From positions 186,001-250,000 of IMG/VR virus record IMGVR_UViG_3300023174_000038: a DNA stretch of 64,000 nucleotides. One strand, written 5' to 3'. The translations under genes were made by a program, and so were the position numbers. Origin of the DNA: a virus. The notes under the pieces are model-generated. The model was not told the DNA's origin, did not search any database, and worked only from the letters and a program-made list of their open reading frames with translations. Positions 1 to 64,000 of the stretch are shown here, piece after piece. Position 1 is the first letter of the stretch, and each line of letters begins with the position of its first letter.

Positions 1-1
1 C

Positions 2-79
2 CCAAAAGATTATACGTTTAAAAAGCAATGGTGGGAATTTGACATATCTGGACTTATCATAAAACTGATAAAAATTTAA
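2..79 (+). CDS. acyl-CoA desaturase, C-terminal end only (partial)
   Basis: Only the last 25 residues are in the window; the gene enters from the left edge. The tail reads KKQWWEFDISGLIIKLIK, which resembles the conserved C-terminus of membrane delta-9 acyl-CoA desaturases (WWEFDPT...IKLL). Those enzymes insert a double bond into fatty-acyl chains using a di-iron centre. The His boxes are outside the window, so the call rests on this tail and on the hydroxylase whose ATG follows the TAA directly (TAAATG). Confidence 0.6.
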   Translation, partial: PKDYTFKKQWWEFDISGLIIKLIKI

Positions 80-511
80 ATGTTTGTTTTGTATTTTTTG
101 TTATGGACTCTAATGTTATATTGGATCCATAGAATAGGTCATTATCTACCTGTGATGCGTAATATACATATGCATCATCATAGATTTGTACTACAACATA
201 AGACCACGTGGCATTGGTCTAATCTATTCTTGTTTAATGATGACTGGACTAGTACTATAGATTTATGGCTTACTGAAGTTATACCTACATTACTTTTTAG
301 TCTAGTAACAGGACAATGGTGGATAAGTATATTTTATTATATATGGGCAGCGTTTATACAAGAAACAATAGAACACAATAAAAATTTTAACACCCCTATA
401 TTAACTAGTGGCAAATGGCATTTAATACATCACCGCTCTACTTTTAATTACGGGTTGTTTATACCCATATGGGATATAATATTTAGGACATACATACGTG
501 TACACAAGTGA
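80..511 (+). CDS. fatty acid hydroxylase / sterol desaturase superfamily protein
   Basis: This is a small (143 aa) integral membrane di-iron enzyme. Hydrophobic helices surround the His clusters of the family: HRIGH (17-21), HMHHH (about 30-34), a mid-protein HN pair after ETIEH, and HLIHH near the C-terminus. Family members hydroxylate or desaturate fatty acyl, sterol or carotenoid chains in the membrane. It starts at the ATG right after the desaturase stop and overlaps the next gene by 14 nt, so all three are probably co-translated. It is shorter than most members; the substrate cannot be read from sequence. Confidence 0.75.
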   Translation: MFVLYFLLWTLMLYWIHRIGHYLPVMRNIHMHHHRFVLQHKTTWHWSNLFLFNDDWTSTIDLWLTEVIPTLLFSLVTGQWWISIFYYIWAAFIQETIEHNKNFNTPILTSGKWHLIHHRSTFNYGLFIPIWDIIFRTYIRVHK

Positions 512-1424
512 AAACAATTGGTATCAATGGCAATATGGTGATGAACCACTATTTGGTCGTCAAACAAGTAATTTGCCGTTTAACACATTCTACAGTAAAT
601 CAGATGTGCTGATTGGTTCCTTTAAGGAAGAATTACAGAAGGCAGCAAAAAGTACATTGGATCATTACCCCGGATTAAAACCTTGCATATTCTTTAGTGG
701 TGGGGTAGATAGTGAATTGATTCTACGTGCTTATTTAGATATAGGTGCTAATCCTGAAGTATATATTGTACGATATAAAAACGATTTAAACATTTATGAT
801 GTAAGCTATGCTATAACCATTTGTACGATATTAAAAGTTGAATATAATTTAATAGATTTTAATTTACAACAATTTTATGAAAATGATGCTGAAAAAATAG
901 CAGAGGATGCTCAGATAGATCGTCCTAGAATGTTGCCTCACATTAAATTTACTGAATGTGCAGATGGATTAATTATTGTAGGTCATAGCGATATCCGATG
1001 GTATAGACCACACGATGATTATACTAAAAAAGCTACGTGGTTAGCACAAGACTTTGAGCATGATATTGGTTGTGACAAATATAATATATTGCACAATCGT
1101 CCTGCAATCTATCAATGGTGGAAATGGACACCCGGTTTAGTAATATCTTATACTCAACTTAAATGGTTTAAACAATTAGTCAATGATGAAATAATAGGAA
1201 AATTGGGACTTAATTCTTCAAAACTATTAGGATTCAGAGAAGCATATCCCGACTTAATAACTAGAGAAAAACAAACTGGTTTTGAAAAGACTGATGAATT
1301 AATAAATGAATTTGAATCTTTCCTCAAACAAAAATATAAAGGTTTGCCTTATAGACAACTAGTAAATAGAACGTTAGATGACCTATTGACAGAGATAATT
1401 GGAATCCCGCATGATATTAAGTAA
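498..1424 (+). CDS. PP-loop ATPase, asparagine-synthase-like domain (first copy)
   Basis: The 308-aa protein has the pyrophosphate-binding P-loop SGGVDS at residues 67-72 followed by alternating helix-strand segments, as in the synthetase half of asparagine synthetase B and related N-type ATP pyrophosphatases. These adenylate a carboxylate and pass it to an amine. The N-terminal glutaminase domain of AsnB is absent, so ammonia or a free amine would be the acceptor. The start is a GTG overlapping the hydroxylase. A related protein follows directly and a third lies at 20304-21209. Confidence 0.75.
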   Translation: MYTSENNWYQWQYGDEPLFGRQTSNLPFNTFYSKSDVLIGSFKEELQKAAKSTLDHYPGLKPCIFFSGGVDSELILRAYLDIGANPEVYIVRYKNDLNIYDVSYAITICTILKVEYNLIDFNLQQFYENDAEKIAEDAQIDRPRMLPHIKFTECADGLIIVGHSDIRWYRPHDDYTKKATWLAQDFEHDIGCDKYNILHNRPAIYQWWKWTPGLVISYTQLKWFKQLVNDEIIGKLGLNSSKLLGFREAYPDLITREKQTGFEKTDELINEFESFLKQKYKGLPYRQLVNRTLDDLLTEIIGIPHDIK

Positions 1425-2589
1425 TAAAACTAATGGCTATTACATTGTCAATGGTGTCTCTACTGGTAACAAATTACAAGCAATACTTGAGGCTAGTAAA
1501 ACAAAATCAGAATTACGTTGGAATTTCTATGATGATATATTTTCTGCAGCCAGTAGTAAATTCAACAACAATCACATATTGCTTAAAGAATTATATAGAG
1601 CAAGAGCCCAGCAATTAAGAGATAGTAATGAATATCTAATTCTAAATTATAGTGGCGGTAGCGATAGTCATAATATACTAATGACTTTTTTAGAGTATAA
1701 TATAAAACTAGATCATATTTTTGTTCAATGGCCTGAACAATTAATGGACAAAGGTATATATACTCCTAATAGATTAGACAGAACTAACGCAAATTTTCAC
1801 AGTGAATGGGATTTAGTATTAAAGAAAGACTTAGTTTGGTTGAGTAGTAAGTATCCTGAAATTACTATTGAGATAGCAGATTGGACTACTACAGTAAAAG
1901 AGCAATTTTACAAAGATGATATATTTGCCAATGATGTTAGTAACCTGCCTAGCATTGCTAGGGCCCAAAAACAAAATACATTTAGTATAACAGAAGGTAC
2001 GCTAGCACTTCAGGGCAAAAAAGTGGCTAGTATATTTGGAGTTGATAAGCCGTGTGTAATTCATAAAGAAGGTAAATGGTTCTTTTACTTTGTTGATACT
2101 GCTTGTATGGCTCAACCAAATCCTGATAATCCATATGGTACTGAGTATTTTTATTGGTCTCCTAATTTTCCTGATATTGCAGTAGCACAGGCTCATATGA
2201 TGAAACGTTATTTTGAAATAAATAATACCAAAGCATACTTAGTACAGGCACCGTCTGAGCGTATAAAAGTAGACCCGTCATTTATTAATATCAGCTATGA
2301 ACATCATTACCTTGAATATGCACAAGTAGCAGAAATTGCAAAACTAGTTTGTTATCCATATTGGGACTTCAATCGCTTTCAAGCAGATAAACCTTTTGCA
2401 GTATTAGATGGATTTAAATTGGGAACAAGAGCGTGGGATAATGTTCTTACTAAAATACCTAATTTTAACCGTGTACAACAAGCATGGGAATATCATTGGA
2501 AAAGTTATTTAAAACAGATAGATATGAAGTTTATGAGAAATCAGGACACAGTTAATGTTTGTAAAACTAAATGGCATCATTTTGGATAA
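1411..2589 (+). CDS. PP-loop ATPase, asparagine-synthase-like domain (second copy)
   Basis: The 392-aa protein carries the PP-loop SGGSDS at residues 81-86, preceded by a strand (LILNY). It has no glutaminase domain. It is clearly divergent from its upstream neighbour, with Ser for Val in the loop and a longer C-terminal part rich in aromatic residues. The open frame reaches back to a TTG at 1399, but the ATG at 1411, inside the end of the previous gene, gives a more natural start. The tandem suggests a two-step or heteromeric adenylation/amidation, which is inference. Confidence 0.75.
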   Translation: MILSNKTNGYYIVNGVSTGNKLQAILEASKTKSELRWNFYDDIFSAASSKFNNNHILLKELYRARAQQLRDSNEYLILNYSGGSDSHNILMTFLEYNIKLDHIFVQWPEQLMDKGIYTPNRLDRTNANFHSEWDLVLKKDLVWLSSKYPEITIEIADWTTTVKEQFYKDDIFANDVSNLPSIARAQKQNTFSITEGTLALQGKKVASIFGVDKPCVIHKEGKWFFYFVDTACMAQPNPDNPYGTEYFYWSPNFPDIAVAQAHMMKRYFEINNTKAYLVQAPSERIKVDPSFINISYEHHYLEYAQVAEIAKLVCYPYWDFNRFQADKPFAVLDGFKLGTRAWDNVLTKIPNFNRVQQAWEYHWKSYLKQIDMKFMRNQDTVNVCKTKWHHFG

Positions 2590-2612
2590 TTTCCCGCAAT
2601 CTTAGGCTAGGA

Positions 2613-2619
2613 ATAAATA
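2613..2619 (+). promoter_or_regulatory. late-type promoter box ATAAATA, leaderless position
   Basis: ATAAATA ends 4 nt before the ATG at 2624 and no Shine-Dalgarno sequence intervenes. By analogy with T4 late promoters (TATAAATA centred at -10), transcription would begin at the start codon. Confidence 0.55.
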
Positions 2620-2623
2620 TTTT

Positions 2624-2938
2624 ATGTATACAATTTTTAAAAAACAAATAAGGGAGTCATTAAACATCCCTTTTTATTTTGAGAAACATCTTACACCAAA
2701 TGAGTATAAGGTATATTTTCACACTAATTTTGTTGTAAATGAAAAATTTATTTCACATGAAGTAACTTATTCAGAAGATAAATTAATTATTATTGACAAA
2801 TTAGTTTGGTCATCACGTGATGCATTTTTAGATTATGCGTCAGATGCATTTTGTTATGACATATTAATGTTTCCGAATAAAATGTATAATATTAAAAATA
2901 AAATTGCAACAGTAATATCAGTAGAGGGGATATCATAA
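2624..2938 (+). CDS. hypothetical protein, paralogue of 3562-3867
   Basis: This 104-aa protein is not assigned to a family. It aligns along its length with the 101-aa protein at 3562: both have an N-terminal PFY segment, two beta-rich stretches and a C-terminal W-S-S/D-S-x-D...F-P-x-K-x-Y block. Each copy lies immediately before a member of the P450/cupin cluster (cupin A here, P450 there). The size and beta-alpha pattern could fit a small dimeric alpha-beta barrel, but no catalytic residue can be named. Confidence 0.6.
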   Translation: MYTIFKKQIRESLNIPFYFEKHLTPNEYKVYFHTNFVVNEKFISHEVTYSEDKLIIIDKLVWSSRDAFLDYASDAFCYDILMFPNKMYNIKNKIATVISVEGIS

Positions 2939-3528
2939 TGACAATAGGGTTACCAATTTGGAAGACGTTTGAATCCAACGATTTTTTTAAAGATTTACAG
3001 ATCCCTAAAGATTGGGATACATTAGAAGATTTTGTTAATTGGTATATGGAATCTAAAATTCCTATTATGATTCCATGGAATGCTAAAGTTATACGTAGTG
3101 ATGATGCTGTGGCTATTTCTATTTTCAGAAAAGGCCAGTATCAAGTAGAATTTTATTTAGAATATCCTGAAATGTATATACGTAAACATTCACATCCTAG
3201 AATGGAAGTTATAACTATGGATTTGGGTGGAGGAGGATTAACACCTAGAAATGAAAATAATACGTCAAGGATATGGGGTACTGCTTATATGAAATTATTA
3301 GCAGGCGAGTATCATGGTGGTGACACTAGTAGTTTATTAAGTAATGGTTTTTGCACACTTGCATTTCAAAAATGGGAAGATCCTACTGAAATGACTTCTG
3401 CAGCCATTCAATGGAAAGGTGAAATCCAAGGGCCTATTCAAGCAAAACTTATTAAAGATAATGTTAAAACAGCATTAGTTCAGGATAATTATGCAGATGC
3501 TACTGGAATAGATAAAAACAATCAATAA
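2938..3528 (+). CDS. cupin-like protein A of the P450 cluster
   Basis: The 196-aa protein has a probable cupin fold: a strand-rich core with RKHSHPRMEV, a cupin motif-1-like His pair in position to bind metal. It is homologous to the protein at 5018-5587: both share SDDA, F-R-K-G-x-[FY]-Q-V-E, an H-x-H-P motif, an AIQ/AFQ-W segment, W-K-G and a C-terminal YAD. The ATG overlaps the previous stop (TAATG). It could act as an oxygenase, isomerase or binding protein in the cluster's pathway; the substrate is unknown. Confidence 0.6.
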   Translation: MTIGLPIWKTFESNDFFKDLQIPKDWDTLEDFVNWYMESKIPIMIPWNAKVIRSDDAVAISIFRKGQYQVEFYLEYPEMYIRKHSHPRMEVITMDLGGGGLTPRNENNTSRIWGTAYMKLLAGEYHGGDTSSLLSNGFCTLAFQKWEDPTEMTSAAIQWKGEIQGPIQAKLIKDNVKTALVQDNYADATGIDKNNQ

Positions 3529-3533
3529 TTGGA

Positions 3534-3540
3534 CTAAATA
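3534..3540 (+). promoter_or_regulatory. late-type promoter box CTAAATA with leader
   Basis: CTAAATA lies 21 nt before the ATG at 3562, and a GGAG ribosome-binding site sits between. This shows the same box serving an ordinary leadered gene, which supports its reading as a promoter rather than a translation signal. Confidence 0.5.
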
Positions 3541-3561
3541 TTATAACGGAGAAAAACAATC

Positions 3562-3867
3562 ATGTCATACAAAATAACAAGAACAGTAGTCAGACCTAAC
3601 ATCAGCACACCTTTTTATGAAGACCATGCTGATACCACCATTATAGCTTCTTATATTCAAACTACTTACCAGAATACTAATAAAATGATAGAAAAAACTA
3701 CTACAATTAGTGATGATAATTTAACATCTGTTACCGAAATTACCTGGGATTCATCTGATAGTTGGAATGAATTTCTTACTGATAACTATTTAATGACAAC
3801 ATATTTTATGCCTAGTAAAATTTATGAAGGTACACATGGTATGTTTTCTACATTTGTAGGTGCTTAA
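3562..3867 (+). CDS. hypothetical protein, paralogue of 2624-2938
   Basis: The 101-aa protein matches the 104-aa protein at 2624 in its C-terminal block (WDSSDSW...YFMPSKIY against VWSSRDAF...LMFPNKMY). It has a good ribosome-binding site (GGAG, 3548 region) and lies 9 nt before the P450 gene. Function is unknown; duplication within one cluster suggests paired partners for two of the neighbouring enzymes. Confidence 0.6.
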   Translation: MSYKITRTVVRPNISTPFYEDHADTTIIASYIQTTYQNTNKMIEKTTTISDDNLTSVTEITWDSSDSWNEFLTDNYLMTTYFMPSKIYEGTHGMFSTFVGA

Positions 3868-3876
3868 ATTTGATGT

Positions 3877-5016
3877 ATGACTCATTTTAATCCTCATTCA
3901 AATGATTGGTTAAAAAATAAATTTGATATATATAAAGAACTTAGAGCTAGAGATAAAGCATACTGGAGTGAAACCTATCAATTATATGTTATTACTAGAT
4001 ATGCCGATGTAAAATATGCGCTAAGTGAACATGATATCTTCTCATCTGCTAAGGGAAACTTAATAGTAGAAATGCCCTTTAGATTTGGCAGAACGTTAGG
4101 TGCTAGTGACAACCCATCACATGATGTATTTAAAAATATAGTAAAAAATGCGTATAGTAAGGATAATATAAATCGTATAGTAGATTTATTTTCTATTAAG
4201 GCAATAGAGTTACTTGAGAATAAACAATCGTTTAATGTTTCTACCGTTATAGAAGAACTAAGTGCTTGGGTAACTGCAGAAATATTAAACCTACCTTATG
4301 ATAAAGAACAGGTTAAAAATATCATTTTAGGTATACAGCGTCATAGTCCAGGATGTGTTTCAGTTAATGTAGATAGAACGTATTTAAATATATTTACTAA
4401 GTTACTTGATGACTTAACATCTAGAAAAGTAAAACCCACTGGTCCGGGTATATATAAAGAATTTATGACTAATCATCCAGATGTACAACCGGTAATGTCT
4501 TTGTTTCATGGACCAACTATATCCGGAGCTAGTTCACTTACCGGAGCATTAGAATTTTTAACATTAGATGTAGTTAGAGAAAATCAATTAGATATATTAT
4601 TAGAAGATAGGAATAATATTCCCAGCGTAATAGAAGAATCATTAAGATTTCATGCATCAACTGGTAGATTTTCTAGAACAGTAACTAAAGATGTAACACT
4701 ACATGGGATTGACCTTAAACCAGGTGATAGAGTTGCGTTATGTTTAGAATCTGCAAATAGAGACCCTGAAAAATTCATAGACCCTGAGAAATTCATTCTT
4801 AATAGAAGTACAGTTGGTCAATTAGCATTTGGTCATGGATTACATGCTTGTATAGCATTAGCTATTAGTAAATCAATAATGACTAAATATTTAGATATAT
4901 TATTAGATGTTGTTGGCAAATACAAAATAACAACATCTAATTCTGAATTAGAATATGTAATGACTGCATCCGGCAATGATGATATGATATCTAATATATG
5001 TATAGAAAAAATATAA
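3877..5016 (+). CDS. cytochrome P450 monooxygenase
   Basis: The protein is 379 aa, the size of soluble bacterial P450s. It has the heme loop FGHGLHAC with axial Cys325, the K-helix ExxR motif (E254-R257) with a downstream SANRDPEKF meander-like segment, and an I-helix SGASS in place of the usual AGxxT. It has no membrane anchor or fused reductase, so it would need ferredoxin and ferredoxin reductase from the host. It probably hydroxylates the product of the neighbouring lipid or PP-loop enzymes. P450 genes are very rare in bacteriophages. The next ATG follows the TAA by one base. Confidence 0.92.
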   Translation: MTHFNPHSNDWLKNKFDIYKELRARDKAYWSETYQLYVITRYADVKYALSEHDIFSSAKGNLIVEMPFRFGRTLGASDNPSHDVFKNIVKNAYSKDNINRIVDLFSIKAIELLENKQSFNVSTVIEELSAWVTAEILNLPYDKEQVKNIILGIQRHSPGCVSVNVDRTYLNIFTKLLDDLTSRKVKPTGPGIYKEFMTNHPDVQPVMSLFHGPTISGASSLTGALEFLTLDVVRENQLDILLEDRNNIPSVIEESLRFHASTGRFSRTVTKDVTLHGIDLKPGDRVALCLESANRDPEKFIDPEKFILNRSTVGQLAFGHGLHACIALAISKSIMTKYLDILLDVVGKYKITTSNSELEYVMTASGNDDMISNICIEKI

Positions 5017-5017
5017 T

Positions 5018-5587
5018 ATGACAACTAGATACAATGATAATCCTGACTATGTAAGAAAGGCATTCAATCAACTAGCAGATCCATTTGCTGATTTTGTTGT
5101 GCCTGAAACTTGGGACAACGTACAAGAATTTGCAGATTGGTGGATGGGAATACGTATGCCTATTGTTTTTCCTAAGTATCCGGAAGTATTTTTGTCAGAT
5201 GATGCTACTGCTATATGTTTATTCCGTAAAGGACGATTTCAAGTTGAGTTGTATTTAATACACCCAAAGCCCGGTGTTCCAACACATGAACATCCTGATG
5301 TTGAAGTGATTAAAATACGTACCGGGTTACCCGGAGGACCAGTAGCAAGTGATGTATTATATAATGGTCAAGCACACGGGTCTGGTATGAAATTAGAAGC
5401 AGAGATAAGAGGGTTCCCCTTACTTGCCATTCAGCATTGGCTTACTAGGGAGCCTACTACTATTGCATCAATGTGGAAAGGTCCTACTGCAGGACCTATA
5501 CATGAAGCACTTATACGCAGATACAATCCAGATGCGTATGTAATAGAAGGCTATGCAGATATTACACAAAAGATGAATAAGTCATAG
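5018..5587 (+). CDS. cupin-like protein B of the P450 cluster
   Basis: This 189-aa paralogue of the protein at 2938-3528 has the cupin His pair in PTHEHPDVEV, the shared SDDA, FRKGRFQVE and AIQHW motifs, and the C-terminal YAD. Its ATG is one base after the P450 stop, so the two are translationally coupled. The pairing of two cupins and two ~100-aa proteins around the P450 implies a duplicated unit. The biochemical role is unknown. Confidence 0.6.
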   Translation: MTTRYNDNPDYVRKAFNQLADPFADFVVPETWDNVQEFADWWMGIRMPIVFPKYPEVFLSDDATAICLFRKGRFQVELYLIHPKPGVPTHEHPDVEVIKIRTGLPGGPVASDVLYNGQAHGSGMKLEAEIRGFPLLAIQHWLTREPTTIASMWKGPTAGPIHEALIRRYNPDAYVIEGYADITQKMNKS

Positions 5588-6055
5588 TGACTTTAACATT
5601 TCTTCATGAATAGGACCTAGTGGCTCTCCACGATATTCTATAGTAGCACTTAATGGGTTTTTGATATCGGCAGGCCAACGTTGAATGTTATAAACTACTG
5701 CACCACGTGGTCCTATATCAAACCCATGTGTAATACTACTAGGACTAATTTTTCCTATAACACCCACATCTTCATCAGTAAGAACAATTGTCATAAGTGG
5801 TACAGGGTCGGGAAATTTAAGATAAGCAGTCATATCCCCACTTATAAAAATTACTTGATTCTCAAAAGGATGTGAATGCATTACTGTTGTTTTGTTTGGA
5901 AACAATAAGTAATATTCAATTACTACATTACCCTCAACCCATGCTAATGTACTAGCACTAGTGTCGGTATAGAAAACTCTATTATTTGGGATGTTAGGCA
6001 TATGGCAAAAACCACTGTCAACAAACGATTGTATTATCTCATCTGCGCTACGCAT
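5582..6055 (-). CDS. cupin-like protein C, convergent with the P450 operon
   Basis: The 157-aa protein contains VMHSHPFENQ, the same H-x-H-P cupin signature as proteins A and B, plus an ending similar to theirs (QRW...EYRGEPLGPIHEEML). It lacks the N-terminal ~40 residues of A and B. It is on the opposite strand and overlaps the end of cupin B by 6 nt. An ATAAATA box occurs about 20 nt upstream with a GAAAGAGAG ribosome-binding site between. Confidence 0.55.
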   Translation of the reverse strand: MRSADEIIQSFVDSGFCHMPNIPNNRVFYTDTSASTLAWVEGNVVIEYYLLFPNKTTVMHSHPFENQVIFISGDMTAYLKFPDPVPLMTIVLTDEDVGVIGKISPSSITHGFDIGPRGAVVYNIQRWPADIKNPLSATIEYRGEPLGPIHEEMLKSL

Positions 6056-6134
6056 ATTTTAGTACTCTCTTTCAATATATTTATTCACATTTAGTACTCA
6101 TATTGATTTTTGGGTCATTTGTTTTTTAAAATGC

Positions 6135-6163
6135 TTGACATTAATTCTTGGCTGTGTTATACT
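6135..6163 (+). promoter_or_regulatory. sigma70-type promoter
   Basis: The sequence has a perfect -35 TTGACA (6135-6140), a 17-bp spacer and a TATACT -10 (6158-6163). It drives a short transcript ending at the terminator near 6427. Confidence 0.75.
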
Positions 6164-6227
6164 TCAGCATGAATTGAAAAAAGGTGTAAAAATACACTAA
6201 TTTACAACCAGGACTAAATAAAAGACT

Positions 6228-6365
6228 ATGATGAATAAAACTTGTAACATGCTAAAGCATATCGGACAGTGGCTAACGTTAGTCAGTGTATCCTTTGTAC
6301 CAGCATATCCAACAAGTATTCGCGGTTCAAATGATAACCAAGAAAGAACCCCGGGGACTAGGTAA
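6228..6365 (+). CDS. possible 45-aa peptide or leader
   Basis: An open frame with two consecutive ATGs encodes a 45-aa peptide with a hydrophobic centre and a polar, Arg-ending tail. It is the only frame of note between a strong promoter and a terminator. There is no convincing ribosome-binding site, so the roughly 255-nt transcript may instead be a non-coding RNA. Confidence 0.3.
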   Translation: MMNKTCNMLKHIGQWLTLVSVSFVPAYPTSIRGSNDNQERTPGTR

Positions 6366-6393
6366 CAAGTTAACATCATAACAACTTTATCTA

Positions 6394-6427
6394 ACCCCTG
6401 GGAAACTAAAAAGTCTCAGGGGTTTTT
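6394..6427 (+). terminator. intrinsic terminator
   Basis: A 10-bp stem (ACCCCTGGGA with TCTCAGGGGT) closes a 10-nt loop and is followed by a T-rich tract. It ends the transcript from the 6135 promoter. Confidence 0.85.
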
Positions 6428-6455
6428 GCTTTTACAGAGAGGAATTTGACAAGAA

Positions 6456-6623
6456 ATGGATAAACAGATAGAATACAAAACTTCTGAAAACAAACGTGAT
6501 TGGTTTAGCAATCATGTTTTGACTAAGGAACAAGTAGCACAGTTGATAGAGAATAAACTTCAACGTGCTAAAGTCTATCAAGAGGCTATTGAGAAAGTTA
6601 AAAAACTAACTTATACCAATTGA
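6456..6623 (+). CDS. hypothetical 55-aa protein
   Basis: This small, mostly helical, Lys/Glu-rich protein is preceded by AGAGAGGA about 13 nt upstream of the ATG. The C-terminal half (KEQVAQLIENKL...) looks like an amphipathic helix. Family unknown. Confidence 0.5.
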   Translation: MDKQIEYKTSENKRDWFSNHVLTKEQVAQLIENKLQRAKVYQEAIEKVKKLTYTN

Positions 6624-6775
6624 TAGATAGCGTGAATAGGCAACGAGAGCCGTAATACAGCGCAAAATGTATAGAATGGGCGGACTGAGGCATAAAATCT
6701 GTGGCGGTAACACAGAAAGTCAGAATCAGGCGGAGGTAACGATCTCCGCAGAAAAGGATTTAGTTCCTTTTCTTA
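6624..6775 (+). other. non-coding stretch with nested hairpins
   Basis: No gene is seen. The sequence folds locally: CTGTG/CACAG (loop GCGGTAA) is enclosed by GACT/AGTC, followed by GCGGAG/CTCCGC (loop GTAACGAT), and finally AAAAGGA/TCCTTTT at 6752-6771 with a T-rich tail. The last hairpin probably ends rightward transcripts and overlaps the end of the convergent endonuclease gene. Confidence 0.45.
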
Positions 6776-7374
6776 TATAAATCTCTTTCATTATTGTAAC
6801 GATTGAATTTACGACCTTTAATCCAACCCTGGTCATAATAGTGAGGATAAAGCGCATATGGAATACATTGACTCTTGCTCAAATCAAAGTTTGAAACCCA
6901 GATAGTATTTCCTTTAGCATTTCCTTTCCTTTCTTTTGTCCAACTAAGGCGTTGTCCATGTGAACTGGCCGCTAGGTATTTTTCACGATAAACGGCATCA
7001 TTTAACATTCTATCTCGGTGCTTTAATCCTGCAATCTTAGCAGCCTTGGTTTGCTGTCCCGGTTGATGTCCTTGATTAGGTAATGTGTTTATATAAGAAA
7101 AGGAACCGTGGCCCCCTTCTACTATATTATAAGTAGTGTCTAAACTAACGAAATCCGCGTTTACGACCTGTTTTTCTCTAAATAACATTGATTCTTTGTC
7201 ATTGAAGTGTTCAATGATTTCTTTGACAAAATTCTCTTTACCATATTTTTTGATTGCACGATGAAGATTCAGACCGGATCCAAAGTACCCATCATTTAAG
7301 TCGGAAGTTTGATGAACACCTATATAGATTTTATTATTTAATGTATTGGTGATTTTGTATAGATAATAGAACAT
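6760..7374 (-). CDS. GIY-YIG homing endonuclease
   Basis: The 204-aa protein opens with YLYKITN...KIYIGVHQT, a GIY-YIG nuclease core variant, followed by the conserved Y-G-x-G helix region and the catalytic-type Glu (MLFREKQ). The C-terminal half is basic and likely binds DNA. Such free-standing enzymes are phage mobile genes. The start at 7374 sits 4 nt after a perfect TATAAATA box with no ribosome-binding site. Confidence 0.85.
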   Translation of the reverse strand: MFYYLYKITNTLNNKIYIGVHQTSDLNDGYFGSGLNLHRAIKKYGKENFVKEIIEHFNDKESMLFREKQVVNADFVSLDTTYNIVEGGHGSFSYINTLPNQGHQPGQQTKAAKIAGLKHRDRMLNDAVYREKYLAASSHGQRLSWTKERKGNAKGNTIWVSNFDLSKSQCIPYALYPHYYDQGWIKGRKFNRYNNERDLYKKRN

Positions 7375-7378
7375 ATTG

Positions 7379-7386
7379 TATTTATA
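7379..7386 (-). promoter_or_regulatory. late-type promoter TATAAATA, leaderless position
   Basis: An exact T4-late consensus, TATAAATA, is followed by CAAT and then the ATG of the GIY-YIG gene. Predicted initiation falls on the start codon. Confidence 0.65.
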
Positions 7387-7431
7387 CGGACAGTAAGATG
7401 AAACTATATTAATATACTAACCCTATCATGT

Positions 7432-7530
7432 CGTGTAGTGATACACGGCATTCTAAAACATACATCGTGGAAAATAAGGCCAAGAGGGCAACCCTGTTGA
7501 TTAGGGTGTACTATGTGTGTTTTAGAATGC
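7432..7530 (+). ncRNA. tandem perfect hairpins abutting the first tRNA
   Basis: First comes CGTGTA-GTGA-TACACG (7432-7447). It is followed directly by an 18-bp stem, arms 7448-7465 and 7513-7530 with a single G-U pair, enclosing an ACCCT/AGGGT hairpin. The 3' arm shares its last two bases with position 1-2 of tRNA-Arg. It is not terminator-like (no T run). It may be a processed structured RNA or a tRNA-processing signal. Confidence 0.5.
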
Positions 7531-7605
7531 GACCGTAACTCAGTGGATTAGAGTACCTGTCTACGAAATAGGGAGTCGGAGGTTCAAGTCCTTCCGGTCG
7601 CACCA
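7529..7605 (+). tRNA. tRNA-Arg (ACG)
   Basis: Acceptor GCGACCG pairs with CGGTCGC, anticodon loop CTACGAA, T arm GGTTCAAGTCC, encoded CCA. It is first of a cluster of seven tRNAs. Confidence 0.95.
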
Positions 7606-7611
7606 ATATAT

Positions 7612-7687
7612 GGGACCATAGCTCAGTCGGTAGAGCAGTGGACTTTTAATCCATTGGTCGGGCGTTCGAACCGCCCTGGTCCCACCA
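7612..7687 (+). tRNA. tRNA-Lys (TTT)
   Basis: Acceptor GGGACCA/TGGTCCC, anticodon loop CTTTTAA, T arm with GTTCGAA, encoded CCA. Confidence 0.95.
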
Positions 7688-7693
7688 TAATAT

Positions 7694-7783
7694 GGAAACG
7701 TGGCAGAGTTTGGTTTATTGCAACAGTCTTGAAAACTGTCGGTCCGAAAGGGCCCGTGAGTTCAAATCTCACCGTTTCTACCA
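7694..7783 (+). tRNA. tRNA-Ser (TGA)
   Basis: Class II tRNA with a long variable arm; anticodon stem ACAGT/ACTGT with loop CTTGAAA; CCA encoded. The first acceptor pair is G-T. Confidence 0.93.
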
Positions 7784-7784
7784 T

Positions 7785-7861
7785 GGTGCTTGTCGTCAAG
7801 CGGTTAAGACCTCGGATTGTGATTCCGATATGCGTGGGTTCAAATCCCATCAAGCACCCCA
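7785..7861 (+). tRNA. tRNA-His (GTG)
   Basis: Anticodon loop TTGTGAT. Counting from the 3' end gives C73 with a genome-encoded G(-1) at 7785, the identity pair of bacterial tRNA-His. CCA encoded. Confidence 0.93.
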
Positions 7862-7862
7862 T

Positions 7863-7937
7863 GGATGTATAGCACAGCGGTAGTGCAATTCCTTCATACG
7901 GAATAGGTCAGTAGTTCAAATCTACTTACATCCACCA
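7863..7937 (+). tRNA. tRNA-Met (CAT)
   Basis: Acceptor GGATGTA/TACATCC, anticodon loop TTCATAC, A73 and CCA. One of three CAT tRNAs in the window; most likely the elongator. Confidence 0.9.
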
Positions 7938-7942
7938 AACAT

Positions 7943-8016
7943 GCCCGGTTAGTTAAAAAGTATAACACACCCCTGATAAGGGTGAATCAGAGGAGCATTA
8001 CCTCTACTGGGTACCA
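7943..8016 (+). tRNA. tRNA-Ile (GAT)
   Basis: Anticodon stem CACCC/GGGTG with loop CTGATAA; acceptor GCCCGGT with ACTGGGT includes two G-T pairs; CCA encoded. Confidence 0.92.
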
Positions 8017-8023
8017 AATTTAC

Positions 8024-8097
8024 TGGGGGTTAGTTAAATGGTATAACATCGGATTTTGATTCCGAGATCACAAGTTCAATTCTTGTACCCTCTGCCA
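8024..8097 (+). tRNA. tRNA-Gln (TTG)
   Basis: Anticodon stem TCGGA/TCCGA, loop TTTTGAT; weak first acceptor pair (T1-T72), tolerated in tRNA-Gln; G73 and CCA. Confidence 0.92.
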
Positions 8098-8125
8098 GTT
8101 ACGGAATATAATAAAGCCAAATTGA

Positions 8126-8155
8126 TTGACAATCTGATATTAATCCTATTATAAT
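8126..8155 (+). promoter_or_regulatory. sigma70-type promoter
   Basis: TTGACA (8126-8131), 18-bp spacer, TATAAT (8150-8155), directly upstream of the small gene at 8183. Confidence 0.7.
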
Positions 8156-8182
8156 GTTAAAAATTATATAGAAAGGTATGTG

Positions 8183-8503
8183 ATGGCAGGCAGATACATC
8201 GTTAGAAAATTTAAAAACGGAGTTAAGCATTTTTGGGATACTGATACAGGCAGTTGTATACACTGGTCTAAAGTCCAAGAGCGTATACCTAAAAAAGAAT
8301 TTGACAAATTATTTGAACAATTCAACAATAAACAACCAAAAAAAGAAAATGTTACTGAGCCACTTCCAAAACTATCTGAAATTTTGAGTGAAGTAATTAA
8401 CTTATATTCTGAAAAAATTTCAATAGAAGAAATAGTTGGAGCATTGGAGTTGTGCAAGACCCGTGCGTTAACAATGCATAAAATAAAAAAAATAAATCAA
8501 TGA
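8183..8503 (+). CDS. hypothetical protein, 106 aa
   Basis: The start is the ATG at 8183 behind GAAAGG (8171-8176); the frame extends three bases further to a GTG. The N-terminus (RYIVRKFKNG) is basic, the middle is Lys/Asn-rich and the C-terminal half is helical. Not recognised. It sits alone between tRNA groups behind a consensus promoter. Confidence 0.65.
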   Translation: MAGRYIVRKFKNGVKHFWDTDTGSCIHWSKVQERIPKKEFDKLFEQFNNKQPKKENVTEPLPKLSEILSEVINLYSEKISIEEIVGALELCKTRALTMHKIKKINQ

Positions 8504-8671
8504 GAGTGCCAGTTATGGGATAGACGATAGATTTGAGTCCCTGTCAATCTAGTCACAGTGGGGTTAACTGTGATGACACTATAGTATGATTTACGGGTGT
8601 ATAAACTTGCCTATACGAGACAATCTAACGAGGCTTACTAACAATAAGATAGTTAGGCTCCCTCTTTTATC
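8504..8671 (+). other. non-coding spacer with a short hairpin
   Basis: No gene or tRNA is seen. It contains TCACAGT/ACTGTGA around a GGGGTTA loop near 8556-8575. Confidence 0.4.
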
Positions 8672-8746
8672 GGGTCCTTAGTTCAATGGATAGAATACGA
8701 TGCTTCGAACTTCGGGATGTGGGTTCAATTCCTGCAGGACCCGCCA
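8672..8746 (+). tRNA. tRNA-Arg (TCG)
   Basis: Acceptor GGGTCCT/AGGACCC, anticodon loop CTTCGAA, G73 and CCA; one mismatch in the anticodon stem. Confidence 0.92.
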
Positions 8747-8793
8747 TATGGCATTAAATACATATAGTGATAATAACAGAAAAGGAGTACTAC

Positions 8794-9354
8794 ATGGCTG
8801 TTCTAGCACTAGATATCTCGGGAGTTCCCCGGCAATGGATATCAAATGATGACGCAATTACCTATAAAGCAAAAGATGCCATAGCATGGTCAATGGGTAA
8901 TATTGTGGCTAAATATCGTGGTGGCATACAAAATGACGGTACATTAAGTTACTTAGAAGCTAATAGCATTATTGCTATCAAAGGTCATGGATTCAATCCA
9001 TACAAACACTCATGTGTTGCATTAACTAATAAAACATTGTTTGGTCGTGATAGACATGTATGTGCTTATTGCGGTGAACAGTTTCCAAACTATCATCTAT
9101 TAAGTCGTGACCACATTGTTCCACGTAGCAAAGGTGGTGAAAACACTTGGATGAATGTTGTTACCAGTTGTAAAACTTGTAACAGCAAAAAAGGACATAA
9201 GAGTTTAAAAGAAGTACGTATGGAATTACTATATGCACCTTATGTCCCAAACCACTACGAAAATATGATATTACAACATAGAACAATACTTGCTGACCAA
9301 ATGGAATATTTGTTAGCAGGTGTTCCAAAACATAGTAGAATATTATTAAGTTAG
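8794..9354 (+). CDS. HNH endonuclease
   Basis: The 186-aa protein has a C-terminal HNH nuclease domain: zinc Cys pair CAYC, then SRDHIVPRSKGG and CKTCNSKKG. The N-terminal ~75 residues form a separate conserved region. The start is the ATG at 8794 with AAAGGAG six bases upstream; the frame is open further to 8767. This architecture is common in free-standing phage and bacterial HNH proteins. It lies between tRNA genes, like the other nucleases here. Confidence 0.88.
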   Translation: MAVLALDISGVPRQWISNDDAITYKAKDAIAWSMGNIVAKYRGGIQNDGTLSYLEANSIIAIKGHGFNPYKHSCVALTNKTLFGRDRHVCAYCGEQFPNYHLLSRDHIVPRSKGGENTWMNVVTSCKTCNSKKGHKSLKEVRMELLYAPYVPNHYENMILQHRTILADQMEYLLAGVPKHSRILLS

Positions 9355-9379
9355 TGTATAATACTATTAAATAAAATAC

Positions 9380-9454
9380 TCCCTTATAGCTCAGTGGTAG
9401 AGCAGCGCCCTTGTAAGGCGAAGGTCCCGTGTTCAAGTCATGGTGGGGGAACCA
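9380..9454 (+). tRNA. tRNA-Thr (TGT)
   Basis: Anticodon stem CGCC/GGCG with loop CTTGTAA; acceptor TCCCTTA with two G-T pairs; CCA encoded. Confidence 0.9.
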
Positions 9455-9461
9455 AATATAT

Positions 9462-9537
9462 TCTCTTGTAGCTCAGTCGGTAGAGCGTTTGACTGTTAAT
9501 CAAAATGTCCCTGGTTCGAGCCCAGGCAAGGGAGCCA
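9462..9537 (+). tRNA. tRNA-Asn (GTT)
   Basis: Acceptor TCTCTTG/CAAGGGA, anticodon loop CTGTTAA, T arm GGTTCGAGCCC, G73 and CCA. Confidence 0.93.
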
Positions 9538-9542
9538 AATTT

Positions 9543-10241
9543 ATGCATAAGATAAAAATATTCAGTCATATCATTGATACCCCAGATAGTTTAATGATTT
9601 TTAATAATCAATTCTCTTTACTTAAAGAAACTGGGTTACTAGACGTGGCATACAAAATATATCTATGCGTTAACGGAGAAGTATCTAAATTTGATACAAT
9701 ACAAGAATTAGCGAATCAATATCATAATGTAGAAATGATTCATACCAATACTAGTATTGAACATTATGAATATCCCACATTAAATTTTCTTAAAGAAAAT
9801 ATTGATAACGATACTGATTCTTATATTTTGTATTTTCATGTTAAAGGTGCTAGTAAAAACGAATCCAAAGATATACGTAATTGGCGTTTTCTATTAGAAT
9901 ACTATAATATCATAAAATATCAAACCTGTATAGATTATCTTAACAAGGGATATGATACAGTTGGTATACTATATAGAGAGGGTTTTCATAGTCAATGGCT
10001 ACACTATAGTGGAAACTTTTGGTGGGCTAATTCTAATCATATTAAGCGTTTACCTAAATTACCTCACCCATCTGATACATTAGGTGGCGGGAATAGTAAA
10101 ATTAGTATGTTGCCGTATATGAATGAAAACTTTAGATATGACCATGAAGCTTGGATAGGTTGTGTCAAACCCTGGAATTATATATCGTTGTTCCAAGATG
10201 ATATAGAAGAAGAAACACGTAGGATAATGAAATTATGTTAG
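9543..10241 (+). CDS. putative glycan-modifying (glycosyltransferase-like) protein
   Basis: The 232-aa protein has YILYFHVKGAS in the middle and SGNFWWANSNHIKRLP near the C-terminus, motifs recalling a family of proteins found beside glycosyltransferases in bacteria and large phages. No classical DxD motif is evident. The start chosen is the ATG at 9543, directly after the tRNA-Asn CCA; the open frame runs back through the tRNA and is not real there. It overlaps the next gene by 7 nt. It may modify a surface or virion glycan. Confidence 0.55.
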   Translation: MHKIKIFSHIIDTPDSLMIFNNQFSLLKETGLLDVAYKIYLCVNGEVSKFDTIQELANQYHNVEMIHTNTSIEHYEYPTLNFLKENIDNDTDSYILYFHVKGASKNESKDIRNWRFLLEYYNIIKYQTCIDYLNKGYDTVGILYREGFHSQWLHYSGNFWWANSNHIKRLPKLPHPSDTLGGGNSKISMLPYMNENFRYDHEAWIGCVKPWNYISLFQDDIEEETRRIMKLC

Positions 10242-10951
10242 TATCAGTAGACCCTTTTTATCATGTAACCATTGACAATTTTTTTGAGGAATCTTTAGCA
10301 GAAAAACTATCTAATGAATTTATTGATTATAATGATGAACGTTGGTTTTATTACAATAATGTTATTGAAAATAAAAAAACATTAAACGATTGGAGATTTT
10401 TACCCAAACATATATATCAAGCATTCACTCAGTTTTGCTCAGATGAATTTGTTAAAAAACTACAAGATATGACTGGTATAGAAAAATTGTATCCTGATTA
10501 TGGATTGCATGGTGGCGGCTGTCATATGCATGGTAGAAACGGTAAACTTAATATACATAGAGATTATTCTATACACCCTAAATTAGGATTAGAACGAAAG
10601 TTAAATCTTATTATATATCTATCTAAAGATTGGGATACGTCATGGGGAGGTGGATTAGAATTATGGTCACACGATGATGAAAACAATCAACCAAAAGAAA
10701 AAGTAAAAGAAGTAGAATGTGTTTTTAATCGTGCTGTACTTTTTGATACGACACAAGATTCTTGGCATGGTTTACCTGAACCCTTACGTTGTCCTGCAGG
10801 TGTCTATAGAAAAAGTTTAGCTATGTATTATATGACTAACCCTAGCCTAGAGGTTGACCCAAGACAACGGGCATTATTTGCACCCACAGAAAATCAGAAA
10901 AATGATATTGAAGTAAAAAACTTCATAGAAGAAAGAACAAAGCTTTCTTAA
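10235..10951 (+). CDS. 2-oxoglutarate/Fe(II)-dependent oxygenase
   Basis: The 238-aa protein has a prolyl-4-hydroxylase-type double-stranded beta-helix: the metal-binding HxD in NIHRDYS, YLSKDW followed by WGGGLELW, the distal His in DSWHGLPEP, and the 2-oxoglutarate Arg in YRKSLAMYY. All iron and co-substrate ligands seem present. It is coupled to the glycosyltransferase-like gene before it, so its target may be a glycan or protein. Such oxygenases are frequent in aquatic phages. Confidence 0.88.
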   Translation: MLVSVDPFYHVTIDNFFEESLAEKLSNEFIDYNDERWFYYNNVIENKKTLNDWRFLPKHIYQAFTQFCSDEFVKKLQDMTGIEKLYPDYGLHGGGCHMHGRNGKLNIHRDYSIHPKLGLERKLNLIIYLSKDWDTSWGGGLELWSHDDENNQPKEKVKEVECVFNRAVLFDTTQDSWHGLPEPLRCPAGVYRKSLAMYYMTNPSLEVDPRQRALFAPTENQKNDIEVKNFIEERTKLS

Positions 10952-10954
10952 TAG

Positions 10955-11029
10955 CTGGCGTTAGTATAATGGATAATACAATCGGCTTCTACCCGATGAA
11001 TGTGGGTTCGATTCCTGCACGCCGGACCA
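10955..11029 (+). tRNA. tRNA-Arg (TCT)
   Basis: Anticodon stem ATCGG/CCGAT with loop CTTCTAC; acceptor CTGGCGT/ACGCCGG; A73 and CCA. Its 3' half is repeated at 11429-11456 beyond the HNH gene. Confidence 0.93.
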
Positions 11030-11057
11030 AATAATATACGTATTTTATAGGTTAGAG

Positions 11058-11064
11058 ATAAATA
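11058..11064 (+). promoter_or_regulatory. late-type promoter box ATAAATA with leader
   Basis: ATAAATA is 19 nt before the HNH start, with GAGGAG between. Confidence 0.45.
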
Positions 11065-11083
11065 CTCTAACCGAGGAGAGAGT

Positions 11084-11425
11084 ATGTGGAAATGTAAAAC
11101 ATGTGAAAAAGAAGGACAGGAACATTTTTATAAAAGCCAAGCTTGGTATTGTAAAAGTTGTTGGAATGTTCGTACGGCACACCGATCTAAAAACAATGTA
11201 AAAATTCTTAAAGAAGAATACGGTGGAAAATGCACCAAGTGTGGTTACAATAAATGCATGGATGCACTACAGTTTCACCATGTTGATCCTACTAAAAAGG
11301 AATTTTCATTAGGGTTAGCAAGACAAAAAAATTTAGATAAACTTAGAAAAGAGATGGACAAGTGTATTTTGGTTTGTAGTAATTGTCATATTGAAATTCA
11401 CCATGACATACATAAAAATAAATAA
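11084..11425 (+). CDS. small HNH endonuclease inserted at a tRNA
   Basis: The 113-aa protein has two CxxC pairs at the N-terminus (CKTC, CKSC), then CTKCGY, the HNH motif FHHVDPTKKEFSL and CILVCSNCHIEIHH. It is a compact zinc-bound HNH nuclease typical of phage mobile genes. The gene is bracketed by the complete tRNA-Arg(TCT) and by a second copy of that tRNA's 3' end, which suggests it arrived by insertion or recombination at the tRNA. Confidence 0.88.
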   Translation: MWKCKTCEKEGQEHFYKSQAWYCKSCWNVRTAHRSKNNVKILKEEYGGKCTKCGYNKCMDALQFHHVDPTKKEFSLGLARQKNLDKLRKEMDKCILVCSNCHIEIHHDIHKNK

Positions 11426-11428
11426 AAT

Positions 11429-11456
11429 AGAGGTTCGATTCCTCTACGCCGGACCA
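11429..11456 (+). pseudogene. tRNA 3'-end fragment (T arm, acceptor, CCA)
   Basis: AGAGG-TTCGATT-CCTCT forms an intact T arm and is followed by ACGCCGG-A-CCA. The acceptor half is identical to that of tRNA-Arg(TCT) at 10955-11029. There is no 5' half. It resembles the duplicated 3' end left when an element enters a tRNA gene. Confidence 0.75.
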
Positions 11457-12035
11457 TTATTGAATTAGAAGTTGCCAATCTTCATTGCTATAGTGATAAT
11501 CTTCCAACACTTCTAGCATTCTTGCAAAGACAATTAATCCTCTTTTGTGATTAATTAATTCTATTTGATGTAATTTTATCTTCTTTTCAGCAAAAGTTTT
11601 TAATAAATTCTCACCCTCTTTTTTCAACTTAATTTTTTTTGAAACAATATTCAATTTGGCTATTAGATTGTTACATTCTACGATGGCAACAGAGGTTTGT
11701 TGTTGTAATGCACGTATTTCTATTTTCATTTTTAGTATTAAGTCATCAAATTCTGGGTTAATGTGTGGTAGAAATTGTGTTATCATAACAGACAGTCTAC
11801 CAAAGACTTCAGTATTAAGATTGAAGTCATCATAGTGATCACCTGTTGAATCATAGTGTTCACGTTTAGTTGGATCACTTAACACTTCATATGCTAATTT
11901 CATTCGCTTAAACTTTTCTACATCTCCTCCCTTGTCAGGATGATATAATTGTGCCAAGATTCTGTATTTTTGTTTGATTTCTTCAGACGTACAGGTTTTT
12001 GGTAATTCTAAATCATCGTATAGGGAGGTTGTCAT
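11457..12035 (-). CDS. J-domain (DnaJ-like) co-chaperone
   Basis: The 192-aa protein has a J domain at residues 1-70 with the HPD triad at 32-34 (YHPDKGG) and the FKRMKLAYEVLSDPTKREHYD helix. There is no G/F region or zinc finger; the rest is helical and charged, so this is a class III J-protein. It would stimulate a DnaK ATPase, perhaps the phage copy at 53518-55413. The ATG at 12035 is chosen because an ATAAATA box ends 5 nt before it; the open frame reaches 12062. Confidence 0.88.
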   Translation of the reverse strand: MTTSLYDDLELPKTCTSEEIKQKYRILAQLYHPDKGGDVEKFKRMKLAYEVLSDPTKREHYDSTGDHYDDFNLNTEVFGRLSVMITQFLPHINPEFDDLILKMKIEIRALQQQTSVAIVECNNLIAKLNIVSKKIKLKKEGENLLKTFAEKKIKLHQIELINHKRGLIVFARMLEVLEDYHYSNEDWQLLIQ

Positions 12036-12040
12036 AACAA

Positions 12041-12047
12041 TATTTAT
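12041..12047 (-). promoter_or_regulatory. late-type promoter box ATAAATA, leaderless position
   Basis: ATAAATA is followed by TTGTT and then ATG of the J-domain gene. Confidence 0.55.
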
Positions 12048-12088
12048 CATGAAATATTGCATGTAGTATTAAGTACTATGTTTAAAAT

Positions 12089-12117
12089 TTGACAATAAAT
12101 CCTCAATCTGCTATACT
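12089..12117 (+). promoter_or_regulatory. sigma70-type promoter of the repeated module
   Basis: TTGACAATAAAT begins with a perfect -35; 17-bp spacer; TATACT at 12112-12117. First of two tandem promoters before the structured RNA. Confidence 0.75.
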
Positions 12118-12169
12118 CTAGTTATAGATTGATTGAACAAGTTTTTGGGAAACAGTGAAACAAAAGAAT

Positions 12170-12198
12170 TTGACAATAAATGGTAGTTATGATACAAT
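12170..12198 (+). promoter_or_regulatory. sigma70-type promoter of the repeated module
   Basis: TTGACAATAAATGG (12170 on), 17-bp spacer, TACAAT (12193-12198). Predicted start near 12205, at the left edge of a long non-coding structured region. Confidence 0.75.
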
Positions 12199-12203
12199 CA
12201 TAG

Positions 12204-12982
12204 CATGAGTTGAGAAAGTCATCGTACTAATCAACAAGGTTCTTTAAAATTCTGAGTTATCATATAGCCCTGTTTAAGTTACAGGGACTATATGAAAATA
12301 CATTAAGGTCACCTAATCCGTTAGGCAGGTCTATGGGGTCAGCCGGTGGACGACGCCGGGTCGCATAGGGTGCAAGAAGCGTATCGACAATAGCAATATT
12401 GTTTAACGTGACGGGCAGTTAGGCAGTAATGACAGAAACAACGATCCAGTAGACGGTACTGGTGGATACAGTTTACGTTCCTTAATGTGTTTTCATATAG
12501 TGTGTTATTAGTTTTGCTGACGTAAGCGCCTGAGTAAACGTCAACTCTAACTAACTATGTATAGAAACGGTAAACTTGCAAATAATTCCGTTGAGCATAG
12601 CAAATAGTGCGTCAGCAAAACTAATAACATGGAGCATTCGTCTATCGGTTAGGACATTAGGTTTTCATCCTAAGAAGAGGAGTTCGATTCTCCTATGCTC
12701 TTCCAAAGAATCCCGTTACTACTTTCGTTAAAGTAGCGTTTGAATAGCGATAGAGTTCCGGTGGCAGAAAACCGTTAGCGTGAGGATTAAAAATACCCTC
12801 GCAGGCTCTGATAGGCAGAATCTCAACTGCACACAGACTTTGAATAAATGGAGATGGACAGAGTAACTGCTCAATTAAGGGCTTGTGTGGAAACAAGTAG
12901 CTTATACTAATTTTTTGAGTTACATCGCCTTGATACTTCTCTCAGTAATGAGACACTAGGTCTTGCAACCGTAACTCATCTT
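12204..12982 (+). ncRNA. candidate large structured RNA with an embedded tRNA-Glu
   Basis: About 780 nt without a credible gene follow two tandem promoters. Stems visible by eye: a 21-bp long-range helix (12288-12308 with 12480-12500, one G-U) enclosing CCTAA/TTAGG, CTATG/CATAG, ACAATA/ATATTGT and CCAGTA/TACTGG hairpins; a perfect 19-bp helix (12504-12522 with 12610-12628) ending two bases before tRNA-Glu; and, after the tRNA, CTACTTT/AAAGTAG and a long GTAACT/AGTTAC-closed stem. CATATAG at 12261-12267 can also pair with 12288-12294, competing with the long helix. Large ornate RNAs (GOLLD, ROOL) occur near phage tRNAs; membership is untested. Confidence 0.6.
12631..12705 (+). tRNA. tRNA-Glu (TTC)
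   Basis: Anticodon stem TTAGG/CCTAA with loop TTTTCAT; acceptor GGAGCAT/ATGCTCT-like with a first G-T pair; CCA encoded. It lies inside the structured region. Confidence 0.92.
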
Positions 12983-13068
12983 GGAGATGTAGGAAAATTG
13001 GTAACCCCAGGAGACTGTAAATCTTCCGCCTTATGGCACTACTGGTTCAACTCCAGTCGTCTCCACCA
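12983..13068 (+). tRNA. tRNA-Tyr (GTA)
   Basis: Class II tRNA with variable arm, acceptor GGAGATG/CGTCTCC, anticodon loop CTGTAAA, CCA encoded. Confidence 0.93.
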
Positions 13069-13069
13069 A

Positions 13070-13137
13070 GAATATAGGAGGGTCGCTGGGCAGGCGTACT
13101 CTTAAACGACCTAGGCCAAAGGGGTGTCCTATTCTGT
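13070..13137 (+). ncRNA. small structured spacer between tRNAs
   Basis: Ends pair (GAATA-TAGGA with TCCTATTC) and enclose GGGTCG/CGACCT and AGGCC-type hairpins, giving a tRNA-sized three-way fold but without an anticodon or T-arm signature. It could be a decayed tRNA or a processing element. Confidence 0.35.
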
Positions 13138-13141
13138 GTTA

Positions 13142-13216
13142 GGTCTCAAAGTGTTCACGGACGCATACATGCCTGTCACGCATGAGGAGCGGGATCGTTA
13201 CCCGCTGGGACCGCCA
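13142..13216 (+). tRNA. tRNA-Asp (GTC)
   Basis: Anticodon stem CATGC/GCATG with loop CTGTCAC; acceptor GGTCTCA/TGGGACC; G73 and CCA. Confidence 0.9.
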
Positions 13217-13222
13217 AAATAT

Positions 13223-13251
13223 TTGACAACAATCATTGTATGATATATAGA
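13223..13251 (+). promoter_or_regulatory. sigma70-type promoter before tRNA-Leu
   Basis: TTGACA (13223-13228), 17-bp spacer, TATAGA (13246-13251), about 12 nt before tRNA-Leu. Confidence 0.6.
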
Positions 13252-13262
13252 TAACAAGTTTT

Positions 13263-13347
13263 GCGAGTGTGGTGGAATCGGAATACACACAAGACTTAAA
13301 ATCTTGCGCCGCAAGGATTGAGGGTTCAAGTCCCTCCACTCGCACCA
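13263..13347 (+). tRNA. tRNA-Leu (TAA)
   Basis: Class II, acceptor GCGAGTG/CACTCGC, anticodon loop CTTAAAA, CCA encoded. Confidence 0.94.
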
Positions 13348-13356
13348 AAGAATGAT

Positions 13357-13433
13357 GCCTCTATAGCGCAATTGGTTAGCGCAGCGGACTCATAATCCGT
13401 TGGTTCCTGGTTCGAGTCCAGGTGGAGGCACCA
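13357..13433 (+). tRNA. tRNA-Met or tRNA-Ile2 (CAT)
   Basis: Acceptor GCCTCTA/TGGAGGC, anticodon stem CGGA/TCCG with loop CTCATAA, CCA encoded. The CAT anticodon could be lysidine-modified for AUA by host TilS; sequence alone does not decide. Confidence 0.9.
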
Positions 13434-13441
13434 GTTAAGCA

Positions 13442-13533
13442 GGAGACGTGGCCGAGTGGCCGAAGGCAGCAGGTTGCTAACCTGTCGTATGTAGTAATAT
13501 GTACCGTGAGTTCGAATCTCACCGTCTCCACCA
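13442..13533 (+). tRNA. tRNA-Ser (GCT)
   Basis: Class II with long variable arm, acceptor GGAGACG/CGTCTCC, anticodon loop TTGCTAA, CCA encoded. Confidence 0.94.
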
Positions 13534-13534
13534 A

Positions 13535-13717
13535 TTAGCGATGGTTTGTTTTGTTTATGATTTGATGTAAGATGTTAGGATCATCACTCATCATCCTAGC
13601 TAGTAAACCAGTAAGATAACCCCGTTCATATAATAATTGTTCGTGGCTATCTTTGTAATTACGTTTGTTTTGACGCAACAACTTTTCAACAACATCAATA
13701 CAGTTTTGTAGTTCCAT
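13535..13717 (-). CDS. hypothetical helical protein, 60 aa
   Basis: The start at 13717 is favoured over the longer frame (to 13789) because a full TATAAATA box ends 4 nt before it, as in other leaderless genes here. The protein is mostly amphipathic helix. Its stop abuts tRNA-Ser. Function unknown. Confidence 0.6.
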   Translation of the reverse strand: MELQNCIDVVEKLLRQNKRNYKDSHEQLLYERGYLTGLLARMMSDDPNILHQIINKTNHR

Positions 13718-13721
13718 ACTG

Positions 13722-13729
13722 TATTTATA
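13722..13729 (-). promoter_or_regulatory. late-type promoter TATAAATA, leaderless position
   Basis: TATAAATA, then CAGT, then ATG at 13717. Confidence 0.6.
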
Positions 13730-13936
13730 AAAGAACGTTCCGGGTGTCTCCGGATAGTGTGACCCACACGATGAGAAGTAGTGTGACAACTACGGGTGGT
13801 AGTCTTTAAACCGAAAGGCCGCTAGCAATGCGAGAACGGTCCCTGTCGGGAAGCGGGTGGAAGGAGTGTGTGATGGGTATGATAGCGTCATATCTTGATA
13901 CTCTATAATTACCGCCGGGGGATGCAGAGCATATAT

Positions 13937-14014
13937 GCAACGGTGGCAGAGTGGTCCAATGCAACGGATTGCAAATCCGTAAAACCGTCAGTTCAAATCT
14001 GACCCGTTGCTCCA
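13937..14014 (+). tRNA. tRNA-Cys (GCA)
   Basis: Acceptor GCAACGG/CCGTTGC, anticodon stem ACGGA/TCCGT with loop TTGCAAA, T73 and CCA. The 200-nt spacer before it holds no recognisable gene. Confidence 0.93.
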
Positions 14015-14019
14015 AACAA

Positions 14020-14184
14020 TTATAGTGCTTGTATAAAAGCAAGTGCTGTTTCAATATTATTGAAGAATTTCATAGTCAATTTGAAATTGTCAACATCAAA
14101 TACCATAATGTAAAATGTATGTTCAGCACTCATTGATAAGTGTATAACAAGTCCTGTTTTCGTGATAGCGTCATATATGTACAT
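14020..14184 (-). CDS. hypothetical protein, 54 aa
   Basis: The frame extends antisense through tRNA-Gly, but an ATAAATA box ending 5 nt before the internal ATG at 14184 marks a likely true start. The product is beta-alpha in character (VIHLSMS...TFYIMVFDVD...). Family unknown. Confidence 0.5.
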   Translation of the reverse strand: MYIYDAITKTGLVIHLSMSAEHTFYIMVFDVDNFKLTMKFFNNIETALAFIQAL

Positions 14185-14189
14185 AAATA

Positions 14190-14196
14190 TATTTAT
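14190..14196 (-). promoter_or_regulatory. late-type promoter box ATAAATA, leaderless position
   Basis: ATAAATA, then TATTT, then ATG at 14184; part of a palindromic ATAAATATATTTAT that touches the first base of tRNA-Gly. Confidence 0.5.
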
Positions 14197-14270
14197 GCGG
14201 GGTTCGTATAGTGGTAATACCTCAGCCTTCCAAGCTGATGCGGAGAGTTCGATTCTCTTACCCCGCTCCA
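14197..14270 (+). tRNA. tRNA-Gly (TCC)
   Basis: Acceptor GCGGGGT/ACCCCGC, anticodon stem CAGC/GCTG with loop CTTCCAA, T73 and CCA. Confidence 0.94.
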
Positions 14271-14274
14271 TTAT

Positions 14275-14282
14275 TATAAATA
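14275..14282 (+). promoter_or_regulatory. late-type promoter TATAAATA, leaderless position
   Basis: TATAAATA, then TCAT, then ATG at 14287; no Shine-Dalgarno sequence. Confidence 0.6.
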
Positions 14283-14286
14283 TCAT

Positions 14287-14817
14287 ATGAAATTACTATT
14301 TGTGCCATTAGATATAAAAGTCACTGATATCAACTTTGATTTAGGTGAAAAACAAAACTATCACATAAATCATTGGGAAACATTTGATGTTATTGGGAAA
14401 GAAAATAATTATCAAAACTATAACAGTTTATTAAATCAACTTCCAATAACGGATATCACTATCTTTACACATAAGATTCAAAAAACTAAAATTGGACCTC
14501 ATTATGATTATCATGGTTTGCATGATGAATTATATAAACATTTCAAAGAAAATGAGCCAGCCGGCTATCATGTAGTTTTAAAAGGTAAAGGTGACTCATT
14601 AGAAATTTTTAACGGCAAAGAATGGATTAACCCTATATTACCTAAAGTGCCTATAGCATACTTACTAAATTTAACTTCTTGCATACATAGAGTAAAAGAA
14701 GATAATTCAAGAGAAACACTGTATATACAAGGTTGGTTAGATATTAAAAAACATAATCAATTAATAGAACGCAGTTTAAAACAATATGGCAATCTAGCAG
14801 TATATAGCCAAGCTTAA
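14287..14817 (+). CDS. putative 2OG-Fe(II)/aspartyl-hydroxylase-like protein
   Basis: The 176-aa protein has IGPHYDYHG (a possible HxD metal pair) and a second His in TSCIHRVKEDNSRETLYIQGWLD, with an Arg at the position that binds 2-oxoglutarate in related folds. The beta-rich pattern fits a double-stranded beta helix. This is a weaker match than the oxygenase at 10235. It is transcribed alone behind a leaderless late-type box. Confidence 0.5.
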   Translation: MKLLFVPLDIKVTDINFDLGEKQNYHINHWETFDVIGKENNYQNYNSLLNQLPITDITIFTHKIQKTKIGPHYDYHGLHDELYKHFKENEPAGYHVVLKGKGDSLEIFNGKEWINPILPKVPIAYLLNLTSCIHRVKEDNSRETLYIQGWLDIKKHNQLIERSLKQYGNLAVYSQA

Positions 14818-15093
14818 TTATTTACCAATTCTATTTAAAATGTTCATTGCTCTGGTTCTTAACCGTTCAGTAAATTCTGATTCAGTTAATGCTCCTTTAG
14901 CAAGATTACATTTTCTACAAGTTACTTGAAGATTATTATACGTGGTTTCTCCACCTTTACTTTCAGCAATCACATGATCTATGTGTATTTCTTTATCGGA
15001 TAAGTCTTCATCACAATAGACACACCATTTTCCGTCCCTTTCAATAACTCTACGACGTAGGTTAAGAGGGATGTATTGTTTCTTTTGTAGCAT
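14818..15093 (-). CDS. HNH endonuclease
   Basis: The 91-aa protein is almost only the nuclease domain: RRRVIERDG, CVYC, IHIDHVIAESKGG, NNLQVTCRKCNLAKG. This is a standard bacterial/phage HNH with both zinc Cys pairs. It is convergent with the preceding gene and starts 5 nt after a CTAAATA box. Confidence 0.9.
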   Translation of the reverse strand: MLQKKQYIPLNLRRRVIERDGKWCVYCDEDLSDKEIHIDHVIAESKGGETTYNNLQVTCRKCNLAKGALTESEFTERLRTRAMNILNRIGK

Positions 15094-15098
15094 AAATT

Positions 15099-15105
15099 TA
15101 TTTAG
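15099..15105 (-). promoter_or_regulatory. late-type promoter box CTAAATA, leaderless position
   Basis: CTAAATA, then AATTT, then ATG at 15093. Confidence 0.5.
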
Positions 15106-15158
15106 CTACCCAAATATAGTAGACAGATAAATAGTTTTCTGTTATTATGAATAATAAA

Positions 15159-15243
15159 GCGGACGTGGCGTAATTGGCAGCCGCACCAGATTTAGGTTCT
15201 GGCGTCGTAAGATGTGTGAGTTCGAGTCTCACCGTCCGCACCA
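15159..15243 (+). tRNA. tRNA-Leu (TAG)
   Basis: Class II, acceptor GCGGACG/CGTCCGC, anticodon stem CCAGA/TCTGG with loop TTTAGGT, CCA encoded. Confidence 0.93.
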
Positions 15244-15247
15244 AACA

Positions 15248-15321
15248 GGGGGATTGATGTAATGGGAGCCTGGGACCTTTGCAAGGTCTTCGTAACAGTT
15301 CGATTCTGTTATCCTCCACCA
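15248..15321 (+). tRNA. tRNA-Ala (TGC)
   Basis: Acceptor GGGGGAT with ATCCTCC (G3-T70, the alanine identity G-U pair), anticodon loop TTTGCAA, CCA encoded. Confidence 0.92.
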
Positions 15322-15327
15322 AGATAG

Positions 15328-15402
15328 CGCGGGGTAGAGAAGTAGTAACTCATCAGGCTCATAACCTGAAGATCGGCGGTGCGAATCCGTCCCCCGCATC
15401 CA
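15328..15402 (+). tRNA. initiator tRNA-fMet (CAT)
   Basis: It starts CGCGGGG and ends CCCCGCA-T-CCA, giving the unpaired C1-A72 that marks bacterial initiators. Anticodon loop CTCATAA; the anticodon stem has two of the three usual G-C pairs. Confidence 0.9.
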
Positions 15403-15406
15403 GTTA

Positions 15407-15483
15407 CGGAGTGTGGCGCAGTCTGGTAGCGCACCTGGTTTGGGACCAGGGGGTCCAAGGTTCGAATCCTTGTACTCCGACCA
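15407..15483 (+). tRNA. tRNA-Pro (TGG)
   Basis: Acceptor CGGAGTG/TACTCCG, anticodon stem CCTGG/CCAGG with loop TTTGGGA, CCA encoded. Confidence 0.94.
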
Positions 15484-15505
15484 ATGTTTTTAAAAAGGAA
15501 ATAGT

Positions 15506-15670
15506 ATGACATGCAGAGGATATGATGCGAAAGCAGTGAAAGTTTCAAAGACAGTTAAACGTGCCGCGGCAAAAATTATGGACAACCATAAGCGTGGTGA
15601 CTTTATTCGTAGTTATGTAGAGATTGAAAGAAGTAATTCACGTACAGGTTCTCGTAAGGATAGCAAATGA
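15506..15670 (+). CDS. hypothetical basic protein, 54 aa
   Basis: A small Lys/Arg-rich, probably helical protein with AAAAGGA before the ATG. Its stop overlaps the next start (ATGA). Not recognised; could bind nucleic acid. Confidence 0.6.
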   Translation: MTCRGYDAKAVKVSKTVKRAAAKIMDNHKRGDFIRSYVEIERSNSRTGSRKDSK

Positions 15671-15846
15671 GTAAAGGTAGCTTGCCAAGACCTTATAGTG
15701 TTGATTTGAAAACTTTCAACAATAATTGGGATAATATCTTTCGCAAGCCTGATCCAAGAATTATTGAGGATCAAAAGAATGAAGATGAAGCATTTGAACA
15801 AATTGCTAGTCAATCAGAAGTTAAAGATAGTACCCAAGGTGGTTAA
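15667..15846 (+). CDS. hypothetical protein, 59 aa
   Basis: Coupled to the preceding small gene by an ATGA overlap. The C-terminal half is acidic and low in complexity. It ends 9 nt before tRNA-Val. Function unknown. Confidence 0.6.
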   Translation: MSKGSLPRPYSVDLKTFNNNWDNIFRKPDPRIIEDQKNEDEAFEQIASQSEVKDSTQGG

Positions 15847-15855
15847 ATAGAATGT

Positions 15856-15930
15856 GGATCGTTAACTCAGTGGTAGAGTAGCGCCTTTACACGGCGAATG
15901 TCGGGAGTTCGACCCTCTCACGATCCACCA
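15856..15930 (+). tRNA. tRNA-Val (TAC)
   Basis: Acceptor GGATCGT/ACGATCC, anticodon stem CGCC/GGCG with loop TTTACAC, CCA encoded. Confidence 0.93.
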
Positions 15931-15945
15931 AACAAAGGAGTAATT

Positions 15946-16086
15946 ATGAGCAAAAGTGAAGATGTAATTAATAGAGCATACGGACACATTGTCAAAGAAG
16001 TTACTCCGGTACTTATTTTTGATATTACTATATTTCGTGGTTTTAAATACTATTGGTACAAATTACTTAGAAAAGTAACAAGATAA
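15946..16086 (+). CDS. hypothetical protein, 46 aa
   Basis: A clear AAAGGAG precedes the ATG by 5 nt. The C-terminal part is hydrophobic/aromatic and basic (FRGFKYYWYKLLRK) and may associate with the membrane. Family unknown. Confidence 0.55.
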   Translation: MSKSEDVINRAYGHIVKEVTPVLIFDITIFRGFKYYWYKLLRKVTR

Positions 16087-16090
16087 AATT

Positions 16091-16627
16091 ATGGCACATC
16101 CGCAACAATTTAATTATATACAAAAACTTAAACTATTATATCCAACTCATTTCTTTAATAGCAAAGTACTTGAAGTGGGTAGTCTTAACATTAATGGTTC
16201 AATACGAATCTTTTTTAGTCATTGTGATTATTTAGGAATTGATGTTGGTCCGGGTAATGATGTTGACTTAGTATGTGAAGGTCAAACGTTAGATCATCCA
16301 GACAATACATATGATACAGTTGGTAGCTGTGAATGTTTTGAACATAATCCTTATTGGGTAGAAACATTCGTTAACATGCATCGTATGGCTAAACCAAATG
16401 GACTAGTGTTTATGACATGTGCTACTACTGGTAGACCAGAACACGGTACTACTCGTACTACACCACAAGATAGTCCTCTTACTACAGGTATAGGGTGGGA
16501 CTATTATAGAAATTTAACTGAAGAAGATTTCAGAAAAGAATTAGACATAGATAATATGTTTAGTACATATAAATTTGAAGTGGGTTCACCCCATGCAGAT
16601 TTGTATTTTTATGGTATTAAAAAATAA
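16091..16627 (+). CDS. class I SAM-dependent methyltransferase
   Basis: The 178-aa protein has SAM motif I as VLEVGSLNINGS, the acidic strand-2 end in YLGIDVGPG, and the post-motif block NTYDTVGSCECFEHN followed by MHRMAKPNGLVFMTCA, the Methyltransf_11-like layout. The substrate is unknown. It follows the 46-aa gene closely and is followed at 8 nt by rpoZ. Confidence 0.8.
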   Translation: MAHPQQFNYIQKLKLLYPTHFFNSKVLEVGSLNINGSIRIFFSHCDYLGIDVGPGNDVDLVCEGQTLDHPDNTYDTVGSCECFEHNPYWVETFVNMHRMAKPNGLVFMTCATTGRPEHGTTRTTPQDSPLTTGIGWDYYRNLTEEDFRKELDIDNMFSTYKFEVGSPHADLYFYGIKK

Positions 16628-16635
16628 AGGTAAAT

Positions 16636-16857
16636 ATGTCACAAAGCAGAGCAAGATATTCAAGTGAAGAAGCCGCACTTATGGTCGGTAATCGTTTTGA
16701 TTTAGTTCTTATCGCTTCACAAAGAGTAAGAGAATTAAAGCGAGGACATCGTTCACTACTTACTACTAAAGCAGGACCAATGGTAACTGCATTAGAAGAA
16801 ATTGAACAAGGACTTGTTGGACGTGAATATCTTAAACGTATTAGAAAAAATTTGTAA
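16636..16857 (+). CDS. rpoZ: RNA polymerase omega subunit
   Basis: The 73-aa protein has the omega core: EEAALMVGNRFDLVLIASQRVREL, then VTALEEIEQGLV, matching the bacterial pattern (GNRFDLVLVAAxRARQ...VIALREIEEGL). Omega binds beta-prime and helps assemble and stabilise RNA polymerase; it also forms part of a ppGpp site in proteobacteria. The N-terminal few residues are shorter than in host copies. A phage copy could replace host omega to tune polymerase or escape ppGpp control, which is inference. It lies in the tRNA array, with AAAGG before the ATG. Confidence 0.88.
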   Translation: MSQSRARYSSEEAALMVGNRFDLVLIASQRVRELKRGHRSLLTTKAGPMVTALEEIEQGLVGREYLKRIRKNL

Positions 16858-16861
16858 ATAT

Positions 16862-16935
16862 ATCTCCCTAATGTAATGGCAGCATACCGGTCTCCAAAAC
16901 CGTTAGTCAAGGTTCGAGTCCTTGGGGGGATGCCA
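16862..16935 (+). tRNA. tRNA-Trp (CCA)
   Basis: Anticodon stem CGGT/ACCG with loop CTCCAAA; acceptor ATCTCCC with GGGGGAT (one G-T pair); G73 and CCA. Last tRNA of the array. Confidence 0.92.
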
Positions 16936-16949
16936 AATAAAGGAATGTT

Positions 16950-17552
16950 ATGCCCGCTGTATTTTTAACAAGTGACACCCACTTTGGGCATGCCGGAGTA
17001 TGCCATTTCACACGTAACGATGGGGTTACAAAACTTCGCCCATGGACTGATCCAGATGAGATGGATGAAGAAATGGTTAAGCGTTGGAACGAAACAGTAC
17101 GACCTAATGATAAAGTATATCATTTGGGTGATGTTGTAATCAATCGTAAAGCACTAAAGATTATGAGTCGGTTAAACGGTGACAAAGTATTGATTCGTGG
17201 TAACCACGATATCTTCCGTGATGATGAGTATAGAGAACACTTTAGAGAGTTACGTGCCTATCATGTTATGAATGGAATGATATTAAGTCATATTCCTATA
17301 CATGAAGAATCATTGGGACGATTTGGTGTTAACATTCACGGTCATTTACATGCCAATCGTGTAATGAAACATGTTGAGACTTTACATGAGTTTCATGAAC
17401 GTGGTAGTAGACATTATATTGATGTACGTTATCATTGTGTATGTGTAGAACATACAGACTATAGACCTATATTGTTTGAAGATGTTATCAAACGCATTGA
17501 AAGTGAAGGTGGTACTGTAGGATTTAAGAACGGTAATGGACCTACAATGTAA
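16950..17552 (+). CDS. calcineurin-like metallophosphoesterase
   Basis: The 200-aa protein shows the complete motif series: DTHFGH, GDVV, GNHD, SHIPIH and GHLHAN, all with intact metal ligands. Short members of this group act on nucleotides or phosphodiesters. It is the first of three phosphoesterase-type proteins in the window. AAAGGA precedes the ATG, and a strong terminator follows directly. Confidence 0.9.
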   Translation: MPAVFLTSDTHFGHAGVCHFTRNDGVTKLRPWTDPDEMDEEMVKRWNETVRPNDKVYHLGDVVINRKALKIMSRLNGDKVLIRGNHDIFRDDEYREHFRELRAYHVMNGMILSHIPIHEESLGRFGVNIHGHLHANRVMKHVETLHEFHERGSRHYIDVRYHCVCVEHTDYRPILFEDVIKRIESEGGTVGFKNGNGPTM

Positions 17553-17580
17553 AAATAGACCCTTCGGGGTCTATTTTTTT
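17551..17580. terminator. bidirectional intrinsic terminator
   Basis: AAATAGACCC-TTCG-GGGTCTATTT with T7 on the + strand and A-rich sequence on the other side; it separates the phosphoesterase from the convergent gene ending at 17586. Confidence 0.9.
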
Positions 17581-17585
17581 GGCTA

Positions 17586-18806
17586 TCATCTGACTATTTG
17601 ATTGTTAGAATAATCTTGTAGATACATACGACCTCTAGGTACTCTATTCTTTACAGCGTATTTTTCTAGGTCTTGCATAGCTTGTTGTTGTGTTTTATTT
17701 ACTGCGGTTGCAACTTGCCTTCCTGCATTATATATTCTCCAATCACTTATACGTGGACCTTCAGGTTCAGTAGGTTGTGTTGCTTGAGTTGGTTCAGGTT
17801 CAGCTGGTTGATTTACAAAAACATTATCATCCGGTGGTATATCCTTGCTCGGTGCACCTGGGGTTGATTTATAACTTTGAGGGAATTTTGCTACTATTTG
17901 TTTGGCAGCTTCTCTAACATCATATCCGTCAGGTGGACTAATTTCTTTACTACCGGCTTTTACTTCACCAGCTTTTGTAAGTATTGCTTTAACAATTTCT
18001 TTCATTAATCCGGGAAATCTTTTAGCAAACTCAGCATCAGCGCCAACTCTATTATATCTTTGATCCTGTGTACTATTTACAAGTTGACTAGTAGGTGCAT
18101 GTAATTGCCACTTTCCATTTTTATTATCAATGTTTTGTTTATCAACAATACTAACGATAGGACCATCAGGAGCATAATTATTAAACCAATTTAATCCACT
18201 AGATCCACCTGTACAGAAGTTACTCATGTGTCCTGTTTGGTTATTAAATGTATAACAAGCACCGTAGTTCAATGGCATGATAACATGAAATCTATCATTA
18301 TCTAGTAATACAATTTCTTTTCTATTACGTTTATGCTTTTCTAATGCTTCAGCATCTTTAATTCTTCGTAGAGTATTACGATACTCATCTTTTCCCATTG
18401 CCTGTTGTAATGCCCGTATACTAGGAAACTTATTAAAGTCTTGATCTGGCTTCTGTAATAAACCACGTGTACTTAATGCTTGCCATGCACCTAATGCATC
18501 TCCGCCCTCACCATTCAAATCTTCATAATCTATAGCATGATTGTTATATAGTTTTAATAACCAATTATCAAACTTACCTTCTTTGCTCAAATCACCATAC
18601 TCATTTTTAGCTAGTGTTTGATTAACTAATTTACTCCAAGATTGAACATAATCAGCGACTGTGGGTCTTGGACCCATATCTGCTATTTCATTTTTAGGGA
18701 ATGTCCTATCATGTCTGACAGCAATAGCTAACATTTTTGCTAGCTTTGGGTCCTTCATTATATTAGTACCTATATTAGCTTCTGTTAAAAAGTGTGTTGC
18801 TCTCAT
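17586..18806 (-). CDS. phage protein with probable capsid-targeting N-terminus
   Basis: The 406-aa protein is of unknown family. A central region (FCTGGSSGLNWFNNYAPDGP...VSIVDKQN...WQLHAP) resembles a domain seen in several phage proteins. A Pro/Glu/Thr-rich linker lies at about 320-355 and a basic C-terminal segment follows. The N-terminus, MRATHF-LTE-A, fits a short targeting peptide ending in the L-x-E site of T4-type prohead protease. Its start overlaps the stop of the 300-aa gene, so both belong to one operon. A virion-packaged role is inferred. Confidence 0.6.
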   Translation of the reverse strand: MRATHFLTEANIGTNIMKDPKLAKMLAIAVRHDRTFPKNEIADMGPRPTVADYVQSWSKLVNQTLAKNEYGDLSKEGKFDNWLLKLYNNHAIDYEDLNGEGGDALGAWQALSTRGLLQKPDQDFNKFPSIRALQQAMGKDEYRNTLRRIKDAEALEKHKRNRKEIVLLDNDRFHVIMPLNYGACYTFNNQTGHMSNFCTGGSSGLNWFNNYAPDGPIVSIVDKQNIDNKNGKWQLHAPTSQLVNSTQDQRYNRVGADAEFAKRFPGLMKEIVKAILTKAGEVKAGSKEISPPDGYDVREAAKQIVAKFPQSYKSTPGAPSKDIPPDDNVFVNQPAEPEPTQATQPTEPEGPRISDWRIYNAGRQVATAVNKTQQQAMQDLEKYAVKNRVPRGRMYLQDYSNNQIVR

Positions 18807-19708
18807 TATACTAAACTCCTTTTTAGATAAGCAAGAACCGCACTTAATTTCTGTCTATCTCCGTTAGCTATATCTGACAACACTTTTGTAGGACCGTCAT
18901 TCTTTTCTGATGATAAACTACTATCACGATATCTATAACCACTGGTTACATTACCTGTTAATTCTGGATAGTAATATCTTGCCGTTAAAACTATACTATT
19001 GTTTACAGCACTAGTAAGTAATTCAGTCATGGCACCATTATCTAAACCTTCAATTGCCTGATCAATTAATTTTACCTGATCAATTTTCTTATCTACTTTG
19101 TGATGAGCATCATTTTTTGCCATACTAGCAATAACGCCATTAATATCAGCTTTAGAAGCAATTAGTATTTTCTTAAAAAGTGGTTTGAATCGTTTGGTTA
19201 ATTTATTCGTAGTAGTAAAGCCTGCAGGCTCTGGTTTATTGCTAGCACGATCCTGGCGTAATTGTTTAGAGTACTCACTATCCATGAAGTAAAATTTTCT
19301 AGCATCACCTACAATCTTTTTTAACAAACTATTAGCATCGGTAACATTGTCTGCAAAGGTAGAATATACCATATTGCCCTCATCAGGATCAGGTTTACCG
19401 TTACTAGCGAATATTTGATATGAACCAGACCTTGATGCTCTTCTTCCATAGCTATCGGATACCATAAATCTTACTGCGCCGAATCCTTTATTACCTGCTA
19501 TTAATAACCATGTCCCGGGATGATCTTTTAGATCAGTCCATTTGGGTCTGACCGCAGGTTCAGGCTGAATATCATGACCAAAAGCTTCTTTAGAGTGTAA
19601 CTGTTTTAATATTTCTTGTGCACCTGGCCCGGTAAATTGAGCCATAGCTGTACTGGCTTCTGAAACTATGCTTTCGCATAATTGTGAAAAATACTTATAA
19701 TTATCCAT
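18806..19708 (-). CDS. hypothetical phage protein, 300 aa
   Basis: No family recognised. The N-terminus (MDNYKYFSQLCESIVSEAS) again looks like a capsid-targeting leader ending in V-S-E. The middle holds a beta-rich segment (TWLLIAGNKGFGAVRFMVSD) and the C-terminal half is helical and basic. It is first gene of the pair with 17586-18806 and has a leaderless late-type box. Confidence 0.6.
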   Translation of the reverse strand: MDNYKYFSQLCESIVSEASTAMAQFTGPGAQEILKQLHSKEAFGHDIQPEPAVRPKWTDLKDHPGTWLLIAGNKGFGAVRFMVSDSYGRRASRSGSYQIFASNGKPDPDEGNMVYSTFADNVTDANSLLKKIVGDARKFYFMDSEYSKQLRQDRASNKPEPAGFTTTNKLTKRFKPLFKKILIASKADINGVIASMAKNDAHHKVDKKIDQVKLIDQAIEGLDNGAMTELLTSAVNNSIVLTARYYYPELTGNVTSGYRYRDSSLSSEKNDGPTKVLSDIANGDRQKLSAVLAYLKRSLV

Positions 19709-19713
19709 ATATG

Positions 19714-19720
19714 TATTTAT
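19714..19720 (-). promoter_or_regulatory. late-type promoter box ATAAATA, leaderless position
   Basis: ATAAATA, then CATAT, then ATG at 19708. Confidence 0.55.
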
Positions 19721-19729
19721 TCTTTCCGT

Positions 19730-20320
19730 TTATTTACGTCCTATAATCATATATCGTTTATAGCCATTAGTCTCATATTGTATGTTTGTAACACCGGAAT
19801 ATATCAAATTACTTAAATTAAACCGATTAACTAACTCATCTAAACTATCGGTTGTTTGTTTTATAAACCAAGGGAATTCAGGATCTTTCATATTAGTAGT
19901 TTGAATACATACCAATTTTCCTTTTGGAACTGAATCATACCATTTATTACTATCCATTTGGTCTATACTACAGTTAATAAAAATGCTATTAATACAGTTA
20001 CTAAAATCATAGTCATTAACGTCCTGTACATGATTATAAACTCTAGGTAATTCATATTTCCACATATTACATATTTTATTAGCATTAGTTATTGCTTCTG
20101 GATTTATATCATAACCATGAACCTCATAATAGAATGTAGGGTTACGTGTAAGTAGCATAAATGCTAATAGATTATCCCAGCACCCTAGAATATGTAATGA
20201 GGGTATGCTAATACATTCACGATGTATAGCGTTTTCTAGTTCCTCACATAGCCATAGTTTGCTTTTAATCAATCCATGATAAAAGGATTCATGTGTATCA
20301 AATTTAGTTGAATTTGTCAT
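19730..20320 (-). CDS. methyltransferase-like (Rossmann) protein
   Basis: The 196-aa protein has a SAM-fold start LHILGCWDNLLAFMLL, and YEVHGYDINPEAITNANKIC where motif II normally places an acidic residue on the ribose. IFINCSID follows. Motif I has GCW instead of GxG, so SAM binding is plausible but not sure. It overlaps the PP-loop gene upstream by 17 nt and is presumably its pathway partner. Confidence 0.6.
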   Translation of the reverse strand: MTNSTKFDTHESFYHGLIKSKLWLCEELENAIHRECISIPSLHILGCWDNLLAFMLLTRNPTFYYEVHGYDINPEAITNANKICNMWKYELPRVYNHVQDVNDYDFSNCINSIFINCSIDQMDSNKWYDSVPKGKLVCIQTTNMKDPEFPWFIKQTTDSLDELVNRFNLSNLIYSGVTNIQYETNGYKRYMIIGRK

Positions 20321-21209
20321 TTTCAGTTACCGTTGTATTTAATAGTGTTTTGATAGTATTATTCCATTTAATGTGAGATTTAGTAAGTTTTAATTGTTTA
20401 ATTAAATCTATTTTATATTTTAATAAATTGAATTTTGACGTTTTATGATTTTCCCAACCATAACTTCTTAGTCTGGGTTTTAATTCAGGGTACATAGTTT
20501 GATACATACGTGATTTAAAATTGGATACATCTTCTCCTAGTACATAATTATCCAAATGTATTTGTATTAGTTTACTACTAGATTCTAAACTATATCCGAT
20601 CATATTACCTATACCGTGTATACCGTTATCAGTCATAAACCGTTCATAACTGGCAAACTCTAGTCTAAAAGGTGATAATACTTTATTTGGAATGTGTGTT
20701 TGCGGCCAAGGCCAATCTCCCCCTATAATAGGGAAATAATTACATTGTTCAATTAACCATAAATGTGTTGCTACATGAGGTTCTATGATATAATAAGGTG
20801 TCAAATAGGACAAATGTTTCCCATTCTCAAAAAATTTATCAGCATCTAATTCAACCAGTTTATGAGTTATATTATTTTCTCTACAAAATTTTTCAGCATA
20901 ATATAAATCATGGGTATTAATGATTAACCCTTCTATTTTAATCATCAATGTGATAGCTATTACCGGTATATTGTTTTTTAAACAGTATAACAATACTAAT
21001 TCACTATCTAATCCACCACTATATAATACCTCTACATATTTGGTCTGTCTGTTGGATAAATGGTCATTAAATATATCCGTAATATCACGCCCATATTCAA
21101 ATGGCACATCTAATAATTCTGTGGTAAATCTATGATAATTTTCTCCTAATTCTAGGGTACATTTCTTAAAATCATTTAATCCAACAGTCCATTCAATAAC
21201 ATTTTCCAT
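20304..21209 (-). CDS. PP-loop ATPase, asparagine-synthase-like domain (third copy)
   Basis: The 301-aa protein carries the PP-loop SGGLDS at residues 64-69 after a strand (VEVLY) and an internal GGDWPW segment. Like the two at 498-2589 it lacks a glutaminase domain. It is operonic with the methyltransferase-like gene and transcribed from a CTAAATA box 5 nt before the ATG. It may adenylate a carboxylate to be amidated and methylated, which is inference. Confidence 0.75.
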   Translation of the reverse strand: MENVIEWTVGLNDFKKCTLELGENYHRFTTELLDVPFEYGRDITDIFNDHLSNRQTKYVEVLYSGGLDSELVLLYCLKNNIPVIAITLMIKIEGLIINTHDLYYAEKFCRENNITHKLVELDADKFFENGKHLSYLTPYYIIEPHVATHLWLIEQCNYFPIIGGDWPWPQTHIPNKVLSPFRLEFASYERFMTDNGIHGIGNMIGYSLESSSKLIQIHLDNYVLGEDVSNFKSRMYQTMYPELKPRLRSYGWENHKTSKFNLLKYKIDLIKQLKLTKSHIKWNNTIKTLLNTTVTENDKFN

Positions 21210-21214
21210 GATAA

Positions 21215-21221
21215 TATTTAG
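21215..21221 (-). promoter_or_regulatory. late-type promoter box CTAAATA, leaderless position
   Basis: CTAAATA, then TTATC, then ATG at 21209. Confidence 0.5.
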
Positions 21222-21265
21222 TTGCTAAAAAATGTCGCTAAATAATAGCATATTTTAAATTTATG

Positions 21266-21272
21266 CTAAATA
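21266..21272 (+). promoter_or_regulatory. late-type promoter box CTAAATA with leader
   Basis: CTAAATA lies 25 nt before the ATG at 21298, divergent from the box at 21215-21221. Confidence 0.4.
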
Positions 21273-21297
21273 CGAATAACACTACTCCGAGGCTAAA

Positions 21298-21798
21298 ATG
21301 CTACATTTCATCAAAGATATCACACACAAACTATTAGAATTTATTAAAGACGATCCAGTAAGACCGGAAATATCAACCGATTTTCGTGTTAGTAATGGAC
21401 GATTAGTTGCCGCATTAACTGATGAATCACCAGATAATCCTGATGCTATGGTATGTGTTAGTTTTCATGATTTTATTCCAGAGAATGTTAAAGATTTAGA
21501 TAATACTACCCAAGTACCAACAACAGCAGTATTTTATACTATATGGAGTTATAAAGCCGGTAAAGGTGCCGAATTATTATATCAAGCGGTTAAGGGTATT
21601 CAGGAACAATATCCCAGTGTTAATAGATTTGTAACATTAAGTCCTAAAACTAATATGGCAAGAAGATTCCATTTACGTAATGGTGCTATTGTTTTTAGAG
21701 AGAATATAGAAACTATTAATTATGAATATACACCAACAGTAAATACAGATAATAACTCGGAGAATAATAATGAGCAAAGAGAATCTATTAATAGTTAA
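21298..21798 (+). CDS. GNAT-like acetyltransferase-fold protein
   Basis: The 166-aa protein has a C-terminal part (TIWSYKAGKGAELLYQAVKGI...LSPKTNMARRFHLRNGA) that follows the acetyl-CoA-binding strand-helix pattern of GNAT proteins, including a K-G-x-G-x-x-L loop. The extreme C-terminus is Asn-rich and disordered. The substrate is unknown. It overlaps the next gene by 29 nt. Confidence 0.55.
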   Translation: MLHFIKDITHKLLEFIKDDPVRPEISTDFRVSNGRLVAALTDESPDNPDAMVCVSFHDFIPENVKDLDNTTQVPTTAVFYTIWSYKAGKGAELLYQAVKGIQEQYPSVNRFVTLSPKTNMARRFHLRNGAIVFRENIETINYEYTPTVNTDNNSENNNEQRESINS

Positions 21799-22063
21799 TG
21801 AAGTAGAAGATGAAGATCCGGAAATGTGGCAATATGAACATAGTGCCATTATTGCATCAGAATTTATTAATGATGTATTATTAAATCAATTAGATAAATT
21901 TGAACTAGATAATGATGATGACACCTATATATATGGTATTGCTAGTCATGGATTATTTGTTTCATTAATAGCACGTTTAGGTGAAATGGGATATTCTGAA
22001 AAAGAATTACGTAAAGAAATTAAAACGTGGCTTAATACAAGTGTAGGACAAGTAATACATTAG
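21770..22063 (+). CDS. hypothetical acidic protein, 97 aa
   Basis: Strongly acidic in its first half, helical in the second (LFVSLIARLGEMGYSEKELRKEIKTW). It overlaps the GNAT-like gene and is followed by a terminator. Not recognised. Confidence 0.6.
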   Translation: MSKENLLIVNEVEDEDPEMWQYEHSAIIASEFINDVLLNQLDKFELDNDDDTYIYGIASHGLFVSLIARLGEMGYSEKELRKEIKTWLNTSVGQVIH

Positions 22064-22119
22064 TATTACATTTTTCACAAACAAAAGTACTACTTTTGCT
22101 CCCTTAGGGGCTTCAAAAT

Positions 22120-22166
22120 CGCTAGAAAGTTCAGGAACTTATACTGATACACTTCTAGCGGTTTTT
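22120..22166 (+). terminator. intrinsic terminator
   Basis: CGCTAGAA (22120-22127) pairs with TTCTAGCG (22153-22160), then GTTTTTG. Confidence 0.75.
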
Positions 22167-22174
22167 GCCAATAT

Positions 22175-22203
22175 TTGACAATAAATGGGCTTTCATGTAC
22201 AAT
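22175..22203 (+). promoter_or_regulatory. sigma70-type promoter of the repeated module, leaderless
   Basis: TTGACAATAAATGG, 17-bp spacer, TACAAT (22198-22203). The ATG at 22210 is 6 nt after the -10, at the expected start of transcription. Confidence 0.75.
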
Positions 22204-22209
22204 TCATCT

Positions 22210-22548
22210 ATGAACTCAAAAATCGCCCGTAAACGTAGAACAGATCGCAATCAAGTGATATACTATATACAAGATACAGTAACACTTGAGTATTATGTTG
22301 GTTTGACTGCCCTTTGTTTTGCAGGTAATGTCCGTAAGACACTAGTCCGTCGTATGCAAAAACATATGCAACGGGCCATGACTGAAAACAAAACTTGGGG
22401 TTTAAGTCGTGCATTACGTGAGCGAGGTGCTGAACGTTTTGTATTTGGAGTAGTTGAAGTTGTGCGTGGCAAACGTCCTGCACATGCCCGTGAAACAGAA
22501 TTGATTAACACATTGCAACCAGCATTGAACACATTTGGAGTAAAATGA
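22210..22548 (+). CDS. GIY-YIG-like nuclease domain protein
   Basis: The 112-aa protein has VIYYIQDTVTLEYYVGLT as the GIY-YIG pair of strands, RRMQKHMQRA, and the catalytic-type Glu in ARETELINTLQPALNT. The frame is open to 22165 but the promoter at 22175-22203 excludes that region; the ATG at 22210 coincides with the predicted transcription start. It is a minimal single-domain nuclease, possibly mobile. It overlaps the next gene by ATGA. Confidence 0.7.
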   Translation: MNSKIARKRRTDRNQVIYYIQDTVTLEYYVGLTALCFAGNVRKTLVRRMQKHMQRAMTENKTWGLSRALRERGAERFVFGVVEVVRGKRPAHARETELINTLQPALNTFGVK

Positions 22549-22772
22549 AATTAAACAATATATTGCAATGGATCGGTGCAGTATTCATTATTGTTGGTCA
22601 TATATGTAATGCAGTTGGACCTGATGCTCATCCCTACAATATTGTAGCATTTACATTGGGTACAATTATGTTTTTAACATGGACAATACGTGTAAAGAAT
22701 AATCCGCAACTGGTAGTAAACATTGTAGCAATAGTCACTTGTTTAATTGGTTTAGTTAATGCATGGAGATAA
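22545..22772 (+). CDS. small membrane protein, 75 aa
   Basis: Two to three hydrophobic helices (ILQWIGAVFIIVGHI, IVAFTLGTIMFLTWTI, VVNIVAIVTCLIGLV) span nearly the whole protein. It is translationally coupled to the nuclease gene. No assigned function. Confidence 0.7.
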   Translation: MKLNNILQWIGAVFIIVGHICNAVGPDAHPYNIVAFTLGTIMFLTWTIRVKNNPQLVVNIVAIVTCLIGLVNAWR

Positions 22773-22773
22773 T

Positions 22774-23034
22774 ATGAACAAAAAAATTGAAGAATTGATG
22801 TATCATGCTGGCCTTACTGCACAAGGATGCTGGGATGAAATGGATGAATACGACCGTAATGCTATTGAAACTTTTGCCGAACTAATTGTTTTGGAATGCG
22901 TTACTGTACTAGATACGGCTCATGAGGATGCTAGATTAAGTAGTAATTTTGGTGAATCTTTGTTAGCCCTATTAAAGTGTTTTGGTCAAGGTCATGCAAC
23001 ATATTTAAAAGAACATTTTGGAGTTGAAGAATGA
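22774..23034 (+). CDS. small phage protein, MNKKIEEL family (copy 1)
   Basis: The start is the ATG at 22774 behind GGAGATA; the open frame begins slightly earlier. The 86-aa protein shares with 23365-23601 and 63685-63915 an N-terminal MNKxIxxLxxxAG and a central F-A-E-L-I-V-x-x-C helix. Such short proteins are widespread and often multicopy in large phages; the role is unknown. Confidence 0.7.
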   Translation: MNKKIEELMYHAGLTAQGCWDEMDEYDRNAIETFAELIVLECVTVLDTAHEDARLSSNFGESLLALLKCFGQGHATYLKEHFGVEE

Positions 23035-23339
23035 ACAAATTAGTTAGAGATGGAATGGTTGCTGTATTGTATAGTCCCGACTACGGTTCGGGATGGTATA
23101 CGTGGAATCACGACCATCCTGAAATATTATTTGATCCTGCTATCGTTAAGTTAGTAGAAGAAAATAAATGGGATGAATTGAAAACATATGTTACACTAAA
23201 ATATCCTAAAATATTTATTGGTGGTATGGATGATTTGAGAGTAGCATGGATACCTGAAGGTGCAATGTTTAGAGTAAACGAATATGACGGAGATGAATCT
23301 ATTGAATTGAAAGATGATGCGGATTGGTTTACGGCATAA
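23031..23339 (+). CDS. conserved phage hypothetical, 102 aa
   Basis: Coupled by ATGA to the previous gene. Motifs VAVLYSPDYGSGWYTWN, and a C-terminal IPEGAMFRVNEYDG...IE, are typical of a conserved small phage protein. Function not known. Confidence 0.7.
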   Translation: MNKLVRDGMVAVLYSPDYGSGWYTWNHDHPEILFDPAIVKLVEENKWDELKTYVTLKYPKIFIGGMDDLRVAWIPEGAMFRVNEYDGDESIELKDDADWFTA

Positions 23340-23364
23340 GTAATGTATTATTGGGGGCTGATTA

Positions 23365-23601
23365 ATGAATAAAAAAATTAAAGATATTGCCAAAGAGGCT
23401 GGCTTTGTTACTTGGGCCAATGAATCATGGGGGCCAGGTGCAGGCAAGATTGATTGGGCTGGCCCGTATGATAAAGAACTAGAAAAGTTTTATGAATTAG
23501 TTGTACGTGAATGTGCCAAAGAAGTTAAGGATGTATATAAACAGGGCGGTGGCACATATGGTGAAGTTATTTTAAAAAAAATGAATGTTAAAATCAAATG
23601 A
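23365..23601 (+). CDS. small phage protein, MNKKIEEL family (copy 2)
   Basis: The 78-aa protein has MNKKIKDIAKEAGF and FYELVVRECAKEV, matching 22774-23034 and 63685-63915. Its stop overlaps the next start. Confidence 0.7.
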   Translation: MNKKIKDIAKEAGFVTWANESWGPGAGKIDWAGPYDKELEKFYELVVRECAKEVKDVYKQGGGTYGEVILKKMNVKIK

Positions 23602-23720
23602 TACTTTATATAACTAATAAAGCTCGTACAGTCTTTCTACCCTACGAAGAAGGTATGATTGAATGGCTACATGAGAATTATCCTTTCAGTCAATATAGAA
23701 TAGAAGAATATGAAAAGTAA
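23598..23720 (+). CDS. hypothetical protein, 40 aa
   Basis: ATGA-coupled to the previous gene and overlapping the next by 11 nt, so it fits a tight operon. Short beta-alpha peptide (MILYITNKARTVFLPYEEG). Not recognised. Confidence 0.55.
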   Translation: MILYITNKARTVFLPYEEGMIEWLHENYPFSQYRIEEYEK

Positions 23721-23913
23721 AGAACAAATTATAACTGATATGTGTTATACATATCGGCAAGATTATGGTTTAGATAAAGACCCAAATAGTCCATCATGGT
23801 GTGCAGGCATGACACCGGAAGAACGCAACGGATTATATAATACAATGGCTCAAATTTATGAAAATAACATTGCACCACTATTAAAACATTATGGAGAGAA
23901 AAATGGAAAATGA
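23710..23913 (+). CDS. conserved phage hypothetical, 67 aa
   Basis: A helical small protein (QIITDMCYTYRQDYGL...MTPEERNGLYNTMAQIYENNIAPLL) in the small-gene operon; overlaps both neighbours. Function unknown. Confidence 0.65.
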   Translation: MKSKEQIITDMCYTYRQDYGLDKDPNSPSWCAGMTPEERNGLYNTMAQIYENNIAPLLKHYGEKNGK

Positions 23914-24067
23914 TAACCGTGTTGAAATTGAATTAGATTTAAATGAACATGAAGTATATTTGTTGGCTATGGAAGCACATAAACGTGATATTACGCTAAA
24001 TAAGATGATAGAGAGTATTTTACAAGAAGTGGTTGACAAACATAAAGTCAACGAAACACTAGTGTAA
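23903..24067 (+). CDS. ribbon-helix-helix-like small protein, 54 aa
   Basis: The sequence starts with a strand (VEIELDLNEHEV) followed by two helices with an intervening D-I-T-L-N turn (ITLNKMIESILQEVV), the layout of Arc/MetJ-type DNA-binding proteins. It may regulate the local operon. Overlaps the previous gene by 11 nt. Confidence 0.5.
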   Translation: MENDNRVEIELDLNEHEVYLLAMEAHKRDITLNKMIESILQEVVDKHKVNETLV

Positions 24068-24094
24068 AACGTTATATAAGTATAGGAGATAGTT

Positions 24095-24397
24095 ATGAAA
24101 AAAATTCTATTAGCATTATCATTACTAGCGGTAACCGGAACAGCAATGGCACAACACTATCATGGACACGGTTTACGTCACGGTGGTTACTATCGTGGTC
24201 CTGGAGTAGGTTGGTGGGTAGCTCCTGTAGTTGTAGGAGCGATCGGTTATGAATTAGGTCGTCAACAAGTTATTGTACAACAACAGCCGGTAGTTATACA
24301 ACAGCAAACTGTGCCAGCTAATGTAACATGTACCGATTGGAAAGAGGTACAAACATCAGATGGAAAAATATATAGAGAACGAACTTGTACACAGTAA
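24095..24397 (+). CDS. secreted Gly/His/Gln-rich protein
   Basis: The 100-aa protein begins with a clear Sec signal peptide (MKKILLALSLLAVTGTAMA, cleavage before Q). The mature part has a His/Gly-rich stretch, one hydrophobic segment (WWVAPVVVGAIGYELG), a Q-rich run, and a small C-terminal beta region with two Cys (TCTDW...ERTCTQ) that could form a disulfide in the periplasm. Good AGGAGA ribosome-binding site. Role unknown. Confidence 0.75.
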   Translation: MKKILLALSLLAVTGTAMAQHYHGHGLRHGGYYRGPGVGWWVAPVVVGAIGYELGRQQVIVQQQPVVIQQQTVPANVTCTDWKEVQTSDGKIYRERTCTQ

Positions 24398-24407
24398 CCA
24401 AAATGTC

Positions 24408-24436
24408 TTGTGTGATATTGTTCAATATGTTACAAT
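24408..24436 (+). promoter_or_regulatory. sigma70-type promoter, leaderless position
   Basis: TTGTGT, 17-bp spacer, TACAAT (24431-24436); the ATG at 24443 is 6 nt after the -10, with no Shine-Dalgarno sequence. Confidence 0.55.
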
Positions 24437-24442
24437 ATTCAT

Positions 24443-24730
24443 ATGAACGATATTTTTTATGGAATTTTTAATTGGATCAAAGATGATTACCGTACTCATC
24501 CTATTAGGTTTATCATTGAGTTGCTTGCTTGGGGCATTTCAATTGGGTGTTCAATTACCATGGCTCTCACAGTCCCCAATCCGCCTTTACTTGCTTTGTA
24601 CCCTATTTGGATCTTCGGCTGTAGTCTCTATGCTTGGGCTAGTTTTACTAGGAAATCTTTTGGGATGTTGGCTAACTACTTGTTACTTGTGACAATTGAT
24701 AGTGTGGGATTAATAAGGATGATAATGTGA
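24443..24730 (+). CDS. small membrane protein, 95 aa
   Basis: Three hydrophobic helices follow a WIKDDYRTHPIRF amphipathic lead. The pattern RFIIELLAWGISIGCS...MALTVPNPPLL...MLANYLLL is a conserved small phage membrane protein type. It probably sits in the inner membrane; function unknown. Confidence 0.75.
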   Translation: MNDIFYGIFNWIKDDYRTHPIRFIIELLAWGISIGCSITMALTVPNPPLLALYPIWIFGCSLYAWASFTRKSFGMLANYLLLVTIDSVGLIRMIM

Positions 24731-25104
24731 TAAACAAATTAGAACAATATAAAAAATACTTTGCCTTTACCGGTACTAGTACTCGTAGTGAATATTGGGG
24801 TGTATACTTAATTAGTTGGGCCCTATTAGGTCTTACTAGTACATTGGCTTTTATAGTATTTGTATTAAGTTTACCCTTTACTATTGTAGTAATAGGATTA
24901 CTCGGATGGATTACTTCACTGGCAATATTATGTGTAGGTAGTGTACTATCATGTTGGTTATGGATTGCAACCACAATTAGGCGTTGTAATGATGCTGGAA
25001 TCAATTCATGGTTTGCTATTACCGTATTATTACCCCCACCTTTTGGAACTATTCCAGTCGTTGTATTTGGGTGCTTAGATCCTGACACTACTGCCAAAAA
25101 TTGA
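24727..25104 (+). CDS. DUF805-family inner membrane protein
   Basis: The 125-aa protein has KYFAFTGTSTRSEYWG at the start and WIATTIRRCNDAGINSW in the second half, the two signature loops of DUF805 proteins, with hydrophobic helices between. It starts at a GTG overlapping the previous stop. Bacterial members are inner membrane proteins without a settled function. Confidence 0.75.
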   Translation: MINKLEQYKKYFAFTGTSTRSEYWGVYLISWALLGLTSTLAFIVFVLSLPFTIVVIGLLGWITSLAILCVGSVLSCWLWIATTIRRCNDAGINSWFAITVLLPPPFGTIPVVVFGCLDPDTTAKN

Positions 25105-25130
25105 CATAAATACGTTTCCTATGTTATAAT
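25101..25130 (+). promoter_or_regulatory. sigma70-type promoter, leaderless position
   Basis: TTGACA, 18-bp spacer, TATAAT (25125-25130); the ATG at 25138 is 7 nt after the -10. Confidence 0.65.
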
Positions 25131-25137
25131 ATGCATT

Positions 25138-25296
25138 ATGAAACAAAAAATACTATCATTCATTATTGAACAGCCCAAACATCGGGCACATAGAGTGTTG
25201 TTTTCTTGCAACACACCGTTCAAACCTAAGGTTGTACAATCTAAAAAAGGTCTGTACAATCGTAAACCTAAGCATCCAAACCGCACTGAAATTTAA
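25138..25296 (+). CDS. conserved small basic phage protein, 52 aa
   Basis: The peptide is rich in Lys, Arg and His (QPKHRAHRVLF...TPFKPKVVQSKKGLYNRKPKH) and resembles a short basic protein found in many marine phages. The predicted transcription start coincides with its ATG. It could bind nucleic acid or host protein; unknown. Confidence 0.6.
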   Translation: MKQKILSFIIEQPKHRAHRVLFSCNTPFKPKVVQSKKGLYNRKPKHPNRTEI

Positions 25297-25308
25297 CAAG
25301 GTAAACAT

Positions 25309-26040
25309 ATGAAATCCTACATAACATTATTGTTGGCAATAATTGCCTCAATTTCGGCCATGGCTCAGGACTATGATATTAGTGATACTATAATTAATAG
25401 TTCACATTTAAGATCAACCTATTATACAAAAAGTTCATTTTTTGATTCCGGTACTGATTTTGATACATTTATTAAAACAGTTGATAAAACAAAACCAACA
25501 GTCATTCATTCGCATGGCTGTTCAGGTATTTGGGGTGATGATACTACATTAAAAAATTTCTATACAGGGTTAGGCTTTAACTTTGTAATGCTTAATTTTC
25601 ACAAGAGAGGTGATGCAAGTGCATCATGTTCATCCTCCGGAGGATTTAGTTATCACGCAGATCCCTATAAACGAATACCACCTAGATTATTGGAATTAGT
25701 AAACCACATAAATGTTCTTAAAGCCAATGGAATAACTACCATATATGCGACTGGTCACAGTGAAGGTGGAATGGTAGTACAATTATTGCAGGACGAAGTG
25801 TCAAAGGCCATCATTCATTCTATGAGTTGTGTACCTCTTATAGAAAATGAGCGTAATGCCAAAGTACAATATTTACATTTGGTTTCACGGAATGATCCAT
25901 TATTAACCCGACCCGGAGTTAGTCATATATGTACAAATCGTAACAATTATACAACCGTTACCTCATCCGTACGGTCACATTCAGCACTAGCAGACCCATC
26001 CTGGGAATCAAAAATTAAAGAATTTTTAAATGTAAAATAA
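25309..26040 (+). CDS. secreted alpha/beta hydrolase
   Basis: The 243-aa protein has a Sec signal peptide (cleavage after AMA, about residue 19), an oxyanion-hole region HSHGCSGIWGDD, and the nucleophile elbow GHSEGG with Ser151. Asp in SRNDPLL and His in SVRSHSALAD complete a plausible triad. It resembles dienelactone-hydrolase-type esterases. Export to the periplasm suggests action on envelope esters or lipids; the substrate is unknown. Confidence 0.8.
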   Translation: MKSYITLLLAIIASISAMAQDYDISDTIINSSHLRSTYYTKSSFFDSGTDFDTFIKTVDKTKPTVIHSHGCSGIWGDDTTLKNFYTGLGFNFVMLNFHKRGDASASCSSSGGFSYHADPYKRIPPRLLELVNHINVLKANGITTIYATGHSEGGMVVQLLQDEVSKAIIHSMSCVPLIENERNAKVQYLHLVSRNDPLLTRPGVSHICTNRNNYTTVTSSVRSHSALADPSWESKIKEFLNVK

Positions 26041-26049
26041 CACCAAAAT

Positions 26050-26078
26050 TTGACAATAAATGGATTTGGTGCTACAAT
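26050..26078 (+). promoter_or_regulatory. sigma70-type promoter of the repeated module
   Basis: TTGACAATAAATGGATTTGG then GC, TACAAT (26073-26078); serves the gene at 26110, which has a GGA ribosome-binding site. Confidence 0.8.
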
Positions 26079-26109
26079 ACTTATATTGAATCATTAAAAG
26101 GAAACAAAA

Positions 26110-26334
26110 ATGTCACTTAAACAAAAAGCATTACTTCAAACACTGGCCATCATTGTCGGAACCGTACTAGGATCAGTACTAATTGCATATCTTATTTCTG
26201 TACTTGATAGAGATACTTTAGTATACATTACTGGTACAGCATTTTTCGGATTTATGTTTTATTCTATTTATGGGCTTGTTTTGAGCAGGCTTGAGTCTAA
26301 AGAAACTTTGGATAAATTGTCATCCAAAATTTGA
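26110..26334 (+). CDS. small membrane protein, 74 aa
   Basis: Two transmembrane helices (LAIIVGTVLGSVLIAYLISVL and YITGTAFFGFMFYSIYGLVL) with a short charged tail. Its TGA stop is embedded in the -35 TTGACA of the next promoter. Function unknown. Confidence 0.7.
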   Translation: MSLKQKALLQTLAIIVGTVLGSVLIAYLISVLDRDTLVYITGTAFFGFMFYSIYGLVLSRLESKETLDKLSSKI

Positions 26335-26359
26335 CATTAAATGGTTTTGGTGCTATAAT
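26331..26359 (+). promoter_or_regulatory. sigma70-type promoter of the repeated module
   Basis: TTGACATTAAATGG, 17-bp spacer, TATAAT (26354-26359), followed by a leader related to the other copies and AAAGGAG. Confidence 0.8.
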
Positions 26360-26388
26360 AGAGTCTTATTCAGTCAAAAGGAGTTCTT

Positions 26389-26664
26389 ATGAACATTAAG
26401 CAAATTAATACTGCTATCATGCAGGGTGATCTTACTAATGAAGAATTGAACAGTATCAATGATGCTATTCGTTTTGCTCGTGCCCAACTAGTGGTACGAA
26501 ACAAATCGGCATTGACGATTGGATCCAATGTTAAATTTACTAGTTCAACCCGTGGTACAATCTCTGGTGTTGTAAAGAAAATCAATCGTAAATTTGTAAT
26601 TGTAGATCAACCGGGTCAGTTCCGTAGTTGGAGAGTGCCCGCTAACATGTTGGAGGTTTTATGA
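26389..26664 (+). CDS. conserved phage hypothetical with KOW-like domain
   Basis: The N-terminal half is two helices (MNIKQINTAIMQGDLTNEEL...AIRFARAQL); the C-terminal half (VKFTSSTRGTISGVVKKINRKFVIV) resembles a small SH3/KOW barrel that binds nucleic acid. 91 aa, own promoter, overlaps the next gene by 4 nt. Confidence 0.65.
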   Translation: MNIKQINTAIMQGDLTNEELNSINDAIRFARAQLVVRNKSALTIGSNVKFTSSTRGTISGVVKKINRKFVIVDQPGQFRSWRVPANMLEVL

Positions 26665-26834
26665 GTTATTTTGTCGGAATCGTTATCGTTATTGCCCTCG
26701 TTGCAATTGGCCCGTTACTGACTATTTGGTCGTTGAACGTATTGTTCCCGGCATTAGCTATTAAGTACTCATTAGAGTCTTGGTTAGCTGTAGTAATTTT
26801 AGGTGGATTGTTTAAAGTAGGAAAAACAAAATGA
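26661..26834 (+). CDS. small membrane protein, 57 aa
   Basis: Two hydrophobic helices (VGIVIVIALVAIGPLLTIW and LESWLAVVILGGLF) joined by an N-V-L-F-P turn. ATGA-coupled on both sides. Function unknown. Confidence 0.65.
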   Translation: MSYFVGIVIVIALVAIGPLLTIWSLNVLFPALAIKYSLESWLAVVILGGLFKVGKTK

Positions 26835-26992
26835 GTGATTTGGAAATTGATATCGTTGAAATGTTGGGTCAAGGCACACACCCTGCAACTATCTCCGCTG
26901 TACTTGAAGTGCCTGTCACTTGGGTTTATGAAGTGTCCGATTCCTTACAGGATAGGGAACTGTTTAGCCCGTACAAAACAGTCAACTCCTAA
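26831..26992 (+). CDS. small HTH-like protein, 53 aa
   Basis: Short helices (DIVEMLGQGTHPATISAVLEVPVTWVYEV) fit a helix-turn-helix (L-x-x-G...I-S-x-V-L-x-V-P...V-Y). It may bind DNA. Coupled to the membrane protein by an ATGA overlap. Confidence 0.5.
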   Translation: MSDLEIDIVEMLGQGTHPATISAVLEVPVTWVYEVSDSLQDRELFSPYKTVNS

Positions 26993-26994
26993 AT

Positions 26995-27023
26995 TTGACA
27001 ATAAATGGATTTGGTGCTATAAT
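26995..27023 (+). promoter_or_regulatory. sigma70-type promoter of the repeated module
   Basis: TTGACAATAAATGGATTTGG, TATAAT at 27018-27023, then the conserved leader with CTTAGACAGTTAAA and AAAGGAC. Confidence 0.85.
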
Positions 27024-27056
27024 AGAATCTTAGACAGTTAAACAAAGGACTAACAA

Positions 27057-27470
27057 ATGGCTTACATGAATCAGGAACGCAAAGCAAAGATTACACAAGC
27101 ACTTAAGCCTATCTTGGCTAAGTACAAGGTTAAAGGATCTTTGTCGGTTCGTAATCACATGACCATCGTATTGACCCTCAAATCCGGTGCTATTGACTTT
27201 ATTGGCAATAGCAACAAGGTTTGTGGCAATGATTTTTATCAAGTGGCTCGTGGGTTCAAACCCAATACAAATGGATACGATCAGGTGAATCAATATTGGT
27301 TCCAGGATCACTATGATGGTGTTGCTAAGGAATTCTTGACCGAGGCATTTCAGGCGTTAAAAGCTGCCGATTGGTATGACGAATCGGATGCAATGACAGA
27401 TTATTTTAACACGGCATACTATGTTGATGTTAACATTGGCAAATGGAACAGTCCATATATTGTTCAATGA
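27057..27470 (+). CDS. conserved phage hypothetical, 137 aa
   Basis: The protein matches a widespread phage family by its KVKGSLSVRNHMTIVLTLKSGAIDF block, a WFQDHYDGVAKEFL helix and a C-terminal DYFNTAYYVDVNIGKW. The role is unknown; the early-type promoter suggests host takeover or replication timing. Confidence 0.75.
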   Translation: MAYMNQERKAKITQALKPILAKYKVKGSLSVRNHMTIVLTLKSGAIDFIGNSNKVCGNDFYQVARGFKPNTNGYDQVNQYWFQDHYDGVAKEFLTEAFQALKAADWYDESDAMTDYFNTAYYVDVNIGKWNSPYIVQ

Positions 27471-27494
27471 ATCAAATAATGGGTAACACAATGG

Positions 27495-27523
27495 TTGACA
27501 ACAAATGGCTATTGTGTTATCAT
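27495..27523 (+). promoter_or_regulatory. sigma70-type promoter of the repeated module (variant)
   Basis: TTGACAACAAATGG, 17-bp spacer, TATCAT (27518-27523). Confidence 0.7.
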
Positions 27524-27584
27524 TATATCAGTGCTGAGTGATATCAGTACATTTTTAAACTTAGCTTTTTTTAAAGGAAACATA

Positions 27585-27965
27585 ATGGCTAATTCTAATC
27601 AAACTTTCAAAGTCGCTGGTATTACTATTCACAATGGTAACGCTAAAGTTCGTTTCACAGATGACATGGTCCGTCGTATTAAGCAATTCACTAAAGGTGG
27701 TGCTAGTCGTGTAGACTTTGTTGAGTTGCCGTCAGAAATGACAAAAGTAGAAGCATTAAAGTATCTTGCAACACTTCCTGAGTTTGCTAGTGCGTCAGAT
27801 CAGGCAACTATTGCTGATACACTTGAAGATAAAACAAAAGAAGCAAGTAAAGGTGAAGTTAAAGTAAAAGCTTCTAAATCAAAGCCTAGCATTGATGCTA
27901 TCAAAGCTCGTGCTAAAAAAGCAAAAGTGTCCGCAGAAGATGTATTGTCTGCTATTGCTGAATAA
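27585..27965 (+). CDS. hypothetical Lys/Ala-rich protein, 126 aa
   Basis: The start is the ATG at 27585 behind AAAGGA; the open frame begins at 27495 inside the promoter. The N-terminal half is a small beta domain (FKVAGITIHNGNAKVRFTDD), the C-terminal half is charged and helical with KAKVSAEDVLSAI. Probably an abundant early protein; unknown function. Confidence 0.65.
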   Translation: MANSNQTFKVAGITIHNGNAKVRFTDDMVRRIKQFTKGGASRVDFVELPSEMTKVEALKYLATLPEFASASDQATIADTLEDKTKEASKGEVKVKASKSKPSIDAIKARAKKAKVSAEDVLSAIAE

Positions 27966-27970
27966 TTAAC

Positions 27971-27984
27971 AGGGCTTCGGCCCT
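27971..27984 (+). other. UUCG tetraloop hairpin between genes
   Basis: AGGGC-TTCG-GCCCT, a very stable hairpin without a T tract, between 27585-27965 and 27991-28203. May act as a 3' stabiliser or partial terminator. Confidence 0.5.
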
Positions 27985-27990
27985 ACAAAT

Positions 27991-28203
27991 ATGAACCTAA
28001 ATCTATCTACATTCCGTCGCTCGTTTAACCCTCGTAGAGAATTTAATCCTGCAGATAGAAAAGATTTGCTGGAATTCAAATTTTTTAAGAAGCATGGTAA
28101 ATGGAAAACAGGTTGTCCATTCTTTCTTGAGGATCCATTTGTTGAGATTCCGGCAATGTGTGAAAACAAATTCACAACTTATATGCTAGAGAAGATGAAA
28201 TAA
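27991..28203 (+). CDS. conserved phage hypothetical, 70 aa
   Basis: A recognisable small phage protein type: basic N-terminus (RRSFNPRREF), then DLLEFKFFKKHGKWKTGCPF and VEIPAMCENK. No function assigned. It starts 6 nt after the UUCG hairpin and lacks a clear ribosome-binding site. Confidence 0.65.
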   Translation: MNLNLSTFRRSFNPRREFNPADRKDLLEFKFFKKHGKWKTGCPFFLEDPFVEIPAMCENKFTTYMLEKMK

Positions 28204-28205
28204 AT

Positions 28206-28230
28206 AAAGCCCCTTAATTGGGGCTTTTTT
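28206..28230. terminator. intrinsic terminator between convergent genes
   Basis: AAAGCCCC-TTAATT-GGGGCTTT plus T run on the + strand and A run on the other; works in both directions. Confidence 0.9.
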
Positions 28231-29065
28231 ACGGATTGTTAACAGATTTGATAACCCAATAGTCACTACTCATATCAGGTTTAATTACGTCAAATGGCAT
28301 ATAAAAATAACCTCTATCACCCCAAGCTTCTCCCCAGCTATTTCTGACAATAAACACTTTTTTAGTTTTGTCATATCCAACAAGTAATACAGCATGTCCG
28401 CCTAATAGCTTTTCACGTTTTTTATTTGGATAAGGCATATTACCAGTTCTAGCAACAGTAGCTGACATGAAACTTTCATACACATAGAAGCCCATCACAA
28501 CTGGATAGCCGTTCGTTAATGCGTCAATACATCCATTAAAATCTTCCACTCTTTCGTATCGTGTTACTTTACGATTCAATGCGTCACTCTTTGCCTCATT
28601 GATTGGTTCTTGTTTAAACTTATTAATATTATATGGCCAATAAGTTTCTAAACTAACACCATACTTGTTTGTAGCTTTGATTCCATCACGTATGAATGCA
28701 CCGCTATCATAGTTAATCGTGCCCATTATTAATCGTTCATAGTAGTATATAAACAATCTACTAACATCAGTTGGTTTACCATTACGTTTGTTTAGTAGTT
28801 CTATTGCACCTGCGATAGATTGACCGGTACAGCTACCTAGTGTACCTTGATTCTCAATCGGGCTACAATGACTTCTTAAATCAACAATGTCAATAACTGT
28901 TTTCTGTGTTATTTGATATTTGTAATCTCTGTGGTCTAGTTTATCAGCTTTCCATATTAATGAAAATGTGTCAAGTGTCCTAGGTATAACTTTTTTGCTG
29001 ACAGGTGGATTAAAGGTATGATCCTCGTTAGTGTTTATGATTGTGCGTGGATCTTGTTTTGGCAT
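28229..29065 (-). CDS. papain-like (C1 family) cysteine protease
   Basis: The 278-aa protein has the full C1 active site: oxyanion Gln73 and nucleophile Cys79 (ENQGTLGSCTGQS), His224 in GGHAVLLVGYD, and Asn242 in VRNSWGEAWGDRGYFYMP. There is no signal peptide; an N-terminal ~60 residues could be a propeptide. C1 proteases are uncommon in phages. It is next to pirin and tail-fibre genes, so virion maturation or cleavage of host surface protein is possible. AAAGGA ribosome-binding site. Confidence 0.92.
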   Translation of the reverse strand: MPKQDPRTIINTNEDHTFNPPVSKKVIPRTLDTFSLIWKADKLDHRDYKYQITQKTVIDIVDLRSHCSPIENQGTLGSCTGQSIAGAIELLNKRNGKPTDVSRLFIYYYERLIMGTINYDSGAFIRDGIKATNKYGVSLETYWPYNINKFKQEPINEAKSDALNRKVTRYERVEDFNGCIDALTNGYPVVMGFYVYESFMSATVARTGNMPYPNKKREKLLGGHAVLLVGYDKTKKVFIVRNSWGEAWGDRGYFYMPFDVIKPDMSSDYWVIKSVNNP

Positions 29066-29074
29066 AATTTTCCT

Positions 29075-29746
29075 TTATTGTAAATCAAATAAAATTATTT
29101 CAGATTCATTTGTATTGGTTATTGTGATGATTGATTCTTCACTAAAACTTAAACCATCACCTTCAATTAATTCTATATTATTTATTGTTATTGTCCCTGT
29201 AATGATATACATATAGTATTTGCGTGTAGGGTCTATGTTGTATGTGTAATCATTTGTAAAAATACCGGCTAGTAGTTTGGCATCTTGTTTGATTGGGAGT
29301 TTCTCTGTAATATTACAGAACTTGTTTAGTTTATCTTCACGTGTAAACTGATACCAGTTGTGTCTTGGTTCAGTATCAAACAGATTAGGTCTAATCCAAA
29401 GTTGTAGATAACGATTAGGTGTGTCTGCGGTATTGCCTTCAGTATGACTTATACCTTTACCTGCACTCATTCGTTGAACACCACCGGCCGGTACTTCAAC
29501 ATCATTTCCTAAACTATCTACATGATGACTACTACCTTCTACAACATAACCAAATATTTCCATGTTCTTATGTTCATGCCAAGGCACTTGCCAAGCATAC
29601 TGAACACGGTCGTCATTGATAGTTTGAAGGTCACTAAAGTTCATATAGCGAGCATCAAAGTAACTTGGGAAGCTAAACGTCCTGTAACTGTTTATAAAAT
29701 CTGCTCTAGGATTGCCCCTGGTGTCAGCTGGTCGGTGAACAATCAT
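29075..29746 (-). CDS. pirin-family protein (bicupin)
   Basis: The 223-aa protein has the pirin signature HRPADTRG, FSFPSYFD, VPWHEHKNMEIFGYVVEGSSHHVDS, and GKGISHTEGN, including the metal-binding His residues of the N-terminal cupin. Bacterial pirins act as quercetin dioxygenases or modulate metabolic enzymes. It is shorter at the C-terminal cupin than some. Its ATG follows the preceding stop directly, so it belongs to the tail-fibre operon. A pirin in a phage is unexpected. Confidence 0.88.
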   Translation of the reverse strand: MIVHRPADTRGNPRADFINSYRTFSFPSYFDARYMNFSDLQTINDDRVQYAWQVPWHEHKNMEIFGYVVEGSSHHVDSLGNDVEVPAGGVQRMSAGKGISHTEGNTADTPNRYLQLWIRPNLFDTEPRHNWYQFTREDKLNKFCNITEKLPIKQDAKLLAGIFTNDYTYNIDPTRKYYMYIITGTITINNIELIEGDGLSFSEESIITITNTNESEIILFDLQ

Positions 29747-30286
29747 TTAGCACCATTGGTTTCCGTTGACAATGAGTGGTTTGATTACGGTAAATGTAGC
29801 AGGTAAGTTCCAAGTGCCTGCCAATGTGTAAATTGGACCGTTGAAGTAATTGGTTCCAGAAGTTTGCCAGATAGGATTACCGGTATCAACCACACCCATA
29901 TTCAAAAATACGTTATTGTCGCCGTAGTCATAAAGACACATAATAACCACACCAGAGGCAAGTGTGCTACCGGCTCCCCAGGTAACATCGAACATATAAG
30001 CATTAGTATCAGGATTCAATCCATTACTAGCCCAGTACGCACGAATCTCAGCAAGTTTGGCAGGACTACCGCCGTTGTTTAAACTTAAACTAGGAGTCCA
30101 AACTGCTTCTCCTGGCCCACTTTGTCCAGTAGTAGTAAATCCTGTATTACCGTTAGGGGTTATATAGGTTCCTCCATAGGAAACAGTAAAGTCTGTTGAA
30201 CTTAGTGAGAATGATGCAACGGGTGTACCGGCGCCAATTACTATTCCGCCACCGACGTTTATTCCGTTTTCTATTACTATTGCCAT
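29747..30286 (-). CDS. virion/tail-associated protein, 179 aa
   Basis: A beta-rich, Gly/Thr/Asn-rich protein (VIENGINVGGGIVIGAGTP...) with no charged clusters, as in phage fibre or baseplate decoration proteins. It lies in a - strand run of fibre genes and has AAAGGA upstream, with a GATAAATA box about 15 nt further. Exact role unknown. Confidence 0.6.
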   Translation of the reverse strand: MAIVIENGINVGGGIVIGAGTPVASFSLSSTDFTVSYGGTYITPNGNTGFTTTGQSGPGEAVWTPSLSLNNGGSPAKLAEIRAYWASNGLNPDTNAYMFDVTWGAGSTLASGVVIMCLYDYGDNNVFLNMGVVDTGNPIWQTSGTNYFNGPIYTLAGTWNLPATFTVIKPLIVNGNQWC

Positions 30287-30311
30287 GTTATATCCTTTTG
30301 TTTATTTATCT

Positions 30312-31022
30312 TCATACACCATACCTAGTTCTTATGGTTGTGTAATTTGATTGAATCTCTGTTGATGATAAAGCACGATTGTAAATTAATGCCTGACCAA
30401 TGTTGCCCTTTAAGGTTTCAGTTCCGCCGACATTGGTAGCACCAACTTGTAGTAGACTTGATGATACATTGAGTCCACTGGCAGCGGCTGACGCAACTTG
30501 TGTGCCGTTGACCCAAATTTTTCTAGTAGTTCCGTCCCATTGCGCTACAATATTAACCCACTGTGATGCAGGACTGACTGTGCTGGTTGCGGCTAGATCG
30601 TTAGTATACCAGTAGTTTATTAAAGTATTTGTACCAGTGGTTCTAAGTTGATTGGTTTGATTAACAATACTTGAATTACCTATGCCAATCATGCCCCCAA
30701 AAGTGGGCCAAGTGCCTGTGGGCCACTGAACCCATACGCTCATAGTATATGCACTTGTGCCTATAGGAATACCTGTAGTGGTTGCTTTGTTAAAATAGCC
30801 GTTGCTAGACAAAGTAAAGTATCCACCGCCCGAACTAGTATATGAGATATTGCCAGAGTTCTGCATTACAACATTGTTGTTTTGCCCGCTTAGATCATAC
30901 CAAGTGGTACCTGAACCCGCATAACTTGCAGATACGGCTGCATCAAGATACAATTGTAGTCCACTAGATACAATACTATCAATTACAGTTACGCCTTTAA
31001 GAGTTACACCTTGTATTATCAT
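30312..31022 (-). CDS. LamG/concanavalin-A-like lectin domain virion protein
   Basis: The 236-aa protein is a single LamG-type jelly roll: LQLYLDAAVSASY...TWYDLSGQNNN, YTMSVWVQWP, WVNIVAQWDG, KIWVNGTQVAS, LKGNIGQALIYNRALSSTEI. These domains bind carbohydrate and often tip phage tail fibres. Context in the fibre operon supports a receptor-binding role. Confidence 0.85.
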   Translation of the reverse strand: MIIQGVTLKGVTVIDSIVSSGLQLYLDAAVSASYAGSGTTWYDLSGQNNNVVMQNSGNISYTSSGGGYFTLSSNGYFNKATTTGIPIGTSAYTMSVWVQWPTGTWPTFGGMIGIGNSSIVNQTNQLRTTGTNTLINYWYTNDLAATSTVSPASQWVNIVAQWDGTTRKIWVNGTQVASAAASGLNVSSSLLQVGATNVGGTETLKGNIGQALIYNRALSSTEIQSNYTTIRTRYGV

Positions 31023-31032
31023 AGTTGATCCA

Positions 31033-34000
31033 TTAACTGATTGCTATCCAACCGTAACGAACAGTGACATTACCGCCGCTAGTGTTGTTGATGCCAAAGT
31101 CAAATCTATTAGTAGTTGCACTTGGAGCGGTATTACTACGAACTATGGCATTTGCTGTACCTACAAACTGATTGGGTATACTGGTAAAGTCTATGGGTGT
31201 GCCACCACCGTTGTAGACCCAGGCATACTGAGCACCCACAACAGGCACATTGGTGTTGGTAACAGTGGCTGTGGCATTCCAAACCAAGATACCATTGGGG
31301 ATATTGCAATCAACCCACATTTGATAAGTCTCGCTGGAACCCACAGTAAAACTCTGGGTGCTGTTGCCTGTAGGCACCGTCCAAGTGCCTGAAAACCGTG
31401 TGACCGCATCCACCGGTGTGTTGTTGGCATAGTTTACGGCAAATGTGTTGCCAGGCAACTTCAAGTTGCCGGTGTTGTCAAATGTCCAATTGTATGAGCC
31501 GGCTACCAAGGTTACATTTGATTGTGTACCAACAATGTTACCAGCTACATTTACAGTTACATTGGTTAATGCCGCACCATTACCAACAAAGTTTCCTGAT
31601 GTAGTAATATTACCTGTGGCGCTTAATTGTCCAGCAGTGTTTACATTACCACTAATGTTTGCAGTACCTGTGATATTAGCACCAGTACCGGTTATTGTCA
31701 TTGTAGTGTTACCAACAGCCGCTATAGTTACATTACCATTAGCAGTTGCGATATTGACATTACTATTACCATTAGCTATTCTTGCTACATTACCGGTCCA
31801 CGCTGTATTTTGTACAGTAGAATCAGGGAATTTAATAGTTGCACCAGCACGTGATAACTCAAAAGAATTATTAGCATGTGATATTCTACCAAATATATTA
31901 CCTGTTAAGAATCCACCTGTACCAAAGATAATGTCTTTTGTTGTACCTTGACTTCCTGTTGCTAATATTAAATTACCACCTTTGGGTCCTGTAATAAGTT
32001 GTCCAGGAGCATATGATTCTACGAATAAATATCCATCTCCTGGGCCTGTAATAGTATAATTGGCATCACCAAATCCACCACTAGTAAAGCCCATATCAGC
32101 CCAACCACCAGTATCATCACCAAGACGACCTTGTGCTACCCAGTCTGCACTACCGTTGTCAGATACATTATTAATAACAGCTTGTATATAAGCATTATGA
32201 TTGCTACTTGCAATCATTACTGCATGTTCTAATCCAGCCAATGTGTTAGCACCTGGACCAATATAGATAGTGTTACCACCTAATACAACTGTATCCGGAG
32301 CATAGAATGTTCCATCTTGGGCAAATATAAAATCATGCACACCTGCATTTGCGTATATAGTAAAGTTAGCACTAGCTGGACCTATTAAATCGCCGGGCAC
32401 TGATAAGTTACCATCTGTTCCAAATGTCCACATAGCAGTATTACTATTACCATCATTACTGTTGATAACAACATTACCTGTATTTGCTAACTTAACATAT
32501 AAGTTATCACTACCTAAGAACAACTCTGTTTCATACAAGTTGCCACTTGTCATATGTATATGGTCACCGTCATTCGCTGTTGGATATATTAATAACTGTT
32601 GATTGGCAGTAGTTCCACCTGCTGGTTTTAAAGCAATAGCACTACCACTAAGTGATTGGTCTGGAATGTTAGTTTCATAAACAACACTATTTAATGGCAA
32701 GGTCAAGTTACCAGTAGTATCAAAGTTCCAAGTCTTTGTGCCACTGACATTACCTGCCTGTATGGCCACATTGCCGCCCTGTAAAACAGCAATATTGGCT
32801 TCTTCATCTGTACCTAAAATCAAATTAGCACCAGCGGCACCGGCTGCCATATGTATATCCGCGGCCCCGGTCAAGTAAATATTTACATATGCGGCAGCAT
32901 CAGCAGGGTCTGGTTGTAGTTTTAAGTTACCGTCACCGATAATATTGATATCATTGAATGTAACATTGCCTGTATTACCACCGATTGATACTTGAGTACC
33001 ATTAGCATAGTTAACTGCAAATGTATTACTTGGTAGTGTTAGGTTACCGCTAGCGCCAAATGACCATGTCTGTACAGATTGGCTATTTCCAATATTACCT
33101 GCTAGTAAATTAACATTACCATAAGTATTATATAATGCTACTGCATTACCATCTCCCTGTACAGGAATTGACATTCCGGCAGTTTGACCATTACCTAAAT
33201 CTGAATTGTTTACAACAACACCAGTATTAGAATAAATGACCGTGTCATCAAAACCTATATTACCTGTGTTAGCACCACCTGCTACTGCCGCAAATACTCC
33301 GTTGCCGTATAATACATTGCTACTATTACCAGTTAAGTTAATGTTAGCAATGTTGCCTATGTTAGTAGCAATAATATTACCTACTGTAACATTAGCATTG
33401 ATAGAAATATTTCCAGCCGTATTAGCTACAAGGGTTACACCGTTATTAAAGCGAATATCTGCTTGTTTGAATTTAGAAGTAGTAACTCCTCCCAAATTTA
33501 AACTAATAAATTGCAAGTCTAATCCGTAATTAAATCCTGAATTAGGGGTTGAATTTTTCATACTTACAGCATAGGCTGCATTTGCAGTAGTTAATCCACC
33601 GTCACCATCTAAATATGCAACAACAGCACCATCTGCTGTTGTAGTTTGATCACCCACTACACCAAGTACGCCTGCTTTAATAAACTCACTAGCATTAGTA
33701 CCGGTAACTAAATATTGACCAGTTACACCTGTAACATAGTTACGTGTTTGAGTTAAATTACTACCTGTCACTCGTCCGCGAATAGCTTGTGCGCTAGCCG
33801 GATCTGATGAGGAGTTACTACCAAATGTAGAATCAACATTAAGAACTGATTTTGTGGCTACAGTTGCACCGCCACCTACAATGTTAGCTACTCCGGAAAC
33901 ATTGGCAAACGGTGTAGCAAATACGCCAGTTGTTTTGTCAAACGTAAATCCTGTATTACCACCAAATGCCCCCACATCATTAAATTGAATTTGTGTATTA

Positions 34001-34425
34001 GTGCCACTTGGTATACCGTTTCCACCAGAAACAGTTGTCCAACTTAAATTACCACTACCATTTGTAGTTAATGTTTGACCATTACTACCACCTGTTATAT
34101 GTAAATTAGCTACCGCTCCTAATGTTACATTAGCAGTATTACTAAAGTTAACAACACCGGTTGCATTACTTACAGTCAAGCCAGTTAAATTACCTATGCT
34201 TGTTATATTTGGTTGTGCATTAGTTGTTACTGTATTTGCTGTTGTAGCTTTGGCAGCCGCAACATAATTTCCACCAGCACCTGCAAGTACTAAATTAGCA
34301 ATATTAGCCATAACAGTTTTCTGTGTTGTAGGCGTACCCGACATATTAACTACTGGTAGTACTGTAGAACTTGCTAAGTTTGCACCAATGTCTACTAATT
34401 CTGTAATTTTAATTGTTGTTGTCAT
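31033..34425 (-). CDS. large tail fibre / adhesin, 1130 aa
   Basis: The protein is almost charge-free and made of beta repeats rich in Asn, Thr, Gly and Ala. A recurring unit of the form T-W-x-F-x-x-x-G-N-L-x-[LV]-P appears several times (for example TWNFDTTGNLTLP, MWTFGTDGNLSVP), as do VTG-N-I and A-N-I/A-N-V steps. This is the pattern of trimeric fibre shafts with a C-terminal receptor-binding head. It lies between the small fibre gene at 34444 and the LamG protein. Confidence 0.85.
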   Translation of the reverse strand: MTTTIKITELVDIGANLASSTVLPVVNMSGTPTTQKTVMANIANLVLAGAGGNYVAAAKATTANTVTTNAQPNITSIGNLTGLTVSNATGVVNFSNTANVTLGAVANLHITGGSNGQTLTTNGSGNLSWTTVSGGNGIPSGTNTQIQFNDVGAFGGNTGFTFDKTTGVFATPFANVSGVANIVGGGATVATKSVLNVDSTFGSNSSSDPASAQAIRGRVTGSNLTQTRNYVTGVTGQYLVTGTNASEFIKAGVLGVVGDQTTTADGAVVAYLDGDGGLTTANAAYAVSMKNSTPNSGFNYGLDLQFISLNLGGVTTSKFKQADIRFNNGVTLVANTAGNISINANVTVGNIIATNIGNIANINLTGNSSNVLYGNGVFAAVAGGANTGNIGFDDTVIYSNTGVVVNNSDLGNGQTAGMSIPVQGDGNAVALYNTYGNVNLLAGNIGNSQSVQTWSFGASGNLTLPSNTFAVNYANGTQVSIGGNTGNVTFNDINIIGDGNLKLQPDPADAAAYVNIYLTGAADIHMAAGAAGANLILGTDEEANIAVLQGGNVAIQAGNVSGTKTWNFDTTGNLTLPLNSVVYETNIPDQSLSGSAIALKPAGGTTANQQLLIYPTANDGDHIHMTSGNLYETELFLGSDNLYVKLANTGNVVINSNDGNSNTAMWTFGTDGNLSVPGDLIGPASANFTIYANAGVHDFIFAQDGTFYAPDTVVLGGNTIYIGPGANTLAGLEHAVMIASSNHNAYIQAVINNVSDNGSADWVAQGRLGDDTGGWADMGFTSGGFGDANYTITGPGDGYLFVESYAPGQLITGPKGGNLILATGSQGTTKDIIFGTGGFLTGNIFGRISHANNSFELSRAGATIKFPDSTVQNTAWTGNVARIANGNSNVNIATANGNVTIAAVGNTTMTITGTGANITGTANISGNVNTAGQLSATGNITTSGNFVGNGAALTNVTVNVAGNIVGTQSNVTLVAGSYNWTFDNTGNLKLPGNTFAVNYANNTPVDAVTRFSGTWTVPTGNSTQSFTVGSSETYQMWVDCNIPNGILVWNATATVTNTNVPVVGAQYAWVYNGGGTPIDFTSIPNQFVGTANAIVRSNTAPSATTNRFDFGINNTSGGNVTVRYGWIAIS

Positions 34426-34443
34426 TTTTATTTCCTGATATCT

Positions 34444-35061
34444 TTAAGCAAATACTGCACCGTTATTACCTACACAGAACCATTTGCTTGCTATATATTG
34501 TAATGTACATGCGTCGCCGGTATTGCTAAATGTCATTGTGCCTGAACCACCCCATCCTGGATTGGTTACGGTGACAACCATATTGCCACCCGAACTGAAC
34601 ATCATAAACGTTTTAATTTGTCCTGCTGTACCAATAGCTAATGTCGCTGTACTTGCTGTTGTTGTTGTAAAATAACTAGCAGTAACCGCAACATTTACAG
34701 CCGATCCGCTTGATAAATTCTCACTACTATTCAATAACAATTGTCCTGAAACACTTACATTTGAGGGTAAATCTACAGTTACTGTTCCTGTAGTTGTTAC
34801 TGGGCTACCGGTAATTGTTAAATTATTACTTGTGAAACTGACGTTAGTTACACCCGTGTTAATTATATCTACTGTGCCTGCAGTACTGTTAGCATTTACT
34901 GTAATTCCGGTGTTTCCGGTAAATGTATCGTATGGGCTAGCATCCGTAAATAGTGTTGCAAAATTGTCTTTTGTCTTATTAAATGCTGTGTATAGGCTGT
35001 CGCTACCCGTAGATTCGTTTTGTAATCCAATATTAATTACTTGTAGTCCTGAAATTGCCAT
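34444..35061 (-). CDS. tail-fibre-like structural protein, 205 aa
   Basis: The N-terminus (GLQVINIGLQNESTGSDSLYTAFNKTKDNFATLF) looks like a baseplate or fibre attachment segment, followed by Thr/Gly/Asn-rich beta repeats and a compact C-terminal domain. First gene of the fibre operon, with an ATAAATAC box and AAGGA upstream. Confidence 0.7.
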   Translation of the reverse strand: MAISGLQVINIGLQNESTGSDSLYTAFNKTKDNFATLFTDASPYDTFTGNTGITVNANSTAGTVDIINTGVTNVSFTSNNLTITGSPVTTTGTVTVDLPSNVSVSGQLLLNSSENLSSGSAVNVAVTASYFTTTTASTATLAIGTAGQIKTFMMFSSGGNMVVTVTNPGWGGSGTMTFSNTGDACTLQYIASKWFCVGNNGAVFA

Positions 35062-35110
35062 AATTTAATCCTTATTATGTATTTATCAATAAGGACTAAA
35101 TGTAATATCG

Positions 35111-35437
35111 TCAGGATGGACTAAAACTACTCCCGCATCCGCATGTTGTTACCGCATTAGGATTACTGATTTTGAACTGCGAACCGTTCAAATCTTCAAC
35201 ATAATCTATGCTGGCATTCTGTAAATATTGTGCTGATATGCTATCAACCAACATACTTAATGACCCTACAGGTATCTCAAAATCATCTTCATTTTGTTCT
35301 TCATCTATAGTAAAACCATATTGCATTCCACTACATCCTCCACCTTGAACAAATACACGAATTCTAGCTTTTGGATTGTTTTCCTCTGCTAAAATATCAG
35401 CTATCTTTATAGTAGCATTCTCTGTTATTGCTATCAT
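35111..35437 (-). CDS. HesB/IscA/ErpA-type iron-sulfur assembly protein
   Basis: The 108-aa protein has all three conserved Cys: [11 protein letters not shown], and CGCGSSF near the C-terminus. A-type carriers bind Fe-S clusters or iron and pass them to apo-proteins. Its start overlaps the stop of the superoxide dismutase gene (ATGA), so the two are co-translated. A typical IscA/ErpA is about 107-114 aa. It may repair or load Fe-S enzymes under phage-induced oxidative stress. Confidence 0.92.
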
Positions 35438-35988
35438 AAACTCTTACCCCATCTTGTGTTAATTACATTCCAATTGATGATTTTCCATTGTTCTTTTAGA
35501 TACTTTTGCTTATCACTACCATAATCTAATATCCAGGCATGCTCCCATCTATCAACTAATAACAATATATCATTACGTACTGCATGGTTCTTAATTGTTT
35601 TAATCTTACCATCAGTTGCTAAGTATACCCATCCAGATCCTTCTAACTTCATGAATTCAATTTCAAACTGAGACTTCATATCGTCATATGTTTTATAATG
35701 TTTGTTGATAAAACCTAACATAGGGCCGTTTGGCTTGTTGTTATTTCTAACTTCACGGAATTGTGGGAATAATGTGTTATGCAAGAAAGCACCTGCATAG
35801 TTGAAATCTTTGTCACCCTCACCCTTGTTATAACGTTCGGCATAGCCCTTAGCTAGTTTATCATAATGTAGGTCAAGGGTATCCTGGCTTAAAACAGGTT
35901 TAACCTCACTCGCAGTGAAGTTTAGTGGTATGATTTCTATGTCTTGAGGTTTAGCTTTATCCTCAAGTAATTGAATTATATCTCTCAT
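35434..35988 (-). CDS. Fe/Mn superoxide dismutase
   Basis: The 184-aa protein has the four metal ligands in family positions: His41 (LDLHYDKL), His70 (GAFLHNTLF), Asp146 and His150 ([15 protein letters not shown]). GSGWVYL in the middle and KIINW near the end also match. It detoxifies superoxide in the cytoplasm; it has no signal peptide. The N-terminal ~20 residues are longer than in the host enzyme. Coupled to the Fe-S carrier and leaderless behind ATAAATA. Confidence 0.9.
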
Positions 35989-35993
35989 ACATA

Positions 35994-36000
35994 TATTTAT
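35994..36000 (-). promoter_or_regulatory. late-type promoter box ATAAATA, leaderless position
   Basis: ATAAATA, then TATGT, then ATG at 35988. Confidence 0.55.
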
Positions 36001-36019
36001 TCATTTTTAATAAAAGGAC

Positions 36020-36026
36020 ATAAATA
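36020..36026 (+). promoter_or_regulatory. late-type promoter box ATAAATA with leader
   Basis: ATAAATA 27 nt before the ATG at 36054, with AAGGAG between; divergent from the box at 35994-36000. Confidence 0.45.
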
Positions 36027-36053
36027 AATTATAAGGAGTGAAATCTAACTATT

Positions 36054-36824
36054 ATGGATGAAAAATATAAATTTAGGGGAGAAAGAATTTCTGAAGCTAA
36101 AAGAATGAAACAATCAGAATTTTTAAACAGAGCCACATCTGTGCATGGTAGTAGATATGATTATTCTAAATCATTGTATGTGAATGCACATACCAAAATA
36201 AAAATTGGTTGTTCAGAACACGGAATATTTGAACAGAGACCTCACGACCACGTTAAAGGTAAAAACGGATGCCCAGTATGTGGCGCAATTAACAGAAGAA
36301 AAAACCATTCAAAACAAGCATTTGATAAATTTTTAATATTAGCAAAAAAAATACATCAAAACAAATATCAATATATTGTTGAATCATATACCGGGATAAC
36401 AGATTTGATGGAAATAGTTTGTCCAATACATGGTGTATTTAAACAAAGTGCTGATATTCATAAAAGAGGAAATGGGTGCCAAAGGTGCGGCTCCGGTCCT
36501 ATTTCAAATATGTCACAACAATGGCTTGATTCTTTGAATATAGTAGACCGAGAATATTGGATAACAATTAATGAAAAAAGATATAAAGTAGATGGATATG
36601 ATATTAATTCAAATACCATTTACGAATTTTTAGGTGATTATTGGCATGGAAATCCAAAAGTACATCACCCAGAAAAAATTAATTCGCATAATAAACATAC
36701 CTTTAAGGAACTATATGAAGGTACTATTGTAAGATTAGAAATTTTTAAAAAAGCAGGATATAATTTAGTTTTTATATGGGAAAATGATTATTTAAAGCCG
36801 TCTGACAATTCTTCCCTTGGATAA
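36054..36824 (+). CDS. homing-type endonuclease with DUF723-like zinc repeats
   Basis: The 256-aa protein has two tandem repeats, each with C-x-x-H-G-x-F...H...G-x-x-C-x-x-C (about residues 50-80 and 125-150), and a C-terminal nuclease-like domain with [25 protein letters not shown], a PD-(D/E)xK/Vsr-type core. This architecture is known from free-standing phage endonucleases. Its 3' end overlaps the convergent infA gene by 33 nt. Confidence 0.82.
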
Positions 36825-37004
36825 ATCATACGGTGAAAATTCTATTAAAACCGTATCCCCTAACAAAATTTTAATATCATGCTGGCGCATCTTGCCAGAG
36901 ATATAACCTATTACATTTGTGTTATTTACTTTAACACGAAACATGGCATTGGGTAACACATCTGTTACCGTACCATCCATTCGTAAACCTTCTTCTTTTG
37001 CCAT
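36792..37004 (-). CDS. infA: translation initiation factor IF-1
   Basis: The 70-aa product matches IF-1 end to end: [57 protein letters not shown]-1 is an OB-fold protein that occupies the ribosomal A site during initiation. The frame is open far upstream, but the canonical MAKEE start at 37004 is used. Phage-encoded IF-1 is uncommon. With 25 tRNAs and S21 it suggests deliberate control of translation initiation. It is downstream of the 131-aa gene and likely co-transcribed. Confidence 0.93.
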
Positions 37005-37026
37005 GTGTTTTGCTTTACGCTCCTTT

Positions 37027-37422
37027 TTAATTCCTACGCATTGTGCTAATTGCTTTAGCCTCTTCATCACTAAAGACCGGCACAGCATTACTTTTATGCA
37101 TAGTGCCAATCCCAATAATTTTATTACCTGTATATTGTGGAATATCTTTAGTGCGTACCGCACCTTTGTGACCTGTATCTAAACTGTTAATACGTACAGA
37201 CTCACGACCTACGGGTGCAGATAGTGTATATTGTAATGGTTCTGCCGCTAAAGCACGTTTGCGCTTTTTGTCATCCGCATCAACTTCCCATTTTTTTTGT
37301 AGTTCTTTCCAGTCGGCATCAAGCTGACGGGCTTTTTGTGCCTCTGCGCTATTGCGAAACTTAATTTTGCCTTTGCGTTTACCGCCGGTATTAAGCCAGG
37401 GTCCTTCTAAATGCATGGTCAT
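37027..37422 (-). CDS. conserved phage hypothetical, 131 aa
   Basis: The sequence has [22 protein letters not shown], an [19 protein letters not shown] helix and a C-terminal [19 protein letters not shown] segment, a combination seen in many aquatic phages without assigned function. It is basic at the N-terminus. It has a perfect sigma70-type promoter and precedes infA by 22 nt. Confidence 0.75.
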
Positions 37423-37454
37423 GATGTGTGGGTCATAGTTATTAAACAGTTATA

Positions 37455-37483
37455 ATTATAGCAAAATATGGATTATTTGTCAA
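37455..37483 (-). promoter_or_regulatory. sigma70-type promoter for the infA operon
   Basis: On the - strand TTGACA (37483-37478), 17-bp spacer, TATAAT (37460-37455). Confidence 0.75.
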
Positions 37484-37487
37484 GTTT

Positions 37488-37871
37488 TTACTTCTTTAAT
37501 ATTGCCCAAACACGCTCTTTTTCTATGATCTCGGCTTCTAATTCTTTATAGCGTTTACCCAATTCTTTTAGTTCATCCCATCTATCTTCTAGTTCGGGAT
37601 TGGTGTGAAGAATCGCTAATCGTTCTTCAATCTTAGAAAACATATCAGTAAGGCTTTTGCCCTTGATAGTTACTTCACCTTCAAAATCAGCATTACCCTT
37701 TACAGATAGAGAATTACCTTTAAGGCTAGGATCAGTTGAAATAACGTTTGAGGTACCATTTAAACCCCAATATATCCCATTTGAAGTAGTATTAGGTATA
37801 GTAACTGTACCGGTGGTAACCGTATTGAAAGAATCACCTATCATAGTGTTATTATAATTTGGATAACTCAT
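37488..37871 (-). CDS. conserved phage structural-type protein, 127 aa
   Basis: The N-terminal half is beta-rich and ends in SVKGNADFEGEVTIKGKSL. The C-terminal half is a helix with IEERLAILHTNPELEDRWDELKELGKRYKELEAEI, a repeat known from many phage proteins near structural genes. Overlaps the AbrB-like gene by 4 nt. Confidence 0.7.
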   Translation of the reverse strand: MSYPNYNNTMIGDSFNTVTTGTVTIPNTTSNGIYWGLNGTSNVISTDPSLKGNSLSVKGNADFEGEVTIKGKSLTDMFSKIEERLAILHTNPELEDRWDELKELGKRYKELEAEIIEKERVWAILKK

Positions 37872-38053
37872 TTGTTTGCTCGTTTTAAGATATATTTGCC
37901 CTTCTCATCTATAGCAAATTCAATCTCATCACCCTCACGCCAGCCTAATTCATCTAACAATTGTTGTGGTATAGGCAACATTAAATCGCCTGTTTCAGGA
38001 TCTTCATGTGTAATTACTTCATAACGAACTAAATCTTTGCCAAGTTTCTTCAT
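37868..38053 (-). CDS. AbrB/SpoVT-like DNA-binding domain protein
   Basis: The 61-aa protein has the swapped-hairpin pattern: DLMLPIPQQLLDELGWREGDEIEFAIDEKGKYIL. Members are antitoxins or transition-state regulators. Here it could regulate the operon or bind DNA in the virion. Its start has an ATAAGTA box 5 nt upstream. Confidence 0.75.
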   Translation of the reverse strand: MKKLGKDLVRYEVITHEDPETGDLMLPIPQQLLDELGWREGDEIEFAIDEKGKYILKRANK

Positions 38054-38058
38054 ATCAA

Positions 38059-38065
38059 TACTTAT
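38059..38065 (-). promoter_or_regulatory. variant late-type box ATAAGTA, leaderless position
   Basis: ATAAGTA, then TTGAT, then ATG at 38053; one base from the common box. Confidence 0.35.
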
Positions 38066-38619
38066 CTAGTTAGATAGGGGGCATAAATCTTTTCTAGTGA
38101 ATTAATAGTATGCTCAGTATTTTCATCCTCATGCTTAACAGCAATGCCACCTGCATTACTCCAAAGATTTAAATACTTACCATAATCATCTACTAAGACA
38201 TTTGGCTCACTATTACTCAATGCGTATTTGTGTTTATGTTGAGTAAAGATAGCATTTTGTGTAGCATTTGGATTGTGTTCATCTAACCAATCTTTTTTAG
38301 CTTCTACACTAGCACTAGCATATGGTCCACGTAATGGGGCACTTAATACAGTATATGGAATTTTATGTTGATTTAACCATTGTACAACTTTGCCTCCGCC
38401 TTGAAGAGGTTTTAGTTCTCTAAAAAACTTATATACTTCTTCAGGGCTACTTGAAGCTAACTCATTTATTGATGTTTCAGTATCAGGAATCTCTTTGTAA
38501 TTACCAACATTATGTTTTGCGGCCCAAGCCCCAAAGAAATCAGCTTGTACTCCATCCATATCTAAGTATAGATGCGGCATCTTTTTGTTTGTATTTTCCA
38601 TCAATTCCTTAAGTTTCAT
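38062..38619 (-). CDS. HAD-family 5'(3')-deoxyribonucleotidase-like phosphatase
   Basis: The 185-aa protein has HAD motif I LYLDMDGV (two catalytic Asp), motif II Ser in TVLSAP, a Lys in the middle and motif IV in VLVDDYGKYLNLW. This is the layout of NT5C-type nucleotidases that dephosphorylate dNMPs. The N-terminus (MKLKE-LME-N) resembles the capsid-targeting, L-x-E-ended leaders seen elsewhere in this genome. Confidence 0.8.
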   Translation of the reverse strand: MKLKELMENTNKKMPHLYLDMDGVQADFFGAWAAKHNVGNYKEIPDTETSINELASSSPEEVYKFFRELKPLQGGGKVVQWLNQHKIPYTVLSAPLRGPYASASVEAKKDWLDEHNPNATQNAIFTQHKHKYALSNSEPNVLVDDYGKYLNLWSNAGGIAVKHEDENTEHTINSLEKIYAPYLTR

Positions 38620-38626
38620 TTAGCTA

Positions 38627-39163
38627 TTATATCACAAACGGTATAATAAGCCAAATGCCTTGGGCTAATAGTAATGAACCAAATATACTAACTCCAATAC
38701 TACCCCAATACATACGTTTATCTACAGCTAGAATACTAGCAGATAATAACACAATAGCTAATTGAAATGCCATTGCGGCAAATGTTAACCATGGCGTATG
38801 CTTTTTGGCTTCATCACGTTCACTTTCAATCTGTAATGCTTTAGCCATTAACTCTTTCTTGCCCTCACCTTTAGCCGGATCACTTTCATAACGGTCAATC
38901 TTAGCTTGTAATATTTCTTTACGTTTTATATCGGTAGTAGCTTCTAATTGCCCTTCAGCAATACTTTGCTTGATAGATTTTGCTTGGTAAAAGTTCCAAG
39001 TATCATTTGCTTTGATAGTGTTACTTAATATTTTACCACTAAATCCACTAGACATATAGGTTGTAATTGCTAATAATAGTGCAATGACAGTAATTACCCA
39101 TCCTGCTCTATCTTTAATTTGTGCTTCACGTTCACTGCGTGATAATGTTTTTACTTCTGCCAT
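38627..39163 (-). CDS. DUF4337-like membrane protein
   Basis: The 178-aa protein has one N-terminal and two C-terminal transmembrane helices around a helical domain with NTIKANDTWNFYQAKSIKQSI, the DUF4337 hallmark. Function unknown; bacterial relatives are inner membrane proteins. AAAGGAAA ribosome-binding site. Confidence 0.75.
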   Translation of the reverse strand: MAEVKTLSRSEREAQIKDRAGWVITVIALLLAITTYMSSGFSGKILSNTIKANDTWNFYQAKSIKQSIAEGQLEATTDIKRKEILQAKIDRYESDPAKGEGKKELMAKALQIESERDEAKKHTPWLTFAAMAFQLAIVLLSASILAVDKRMYWGSIGVSIFGSLLLAQGIWLIIPFVI

Positions 39164-39245
39164 TTTGTTTCCTTTAGTATTATGCTATTTTATTGAATTT
39201 GTTCAATTAAATATATATTTATACCCAATCTGAAGGAGTAAGCCT

Positions 39246-39401
39246 ATGAGTTGGTTCAAGCATAAACCCAGAACAAAAACACCCCCAAAATTACATGCAC
39301 ATCATTCAAGCCCTATAGCAGAAAAACTATTAAAAGAGACAAAACTTGAAGTAACTGGCGTAAAAGCTAAGTTAGCAGAACAAGAAAAAAAGAAAAAATG
39401 A
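39246..39401 (+). CDS. conserved small phage protein, 51 aa
   Basis: A basic N-terminus (MSWFKHKPRTKTPPK...HHSSPIAEKLLKE) followed by a charged helix ending in KKKK; conserved in large aquatic phages. AAGGAG before the ATG. Coupled to the next gene by ATGA. Confidence 0.6.
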   Translation: MSWFKHKPRTKTPPKLHAHHSSPIAEKLLKETKLEVTGVKAKLAEQEKKKK

Positions 39402-39580
39402 CGGGAAGAGAACTACATACAATGTACCAACAATGGTGCCAGGGTAATGACCAGTATGATTTTCGTTGGTTAGACTTTGTTGAGATGGCTGCAAGACAGT
39501 TTAAACAGCCGGAAAGTGAAGTATTAAGAGAGTTACAGAAACACTATTGGTTTGTTAAAAATAACAAAGAATGTAAGTAA
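39398..39580 (+). CDS. hypothetical protein, 60 aa
   Basis: A helical, aromatic-rich small protein (WCQGNDQYDFRWLDFVEMAARQF...LRELQKHYWF). Overlaps the previous gene by 4 nt. Not recognised. Confidence 0.6.
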   Translation: MTGRELHTMYQQWCQGNDQYDFRWLDFVEMAARQFKQPESEVLRELQKHYWFVKNNKECK

Positions 39581-39587
39581 CTTAAAG

Positions 39588-39594
39588 ATAAATA
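39588..39594 (+). promoter_or_regulatory. late-type promoter box ATAAATA with leader
   Basis: ATAAATA 39 nt before the ATG at 39634, with AAAGGAAA between, as expected for a structural gene. Confidence 0.45.
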
Positions 39595-39633
39595 TAAGCA
39601 TATTAATGGTGTTTTAACCATAAAGGAAATACA

Positions 39634-40524
39634 ATGCAAATAAGTAGTGGAATAGTTTTTACCAGTGGACTTAGTATAACCGGAAGTGATGGTCCGTCAG
39701 TTACACCTACAGTAGAATATCTTGTTGTTGCTGGTGGCGGCGGTGGAGGTGCCCTTGGTGGAGGTGGTGCAGGTGGTTTTAGAACAAATACTGGATTGTC
39801 TGTAACTTCTGGCTCTGCTATTACAGTTACAGTTGGCGCTGGAGGAACGGGTGGTAATGGTGCAGGAAGTCCTGCACATACAAGCGGCTCTAATTCTGTT
39901 TTTAGTTCTATAACCTCTGCCGGCGGCGGATATGGTGGAAATTTTGCTGCTCCAACAGCAGAATCTGGTGCTAGTGGCGGATCTGGTGGCGGTGGCGGTG
40001 GAACTGACGCAGGCGGTACTGCAGGTAGCGGTGGTACTGGAAATACTCCATCTGTTTCTCCAGCACAAGGAACCAATGGAGCTTCTGGTACTGTCCAAAA
40101 CACCACCTCAACGGGCGGTGGAGGTGGTGGTGCTACTAGTGCCGGCGCAGTAGGAACAAATAGTTCATTTGGCGGCCAAGGTGGTGCTGGTACAGCATCT
40201 TCAATCTCTGGTTCATCAGTAACTTACTCGGGCGGAGGCTCTGGCGGAGGCTCAGTTTCTAGGTCGGGGGGAACAGGGGGCGGTGGCGCCGGTGGTGCTG
40301 CTAATTCAGTAGGAACTGCGGGCACATCAAATACCGGTGGAGGTGGAGGTGGCGGTGGCAATTCTTCACCGCAAACAGGTGGTAATGGAGGTTCCGGTAT
40401 AGTAATCATTCGCTATGCAGATACATATGCAGCCGCAACAAGTACTACTGGATCTCCGACAATAACAGTTTCAGGTGGATATAGAGTATATCAATGGACT
40501 AGTTCTGGTTCAATAACCTTCTAA
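39634..40524 (+). CDS. glycine-rich tail adhesin
   Basis: The 296-aa protein has an N-terminal beta segment, YLVVAGGGGGG, then long runs of Gly with Ala, Thr and Ser, ending in GGSGIVIIRY and a small C-terminal domain. Glycine-rich polyglycine-II domains of this kind form the receptor-binding tips of phage fibres (as in T4-like gp38). It has a late-type box upstream. Confidence 0.82.
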   Translation: MQISSGIVFTSGLSITGSDGPSVTPTVEYLVVAGGGGGGALGGGGAGGFRTNTGLSVTSGSAITVTVGAGGTGGNGAGSPAHTSGSNSVFSSITSAGGGYGGNFAAPTAESGASGGSGGGGGGTDAGGTAGSGGTGNTPSVSPAQGTNGASGTVQNTTSTGGGGGGATSAGAVGTNSSFGGQGGAGTASSISGSSVTYSGGGSGGGSVSRSGGTGGGGAGGAANSVGTAGTSNTGGGGGGGGNSSPQTGGNGGSGIVIIRYADTYAAATSTTGSPTITVSGGYRVYQWTSSGSITF

Positions 40525-40586
40525 GGGTAAATCTGATTAGTATATTCTCTAGTTGTATGATATACTATAACGAATAGGAGAATATA

Positions 40587-40904
40587 TTGAAATCACTTTA
40601 TCTAATACTACTAACTTTAGGAATATCAACATGCTCCTACTCACAAGAACTAAAAGACACTATAGAAGCAGAATTACCCTGCTATAACACAAAAGAACTC
40701 TTTAAAAGTCTTAGAGAAAAATATAAAGAAATGCCTCTACTTACTGGTAAGGCAACAGATATAGCTAGGTCAACTCTCAGTGTTTGGATGAACTCAACTG
40801 ATAAAAATTGGACAATAGTCGCTACTACAAAAGATATTAGCTGTATCGTTGGTATGGGAACTGATATTAAACTAATCAGCTACAAGACAGGTACAAGTAT
40901 ATGA
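40587..40904 (+). CDS. secreted hypothetical protein, 105 aa
   Basis: The start is a TTG with AGGAG six bases upstream. A signal peptide (LYLILLTLGISTCSYS) is followed by a ~85-residue mature domain with two Cys (ELPCYN, DISCIV), likely disulfide-bonded in the periplasm. It overlaps the peptidase gene by 4 nt and may be its partner. Confidence 0.7.
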   Translation: MKSLYLILLTLGISTCSYSQELKDTIEAELPCYNTKELFKSLREKYKEMPLLTGKATDIARSTLSVWMNSTDKNWTIVATTKDISCIVGMGTDIKLISYKTGTSI

Positions 40905-41632
40905 TTAAAAAATTAATAACAATTCTAGCATTAACAATATCTTCGGTATACGCCGATCCACTAACAGCACAAGCTTGGTTAGTAGCTGATAGTAATGGTA
41001 AAATACTAGAAGGCTCTAATATGTCCGAAGTACGTAGCATAGCTAGTATCACTAAACTAATGACTGCTATGGTAGTATTAGATAGTGGTCAATCATTAAC
41101 TGAAATCATCCCAAAGAAACTGTACAATAAACTTCTAACAAGAGAAACACTAATAGATTTGGCAATCGTTAAATCAGATAACAATGCCGCTAAACTATTA
41201 TGTGATTACTATCCAGGTGGATATAACAAATGTATTGATGCTATGAATTATAAAGCGGCATCATTACAAATGGATAACTCAATCTTCACCGATCCTACCG
41301 GTAGGATGCATACTAATGTTAGTACAGCACATGACTTAATTAAACTTGTATTTGCAGCCAGTACATATCCATTGATAGTAGAAGCAAGTAATATGGATGC
41401 TGTACGTTGGAGTATTGGTAAGAAGAAAACAGCAGAATTTAAGAACACTAATACTTTAGTAGGACATGGTTATAAATTCTTAGTAAGTAAAACTGGCTTT
41501 ATCAATAAAGCAGGTGGCTGTATTGTTATGATGATGGATACAGCAAATGGAATCAGGACCGTAGTCCTGTTGGGTTCAAAGAATACTAAAACTCGTATTC
41601 CAGAAGCAAAGATGCTATCTATGCTTTATTAA
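40901..41632 (+). CDS. S11-family D-Ala-D-Ala peptidase, probable lytic enzyme
   Basis: The 243-aa protein has a signal peptide (cleaved after about residue 18) and the three penicillin-recognising motifs: SxxK at S49-K52 (ASITKL), SDN at 92-94 and KTG at 197-199. It lacks the C-terminal domain of long DacA-type enzymes, like PBP7-type endopeptidases. It would cut peptidoglycan cross-links in the periplasm. As a self-exported enzyme it could assist lysis or block superinfection. Confidence 0.9.
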   Translation: MIKKLITILALTISSVYADPLTAQAWLVADSNGKILEGSNMSEVRSIASITKLMTAMVVLDSGQSLTEIIPKKLYNKLLTRETLIDLAIVKSDNNAAKLLCDYYPGGYNKCIDAMNYKAASLQMDNSIFTDPTGRMHTNVSTAHDLIKLVFAASTYPLIVEASNMDAVRWSIGKKKTAEFKNTNTLVGHGYKFLVSKTGFINKAGGCIVMMMDTANGIRTVVLLGSKNTKTRIPEAKMLSMLY

Positions 41633-41898
41633 TCTTTAGGTCCAAACTTAGTGATATCTTTCTTAGGAACATAATCAACACCGGGTACTGGACTATAGTC
41701 TTTTGTTATACTTGGTATCATCTCATCACCGTATTTTAATGTAATATAGCTGAATGTTCCGCTATTAGTAGTTTCTTTTAAACCAATCATTAAATGTCTA
41801 TGCCATGATATTTTCATATCAACAACCTTTTTAATATTATTGTCGGTTAGTATATCTGTGAAATTGTTGTTCTCACGGTAAAAAGTATAATATTTCAT
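41629..41898 (-). CDS. hypothetical protein, 89 aa
   Basis: The start is the ATG at 41898, overlapping the previous stop as ATGA; a TTG lies three codons upstream. Mixed alpha/beta with a C-terminal Pro-rich tail (SPVPGVDYVPKKD). Not recognised. Confidence 0.6.
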   Translation of the reverse strand: MKYYTFYRENNNFTDILTDNNIKKVVDMKISWHRHLMIGLKETTNSGTFSYITLKYGDEMIPSITKDYSPVPGVDYVPKKDITKFGPKD

Positions 41899-42095
41899 TT
41901 TTTCCAAAGTATAAAGTTTATGTAATCGGATTCAGTTTCAAAATAGAAATCATATAATCCACCATCACGTCCTGCAGGTACTTGACAATCGTAGCCCCAG
42001 TCGTTAGCACAGTTTCGTTGACACCAATCAATTACGGGTTTTAATTCTCCGTAACCAATTGTAATTCTAGTTTTGTATTGGGTATCGGGTGACAC
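41895..42095 (-). CDS. conserved phage hypothetical, 66 aa
   Basis: A compact protein with VIDWCQRNCANDWGYDC and YDFYFETESDYINFILWKK, a recurring small phage protein. Overlaps the deaminase gene by 29 nt. Function unknown. Confidence 0.65.
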   Translation of the reverse strand: MSPDTQYKTRITIGYGELKPVIDWCQRNCANDWGYDCQVPAGRDGGLYDFYFETESDYINFILWKK

Positions 42096-42567
42096 TTACG
42101 TTGCCTTGTTCTAAAAATTCTAATCCTTTAGTATCTCTATATGCGTCACGGTAAAAGACCTGTTTTATACCAGATTGATATATAGCCTTTGCACAATGGA
42201 TACAAGGTGCATGTGTAACAAATAATATAGCATCCTCGCTAGATTCAGTACTTGCGGACACTTTTGAAATTACATTCATCTCGGCGTGGAGTACCTCATC
42301 CTTAGTAACTAACCGATATCTACGATTACTTTCTACTGTACTATCATATTCTTCAAATGGATATAGTTGTCCATCCCAAGCATCTCCTGGCATGTATTCT
42401 TTATATTCACATTCGTTAGTCCATCCAGTTGGCATGCCATTGTATCCTGTACCTAGGATCTTGTTACCTTTAACAATAACTGCACCAACATTTAATCTGA
42501 TAGCTGAACTTAGCTTGCTAGTTAGTTCAGCTATATCCATGTAATAGTCTATAAACTTAGGTTTCAT
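42067..42567 (-). CDS. dCMP deaminase
   Basis: The 166-aa protein has the zinc deaminase motifs HAEMN (catalytic Glu) and PCIHCAK, plus NKILGTGYNGMPTG near the N-terminus, as in T4-type deoxycytidylate deaminases. It converts dCMP to dUMP for dTTP synthesis. It lies in a nucleotide-metabolism run with a MazG-like gene. Confidence 0.92.
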   Translation of the reverse strand: MKPKFIDYYMDIAELTSKLSSAIRLNVGAVIVKGNKILGTGYNGMPTGWTNECEYKEYMPGDAWDGQLYPFEEYDSTVESNRRYRLVTKDEVLHAEMNVISKVSASTESSEDAILFVTHAPCIHCAKAIYQSGIKQVFYRDAYRDTKGLEFLEQGNVSVTRYPIQN

Positions 42568-42803
42568 TTAACGTAGAATTTCTTAATATGTATTTTTGCA
42601 CTATGATCGGGTAAGATACTTAGTACATAGTTTGGCTCGTCATACTTTTTGCAAAAGGCTTCACCTAGTTTATAGTCACCTTTTATTTGTTCAAATAGAA
42701 ACTCTTTGCAAAAATTATCAAACTCTTGTTTACTAATACTAAAATCTTTTTGTCCTTTACCTAGAGTTTGTAAGTATAGTTGTTGCGCCATTTTATCAAA
42801 CAT
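42564..42803 (-). CDS. hypothetical protein, 79 aa
   Basis: Helical N-terminus, then a beta-rich end (YVLSILPDHSAKIHIKKFYVK). Its stop overlaps the deaminase start. No family recognised. Confidence 0.6.
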   Translation of the reverse strand: MFDKMAQQLYLQTLGKGQKDFSISKQEFDNFCKEFLFEQIKGDYKLGEAFCKKYDEPNYVLSILPDHSAKIHIKKFYVK

Positions 42804-42806
42804 TAA

Positions 42807-43343
42807 TTAATCCCAAAGTGCTCTAAAATATTTACCAAACAGATCCAAACCTTCTTGGATACGATCTTCATGTAGTTGATGCCCTTCAGCATCATACCAA
42901 TGTGCGTCAGGATCTTTATCAACCATTTGAAATGTATCTTCTACTTTACCTGTTATAGGATTGGGGTATGTTTTATCAGTTTTAATCCAATCATAGTCAC
43001 TTTTGCCATGATGATATTTGTCACCATAATCTTCAAATGCAATTTGGTGAAAAGCCCAAATCATTTTGTCTAGTGTTTCATCCCAACGTTTAGCACCTTC
43101 TTCCCATGCCTCATCGTGTGATTCAATATAGAAATCAAAACTTTGTTGTGTACTATATTCTTCTCCGCCAACATCTACAAAATCACTGGGGATACCCTGT
43201 TTAGTTTGTTTTAGTTGAATTAATGCCGGATAGATAATAGTAGCTAGCGTGTGGTCTGTACTCCAAGTATCAAATCTATCAATTTGTACATTGATTTTTC
43301 TACGATTACCTTTTCTAGGGTAATTGCCAATATTTATTTTCAT
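42807..43343 (-). CDS. conserved phage hypothetical, 178 aa
   Basis: The protein has IDRFDTWSTDHTLATIIYPALIQLK at the start, a W-rich helix (RWDETLDKMIWAFHQIAFED) and a C-terminal helix (IQEGLDLFGKYFRALW). It is a known conserved phage type without a function. Overlaps the previous gene by 4 nt. Confidence 0.7.
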   Translation of the reverse strand: MKINIGNYPRKGNRRKINVQIDRFDTWSTDHTLATIIYPALIQLKQTKQGIPSDFVDVGGEEYSTQQSFDFYIESHDEAWEEGAKRWDETLDKMIWAFHQIAFEDYGDKYHHGKSDYDWIKTDKTYPNPITGKVEDTFQMVDKDPDAHWYDAEGHQLHEDRIQEGLDLFGKYFRALWD

Positions 43344-43666
43344 ACTTTTTCAGTTACCTTGCCTTCAATAAATGCAACAAAATAATCTCCGTGCTTTACT
43401 GTAGCATATTCAATTTTCTTGTATTCTCTACTTAGTTGTGCTAGTTGCTCCAATGAATTACCTTGACAAATAAAATCGTTTGTTTCACGGTCATATAACA
43501 AAATAATATCATCTACTAATTCTGTTTCTAATTTATAAACATTAGGTTTAGTTACTTCTTCAACAATGATAAATGAACGTAAGTTTTTACGTAGTTTATA
43601 CATTGTGTAGAACTCACCCATAACCCATCCTAGGGCTAGTATAAGAATGATATCAAGTAGTGTCAT
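43340..43666 (-). CDS. membrane-anchored phage protein, 108 aa
   Basis: One N-terminal transmembrane helix (LLDIILILALGWVMGEFYTMY) followed by a small alpha/beta domain (YKLETELVDDIILLYDRETNDFICQG...LAQLSREYK). First gene of its operon, starting 5 nt after an ATAAATA box. Role unknown. Confidence 0.7.
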   Translation of the reverse strand: MTLLDIILILALGWVMGEFYTMYKLRKNLRSFIIVEEVTKPNVYKLETELVDDIILLYDRETNDFICQGNSLEQLAQLSREYKKIEYATVKHGDYFVAFIEGKVTEKV

Positions 43667-43670
43667 AATA

Positions 43671-43952
43671 TTATTTATTGATAGTTAAGTTAGACCATTT
43701 CTTTAATTTCTTAAACTTATTCTTTTTAGCCTGATCTAAACCTTCAACTGTAATACCCACATTGTTATCTGTAATCAATTCAACCATGGCCAGCAAGTCA
43801 CCCAATTCTTCTTCAAGCATTTGGATATTAGTCATTGGCTTATTAGGTTTCATTTGATCTGGACCGAACCTAAAACACTTGCTAACAGCTTGTGTAACCT
43901 CGGCACATTCCTCTTGTAAGATTAGTAGTATTTCTCTTGTATCTTCGTTCAT
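43671..43952 (-). CDS. MazG-like nucleotide pyrophosphohydrolase
   Basis: The 93-aa protein has the metal-binding EECAEVTQAVSK and EELGD motifs of the MazG/all-alpha NTP pyrophosphatase fold. It would hydrolyse NTPs or dNTPs, or lower alarmone-type signals. It lies beside dCMP deaminase and overlaps the next gene by 4 nt. Confidence 0.85.
   Translation of the reverse strand: MNEDTREILLILQEECAEVTQAVSKCFRFGPDQMKPNKPMTNIQMLEEELGDLLAMVELITDNNVGITVEGLDQAKKNKFKKLKKWSNLTINK
43672..43678 (-). promoter_or_regulatory. late-type promoter box ATAAATA, leaderless position
   Basis: ATAAATA, then ATATT, then ATG at 43666. Confidence 0.5.
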
Positions 43953-44179
43953 TTTTTATTCCATCTAAAATTGTTTAATTCTGCTACTACTTCATCTAAT
44001 GATTCCTGTACTTCCCATGTACCATGAGGAGGACAAAATACATATGTAATATTTTCAATTATACCATCTTCTTTTTTAGCAAGATTGGGTGTATTGAATA
44101 CTGTTGAAATCAAATCAATATTGATTGCAATTTTATTGCCTTTGTGTGCGTCACTGGCATTTGTAAGAGAGATAAACAT
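43949..44179 (-). CDS. conserved phage hypothetical, 76 aa
   Basis: Beta-rich small protein (IAINIDLISTVF...ENITYVFCPPHGTWEVQESLDEVVAEL). Coupled to MazG-like and the membrane peptide on either side. Function unknown. Confidence 0.65.
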   Translation of the reverse strand: MFISLTNASDAHKGNKIAINIDLISTVFNTPNLAKKEDGIIENITYVFCPPHGTWEVQESLDEVVAELNNFRWNKK

Positions 44180-44340
44180 TAAATTCCGATCATATTAGTT
44201 ATATATAAAAAAACAATTGCAAAATTAACTGCAAAAATTATTCCATCCATGTAGTACATCCACTTGGGACTATCTTTGTAATCTTTAGTTGCTAATATAT
44301 AACCAAAGAACAATACTACTCCTATGTTTATTAAAATCAT
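44179..44340 (-). CDS. small membrane protein, 53 aa
   Basis: Two hydrophobic helices (NIGVVLFFGYILAT and IIFAVNFAIVFLYI) with a charged loop KDYKDSPKW between. Stop and start overlap neighbours (TAATG on one side, ATGA on the other), which supports a real gene. Confidence 0.65.
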   Translation of the reverse strand: MILINIGVVLFFGYILATKDYKDSPKWMYYMDGIIFAVNFAIVFLYITNMIGI

Positions 44341-44852
44341 TGTTGTTTCCTATTAGCTTTAGTCATTACATATTTTTCGTGATAGGGTTTCCAATCGGTC
44401 AAGTAATGGTCATGTTTAATCCAACGATGTATACCTTTCTTTGCTTCTACTAAGAAGCCCCATTCACGTTTTTGTGGACCCATAAAAAATAGTGTTGTTG
44501 CTGGTTCCTCACCGTCAAGTTCAAGCCAATGATATTCACCTGCACCACGCTTAATGATACTACCAGGACCACGCCATGTTTGAAATTCTGTAAGCATTTT
44601 GCCATCATCATTAAACACTGGTGTATGTTCCCAATAACCACCTTTAAGAACAATAGTCATATAGCCCCAAGGATGGTCATGAAATATAGGGTCATCACTA
44701 CGCACAATTTTGTGCAATGTAACATTGAAGGGGAACCAATTACGGTCTTTGAGAAATAAATAATACCGATGCATGTAATCTAATCCTGTCCTACGATCAG
44801 GAATCAAACGATAACGACCTAACTTATTCATTACTTTGTGAAATAAACTCAT
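44337..44852 (-). CDS. cupin-fold phage protein
   Basis: The 171-aa protein has the cupin motif 1 as IFHDHPWGYMTIVLKGGYWE and motif 2 in GAGEYHWLEL, a metal-binding beta barrel. A type conserved in many phages. Substrate unknown; it is not closely similar to the three cupins at 2938-6055. Confidence 0.75.
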   Translation of the reverse strand: MSLFHKVMNKLGRYRLIPDRRTGLDYMHRYYLFLKDRNWFPFNVTLHKIVRSDDPIFHDHPWGYMTIVLKGGYWEHTPVFNDDGKMLTEFQTWRGPGSIIKRGAGEYHWLELDGEEPATTLFFMGPQKREWGFLVEAKKGIHRWIKHDHYLTDWKPYHEKYVMTKANRKQQ

Positions 44853-44875
44853 TACTATCTCCTATCTGATTGACT

Positions 44876-44904
44876 ATTATAACATACAACTGAATTAAAC
44901 ACAA
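44876..44904 (-). promoter_or_regulatory. sigma70-type promoter
   Basis: On the - strand TTGTGT, 17-bp spacer, TATAAT (44881-44876), before the cupin gene at 44852. Confidence 0.55.
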
Positions 44905-44916
44905 GTATAAAGGCAG

Positions 44917-44940
44917 AAAAAGGGTGACGAATCACCCTTT
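44917..44940 (-). terminator. intrinsic terminator
   Basis: AAAGGGTGA-TTCG-TCACCCTTT followed by TT on the - strand; ends the transcript of the gene at 44962-45222. A CTCAAATTTGAG palindrome lies just before it (44949-44960). Confidence 0.85.
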
Positions 44941-44961
44941 ATTCACATCTCAAATTTGAGA

Positions 44962-45222
44962 TTAAACAAGGCCCATTGCCATGGCCTTGTAACCAGCGGC
45001 TACAACTTCACGACTAGGAGTACCCAAACGATACTTAGTGTATGTACCACCAAGTTTGTTTGTACGCTTGTTAGCGTAGATTGCCAAACCGCCACGCAAG
45101 CGCAAATCGCTTACTGTTGCTGTTGGATTAGCAAACCCAAAACGTTGGGTAATTTGCTTTGCAGTCAATTCTTGACCTTGCTCAAATGCCTGGATAAGGC
45201 GTGCTTGTTTAGTTAATGTCAT
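44962..45222 (-). CDS. winged-helix/HTH DNA-binding protein, 86 aa
   Basis: The start is the ATG at 45222 behind AAAGGA; the frame is open to 45255. The sequence QARLIQAFEQGQELTAKQITQRFGFANPTATVSDLRLRGGLAIYANKR has a clear helix-turn-helix with a wing. It is monocistronic with its own promoter and terminator, so it is a candidate early regulator. Confidence 0.75.
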   Translation of the reverse strand: MTLTKQARLIQAFEQGQELTAKQITQRFGFANPTATVSDLRLRGGLAIYANKRTNKLGGTYTKYRLGTPSREVVAAGYKAMAMGLV

Positions 45223-45266
45223 TTTATTTTCCTTTAAAAAAATCGCTGTTCTCACAACGTGTTACT

Positions 45267-45295
45267 ATTGTATAACAACTAAGAGTTATATACAA
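45267..45295 (-). promoter_or_regulatory. sigma70-type promoter for the winged-helix gene
   Basis: On the - strand TTGTAT, 17-bp spacer, TACAAT (45272-45267). Confidence 0.55.
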
Positions 45296-45319
45296 TATCT
45301 TTTGGTCACCTAGTTTAAA

Positions 45320-46168
45320 TTAGATGTCCAAAAACTTTAACTCAAACACATCGGCTTGAGGATCAGCACCCTTGTAACCACGAGGATTACATACCACTCG
45401 GGTAGTGCCAATATTATAATCAAATGGGTCATGCATATGACCATGCGTCCATAAGGTAATTTGTGGATGATTTAAAATGAATTCACTCAATTCACTATGA
45501 TAACCACCATTCATTACATAATGAACATTATGCTTATATCTGTCATGGGTACTCATTGCACTAGGTGCATGATGTCCTACAAATACAACTTTCTTATCCT
45601 TCATATCAACCAACACTTGTTTCAAATAACTTAGTGTTTGTTGATGACGATATACAGTATGTGCTGGTCGTAACTTACTATATCCATGCTCATCATTACG
45701 GATAACTCTGTAATCATTCATCATATCAGTTAATGCATGTAATGTTAATGGGTCACCCTTATTACAATCAGTCCACAATGTAGCACCAATAAAGGACACT
45801 TCATTGATAACCTTGATATCGTTCTCAAGGAAGTAAACATTGGGGTAAACAGCACACGCTTCACGCAGGTGATCTAAACTAGCTTTCCATCGTCCGTGAT
45901 AGAATTCATGATTGCCGGCAACATAAACAACATGAGGGAACTCATTGCTTACTCTACTGAGGAAAGCACGAAATCTTTGTGCGGCTTTTTGTCTTGTACC
46001 CAATTTAGTATAAGATTCATATGGGCTAGAGACTGTAGGAGGATGATTATGTAAATCCTCTGCTAACATAATATCGCCGGATAGGATAAGGACCTCAGCA
46101 CCGCCGGTGTTCTTAAGGTCAATATCTTCAAACTCTAAATGCAGGTCACTGCACAACGCTATTTTCAT
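45320..46168 (-). CDS. calcineurin-like metallophosphoesterase
   Basis: The 282-aa protein has every motif intact: SDLHLE (Asp8, His10), GD at 31-32, GNHEF (85-89), GHHAPS and THGHMHD. It probably hydrolyses phosphodiesters or nucleotides. It aligns in layout with 51940-52632, where these ligands are lost. Starts inside the previous gene. Confidence 0.9.
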   Translation of the reverse strand: MKIALCSDLHLEFEDIDLKNTGGAEVLILSGDIMLAEDLHNHPPTVSSPYESYTKLGTRQKAAQRFRAFLSRVSNEFPHVVYVAGNHEFYHGRWKASLDHLREACAVYPNVYFLENDIKVINEVSFIGATLWTDCNKGDPLTLHALTDMMNDYRVIRNDEHGYSKLRPAHTVYRHQQTLSYLKQVLVDMKDKKVVFVGHHAPSAMSTHDRYKHNVHYVMNGGYHSELSEFILNHPQITLWTHGHMHDPFDYNIGTTRVVCNPRGYKGADPQADVFELKFLDI

Positions 46169-46493
46169 TTAATTCTGCTATATGTTTACAAGTTCCACGA
46201 TACATATATCCCGGGCATGTACAAGTTTTTTCATCAGTATCAACAGAGTAAACATTACCTTTACTGCCAGACACTTTAATGATTGTACTCTTTTCTTTAA
46301 TTACCTTGAAAGGATTTGGCTTAACTGCTACAAACTTACGACCACGCTTGTCAATTGTGATCGGATTTTTGAAGTAATGAGGAGTAGTAGAACCAACCTT
46401 GATGTATGCAACCATTTTGCTTCCGTCAAGTAAGTATGTATGATTAGCATTGTTGCCATCATTCCAAACTGTTGTTTCTACTACTGATTCCAT
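46146..46493 (-). CDS. SWIM zinc-finger protein
   Basis: The 115-aa protein ends in a SWIM motif, CTCPGYMYRGTCKHI (CxC...CxH), preceded by VYSVDTDEKT. SWIM domains bind zinc and mediate DNA or protein contacts. The N-terminal part is basic and beta-rich. Overlaps the phosphoesterase by 23 nt. Confidence 0.78.
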   Translation of the reverse strand: MESVVETTVWNDGNNANHTYLLDGSKMVAYIKVGSTTPHYFKNPITIDKRGRKFVAVKPNPFKVIKEKSTIIKVSGSKGNVYSVDTDEKTCTCPGYMYRGTCKHIAELNENSVVQ

Positions 46494-46494
46494 A

Positions 46495-46986
46495 TTAAGC
46501 TACCTCTGTTTCTTCTTGTGCAATACGATCTTCCTCGTCCATAATTGCAGACTCTAATGTAACAAAGGCTCCGTCGTGGTCACAGACAAACCAAACAGCC
46601 TTGCCATCAATGTTGCGCAGGATATAGTCATATTCCTGATGTTCGCACTTATTAAAATAATCATTGATATCATTGTAATAGCGAGCCTCGCAACCTACTT
46701 CACCGCGGTCACGACTATAGAATACACACATGTCCCGATATAGATTATTGTATTCAACCAATGTCATGTCTTCCATATCATAGTGACTGAAGGGATGCTT
46801 TGTTCCAATTTGAGGACGCAAACTTGACAAGTCACCGAGGTCAATCAAGTCACGCAAGATGAAGGGATTAGAATAATACTCCATCAACATTTTACCGTTG
46901 TGAGCCAAGTAACCATCCCAATGACAATATACTTGACCAATAGTACCATCAGCGAATTCTAATGCAATTGTAGAACGAGTAGCCAT
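46495..46986 (-). CDS. conserved phage hypothetical, 163 aa
   Basis: The protein belongs to a widespread phage type with MATRSTIALEFADGTIGQVYCHWDGYLAHNG and LIDLGDLSSL. No function is assigned. It has a copy of the repeated promoter module and the conserved leader. Confidence 0.78.
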   Translation of the reverse strand: MATRSTIALEFADGTIGQVYCHWDGYLAHNGKMLMEYYSNPFILRDLIDLGDLSSLRPQIGTKHPFSHYDMEDMTLVEYNNLYRDMCVFYSRDRGEVGCEARYYNDINDYFNKCEHQEYDYILRNIDGKAVWFVCDHDGAFVTLESAIMDEEDRIAQEETEVA

Positions 46987-47020
46987 TTTGTAAGTCCTTT
47001 ATTTAACTGTCTAAGAATAT

Positions 47021-47049
47021 ATTATAACACCAAAACCATTTATTGTCAA
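47021..47049 (-). promoter_or_regulatory. sigma70-type promoter of the repeated module
   Basis: - strand TTGACAATAAATGGTTTTGG..TATAAT (47026-47021); the TGA stop of the upstream gene lies within TTGACA. The leader has CTTAGACAGTTAAATAAAGGAC. Confidence 0.85.
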
Positions 47050-47324
47050 GCCGCAAGCCGCTCTATAATCCAACCCTCTTGGACCATATATTGATGGAAA
47101 TCCCGTGTAGCACGAATCTCAGGAGAGTCGGATGTAGTACCGCACATCTGCAAAGACCGTTCACGCATTTCAACAATTTCTGATCCAGTCCAGGTTGCTG
47201 TTGGATCAGTCATCATTTCATTAAACATGAATTGTTTTGACCTCTTATCCAATGTATTACTGAACGGGTCCAATTGCAAAATAAATCCAGGACCAAGTGA
47301 ATAAACTGTTTGAAGACTAGCCAT
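47046..47324 (-). CDS. hypothetical protein, 92 aa
   Basis: Mostly helical second half (EIVEMRERSLQMCG...TRDFHQYMVQEGWIIERL). Own module promoter. Not recognised. Confidence 0.65.
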   Translation of the reverse strand: MASLQTVYSLGPGFILQLDPFSNTLDKRSKQFMFNEMMTDPTATWTGSEIVEMRERSLQMCGTTSDSPEIRATRDFHQYMVQEGWIIERLAA

Positions 47325-47359
47325 TTTAAAACTCCTTTAATTAACTGTTGATAAGATAT

Positions 47360-47388
47360 ATTATACACCCAAACTCATTTATTGTCAA
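47360..47388 (-). promoter_or_regulatory. sigma70-type promoter of the repeated module
   Basis: - strand TTGACAATAAATGAGTTTGG..TATAAT (47365-47360), leader with AAAGGAG. Confidence 0.85.
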
Positions 47389-47392
47389 CCTT

Positions 47393-47665
47393 TTACACCA
47401 AGTCAACTTGGACTTGTTTGCCTCGGAAAGTGTCACCGAGACCTGTTGGAACTACCTCGTTTTTACGTTTGGCTTCATAACGCAAATAAGACAATTTAAG
47501 CATAGCATCCCAGCAAAGTGTGCGGGCTGTGACTGTAGCGAATTGCTCGGTCATTTGCTTGATAGTCATATACATACCAATATCGTTCTCAGACCCATCA
47601 CCTTTAAAAATTACACGGAATTTTTGTGAGTTATTGAATCCGTCAATGATAGTTTTTGTACGCAT
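47393..47665 (-). CDS. hypothetical protein, 90 aa
   Basis: An N-terminal strand region (KFRVIFKGDGSENDIGMYMTIKQM) and helical middle. Own module promoter. Function unknown. Confidence 0.65.
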   Translation of the reverse strand: MRTKTIIDGFNNSQKFRVIFKGDGSENDIGMYMTIKQMTEQFATVTARTLCWDAMLKLSYLRYEAKRKNEVVPTGLGDTFRGKQVQVDLV

Positions 47666-47698
47666 TTTCTAGTCCTTTTCTTTACTGTCTAAGATTCT

Positions 47699-47727
47699 AT
47701 TATAGCACAATTCCCATTTATTGTCAA
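47699..47727 (-). promoter_or_regulatory. sigma70-type promoter of the repeated module
   Basis: - strand TTGACAATAAATGGGAATTG..TATAAT (47704-47699), leader GAATCTTAGACAGTAAAG, AAAGGAC. Confidence 0.85.
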
Positions 47728-47728
47728 A

Positions 47729-47989
47729 TTACATTGACCAGTAAGTCTCGCTGGCCGGGTTGCAACAGTTGGGGGTGTCCGCATCAATTTCAACAAGCTT
47801 TCCGGTCATCAGATTCTTGACCGTTTTCTTAGGGAAAACGTAGTATGGATTAAGAACCTTAAAAGCTTCCAAAGTCTTTTGAGTTTGAGCCAAGGGGTTA
47901 GTTTCAATAAACTTAACCATTGAGATAAAACTCATACCCAAAAATTCTGCATCTTTTTGGATAACTTTAACTGCTGTAACTTCTTTCAT
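47729..47989 (-). CDS. hypothetical protein, 86 aa
   Basis: Alternating helix and strand with a Cys pair near the C-terminus (PNCCNPAS). Own module promoter. Not recognised. Confidence 0.65.
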   Translation of the reverse strand: MKEVTAVKVIQKDAEFLGMSFISMVKFIETNPLAQTQKTLEAFKVLNPYYVFPKKTVKNLMTGKLVEIDADTPNCCNPASETYWSM

Positions 47990-48021
47990 TTGTTGTCCTT
48001 TAGTTGACTGTCTAAGATTCT

Positions 48022-48050
48022 ATTATATACCCAAAACCATTTATTGTCAA
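48022..48050 (-). promoter_or_regulatory. sigma70-type promoter of the repeated module
   Basis: - strand TTGACAATAAATGGTTTTGG..TATAAT (48027-48022), leader GAATCTTAGACAGTCAAC, AAAGGAC. Confidence 0.85.
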
Positions 48051-48052
48051 AT

Positions 48053-48277
48053 TTAGGCTACTTTTGAATCCATCATTTCTGCTAAGATAAACTTGGCAAT
48101 ATTCAATTGTTTACGTACGGCCTCAGAGCGGCCCATAGCACCCAATTCCTGAGCATCAGAAAGAATGCCCATTACGACCATTTCCAGACCAGAAAACTGT
48201 GCGGTAATACTTTCCATGTACTGTTTACGGATGTCCTGTTCTGTCATTCCGTAGCAGTTAGTTTCAAAATTAGTCAT
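48053..48277 (-). CDS. hypothetical helical protein, 74 aa
   Basis: All-helical (QYMESITAQFSGLEMVVMGILSDAQ...RKQLNIAKFILAEMM), a conserved small phage type. Own module promoter. Confidence 0.65.
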   Translation of the reverse strand: MTNFETNCYGMTEQDIRKQYMESITAQFSGLEMVVMGILSDAQELGAMGRSEAVRKQLNIAKFILAEMMDSKVA

Positions 48278-48307
48278 TGCAAGCTCCTTTAATCAATCAA
48301 TACATGT

Positions 48308-48336
48308 ATTATAGACCCAAAACCATTTATTGTCAA
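48308..48336 (-). promoter_or_regulatory. sigma70-type promoter of the repeated module
   Basis: - strand TTGACAATAAATGGTTTTGG..TATAAT (48313-48308); the TGA stop of 48333-48599 is inside TTGACA. Confidence 0.85.
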
Positions 48337-48599
48337 ATTTTGTATGAGCAATAACCACGGATTTTGCTTTGTTTATTGGTGTAGCTTTCATTGAATTTGA
48401 CTTCATAGCCCTTAGCTTTAAGAGCCGTCATTAGTGTTGACAGGTCACAGTCTTCCTCAAGGAAAGCATTAGTACCATTTTGGTAACTGTAAGGGGTGAT
48501 CTTATCAGCGATACCAAGACTAACCAACTTTGCTTTGGGGAAACGTGCCCATGCATGTCCGGGGTCACCAAATACTTTGATAGAGATTTTCTTTGTCAT
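48333..48599 (-). CDS. hypothetical protein, 88 aa
   Basis: A small alpha/beta protein (DPGHAWARFPKAKLVSLGI...DCDLSTLMTALKAKGYEVKFNE). Similar small proteins occur in other phages. Own module promoter. Confidence 0.65.
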   Translation of the reverse strand: MTKKISIKVFGDPGHAWARFPKAKLVSLGIADKITPYSYQNGTNAFLEEDCDLSTLMTALKAKGYEVKFNESYTNKQSKIRGYCSYKI

Positions 48600-48632
48600 T
48601 GCATAGTCCTTTATTTAACTGTCTAAGATTCT

Positions 48633-48661
48633 ATTGTAGCACAATGTCCATTTATTGTCAA
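48633..48661 (-). promoter_or_regulatory. sigma70-type promoter of the repeated module
   Basis: - strand TTGACAATAAATGGACATTG..TACAAT (48638-48633), leader GAATCTTAGACAGTTAAATAAAGGAC; stop of the upstream gene inside TTGACA. Confidence 0.85.
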
Positions 48662-49185
48662 ATTTCCCAATTATAGGGACATAACGCTAGTTGACGAAAA
48701 GACCGAAATCTAAAGTTTTCAAATTTTTTAATATTGTCTTTTTTAATATTGTAAGAATATGTAATTAATCCACAATTCTTTTTATTATGCATTGTAATAT
48801 GTTTACTCCAAAAGCTTTTGGGTAAGAAATAATACATTAAAGAATCGGTGTGCGGGTTGTAAACTATAACTCTTAATCCACCTTGTTTAAGTGTACCGGC
48901 AGATGTGACTACACTATGTACTGCACCTGTAAAACTAGTGTTTGATGTACCTGAAGAATTAACACCAATACTAGCTGTTTTACTATCGGTACCATCTGAA
49001 AAATCACAATGGCTACCATCAATAAATTTATAAGATCCTACTGCCGCAAAACTTTCCTCTATTAACCTAGTAACGTTAAACATATCAGGATTCTTGTAAG
49101 CCCAATTACACAAGTCCTGACTGCGTTTGAATGCAGGGTGATATTTGAAAATTACTTCACGGAACAATACTGCATTTTTAGACAT
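48658..49185 (-). CDS. hypothetical protein, 175 aa, nuclease-like features
   Basis: The central part (FSDGTDSKTASIGVNSSG...LKQGGLRVIVYNPHTDSLMYYFLP) has a D-x-x-D-x-K strand pattern that recalls some restriction-type nucleases, but the match is weak. The ends are basic and aromatic. Own promoter (49219-49247). Treat as unknown. Confidence 0.6.
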   Translation of the reverse strand: MSKNAVLFREVIFKYHPAFKRSQDLCNWAYKNPDMFNVTRLIEESFAAVGSYKFIDGSHCDFSDGTDSKTASIGVNSSGTSNTSFTGAVHSVVTSAGTLKQGGLRVIVYNPHTDSLMYYFLPKSFWSKHITMHNKKNCGLITYSYNIKKDNIKKFENFRFRSFRQLALCPYNWEI

Positions 49186-49218
49186 AAAAAATTCCTATTA
49201 AAGTTACAATCAGATGTA

Positions 49219-49247
49219 AGTTTAACAGGAATTCAGTTTATTGTCAA
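49219..49247 (-). promoter_or_regulatory. sigma70-type promoter, weak -10
   Basis: - strand TTGACAATAAA at 49247 down, spacer 17, TAAACT (49224-49219). Confidence 0.55.
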
Positions 49248-49251
49248 ATTA

Positions 49252-49845
49252 TTAACTGTTGCGTTTTTGCAACACACTATCAGCTAGGCCATATGCTACG
49301 GCCTCACTTGCACTCATAAAAAAGTCACGTTCCATGTCTTTTGCAAGTTCCTCAAACGTCTTTCCAGCACTATTGTGGTCAACATAGATTTGTGTTAGTG
49401 ACTTTTTCATAGCCAGTATCTCTTTAACTTGAATCTCCATATCAGTAGCTTGACCACGGGCACCACCACTTGGTTGATGAATCATATGTCGTGCATTAGG
49501 TAGAATACTACGTTTACCTTTTGCACCTGCTTGACCTAACAAACTACCCATTGAACAGGCCTGACCCATAACAATTGTTTGAACATCGGGTCTAATAAAT
49601 TGCATACAATCATAGATTGCCATACCAGCTGTTACTGAGCCACCTGGACTATTAACATAGAGGCTAATGTCTTTATCTGAATCTTCGCTTTCCAAATATA
49701 GTAGTTGTGCAACGATTAGATTTGCCATTTGGTCATGTACTTCACCTTCAAGTAAAATTACACGGTCTTTTAACAGACGACTATAAATGTCATAACTACG
49801 TTCACCTTTACTTGTTTGTTCTAATACCATTGGGACTAAGCTCAT
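49252..49845 (-). CDS. clpP: ATP-dependent Clp protease proteolytic subunit
   Basis: The 197-aa protein matches bacterial ClpP throughout: [15 protein letters not shown], catalytic Ser98 in [10 protein letters not shown], His123 in MIHQPSGG, and Asp174 in MERDFFMSA. Fourteen subunits form the chamber that ClpX feeds. The N-terminal residues that bind the ATPase ([23 protein letters not shown]) are kept. The phage also encodes ClpX with a ClpP-docking IGF loop and ClpS. Confidence 0.95.
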
Positions 49846-49869
49846 ATTGTTTCCTTCTTTAAAAATATT

Positions 49870-49898
49870 TTGCGATAAATACTTAATGGTGCTATAAT
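49870..49898 (+). promoter_or_regulatory. sigma70-type promoter
   Basis: TTGCGATAAAT, 17-bp spacer ending GGTGC, TATAAT (49893-49898); resembles the repeated module with a weaker -35. Serves the gene at 49931. Confidence 0.65.
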
Positions 49899-49930
49899 TA
49901 GCACTTCATTAACTCTTTGAGATATTATAC

Positions 49931-51007
49931 ATGAGATATACTGAATTTACAAGAACTTTGGTTGAAGCTGTTGACCAAATTAAAACTGTTACCAAACATG
50001 ATGTGGAACAGACTTTGCGTAAAGCTGGGTATGAAGATTTCAAAATCAACGGCAATAAAATCAACGTTTTGGTACAGATACCTGATGGTGCAAAGAAAGC
50101 TGAATTTCGCAATGATATCTTACAAGAAGTATTGGCTGTACTCAAAAAAGCATATCCACAAGATGGGGTAGAGTATTCAAGTGATCCTGGTATTAGTAGT
50201 TTGGGTGGTATAATATTTGCTAATAGTCCTGTACAAGTTGTTGTAAAAGACAGTGGTAAACAGGGTGAAAAAAGTGCTGGTGTAGCTAACGAAATAGAAT
50301 TAGCTAGTATTATTCAATCAGTAGTTGAAACATATGGTTCAGCTAATGTAACATTTGTTGATCCACGTGGTAAGAAGATGACCATTAAGAACTGCATAAA
50401 TGTTGACGTTGCAGGGCGTGATACAGGTGGACGCAAAAAAGCTGACGTAGTGTTACAAAGTCCTAAAGGATTCTTGCCAATTAGTATTAAGAAATTAGAT
50501 GCTGATATGTGGGAAAGTGCTGACAATTTGTTTGGTCAACGTGCCCGTAGTATCTTAGATAGTTTGGTAAAGAACGGTGATGTTAAACTTAATAAGATTG
50601 GCGAACGCAAGTCAAAAACAGGAAGTGTTCCTGTATATGAATTAAGTAAAGAGATTGTTATGGAGCCTACTGAAGAAGAAGCATTAAATGCAATCTTTGG
50701 TAGTGATTTAAATCCTAAAGGTGGAATTGTTATTCAGACCTTTAAGCCAGAGCATTTTGTACAAGATGGTGCTACTGTAACTGTTGATGCACATGCTGTT
50801 ATTACTAGTGCAGCCGATATACCAGAAAGTCATTTAATGGTTTGGTTGTTACGTAATGATAGTACACGTAATGGTGGTAGTTTAGGTGTTGCTGGTATTC
50901 GTCCCTTAGGAGTTACATTAACTCGCGGTATAGGTAAGAAGGGTACAAAAGATGTTATCTTAGTGGATCAACACGGTAACGTAGTTAAGAATCCAAATAT
51001 CAAATAA
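49931..51007 (+). CDS. predicted PD-(D/E)xK nuclease, possibly virion-packaged
   Basis: The 358-aa protein has a restriction-fold-like core: a conserved Glu in GVANEIELASIIQS, then KADVVLQ and LPISIKKLDADMWESAD, fitting E...D...x-x-K. The N-terminus MRYTEFTRT-LVE-A looks like a capsid-targeting leader with an L-x-E cleavage site. If packaged, it could attack host DNA or act in DNA processing. The catalytic assignment is from pattern only. Confidence 0.6.
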   Translation: MRYTEFTRTLVEAVDQIKTVTKHDVEQTLRKAGYEDFKINGNKINVLVQIPDGAKKAEFRNDILQEVLAVLKKAYPQDGVEYSSDPGISSLGGIIFANSPVQVVVKDSGKQGEKSAGVANEIELASIIQSVVETYGSANVTFVDPRGKKMTIKNCINVDVAGRDTGGRKKADVVLQSPKGFLPISIKKLDADMWESADNLFGQRARSILDSLVKNGDVKLNKIGERKSKTGSVPVYELSKEIVMEPTEEEALNAIFGSDLNPKGGIVIQTFKPEHFVQDGATVTVDAHAVITSAADIPESHLMVWLLRNDSTRNGGSLGVAGIRPLGVTLTRGIGKKGTKDVILVDQHGNVVKNPNIK

Positions 51008-51499
51008 TTAACATTTATCAAAACGTTGATGTTTAAACCAACGTTTACGACCGTGTCCTAATTTCAATGAAATTCCATGTTTGGCTAACCTTTCACGATG
51101 TGCGTAAAAGCTAGGACCATGACTCATTATTCTGTCCTTACCCTCACGTTCACGTTTTTCCCCGTCAATATCCCATTGATATTGATGAACCATTTCATGT
51201 GCTAGAGTAGTGATTAACCATTGTTTACAGAACCATTTGTCCATAAGACGGATTTTACAATAGGTTTTACGATATTTGACTATTTCATAACTAGCAAAGC
51301 ACATGCCCCAGTATTTTCTACAGCGGGCCGTAACCTCAATTTCAGGCATGTTCAACTTATTGTTAAAGCATGCCTGATTGATTATTTTATATAGTTCTAT
51401 TACTTCAGCTACATTTGTTCGGTAGCTTAGACGTTTTTGGTAACCGATACTTGGTAGCGGTTCACGCATTAGTTTGGAAAGTTCGGATTTTTTTGTCAT
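51008..51499 (-). CDS. SprT-like zinc metalloprotease
   Basis: The 163-aa protein has HEMVHQYQ (HExxH) in the middle, a third zinc His in SHGPSFYAHRERLAKHG, and the WGMCFASYE region usual for SprT/Spartan. SprT-like proteases are linked to DNA-protein crosslink repair. Leaderless start behind ATAAATA. Confidence 0.85.
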   Translation of the reverse strand: MTKKSELSKLMREPLPSIGYQKRLSYRTNVAEVIELYKIINQACFNNKLNMPEIEVTARCRKYWGMCFASYEIVKYRKTYCKIRLMDKWFCKQWLITTLAHEMVHQYQWDIDGEKREREGKDRIMSHGPSFYAHRERLAKHGISLKLGHGRKRWFKHQRFDKC

Positions 51500-51503
51500 A
51501 CTG

Positions 51504-51510
51504 TATTTAT
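51504..51510 (-). promoter_or_regulatory. late-type promoter box ATAAATA, leaderless position
   Basis: ATAAATA, then CAGT, then ATG at 51499. Confidence 0.55.
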
Positions 51511-51571
51511 TGTAGCAGGAACCTGTAATCTAACAATATATTAGGAAAAATAACCAATTTGTCGTCCGTGA

Positions 51572-51578
51572 GTAAATA
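51572..51578 (+). promoter_or_regulatory. late-type promoter box GTAAATA with leader
   Basis: GTAAATA 19 nt before the ATG at 51598, with AGGAG between. Confidence 0.35.
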
Positions 51579-51597
51579 TATGTTTAGGAGAAATTAA

Positions 51598-51924
51598 ATG
51601 GAAATTATTATAGGATTGGTCATTTTGGCCGGGGTATCTTGGTTTTTTATTATGCGTAACGGTAAGAAAATAGAAGTTGCGGCACCTTATAAGGTAGAAA
51701 CACCTGCTCCAGTATCAGAGCCAGTTAAGGTTGAGGAAACTAAAGTTGAAGTAATCCCTGCGGGAACTGAAGCTTCGGTTGCGGCACCGGTTAAAAAGGC
51801 ACCTGCTAAGCCAAAAGCGGCAGCAAAACCTAAGGCAACTGCTAAAACAGCTACAGCCAAAGAGCCTGCTAAAACTACTAAAGCTAAAGCACCTGCTAAG
51901 CCAAAAGTTACAGTAGCAAAATAA
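51598..51924 (+). CDS. membrane-anchored histone H1-like Lys/Ala/Pro-rich protein
   Basis: The 108-aa protein has one N-terminal transmembrane helix (IIIGLVILAGVSWFFIM), a Glu/Val/Pro linker, and a tail of KAPAKPKAAAKPKA-type repeats like the C-terminus of eukaryotic H1 or bacterial AlgP/HctB. The tail would face the cytoplasm and bind nucleic acid, tethering DNA or RNA to the membrane. This is inference from composition. Confidence 0.65.
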   Translation: MEIIIGLVILAGVSWFFIMRNGKKIEVAAPYKVETPAPVSEPVKVEETKVEVIPAGTEASVAAPVKKAPAKPKAAAKPKATAKTATAKEPAKTTKAKAPAKPKVTVAK

Positions 51925-51939
51925 CTACTGATTTGATTA

Positions 51940-52632
51940 ATGAAAATAGGATTTGATGTAATCAGTGACTTAAATCTTGTACCAGAAGAACAATTCAACT
52001 GGGAAGGGAAAGCAACAAGTCTCTATTGTATTATAGCAGGTAACATCAGTAATGATTTACGTACTATACATCAAATCCTATTACATTTATCACGTTTTTA
52101 TCAAGGTGTGTTCTACACCGCAGGAACATTAGAATATGAAGGTGTATCACATATACCATCACGTACTACTGAACTTTTTAATATATGTAAAAATATACGC
52201 AATGTAGCATATTTACATAATCATGTAGTTATAATAGATGGGATTGCTATTGTAGGTACAAATGGTTGGTATAACACTAATCTGTCTCATTCTTTATTAA
52301 CTCTATCCGATATAGAAAATGAACGTTATGAAGATATAGGATATCTAAGTAACACCTTAGAAAAATTACAATTACACTTAGATGTAACAAAAATTCTAAT
52401 TGTTAGTCATTCCGCTCCCAGTTTTGATTTACTATTTGGGGAAGAATCGGATGACATATATACAATCCCCCCTTTGAAATTAACATTAATTAAAGACCTA
52501 GAGGGTAAGGTAACTCATTGGGTATACGGTGATTACAATAAAACCGTTGATATTGTAATGGACAATGTTAATTACATTAACAACAGTTATTATAAAAGAA
52601 ACCCTTATTGGGCTAAAAGAATAGAAATTTAG
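51940..52632 (+). CDS. degenerate metallophosphoesterase-like protein (pseudoenzyme)
   Basis: The 230-aa protein keeps the order and spacing of calcineurin-like phosphoesterases but has lost the metal ligands: SDLN instead of SDLH (Asn12), AGN instead of SGD (Asn35), AGTLEY instead of AGNHEF (62-67), and YGDYN in place of GHMH. SHSAPS is retained. The reading frame is intact and the gene is not decayed, so a binding role is more likely than catalysis. The active relative is at 45320-46168. Confidence 0.7.
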   Translation: MKIGFDVISDLNLVPEEQFNWEGKATSLYCIIAGNISNDLRTIHQILLHLSRFYQGVFYTAGTLEYEGVSHIPSRTTELFNICKNIRNVAYLHNHVVIIDGIAIVGTNGWYNTNLSHSLLTLSDIENERYEDIGYLSNTLEKLQLHLDVTKILIVSHSAPSFDLLFGEESDDIYTIPPLKLTLIKDLEGKVTHWVYGDYNKTVDIVMDNVNYINNSYYKRNPYWAKRIEI

Positions 52633-52937
52633 TTAGTTTCTGACTCTACTTTAACTTGTAGAGGATAACCTTGACTACGTGCAGATACCGTTACTTCAAT
52701 TCCTTTTTGTTCAGCAATTTCGTAAGGTAAAACAGCAACAACTGCACTGCCGTTACTATGTATGTTCTCAGTAATATGTGCAGCCGTGTCATCAGTATAA
52801 TTGAAATATTCAATTAAACTACTTACAACAAATTCCATACTTGTTACTTCATCATTCAAATAAATGATTTTGAATAATGGGGGTTCCGTCAAATTCAAGT
52901 TAGGTTTGATTGTGGTTTTGATTTCTGTTTTAGACAT
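52629..52937 (-). CDS. clpS: ATP-dependent Clp protease adaptor ClpS
   Basis: The 102-aa protein has PPLFKIIYLNDEVTSMEFVVSSLIEYFN, then a helix with AAHITENIHSNGSAVVAV and EIAEQKGIEVTVSAR, matching ClpS. ClpS carries N-end-rule substrates to ClpA and inhibits ssrA-substrate use by ClpAP. No ClpA is in the window, so it must act on the host ClpA or adapt ClpX. It overlaps the convergent gene by 4 nt. Confidence 0.92.
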   Translation of the reverse strand: MSKTEIKTTIKPNLNLTEPPLFKIIYLNDEVTSMEFVVSSLIEYFNYTDDTAAHITENIHSNGSAVVAVLPYEIAEQKGIEVTVSARSQGYPLQVKVESETN

Positions 52938-52999
52938 AGTATTATATTAGTTATGTGTGTGAGTTGCCCCACACACTTATTTATAGAAGTTTTATTATA

Positions 53000-53449
53000 T
53001 TACTTAGTGTAAGTTATTGCAATAGATTTCGGCTTCTTCTCTTCAGGAATCTTACGTTCCAAATATACAGAAAGAATTCCGTTTTTTACTTCAGCATGTA
53101 TCACTTCAACATGTTCCGCTAATGGGAATGTTTGTGTGAAGTCTCTGCTACTTAAACCTCTATGTAAATATTCATAGTTAAGCATTTCTTCACGAACCTT
53201 AGATCCAGATATAATTAATGCATTATTATCTAATTTTATATCTACTTCGTTCTCTCCAAACCCTGCTACAGCGACCTCAATAGTGACAGTCTCCTCGCCA
53301 GTTTTTATAACGTTATGTGGTGGATAATTAGTATTTGTTTGTCCAGCCGTTAGACGCATTAATTCATCTAACATAGAATCAAATCCTATTCCAAATTTGT
53401 GAATTGATGGAATATCAATAGCACGAAGGGTTAATGTTTTTGTTGTCAT
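53000..53449 (-). CDS. small heat-shock protein (Hsp20/IbpA type)
   Basis: The 149-aa protein has an alpha-crystallin domain from about residue 45 to 135: TVTIEVAVAGFGENEVDIKLDNN, LHRGLSSRDFTQTFPLAEHVEV and NGILSVYLERKIPEE. The N-terminal arm (GIGFDSMLDELMRL) resembles IbpA. It holds unfolding proteins for DnaK. AGGAG precedes the ATG and a stable hairpin (53481-53508) lies upstream. Confidence 0.93.
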   Translation of the reverse strand: MTTKTLTLRAIDIPSIHKFGIGFDSMLDELMRLTAGQTNTNYPPHNVIKTGEETVTIEVAVAGFGENEVDIKLDNNALIISGSKVREEMLNYEYLHRGLSSRDFTQTFPLAEHVEVIHAEVKNGILSVYLERKIPEEKKPKSIAITYTK

Positions 53450-53480
53450 GTTTTTCTCCTAATAAGCAAGTTATGACGAT

Positions 53481-53514
53481 ATCGGGCCCGCCGAATGCGG
53501 CACCCGATTTTTTT
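53481..53514 (+). terminator. hairpin with T run on the + strand, between dnaK and hsp20
   Basis: ATCGGG...CCCGAT encloses an inner CCGC/GCGG stem; T7 follows on the + strand only. Both flanking genes run leftward, so it would stop antisense transcription into dnaK, or act as a leader structure of hsp20. Confidence 0.6.
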
Positions 53515-53517
53515 AAG

Positions 53518-55413
53518 TTAAATTGATTCTTTAACTTCTGCATCAACTACATTGTCATCAGACTTTTGTGATTGAGATGCCTCTTTAGCTTTTTGTTCCT
53601 CTTCGGATTTAACCTTAGTAATAGGACCAATAGCTTCATATAGTTCTTTAACCTTGTTGTCAATGGCTTCAACATCGGTTCCGGCTAATGCAACTTCTAG
53701 TGCATCAATAGCATTAGATGCTTTTTCTTTTTCTTCGGCTGACACTTTGTCACCGTATTTTTCATAATCTTTACGGAAACTATTTAATGTTGATTCACCA
53801 CTATTTTTTGTTTGAATGAACTTAACTTGTTTAGCATCAGATTCAGCATTCGCTTCAGCTTCATCAACCATCTGTTGAATTTCTCTTTCAGATAATCCTG
53901 AATCAGATTTGATTGTAATCTTATTCTCTTTACCAGTACCTTTGTCTCTAGCACTTACATTAAGAATACCATTAGCATCAATATCTAATGTAACTTCAAT
54001 TTGCGGGACACCTCGCATTGCAGGAGGAATACCCTCTAAATTAAATTCACCCAATGACTTGTTATATGTAAACAAATCACGTTCACCTTGTGCAACTTTA
54101 ATAGTTACGGCTGGCTGATTGTCATCTGCTGTACTGAATACTTGACTATGTTTAGTTGGAATAGTTGTATTCTTTTTAATTAATTTAGTGAATACACCAC
54201 CTGAGGTTTCAATACCTAAGCTTAATGGTGTTACATCTAGTAACAATACGTCGGTACGTTCACCGGCTAATACACTACCTTGAAGTGCCGCACCTGCTGC
54301 CACTGCTTCATCTGGGTTAACATCTTTACGTGGTTGTTTACCAAATAACGCTTCAACCGTTTCCTGTACCTTAGGCATACGTGTCATACCACCAACAAGA
54401 ATAACCTCATCAATATCAGATGTAGATACACCTGCATCTTTCATGGCTTGCTTGCATGGCTGAATACTACGTTGGATTAATTCATCTACCAATGATTCTA
54501 ATTTGGCACGACTTAATTTAACATTTAAATGTTTAGGACCACTAGCATCTGCTGTAATATAAGGTAAGTTAACATCTGTTTGTGCTGAACTTGACAATTC
54601 AATTTTAGCCTTTTCAGCCGCTTCTTTTAAGCGTTGTAGTGCTAGCATATCTTTCTTAAGGTCAACCGCATTGTCTTTCTTAAATTCATCAACCAAGTAA
54701 TCCATGATACGTTGGTCAAAGTCTTCACCACCTAAGAATGTATCACCATTAGTTGATAATACTTCAATTTGAGTTTCACCTTCAACGTCTGCTAATTCAA
54801 TGATAGATACATCAAATGTACCACCACCTAAGTCATAGACAGCAATCTTACGATCCTTCTTGTCTTGTTTGTCTACGCCATATGCTAACGCAGCCGCTGT
54901 GGGTTCGTTGATAATACGCAATACTTCTAAACCAGCAATGCGTCCTGCATCTTTAGTAGCTTGTCTTTGACTGTCATTGAAGTAAGCTGGTACTGTAATA
55001 ACTGCTTGAGTAACTGTTGTACCCAAATAGTCTTCCGCAGTCTTTTTCATTTTGCGTAGTACTTCAGCACTGATTTGTGGTGGGGCTAATTTTTGTCCGT
55101 TTACTTCTACCCATGCATCACTATTCTCGTTTTTAACGATTTTATATGGCATTAAATCAATATCTTTTTGAACAGCGTTTTCTGTGAACTTACGTCCAAT
55201 TAATCGCTTGGCAGCATAGATAGTGTTTTTTGGGTTTGTAACTGATTGACGTTTGGCACTTGCACCTACTAGAATCTCATCATTGGCATAGGCAACGATT
55301 GAGGGTGTAGTTCTTGTACCTTCACTATTTTCAATTATTTTGGGAATTCCGTTTTCAATAACGGCTACACAGGAATTTGTGGTTCCGAGATCTATTCCAA
55401 TTACTTTGCTCAT
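53518..55413 (-). CDS. dnaK: chaperone DnaK (Hsp70)
   Basis: The 631-aa protein is full length. The ATPase domain has [34 protein letters not shown] and [11 protein letters not shown]; the substrate domain has the usual [11 protein letters not shown] linker; the tail ends in a VVDAEVKE-type motif. The chosen start at 55413 has AAAGGAGA directly upstream; the frame is open to 55464. No GrpE is in the window; the J-domain protein at 11457-12035 may partner it. Phage-encoded DnaK is rare. Confidence 0.97.
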
Positions 55414-55521
55414 TGTTTTCTCCTTTGTAAAGCAAGATTTTTTCTCTATAGACCCGTTAGGCATCTATAGAAAAGTATTTATTATACTAGATTGTGTAAA
55501 GAAATATATTATTTAGGGAAA

Positions 55522-55740
55522 TTAATACAACTTTTTAGGCAATTGCTGGTCACGCAAATATTTGTCCCAACGTCTTTTAGCCTGACTTTTAGCTAGTTTA
55601 CGTTTAACTGTAGGTTTCACAAATTCTTGTCGGTCACGGGTTTCTTGTAAAGTACCATAATCTGTAATCATTTTCTTGAACTTACGTAAGGCCTTTTCTG
55701 TATTTCCGTCATTAACTAAAACTTTGCGTCCTCTAATCAT
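55522..55740 (-). CDS. rpsU: ribosomal protein S21
   Basis: The 72-aa basic protein has the S21 pattern: RGRKVLVNDGNTEKALRKFKKM and a C-terminal Lys/Arg-rich helix (KRKLAKSQAKRRWDKYLRD). S21 helps the 30S subunit bind mRNA initiation regions. Phages are known to encode S21, thought to redirect ribosomes toward phage mRNA. It overlaps clpX by 4 nt. Confidence 0.93.
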   Translation of the reverse strand: MIRGRKVLVNDGNTEKALRKFKKMITDYGTLQETRDRQEFVKPTVKRKLAKSQAKRRWDKYLRDQQLPKKLY

Positions 55741-56942
55741 ATTGCGGCTTTTGGCTGTAAAATTTGCTCCTGATTAATATTTATCTTTTTAATGTTGTTT
55801 TCACGGTACTTCTTAGTGTTATACATATGAGGCATTAAAACCTTCTCAATCTCTGTATGTAAACCACGAGCACCGGTCTTTAATTTCATTGTATTTTCAG
55901 CTAACTGAGAAATAGCATCTTCTGTAAAATTTAACTCAATATCATCTAAACTTAATAGATACTTATATTGGTCGATATAGTTGTTTTTAACTTTTGTCAG
56001 GACCTGAACCATTTCGTCTTTTGTAAGATTTTCAACATTTACTGTAGTAGTAAAACGTCCGATGAATTCAGGAATCATACCAAATCGTGTTAAATCATCC
56101 GGGCTAACCATAGATAAATCACCCTCTTTGCGGGAGTCCTTAATATCAGCACCAAATCCAATACTAGTTCCATTGATACGATTGTTAACAATATCCTTTA
56201 ATCCAACAAATGCACCACCGGCAATGAATAGAATGTTCTTTGTATTAACCTCAATCATATCACCACTAGGATGCTTACGTCCTCCACCAGCTGGGATACG
56301 ACATGTTGTACCCTCAACCATCTTTAATAGTGCTTGTTGTACACCTTCGCCGGATACGTCACGGGTAATACTTGCACCTTCGCTTTTACGGGCAATTTTG
56401 TCAATCTCATCAACAAACACAATACCACGTTCTGCCAGTTTAGCATCACCACCGGCAGCATTAACTAGCATACTAATCATTGATTCAACATCATCACCTA
56501 CATATCCAGCCTCGGTCAAGCTAGTAGCATCAGCAACAATAAAGGGCACTTCTAAGTATTTTGCTACAGTTTTAGCTAATAGTGTTTTACCTGAACCTGT
56601 TGGTCCAATTAATAATACGTTACCTTTTTGTATTTCTAAGTCTTTTGGCGGATTATTAATACGTTTATAGTGATTAGCAATAGCTACACTAAGAACCATT
56701 TTAGCATTAATTTGACCAATAATATGTTGGTCTAAAAATTCTTTAATAGTTTCCGGATCATATCTTATATGGTCTTTGTTTATTGAATCTTCGGAATTGT
56801 TATTTTCATCAACCATTAATTGAGTACATAACTCAATACAGTCGCTACAGATAGCAACATCTTCTCCGACAATTAATTTATTTACGACATCTTTATGATT
56901 GCCGCAAAATGAGCAATGGCTTAATTTTGTTTCTGTTGACAT
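55737..56942 (-). CDS. clpX: ATP-dependent protease ATP-binding subunit ClpX
   Basis: The 401-aa protein has the N-terminal zinc domain (Cys10, 13, 32, 35), Walker A GPTGSGKT (113-120), Walker B VFVDEIDKI, the pore loop GYVG, the RKH loop and the ClpP-docking IGF loop (SIGFGAD). All parts needed to unfold substrates and feed ClpP are present. Together with phage ClpP it may form a phage-specific protease or mix with the host's. An ATAAGTA box lies 5 nt before the ATG. Confidence 0.97.
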   Translation of the reverse strand: MSTETKLSHCSFCGNHKDVVNKLIVGEDVAICSDCIELCTQLMVDENNNSEDSINKDHIRYDPETIKEFLDQHIIGQINAKMVLSVAIANHYKRINNPPKDLEIQKGNVLLIGPTGSGKTLLAKTVAKYLEVPFIVADATSLTEAGYVGDDVESMISMLVNAAGGDAKLAERGIVFVDEIDKIARKSEGASITRDVSGEGVQQALLKMVEGTTCRIPAGGGRKHPSGDMIEVNTKNILFIAGGAFVGLKDIVNNRINGTSIGFGADIKDSRKEGDLSMVSPDDLTRFGMIPEFIGRFTTTVNVENLTKDEMVQVLTKVKNNYIDQYKYLLSLDDIELNFTEDAISQLAENTMKLKTGARGLHTEIEKVLMPHMYNTKKYRENNIKKININQEQILQPKAAI

Positions 56943-56947
56943 ACTAA

Positions 56948-56954
56948 TACTTAT
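56948..56954 (-). promoter_or_regulatory. variant late-type box ATAAGTA, leaderless position
   Basis: ATAAGTA, then TTAGT, then ATG at 56942. Confidence 0.35.
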
Positions 56955-56955
56955 C

Positions 56956-57963
56956 TTAATTATTTTTTACACATACTTTTTTAGGCACCACTGACAATTC
57001 AATTTTAGATAAATTGTGCATAATATGTGCTAACTTACTATCCTGATGAATTTTTAATTCAATTTTATTGATCGCACTAGAACTTTGATTAATACCTACA
57101 TTAATTGTTTTTACATAATTAATGTTATAAAACGGGTTGTTTAAACGATTTACTGCCGTAGTCTCAAAACATTGACTATATTGCGTTCTGTTATAGAAGT
57201 CTTTAATTTCCATATTAACCCGAACTTCATTCCAATCCATCATAGCATCTAATAACTTATTGGGAATAACAAATTCATTAAAATAATATTTCTCAGAACC
57301 TACTCTAACAGTAGAAGGGTATTGTTGTGAAAATCCTTTTTCTTGTGTCCATAATGAGGGTTTACCATCAGCTACTAATTGTATCGCATCATGCAGGGAT
57401 GCTACATAATTTGGGTTCCATGCCAATGTATAGGGAATAGTTAACGTTAGATTTCTATAGGTGTCTACCTTAACGACATAATCACTTTGATTAATATCAT
57501 ATGCCCGTCTAGGGTAATCATTTAATACACTAGAGAGAATCCGATCACCATTATTTTTATTTTCTAAGAATGATTTATATTGAGTATTATGTTTAGCACC
57601 GTCAAGGTTTTTACTATCCTTACCCTTAGATAGGATTCTGTCACTTAATCTTAATAAAGACAATTTAACATCTACAACTACCTGAACCTTATTACCTATG
57701 TTTTGTTGTGATATAATTTTATACTCATCAACAAAGGCTGAACTATATGCTAGGATTTCATTCTTAATAAGTTTTTCGTTGTATGATTCACGTTCACTTG
57801 CAATCACTACACCAACTTGATACTCAATAGCCTCTTTAAAAGCATTATGTTTAGCTTCTTCGTATGTGTTACCTAGACCGGTAGTACGAATGTAATTATC
57901 AGATTTAGAGGTAGACGCACATGCGGTAAGTATAAAACATACCGCTAGCAATAATAAACGCAT
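56956..57963 (-). CDS. outer-membrane-type lipoprotein, LPP20/FlgT-like N-domain
   Basis: The 335-aa protein has a lipoprotein signal with lipobox LTAC (start at ATG 57963; a TTG lies two codons upstream). The N-terminal domain (RTTGLGNTYEEAKHNAFKEAIEYQVG) resembles LPP20/FlgT-type domains. The rest is alpha/beta without recognised motifs. Next to a second lipoprotein, so they may form an envelope complex that alters the host surface. Confidence 0.72.
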   Translation of the reverse strand: MRLLLLAVCFILTACASTSKSDNYIRTTGLGNTYEEAKHNAFKEAIEYQVGVVIASERESYNEKLIKNEILAYSSAFVDEYKIISQQNIGNKVQVVVDVKLSLLRLSDRILSKGKDSKNLDGAKHNTQYKSFLENKNNGDRILSSVLNDYPRRAYDINQSDYVVKVDTYRNLTLTIPYTLAWNPNYVASLHDAIQLVADGKPSLWTQEKGFSQQYPSTVRVGSEKYYFNEFVIPNKLLDAMMDWNEVRVNMEIKDFYNRTQYSQCFETTAVNRLNNPFYNINYVKTINVGINQSSSAINKIELKIHQDSKLAHIMHNLSKIELSVVPKKVCVKNN

Positions 57964-57965
57964 AA

Positions 57966-58601
57966 TCAATTACCGAATTTTTTACGCAATTGATTAGAAA
58001 CTTGTTCGGATTCTTTATCCCAACGAATTGTTACAGCAACTTCTTGTGGACCAACTATCTCTTGTTTGATAACCTTAAATCCACGCAAGATACCTTGAGC
58101 ATTAACACGAATGGTCTCGTTTAATTGATAAGCAGTATCATTGCTGTTTTCACGCACAGAATGATTTGTATCTTTTTCTGCATCTGTATCACTCATTGCA
58201 ACAACTTCTCCTGTTGTTGTGCGTGACTTCATTCGGTCGCTTGCTTTCTCAACGTTCTTGGCAAGTGTGTTAGTTACACGTGTGCTAGAAACATCTTCCT
58301 GAATAAAGTGACGTACATTTGCACGGGCACGATCACCTGCACGAATTAATGCAGTACGGCGATTGTTATCAGTGTTGCCATTTGAACTTGCAGTACCGAC
58401 TGATTCAATACTAGTGATTGCACAATTTGATTTGTCCCATGAATACCAAGCGCAATCAGTTTCAATACGAATTGTATCTTGTTTAAATGATGTGGAAAGC
58501 TTTTGATTACGGATCTGCTCAAATTCGCCTTCACCGCGTTTCATACTAGAACAGCCCACTAATGAGAGAGCAGTTACTAAAGCCAATAATTTGAAATTCA
58601 T
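57966..58601 (-). CDS. lipoprotein, 211 aa
   Basis: The signal MNFKLLALVTALSLVGC ends in a lipobox with the Cys followed by Ser. The mature part has a single disulfide-type Cys pair (ETDCAWYSWDKSNCAI) and a helix with RAGDRARANVRHF. The start at 58601 has GGAG upstream; an earlier ATG-like start at 58649 falls in the promoter. It precedes the second lipoprotein gene with 2 nt between. Confidence 0.72.
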   Translation of the reverse strand: MNFKLLALVTALSLVGCSSMKRGEGEFEQIRNQKLSTSFKQDTIRIETDCAWYSWDKSNCAITSIESVGTASSNGNTDNNRRTALIRAGDRARANVRHFIQEDVSSTRVTNTLAKNVEKASDRMKSRTTTGEVVAMSDTDAEKDTNHSVRENSNDTAYQLNETIRVNAQGILRGFKVIKQEIVGPQEVAVTIRWDKESEQVSNQLRKKFGN

Positions 58602-58630
58602 TTCAATCTCCGATAAGTTAAGATATGTGT

Positions 58631-58659
58631 ATATTAACACAATAGCCAATTATTGTCAA
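58631..58659 (-). promoter_or_regulatory. sigma70-type promoter for the lipoprotein pair
   Basis: - strand TTGACAATAATTGG, 17-bp spacer, TAATAT (58636-58631), a variant of the repeated module. Confidence 0.75.
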
Positions 58660-60207
58660 TTATTTTTGATTCTTTAGGAACAATTCTATCTGTTCTTTTT
58701 CATTTTCGGACAACAAATCAAGGTCATATTCGCCCTTTTCTATCTTTTCAACCAAATATTTGATGTATTTTTGGTTATGTAGATAGGTATCCGACTGTTC
58801 CTTTTGAACCTCAATCCATTTGCGACTGTCATACTTATAAACACGGTTTGGTAATGCATCTACACGTACAAATACATCACCTTTATTAGCAACATTTGGG
58901 AATTTTATACCAAAATTTGTATTAATTGTACGTTGACTATCAGCGGTTAACATAAAGATATCTGGACGCAAACTCTTTAATGCTTCCATTTGATAATGCT
59001 TATCTTCAAACATTACATAACCACCATCTAATTCCTTATAAGGTTTTTCGGGTTCAATTGTTACTTCAGTATCTTTTACTTCAAATACCGATTCTTCTAC
59101 TACTTCTTCTTTTGTAGCAACCATTGGCTTAGTATCAAAACTTACAAATGGTTTACTTAAGTAAGGATGTTTTTCTAATAAAGATTTTGGTTCTTCTGGT
59201 TCTTCAAAGGGTCCGTCCTTTACATCACAATTTTTATTTGGACAGAATAAACCTATACCGGGTGCATTAACCAACTCAGTATCGCACATATAACAGTTAA
59301 TAGGATGTTTGGGAGTTCCAGCCATTGCAACAATTTGTTTAATTTGTTCATCGGTTAATGGACCGTCATCAGGTTCATATGCTGGTTCTGTGACAGTGGG
59401 AGTTGATATTGGTTCAGTCCCTAGAGGGCTGTCACCCTCCTCATCCCATTCTTTACTTGCATTAGCGGCAAGAACAAGCGCAATAGCTAATGGATCAAAT
59501 ACAATAACAAGTAAAATAATAACCCAACGTACCGCACTCTCTAACATATTGTTATCAGCATTATCACCATAAATCAATGCGGCAATATATTTGATAGGAC
59601 CAACTTCTGCTTCTACTTTGCGATTCTCTGCCGCAATAGGTGCTCGTTCTTCATTAAGTTTAGCAATTTCTTTCTGTGCATCACCAATATCTTTTTGCAG
59701 TTTACTACGTTCACCGGCTTGTTGTCTACGAATTTGTACCGCACGTTCAGCACTATTCTCGCTATCACCACGACTTAATCGTTGGTCAACTTGATTATCC
59801 ATTTGAGTTAATGCTTTACGTGCTAACTCAATATTGTCTCGTTGTGTTTTAATCTTTTCATCATACAAAGATAATTTGTCTTGACTATCACCAGTACTGA
59901 TGCCATGCTCCATGTGAGCTTTACTTAAGAAGCCAAATATACCCATACTTGTTAGTAATGCTAATGCAATAACGGCAGGTACAAGATAGAGTTTGAGTAA
60001 GAAACCTGCACGACCCCAGTACTTACGTAGCCAAACGGTTGTGGTGATCTTTCCTATTTCAAGGATACCTCCCATAATGATAACGGGAATAACCGCACCT
60101 GCAAAGATAGCGGTTAAGCCGATAATACTATACCAGGCAGCTACCGAACTAAGTGATAGTGCTACTAATAGTGTAAGATTTGAGAATGATAAAAATTTAA
60201 GGCGCAT
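58660..60207 (-). CDS. large membrane protein with coiled coil and zinc ribbon
   Basis: The 515-aa protein has about three N-terminal transmembrane helices, a ~90-residue coiled coil (KIKTQRDNIELARKAL...KLNEERAPIAAENRKVEAEV), another helix (VRWVIILLVIVFDPLAIALVLAA), and a cytoplasmic tail with a zinc ribbon (CYMC...CPNKNC) and acidic linkers. Similar proteins occur in other large phages; unassigned. Leaderless behind CTAAATA. Confidence 0.75.
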   Translation of the reverse strand: MRLKFLSFSNLTLLVALSLSSVAAWYSIIGLTAIFAGAVIPVIIMGGILEIGKITTTVWLRKYWGRAGFLLKLYLVPAVIALALLTSMGIFGFLSKAHMEHGISTGDSQDKLSLYDEKIKTQRDNIELARKALTQMDNQVDQRLSRGDSENSAERAVQIRRQQAGERSKLQKDIGDAQKEIAKLNEERAPIAAENRKVEAEVGPIKYIAALIYGDNADNNMLESAVRWVIILLVIVFDPLAIALVLAANASKEWDEEGDSPLGTEPISTPTVTEPAYEPDDGPLTDEQIKQIVAMAGTPKHPINCYMCDTELVNAPGIGLFCPNKNCDVKDGPFEEPEEPKSLLEKHPYLSKPFVSFDTKPMVATKEEVVEESVFEVKDTEVTIEPEKPYKELDGGYVMFEDKHYQMEALKSLRPDIFMLTADSQRTINTNFGIKFPNVANKGDVFVRVDALPNRVYKYDSRKWIEVQKEQSDTYLHNQKYIKYLVEKIEKGEYDLDLLSENEKEQIELFLKNQK

Positions 60208-60211
60208 CTAA

Positions 60212-60218
60212 TATTTAG
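60212..60218 (-). promoter_or_regulatory. late-type promoter box CTAAATA, leaderless position
   Basis: CTAAATA, then TTAG, then ATG at 60207. Confidence 0.5.
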
Positions 60219-60427
60219 TCTAGTGTTACGTCAAATAAGTGACTATAATAACTAAGAAATTCAGCTACAGGTAAAACAAGTTTTTGAGGGATATTGGGAC
60301 CTCTGGACACATGATATGTAACTAAATAATCACCGCGGTTCTCATCGGTCTTTTTTACCTGTATTACTTCAATCTTGTTACCATCTTCAAACACATAGGA
60401 TTGTCCTATCAAGGTATATGCGTTCAT
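60215..60427 (-). CDS. hypothetical protein, 70 aa
   Basis: Beta-rich small protein (YVFEDGNKIEVIQVKKTDENRGDYLVTYHV). Its stop overlaps the late-type box of the next gene. Coupled to the acidic protein gene by ATGA. Function unknown. Confidence 0.6.
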   Translation of the reverse strand: MNAYTLIGQSYVFEDGNKIEVIQVKKTDENRGDYLVTYHVSRGPNIPQKLVLPVAEFLSYYSHLFDVTLD

Positions 60428-61518
60428 TTTGTATTATGATATACATCAAACTGTGCCCACTGTCCGCGCCAGTTGTCATGTTCACTATCCATACCATTAT
60501 CATCAAGTTCATCACCGTCATATACTAAACGTGTAACTACACTTGTACCTTGAACATCCCAATTGAATACTTTAAGTTTTTTAGGTTCAAATACACCTTC
60601 AATAGTAGTTTGAATGCAACTACCTTTACCACCTTGTGTCCACATCAACCAATAACCCTTACCTAGATGTTCTGGATATAGTTCTTCTTGTTCTTCTGAT
60701 GTTTCCCAACGACTATCTTCTTCACCATGTGCGTCACTAAAGAATGATTCTAAGTCACCCTCATAGATTGTTTCACCTTCGCTATTCTCAATAGTCATAT
60801 GTGTATCGTCTTGGTCAAAGCCCCAGAACGAATGTTTACCTTGATACTCATAATAAGGCAAATCAAATCGTGCCGCTTTAGGAGTACCATTCTCATCATA
60901 GTCATAGTTCTCGTTAAGAGCATCACTCAAATCATCTTCGTGTTCTTCACTACTCCAATGTTCATATTGTTGTTTCTTAATCTTGTGTACACCAATCTCA
61001 CGTGTACGACCCCAAATACGAATTGTATATGTATCTTCGGGATAACTTTCTTTTAATGAACCCTCATCTTCTGTATCGTCACCAAAAGGCCATTTAGCAG
61101 TTTCTACAAAATCACTATCTGGTGTTGGCCAATGTGCGGAAATTTTATCTACTACTGGTAGTTTTTCAAATTCACGTTTAAGTTCTTCAAGGTCTGCTTC
61201 CAAATCAGCCTCATCAATCGGTTCTTCTACATTGTGCCAACTTGATTCATCACCTAATTCATAAGTAACATCATACCCACCTTTGCGGTCAGTCCAACAG
61301 TCATCGTATTGAAACTCCCATTCCATCTCTACATCATTCTCATAGGCATCATTAATAACTTCTTCAAAATCAACTTCACCTAATTGAATGTCTGTAAGTT
61401 TTTGTACAATCTCATCCTCATCTAAGTCAGGGTAGATTTCACTTAATAATGCTTCATCAAGTTTAATAGCATATTGTCTATCATGTTGATGCCATTCATG
61501 TTTTACGATTGTTACCAT
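60424..61518 (-). CDS. highly acidic protein, 364 aa
   Basis: Asp and Glu make up a very large share of the protein, in clusters such as DLDEDEIVQ, DEADLEADLEELKREF and EEHEDDLSD, with many Trp and Tyr. Such composition is typical of DNA-mimic inhibitors or of calcium-binding structural proteins; neither is proved. No family recognised. AGGAG before the ATG; first gene of a short operon. Confidence 0.65.
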   Translation of the reverse strand: MVTIVKHEWHQHDRQYAIKLDEALLSEIYPDLDEDEIVQKLTDIQLGEVDFEEVINDAYENDVEMEWEFQYDDCWTDRKGGYDVTYELGDESSWHNVEEPIDEADLEADLEELKREFEKLPVVDKISAHWPTPDSDFVETAKWPFGDDTEDEGSLKESYPEDTYTIRIWGRTREIGVHKIKKQQYEHWSSEEHEDDLSDALNENYDYDENGTPKAARFDLPYYEYQGKHSFWGFDQDDTHMTIENSEGETIYEGDLESFFSDAHGEEDSRWETSEEQEELYPEHLGKGYWLMWTQGGKGSCIQTTIEGVFEPKKLKVFNWDVQGTSVVTRLVYDGDELDDNGMDSEHDNWRGQWAQFDVYHNTK

Positions 61519-61543
61519 TATATTCTCCTAATTATAGATTATA

Positions 61544-62878
61544 TCACTTGTCGTCACGAAAACGAACAAATCTGGGGAAACGCAAACTATACGTTCCATC
61601 TTGGTTCTGTGTAATCACATCACATAGGACTTCAGCAGTACGACCAATGACCATATTACGATTAGTCCAATAATCATCTCTATCAACATCACTAAAGCCA
61701 CTACCCACATTGACTGTAATTTCTTTCCCGTCGTCAACTCCATGACAAACAAGTGCTCCAAGTCTTCCCAAATTTCTACCAGTTCCTTCTTCAACACCCA
61801 CGACCTCCAAGTCTACAGTTAATGTTGGCTTCCATTTCATCCAGTCAGTACTGCGCTTGCAGATATAGGGAGCTTCTAATTCTTTAATCATAATGCCTTC
61901 AAATCCTGCATTAACTTGATCCTTAGCATAACGTTCAAGTTGATCCTTACCTGCGGCTGTGTCTAAGTCAACCATAATATGCGGTAACAACTCTACGTTA
62001 GGCATAGTGTCAACTACGTGCCGAATATGTTCAAGTATGGCTATGCGTTTACGCAGTTGAGCATTCCAATGTCCTTCACGGAAATCACTTAATGGAATAA
62101 TATCAAAAATATTAAACACACTATCATCTGCTTGCACATCAGTCTTACGGCGTGCTTGTCGCATCAGTTCTTGGAATGTATTACCAATTACTTCTCCATC
62201 TAATACAAATCCGTTAATCAATGCGTTCTGATGTCCTCTAGCAATCTTAATAAAGTTGTCGCTAATCTGTTTTTCAATGTGACCAAAGTTATCAAACACT
62301 TTACCATTACGGCTGTAGCAAACTGTAGTCACACCCTCACTTGCACCGGGTATTACAAACATCAATACACGAACACCATCTAACTTAGGCTCAAGGCGTT
62401 TAGTACCTTTCATCTCAGGACGACCTTCACTATTAGTTGCTAGTTGACAACCAAAGATTGGAATTTCGTAATCAGTTTTCTTACAGATTTTGTTGATTGT
62501 TTTTTCAGATATACCAGCACGTAAATCTCTACGAATAACAGGAGCACAGAATGTATTCCATTCTATGCTATCAAATCGTTCACTCATTTCATTGATAGCA
62601 TCAAGTGCGGCATTGCCTGACAAATCACGGTGCGACAATAGTGTAAGCAATGTATTAAAATCACTCCAAGGATTTTCAGCATCAACAATACCTACAGTAT
62701 CAGGAACTTTACGTACACCAAATGTCACATAAGGATTGTAACAAGCTTTTGTCAAACCCAAAAAAATCTGAGCATTAGTGCTACCTAGGACACTTGCCTC
62801 AAGCGCCTGTAAAATGATATCTTCCTTGTGCAGGCGACTATCACTTTCATTTAACTTTGTTATCCACGATGCTGACAT
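61544..62878 (-). CDS. ATP-dependent DNA ligase
   Basis: The 444-aa protein has the adenylation site EPKLDGVR (Lys165), then VCYSRNGKVFDNF, FVLDGEVIG, EGIMIKELEAPY, STDWMKWKP (motifs III to V) and an OB-fold C-terminus. It seals nicks during replication, recombination or repair. It is larger than T7 ligase (359 aa), closer to T4 ligase (487 aa). Operonic with a small membrane protein. Confidence 0.95.
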   Translation of the reverse strand: MSASWITKLNESDSRLHKEDIILQALEASVLGSTNAQIFLGLTKACYNPYVTFGVRKVPDTVGIVDAENPWSDFNTLLTLLSHRDLSGNAALDAINEMSERFDSIEWNTFCAPVIRRDLRAGISEKTINKICKKTDYEIPIFGCQLATNSEGRPEMKGTKRLEPKLDGVRVLMFVIPGASEGVTTVCYSRNGKVFDNFGHIEKQISDNFIKIARGHQNALINGFVLDGEVIGNTFQELMRQARRKTDVQADDSVFNIFDIIPLSDFREGHWNAQLRKRIAILEHIRHVVDTMPNVELLPHIMVDLDTAAGKDQLERYAKDQVNAGFEGIMIKELEAPYICKRSTDWMKWKPTLTVDLEVVGVEEGTGRNLGRLGALVCHGVDDGKEITVNVGSGFSDVDRDDYWTNRNMVIGRTAEVLCDVITQNQDGTYSLRFPRFVRFRDDK

Positions 62879-62887
62879 TTAAAATCC

Positions 62888-63070
62888 TTATTTTACCTTA
62901 CGTTTATTACATTCTTCATATGCCTGATCAGGAACTTGTTCATATGTATCTAGTTTGGAACATTGATACTCTAGTACAATATAATCAGGGTCATCAGTAC
63001 TTTCTCGCACTAACCACAATATTCCTATAATTACTAATATTGTGATAACTGTTGATTTGATGGTATCCAT
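62888..63070 (-). CDS. small membrane protein, 60 aa
   Basis: One N-terminal transmembrane helix (VITILVIIGILWLV) followed by a short acidic/Cys-containing domain. The start at 63070 is preferred to the longer frame because that would cover the TACCCC/GGGGTA hairpin (about 63075-63090). Function unknown. Confidence 0.6.
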   Translation of the reverse strand: MDTIKSTVITILVIIGILWLVRESTDDPDYIVLEYQCSKLDTYEQVPDQAYEECNKRKVK

Positions 63071-63096
63071 GATATTACCCCTTACGGGGTATTTAG

Positions 63097-63525
63097 CTAC
63101 CAACTACTATTATAAAATACTTTCAATCCTAGGAACACTTCTGCCTTAGCGTTGTTTACAAACTCAAGGTCTTGTTCATAGTAATAATTATCTGCAGGAT
63201 TACCAAAGAAGAAACCTTCTGTACTAGGAAGTTTGCCGTGACGAATAGCACGTTCAAGATTATCTAAATCATCCCAAGTAAGTTCTAACTCAATGCCATT
63301 GAATTTTTGATCTTTACTTTGCAGACCAGGTTCTTTTTTACTATGCCAAAGTTGTTCCATCCAACCATGCAAGTTAGGATGTTTACGCCAATAAGCAATC
63401 TCATATGGCTTAGTAACTGTCTTACTCACAAACTCACTTGTAGTTGCATCAAACTCTGCGGTTTCATAGAAGTCATTATATTGACCTTTTTTGTTAGCAA
63501 CATAAGCATACATATCTAATCCCAT
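63097..63525 (-). CDS. conserved phage hypothetical (GLDMY type), 142 aa
   Basis: The start at 63525 gives the family's usual opening MGLDMYAYVA with GGAGG upstream. Other conserved parts are EIAYWRKHPNLHGWMEQLW and YYYEQDLEFVNNAKAEV. Widespread in phages; no known function. Confidence 0.75.
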   Translation of the reverse strand: MGLDMYAYVANKKGQYNDFYETAEFDATTSEFVSKTVTKPYEIAYWRKHPNLHGWMEQLWHSKKEPGLQSKDQKFNGIELELTWDDLDNLERAIRHGKLPSTEGFFFGNPADNYYYEQDLEFVNNAKAEVFLGLKVFYNSSW

Positions 63526-63554
63526 AATATCCTCCACCTTTTTACGTTTATATT

Positions 63555-63683
63555 TCACTTAGCTTGTTCAACAGTTACCTGTTTAACTTTTTCTACACCG
63601 TTGTCAGCAATTTTGGCAATGCCACTAAAGCCCACAGTTGAGACTACAATACCAAGAATAAACCCTACTAATAATTTTGTCAT
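63555..63683 (-). CDS. small membrane protein, 42 aa
   Basis: One hydrophobic helix (LLVGFILGIVVSTVGFSGI) and a short charged tail; GGAG 8 nt before the ATG. Fits snugly between its neighbours. Confidence 0.6.
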   Translation of the reverse strand: MTKLLVGFILGIVVSTVGFSGIAKIADNGVEKVKQVTVEQAK

Positions 63684-63684
63684 T

Positions 63685-63915
63685 TTAAATCTCCGGAAAT
63701 TGATATAGTTCCCACTCTTCGGCATACTCTGTTTCTAAAACAGTTGCCGCATCTGTATAGCCATGATTGACTAATGTTTGAATGCAATTTTTAATAATCA
63801 AATTAGCAAACATGTCAGGATCAAAATCGTATGTATACGTAGAACGATTGCCGTCCTCATCAGTTTCAACATAGCCCTTAGCCTGTTTAAAAAGTTTTTC
63901 AATATCTTTATTCAT
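63685..63915 (-). CDS. small phage protein, MNKKIEEL family (copy 3)
   Basis: The 76-aa protein (MNKDIEKLFKQAKGY...MFANLIIKNCIQTLV) is a diverged relative of those at 22774 and 23365. The start is the second of two adjacent ATGs or the first at 63918; it overlaps the next gene's stop region. Confidence 0.65.
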   Translation of the reverse strand: MNKDIEKLFKQAKGYVETDEDGNRSTYTYDFDPDMFANLIIKNCIQTLVNHGYTDAATVLETEYAEEWELYQFPEI

Positions 63916-64000
63916 CATTCATCTCCACCATCCCAAAATGTATTAACAAATCTCTACCTAACAACGGACCATGTTCCCATGCACTACATGCATAACGATC
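63908..64000 (-). CDS. hypothetical protein, C-terminal end only (partial)
   Basis: Thirty residues (RYACSAWEHGPLLGRDLLIHFG...) run off the right edge. Resembles the end of a small conserved phage protein; no function. Confidence 0.5.
   Translation of the reverse strand, partial: DRYACSAWEHGPLLGRDLLIHFGMVEMNDE

Follow-up and report, generated by a model that had tools for sequence, protein, structure and literature searches.

Promoter boxes placed directly before start codons point to leaderless mRNAs in a clade of giant freshwater phages

We found that a group of giant freshwater phages very probably makes leaderless mRNAs from promoters of two types, gp55 and sigma70, which are fused to the AUG and read by the host RNA polymerase; the 5′ ends of the transcripts and the leaderless mode of translation are what we infer from this arrangement. 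The core promoter would be fused to the start codon in ~6-9% of genes when late boxes are counted, and sigma70 boxes would add another 1-3%. At late genes, host RNA polymerase carrying a phage gp55-type late sigma would read a -10 element near the ATG, and at the sigma70-type boxes it would act with the host's main sigma. With the -10 element ending 4-6 nt before the ATG, initiation would fall on the A of the ATG, and the ribosome would read the 5′-AUG directly; with no 5′ leader, translation of such mRNAs must go by leaderless initiation. Other genes would have the late box 17-24 nt upstream together with a normal Shine-Dalgarno (SD) sequence.

The window, that is, the whole 64-kb stretch of DNA analysed, belongs to a 348.7-kb phage record (G000) with 315 gene starts. 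In the window, TAAATA followed by four or five nucleotides and ATG occurred 17 times, compared to a mean of 5.73 and a maximum of 12 in 100 dinucleotide shuffles. The box alone was not over-represented (MTAAATA, 54 vs 67 expected), so the non-random feature is its position. All 13 sites at which the first-pass annotation had placed [A/C]TAAATA four or five nucleotides before an ATG were located with the correct spacing, as were its two ATAAGTA variants (38053- and 56942-). It had treated these 15 starts as genes, and 12 of them hold: a coding model accepted 10 (14287, 15093-, 19708-, 21209-, 35988-, 38053-, 43666-, 51499-, 56942- and 60207-), and family matches backed 7374- (GIY-YIG) and 12035- (DnaJ). 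The three short ORFs starting at 2624, 13717- (60 aa) and 14184- (54 aa) gained no independent support from the coding model or family matches. Four leadered examples that it had listed (3562, 11084, 36054 and 39634) were as described, except that the SD of 36054 lies ~16 nt from the ATG. The features are listed below in window coordinates, with the gap in nucleotides.

7379..7385, minus strand: late box ATAAATA, gap 4 to the ATG of 6760-7374, GIY-YIG homing endonuclease
12041..12047, minus strand: late box, gap 5 to ATG 12035; DnaJ-domain protein 11457-12035
14276..14282, plus strand: late box, gap 4 to the ATG of 14287-14817; the G001 orthologue, at 68% identity, retains both box and gap
15099..15105, minus strand: late box CTAAATA, gap 5 to the ATG of 14818-15093, HNH endonuclease
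19714..19720, minus strand: late box, gap 5 to the ATG of 18806-19708
21215..21221, minus strand: late box CTAAATA, gap 5 to the ATG of 20304-21209; conserved in the G002 orthologue
35994..36000, minus strand: late box, gap 5 to the ATG of 35434-35988, Fe/Mn superoxide dismutase
38059..38065, minus strand: late box variant ATAAGTA, gap 5 to the ATG of 37868-38053 (MazE-like); the G001 orthologue has gap 4
38626..38631, minus strand: sigma70-type -10 TATAAT, gap 6 to the ATG of 38062-38619; TTGGCT 17 bp upstream
43672..43678, minus strand: late box, gap 5 to the ATG of 43340-43666
51504..51510, minus strand: late box, gap 4 to the ATG of 51008-51499, SprT-like
56948..56954, minus strand: late box variant ATAAGTA, gap 5 to the ATG of 55737-56942, ClpX-like AAA protein
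60212..60218, minus strand: late box CTAAATA, gap 4 to the ATG of 58660-60207
2613..2619, plus strand: late box, gap 4 to the ATG of 2624-2938, a 104 aa ORF with no family match, rejected by the coding model
13722..13728, minus strand: late box, gap 4 to ATG 13717, unsupported 60 aa ORF
14183..14197, both strands: palindromic TAAATATATTTA; minus-strand box at gap 5 to ATG 14184 (unsupported 54 aa ORF); the plus-strand copy of the box ends 7 nt before the tRNA-Gly at 14197
3534..3540, plus strand: leadered late box, comparison class, gap 21 with SD; gene 3562-3867
11058..11064, plus strand: leadered late box, comparison class, GAGGAG SD; gene 11084-11425
55522..55740, minus strand: bS21 ribosomal protein gene, associated feature; overlaps the end of the clpX-like gene (55737-56942)

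Across the complete record, we counted the box as TAAATA or TAAGTA by its gap to the start codon. It stood at gap 4-5 before 29 of the 315 gene starts (2.1 in shuffles), and a separate group of boxes stood at gap 17-24. The gap 4-5 peak recurs in four related jumbo phages from fresh water (29/364, 31/364, 21/351 and 12/174 starts), with shuffle means of 0.9-2.2 across all five genomes. The peak was not found in T4, RaK2, PA5oct, S-PM2 or Atu_ph07 (counts of 0, 0, 2, 0 and 0); in T4, none of 168 starts had TAA[AG]TA at gap 4-5, and the boxes cluster 23-28 nt upstream. The comparison of motif-to-start distances with AT-rich chance that the first-pass annotation had proposed thus yields a sharp peak at 4-5 nt, kept in the relatives and missing from T4 and the cultured relatives. 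At this gap TAAATA outnumbered every anagram of itself, and hexamers that differ little from it, TAAATT and TAATTA among them, formed no peak in G000. It could be argued that AT-rich DNA yields boxes near ATG by chance and that the starts were picked by an earlier reader, given a genome of 36% GC and a box that is not itself over-represented in the window; this explanation is rejected by the shuffles, the anagram controls, the recurrence in five genomes and the footprint among orthologues, which leave it a negligible probability.

Genes with the box at gap 4-5 had almost no SD (0/29, 0/29, 1/31, 0/21 and 0/12 in the five genomes, or 0-1 per genome), compared to 40-48% of other genes. This agrees with the earlier claim that boxed starts have none: across the whole record, we counted 0 SD among 29-31 box genes at gap 3-6. 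The box covers most of the SD position, so this absence is partly forced. Starts at gap 4-5 comprised 95 ATG and 1 GTG/TTG in three genomes; other genes are also nearly all ATG, and GTG/TTG usage therefore does not discriminate. Because the box sits on the SD site and ATG dominates elsewhere, the missing SD and the AUG start are both weakened as criteria for a leaderless mRNA. The nucleotide at -1 differs between the classes: A precedes the ATG in 12-13% of box genes vs 54% of SD genes (P 2e-18) and T is enriched, as expected if the ATG is +1. Moreover, two divergent genes 21 bp apart are both boxed, and two leaders cannot fit in this space. Late and TATAAT boxes together account for 28 of the 75 uncoupled SD-less starts in G000. 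Mis-called starts were rejected as a cause, as an alternative ATG with an SD within 30 codons was present in only 2 of 29-31 genes, no more commonly than in other genes. Translational coupling was also rejected, since box starts stand at a median of 21-58 nt from the preceding gene on their strand, farther than other genes do (3.5-11 nt).

Were the box a translation signal, such as an AU-rich enhancer or an S1 site, mRNAs would start farther upstream and the likeness to a promoter would be coincidental. The box does occupy the usual SD place, and many starts in these genomes lack an SD without having a box either. We nevertheless consider a translation signal very unlikely, because the extended motif is also present 17-24 nt upstream of genes whose SD lies between motif and ATG, and because TATAAT has a peak of its own, offset by the 1-2 nt that promoter geometry calls for and often accompanied by a -35 element. 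The excess of TAAATA over all its anagrams at gap 4-5, the flat counts of TAAATT and TAATTA in G000 and the lack of anything comparable in the five phages without the peak also argue against it.

The sequence of the box fits a promoter of the T4 late type. The first-pass annotation had given the late consensus as TATAAATA; a T4-like box is present, but its consensus here is GATAAATA. The core is ATAAATA, with A preceding TAAATA in 64-79% of cases, and at -13 G is commoner than T. A deviation at -13 (A for T) occurs in T4 too, where the late box spans 8 bp from -13 to -6 (PMC2988020), so that a gap of 5 places +1 on the A of the ATG. The extended box, with G at -2, A at -1 and C after it, is the same in the leaderless and leadered classes, which indicates one element at two distances. 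The gp55-like sigma that the earlier reading had anticipated is encoded in the phage's own genome at 86506-87417 of G000 (phrog_12791, E 3.2e-71; T4 gp55, E 2.3e-5; PDB 7d7c gp55, E 2.1e-4). The gp45 homologue that it had also anticipated did not appear: we obtained no match with three clamp families (phrog_223, PF02916 and PF09116), which divergent clamps could escape. The phage thus resembles T4 (gp55/gp33/gp45) in its 8-bp TATA box at -10, in its phage-encoded gp55-type sigma and in also using the box upstream of other genes with a leader and SD. Unlike T4, it has mostly G rather than T at -13, sets many of its boxes 4-5 nt ahead of the ATG, where T4 has none, and has no gp45-type clamp recognisable by these three families.

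Transcription might instead begin a few nucleotides upstream of the start codon or inside it, giving leaders of 1-3 nt or an incomplete first AUG and translation by short-leader or internal-start initiation. The gap does alternate between 4 and 5, in some PDDEXK orthologues, which have two in-frame ATGs, the box lies 7 nt before the second, and T4 late starts are fixed here only to ~1 nt. The strong depletion of A and enrichment of T at -1 favour a start on the A of the ATG, however, and alternative ATGs with an SD are as scarce as given above. In most orthologues, the N-termini align to the first codon. We judge such offset starts highly improbable.

A start on the ATG itself is also consistent with the conservation of the spacing. 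Among orthologues in 35-59 distinct relatives, box and spacing were mostly kept while the flanking DNA had diverged, and the spacing was conserved at ~50-97% protein identity. Reciprocal orthologues with aligned starts retained a gap of 4-5 in 13/16, 10/10 and 15/15 cases. The gap was 4-5 for the SprT-like gene (51008-51499) in 28 of 35 distinct relatives, for gene 58660-60207 in 39 of 45 and for the ClpX-like gene (55737-56942) in 31 of 59. Many of the remaining clpX relatives have GATAAATT at the box position, and some have the box 18-25 nt upstream with no SD, so gap 4-5 is not indispensable at clpX.

A second set of promoters fused to the ATG, which the first-pass annotation missed, is new here. 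TATAAT peaks at gap 6 before start codons in the five genomes, often accompanied by a -35 element. A TATAAT -10 element spans -12 to -7, so a gap of 6 places +1 on the ATG; the late box peaks at 4-5 and TATAAT at 6, each fitting its own -10 to +1 distance. When a -35 element was required, the peak was clear in G002 but only marginal in G001 (P 0.045) and in G000 taken by itself (P 0.07). The TATAAT arrangement of gene 38062-38619 is similar in G001 and G002. A preference for T at -1 was not seen in sigma70 gap-6 genes. Overall, the leaderless reading proposed earlier for the late boxes gains support from the peak, its conservation, its restriction to one lineage and the sigma gene, from which the 5′ ends are predicted.

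Leaderless mRNAs are usually considered rare in phages dependent on host RNA polymerase. The lambda case is a single transcript, and phiKZ late mRNAs are largely leaderless. For lambda, a leaderless mRNA has been noted (PMC3160421), and the phiKZ late promoter is TATG, with G as the start (PMC5312081). These phages are alike in having mRNAs that start at or near AUG, but phiKZ transcribes with a multisubunit RNA polymerase of its own, whereas here host polymerase with a gp55-type sigma is proposed. In bacteria, TA-led leaderless genes of Deinococcus-Thermus have a -10 motif beside the ORF; in D. radiodurans it lies ~6-7 bp upstream and works as a promoter (PMC12340547; survey, PMC3160421). They share with our phages a -10 element a few nucleotides before the ORF, the lack of an SD and a predicted +1 at the start codon. 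They depend on the cell's housekeeping sigma, whereas most of the phage genes concerned would be served by a phage late sigma and a smaller number by sigma70, and the phages also use SD widely. No report of leaderless T4-type late transcripts was found in the literature outside subscription journals.

Large freshwater phages are known to encode bS21, which has been tied to late-stage translation; in these huge phages its gene sits in the terminase/capsid region, and the predicted hosts are Bacteroidetes (PMC9723584). The phages described here are likewise large, freshwater and bS21-encoding, but among 80 relatives, 72 have the bS21 gene overlapping clpX or next to it. The usage of SD and of TTGACA/TATAAT argues against a Bacteroidetes host. 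A superoxide dismutase query returned a single genomic relative (57% identity); it lies on a contig from a Polaromonas MAG, next to bacterial-looking genes, and this is too little for naming a host. We also considered translation through two channels, in which one sigma would serve structural genes on leadered late mRNAs with SD and accessory, takeover and mobile genes on leaderless ones, and ribosome make-up, through the phage bS21 encoded directly behind the clpX-like gene, would shift the balance during infection; we regard this as rather unlikely.

On the genomes compared, the arrangement spans a widespread clade of giant freshwater phages, in about 1 gene in 10, and was not seen in the known relatives tested, such as T4. 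A phage clade common in freshwater metagenomes thus appears to express about a tenth of its genes from leaderless mRNAs and to retain a precise promoter-codon spacing over wide divergence. The fused promoter rule would give exact predictions of gene starts and 5′ ends, and the clade may serve as a natural test system for leaderless translation at many independent loci.

The late box, a putative gp55-type promoter element (TAAATA or TAAGTA), was present at every site where the first-pass annotation had placed it 4-5 nt before an ATG, with the spacing it reported. Twelve of the 15 listed starts belong to supported genes; the remaining three (2624, 13717 on the minus strand and 14184 on the minus strand) lack independent gene support. 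The window contains 17 copies of TAAATAN{4,5}ATG where 5.73 +/- 2.16 would be expected, and the box alone, irrespective of ATG, shows no enrichment there. Of all TAAATA hexamers in the record, 10.7% have an ATG 4-5 nt downstream, compared to 3.1-6.9% for 14 anagrams, of which the top-scoring, ATAAAT, overlaps the late box itself. Using gene starts picked by a coding model blind to upstream sequence, we found 10 boxes at a gap of 4 and 15 at a gap of 5, few at 0-3 or 6-16, and a second group at 17-24. The absence of a Shine-Dalgarno (SD) sequence at box genes is partly imposed by the position of the box, and 47 of 75 uncoupled SD-less starts in the record have neither a late box nor a sigma70 box.

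Both the 4-5 nt and 17-24 nt classes have the extended consensus GATAAATAc, so one element serves at two distances, the far position leaving space for an SD. The T4 late box starts at -13 (PMC2988020); its end is therefore at -6, and a gap of 5 places +1 on the A of ATG. In sigma70 geometry, the same coincidence demands a gap of 6. Exact TATAAT peaks at this gap (five genomes, with 6, 5, 8, 4 and 4 genes), with none at gaps of 5-6 in any of the five comparison phages, and several of these boxes have a TTGACA-like -35 element 16-18 bp further upstream. Thus, there are two promoter classes with differing gaps and one predicted RNA start. Late-box genes have A immediately before ATG in 12-13% of cases, versus 54% for SD genes (P 2e-18); T stands there in 43-68% versus 27%, matching the T(-1)A(+1) bias common at initiation sites. 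The bias fails in the 27 sigma70 gap-6 genes, where A makes up 48% at -1.

The window, positions 186001-250000 of a 348,701-base virus record (G000), encodes 25 tRNAs together with homing endonucleases, a ClpX-like AAA protein, superoxide dismutase (SOD), DnaJ, SprT and a ligase. By late sigma, the nearest cultured relatives are PA5oct, RaK2, CBB, Atu_ph07 and Phosso (35-40% identity); closer relatives number hundreds in IMG/VR (443 sigma loci), and a single, weak lead points to a betaproteobacterial host. The gap 4-5 peak recurs in the related freshwater jumbo phages G001 (29 genes including TAAGTA, first 400 kb), G002 (31 genes), G003 (12 genes in 200 kb) and G012 (21 genes, GC 41%), the last looked at only once the pattern had been defined. 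No such genes were found in T4, S-PM2 or 200-kb samples of RaK2 and Atu_ph07; a 200-kb sample of PA5oct had 2, within the range reached by shuffles, and T4 boxes lie mostly 23-28 nt upstream of ATG. The arrangement therefore belongs to this clade, not to gp55-type phages generally. The G001 contig (IMG/VR 3300027749_002876, 524,565 bp) carries two clpX loci (L223, L227) and may be a chimera or contain a duplication; part of it is repeated at a fixed offset in a 170,963-bp contig, G009.

Orthologues of G000 in G001 and G002 have a median protein identity of 73-75%. For reciprocal best hits whose N-termini could be aligned, a gap of 4-5 was kept in 13/16 (G000-G001), 10/10 (G000-G002) and 15/15 (G001-G002) cases. 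In distinct relatives, the box stood at this gap in 39/45 for the gene at 58660-60207, 31/59 for clpX, 28/35 for SprT and 25/40 for PDDEXK, compared to 17/583 for a comparison set of 16 other genes. Column identity was mostly 60-96% in the box and 20-60% in the flanks. On reading the alignments, most clpX exceptions have GATAAATT in the box position, and most PDDEXK exceptions an additional in-frame ATG. A few clpX relatives, with the box 18-25 nt upstream and no SD, are unaccounted for by the leaderless model. In some of them (upstream of clpX in L258, L260, L261, L263 and L267) the late box stands 18-20 nt before the start and an SD is again missing; this may be a third initiation mode.

Where genes of the predicted leaderless class match a known family, their functions are accessory or mobile: SOD, DnaJ, SprT, ClpX-like, fatty acid desaturase, GNAT, metallophosphoesterase, glutamine amidotransferase-like, MazE-like, HNH and GIY-YIG nucleases, and PD-DEXK. 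Many leadered late genes start ATGGCN and very long ORFs are among them, so that they may encode structural proteins.

The phage encodes a gp55-family sigma (G000 86506-87417; phrog_12791 E 3.2e-71; PDB gp55 E 2.1e-4); searches with three clamp families recognized no gp45-type clamp. Outside the window, a gap-5 late-box gene on the minus strand (G000 284983-285936; L017:983-1936) matches sigma-70 region 4 (PF04545 E 8e-19), and its product is a possible second transcription factor. A phage-encoded ribosomal protein gene lies in the window:

55522-55740, minus strand: ribosomal protein bS21 gene, overlapping the end of the putatively leaderless clpX-like gene

It was found together with clpX in 72/80 relatives; that bS21 is tied to leaderless translation is only an idea.

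Two late-box sites lie in symmetrical sequence. At G000 181826-181846, outside the window, a divergent gene pair has its start codons separated by 21 bp; each gene has a late box, and both boxes fall in a common ATTTATAAATA within the inverted repeat GTATTGCAT...ATGCAATAC. At window 14183-14197, the plus-strand copy of the palindrome TAAATATATTTA ends 7 nt upstream of tRNA-Gly and is possibly its late promoter.

The spacing noted in the first-pass annotation is thus confirmed, and its reading of these transcripts as leaderless gains support from box position, conservation and clade restriction. What is new here is the extension of promoter-start codon fusion to sigma70-type promoters. The evidence supports clade-wide, conserved promoter-start codon fusions that are predicted, from sequence, to give leaderless mRNAs.
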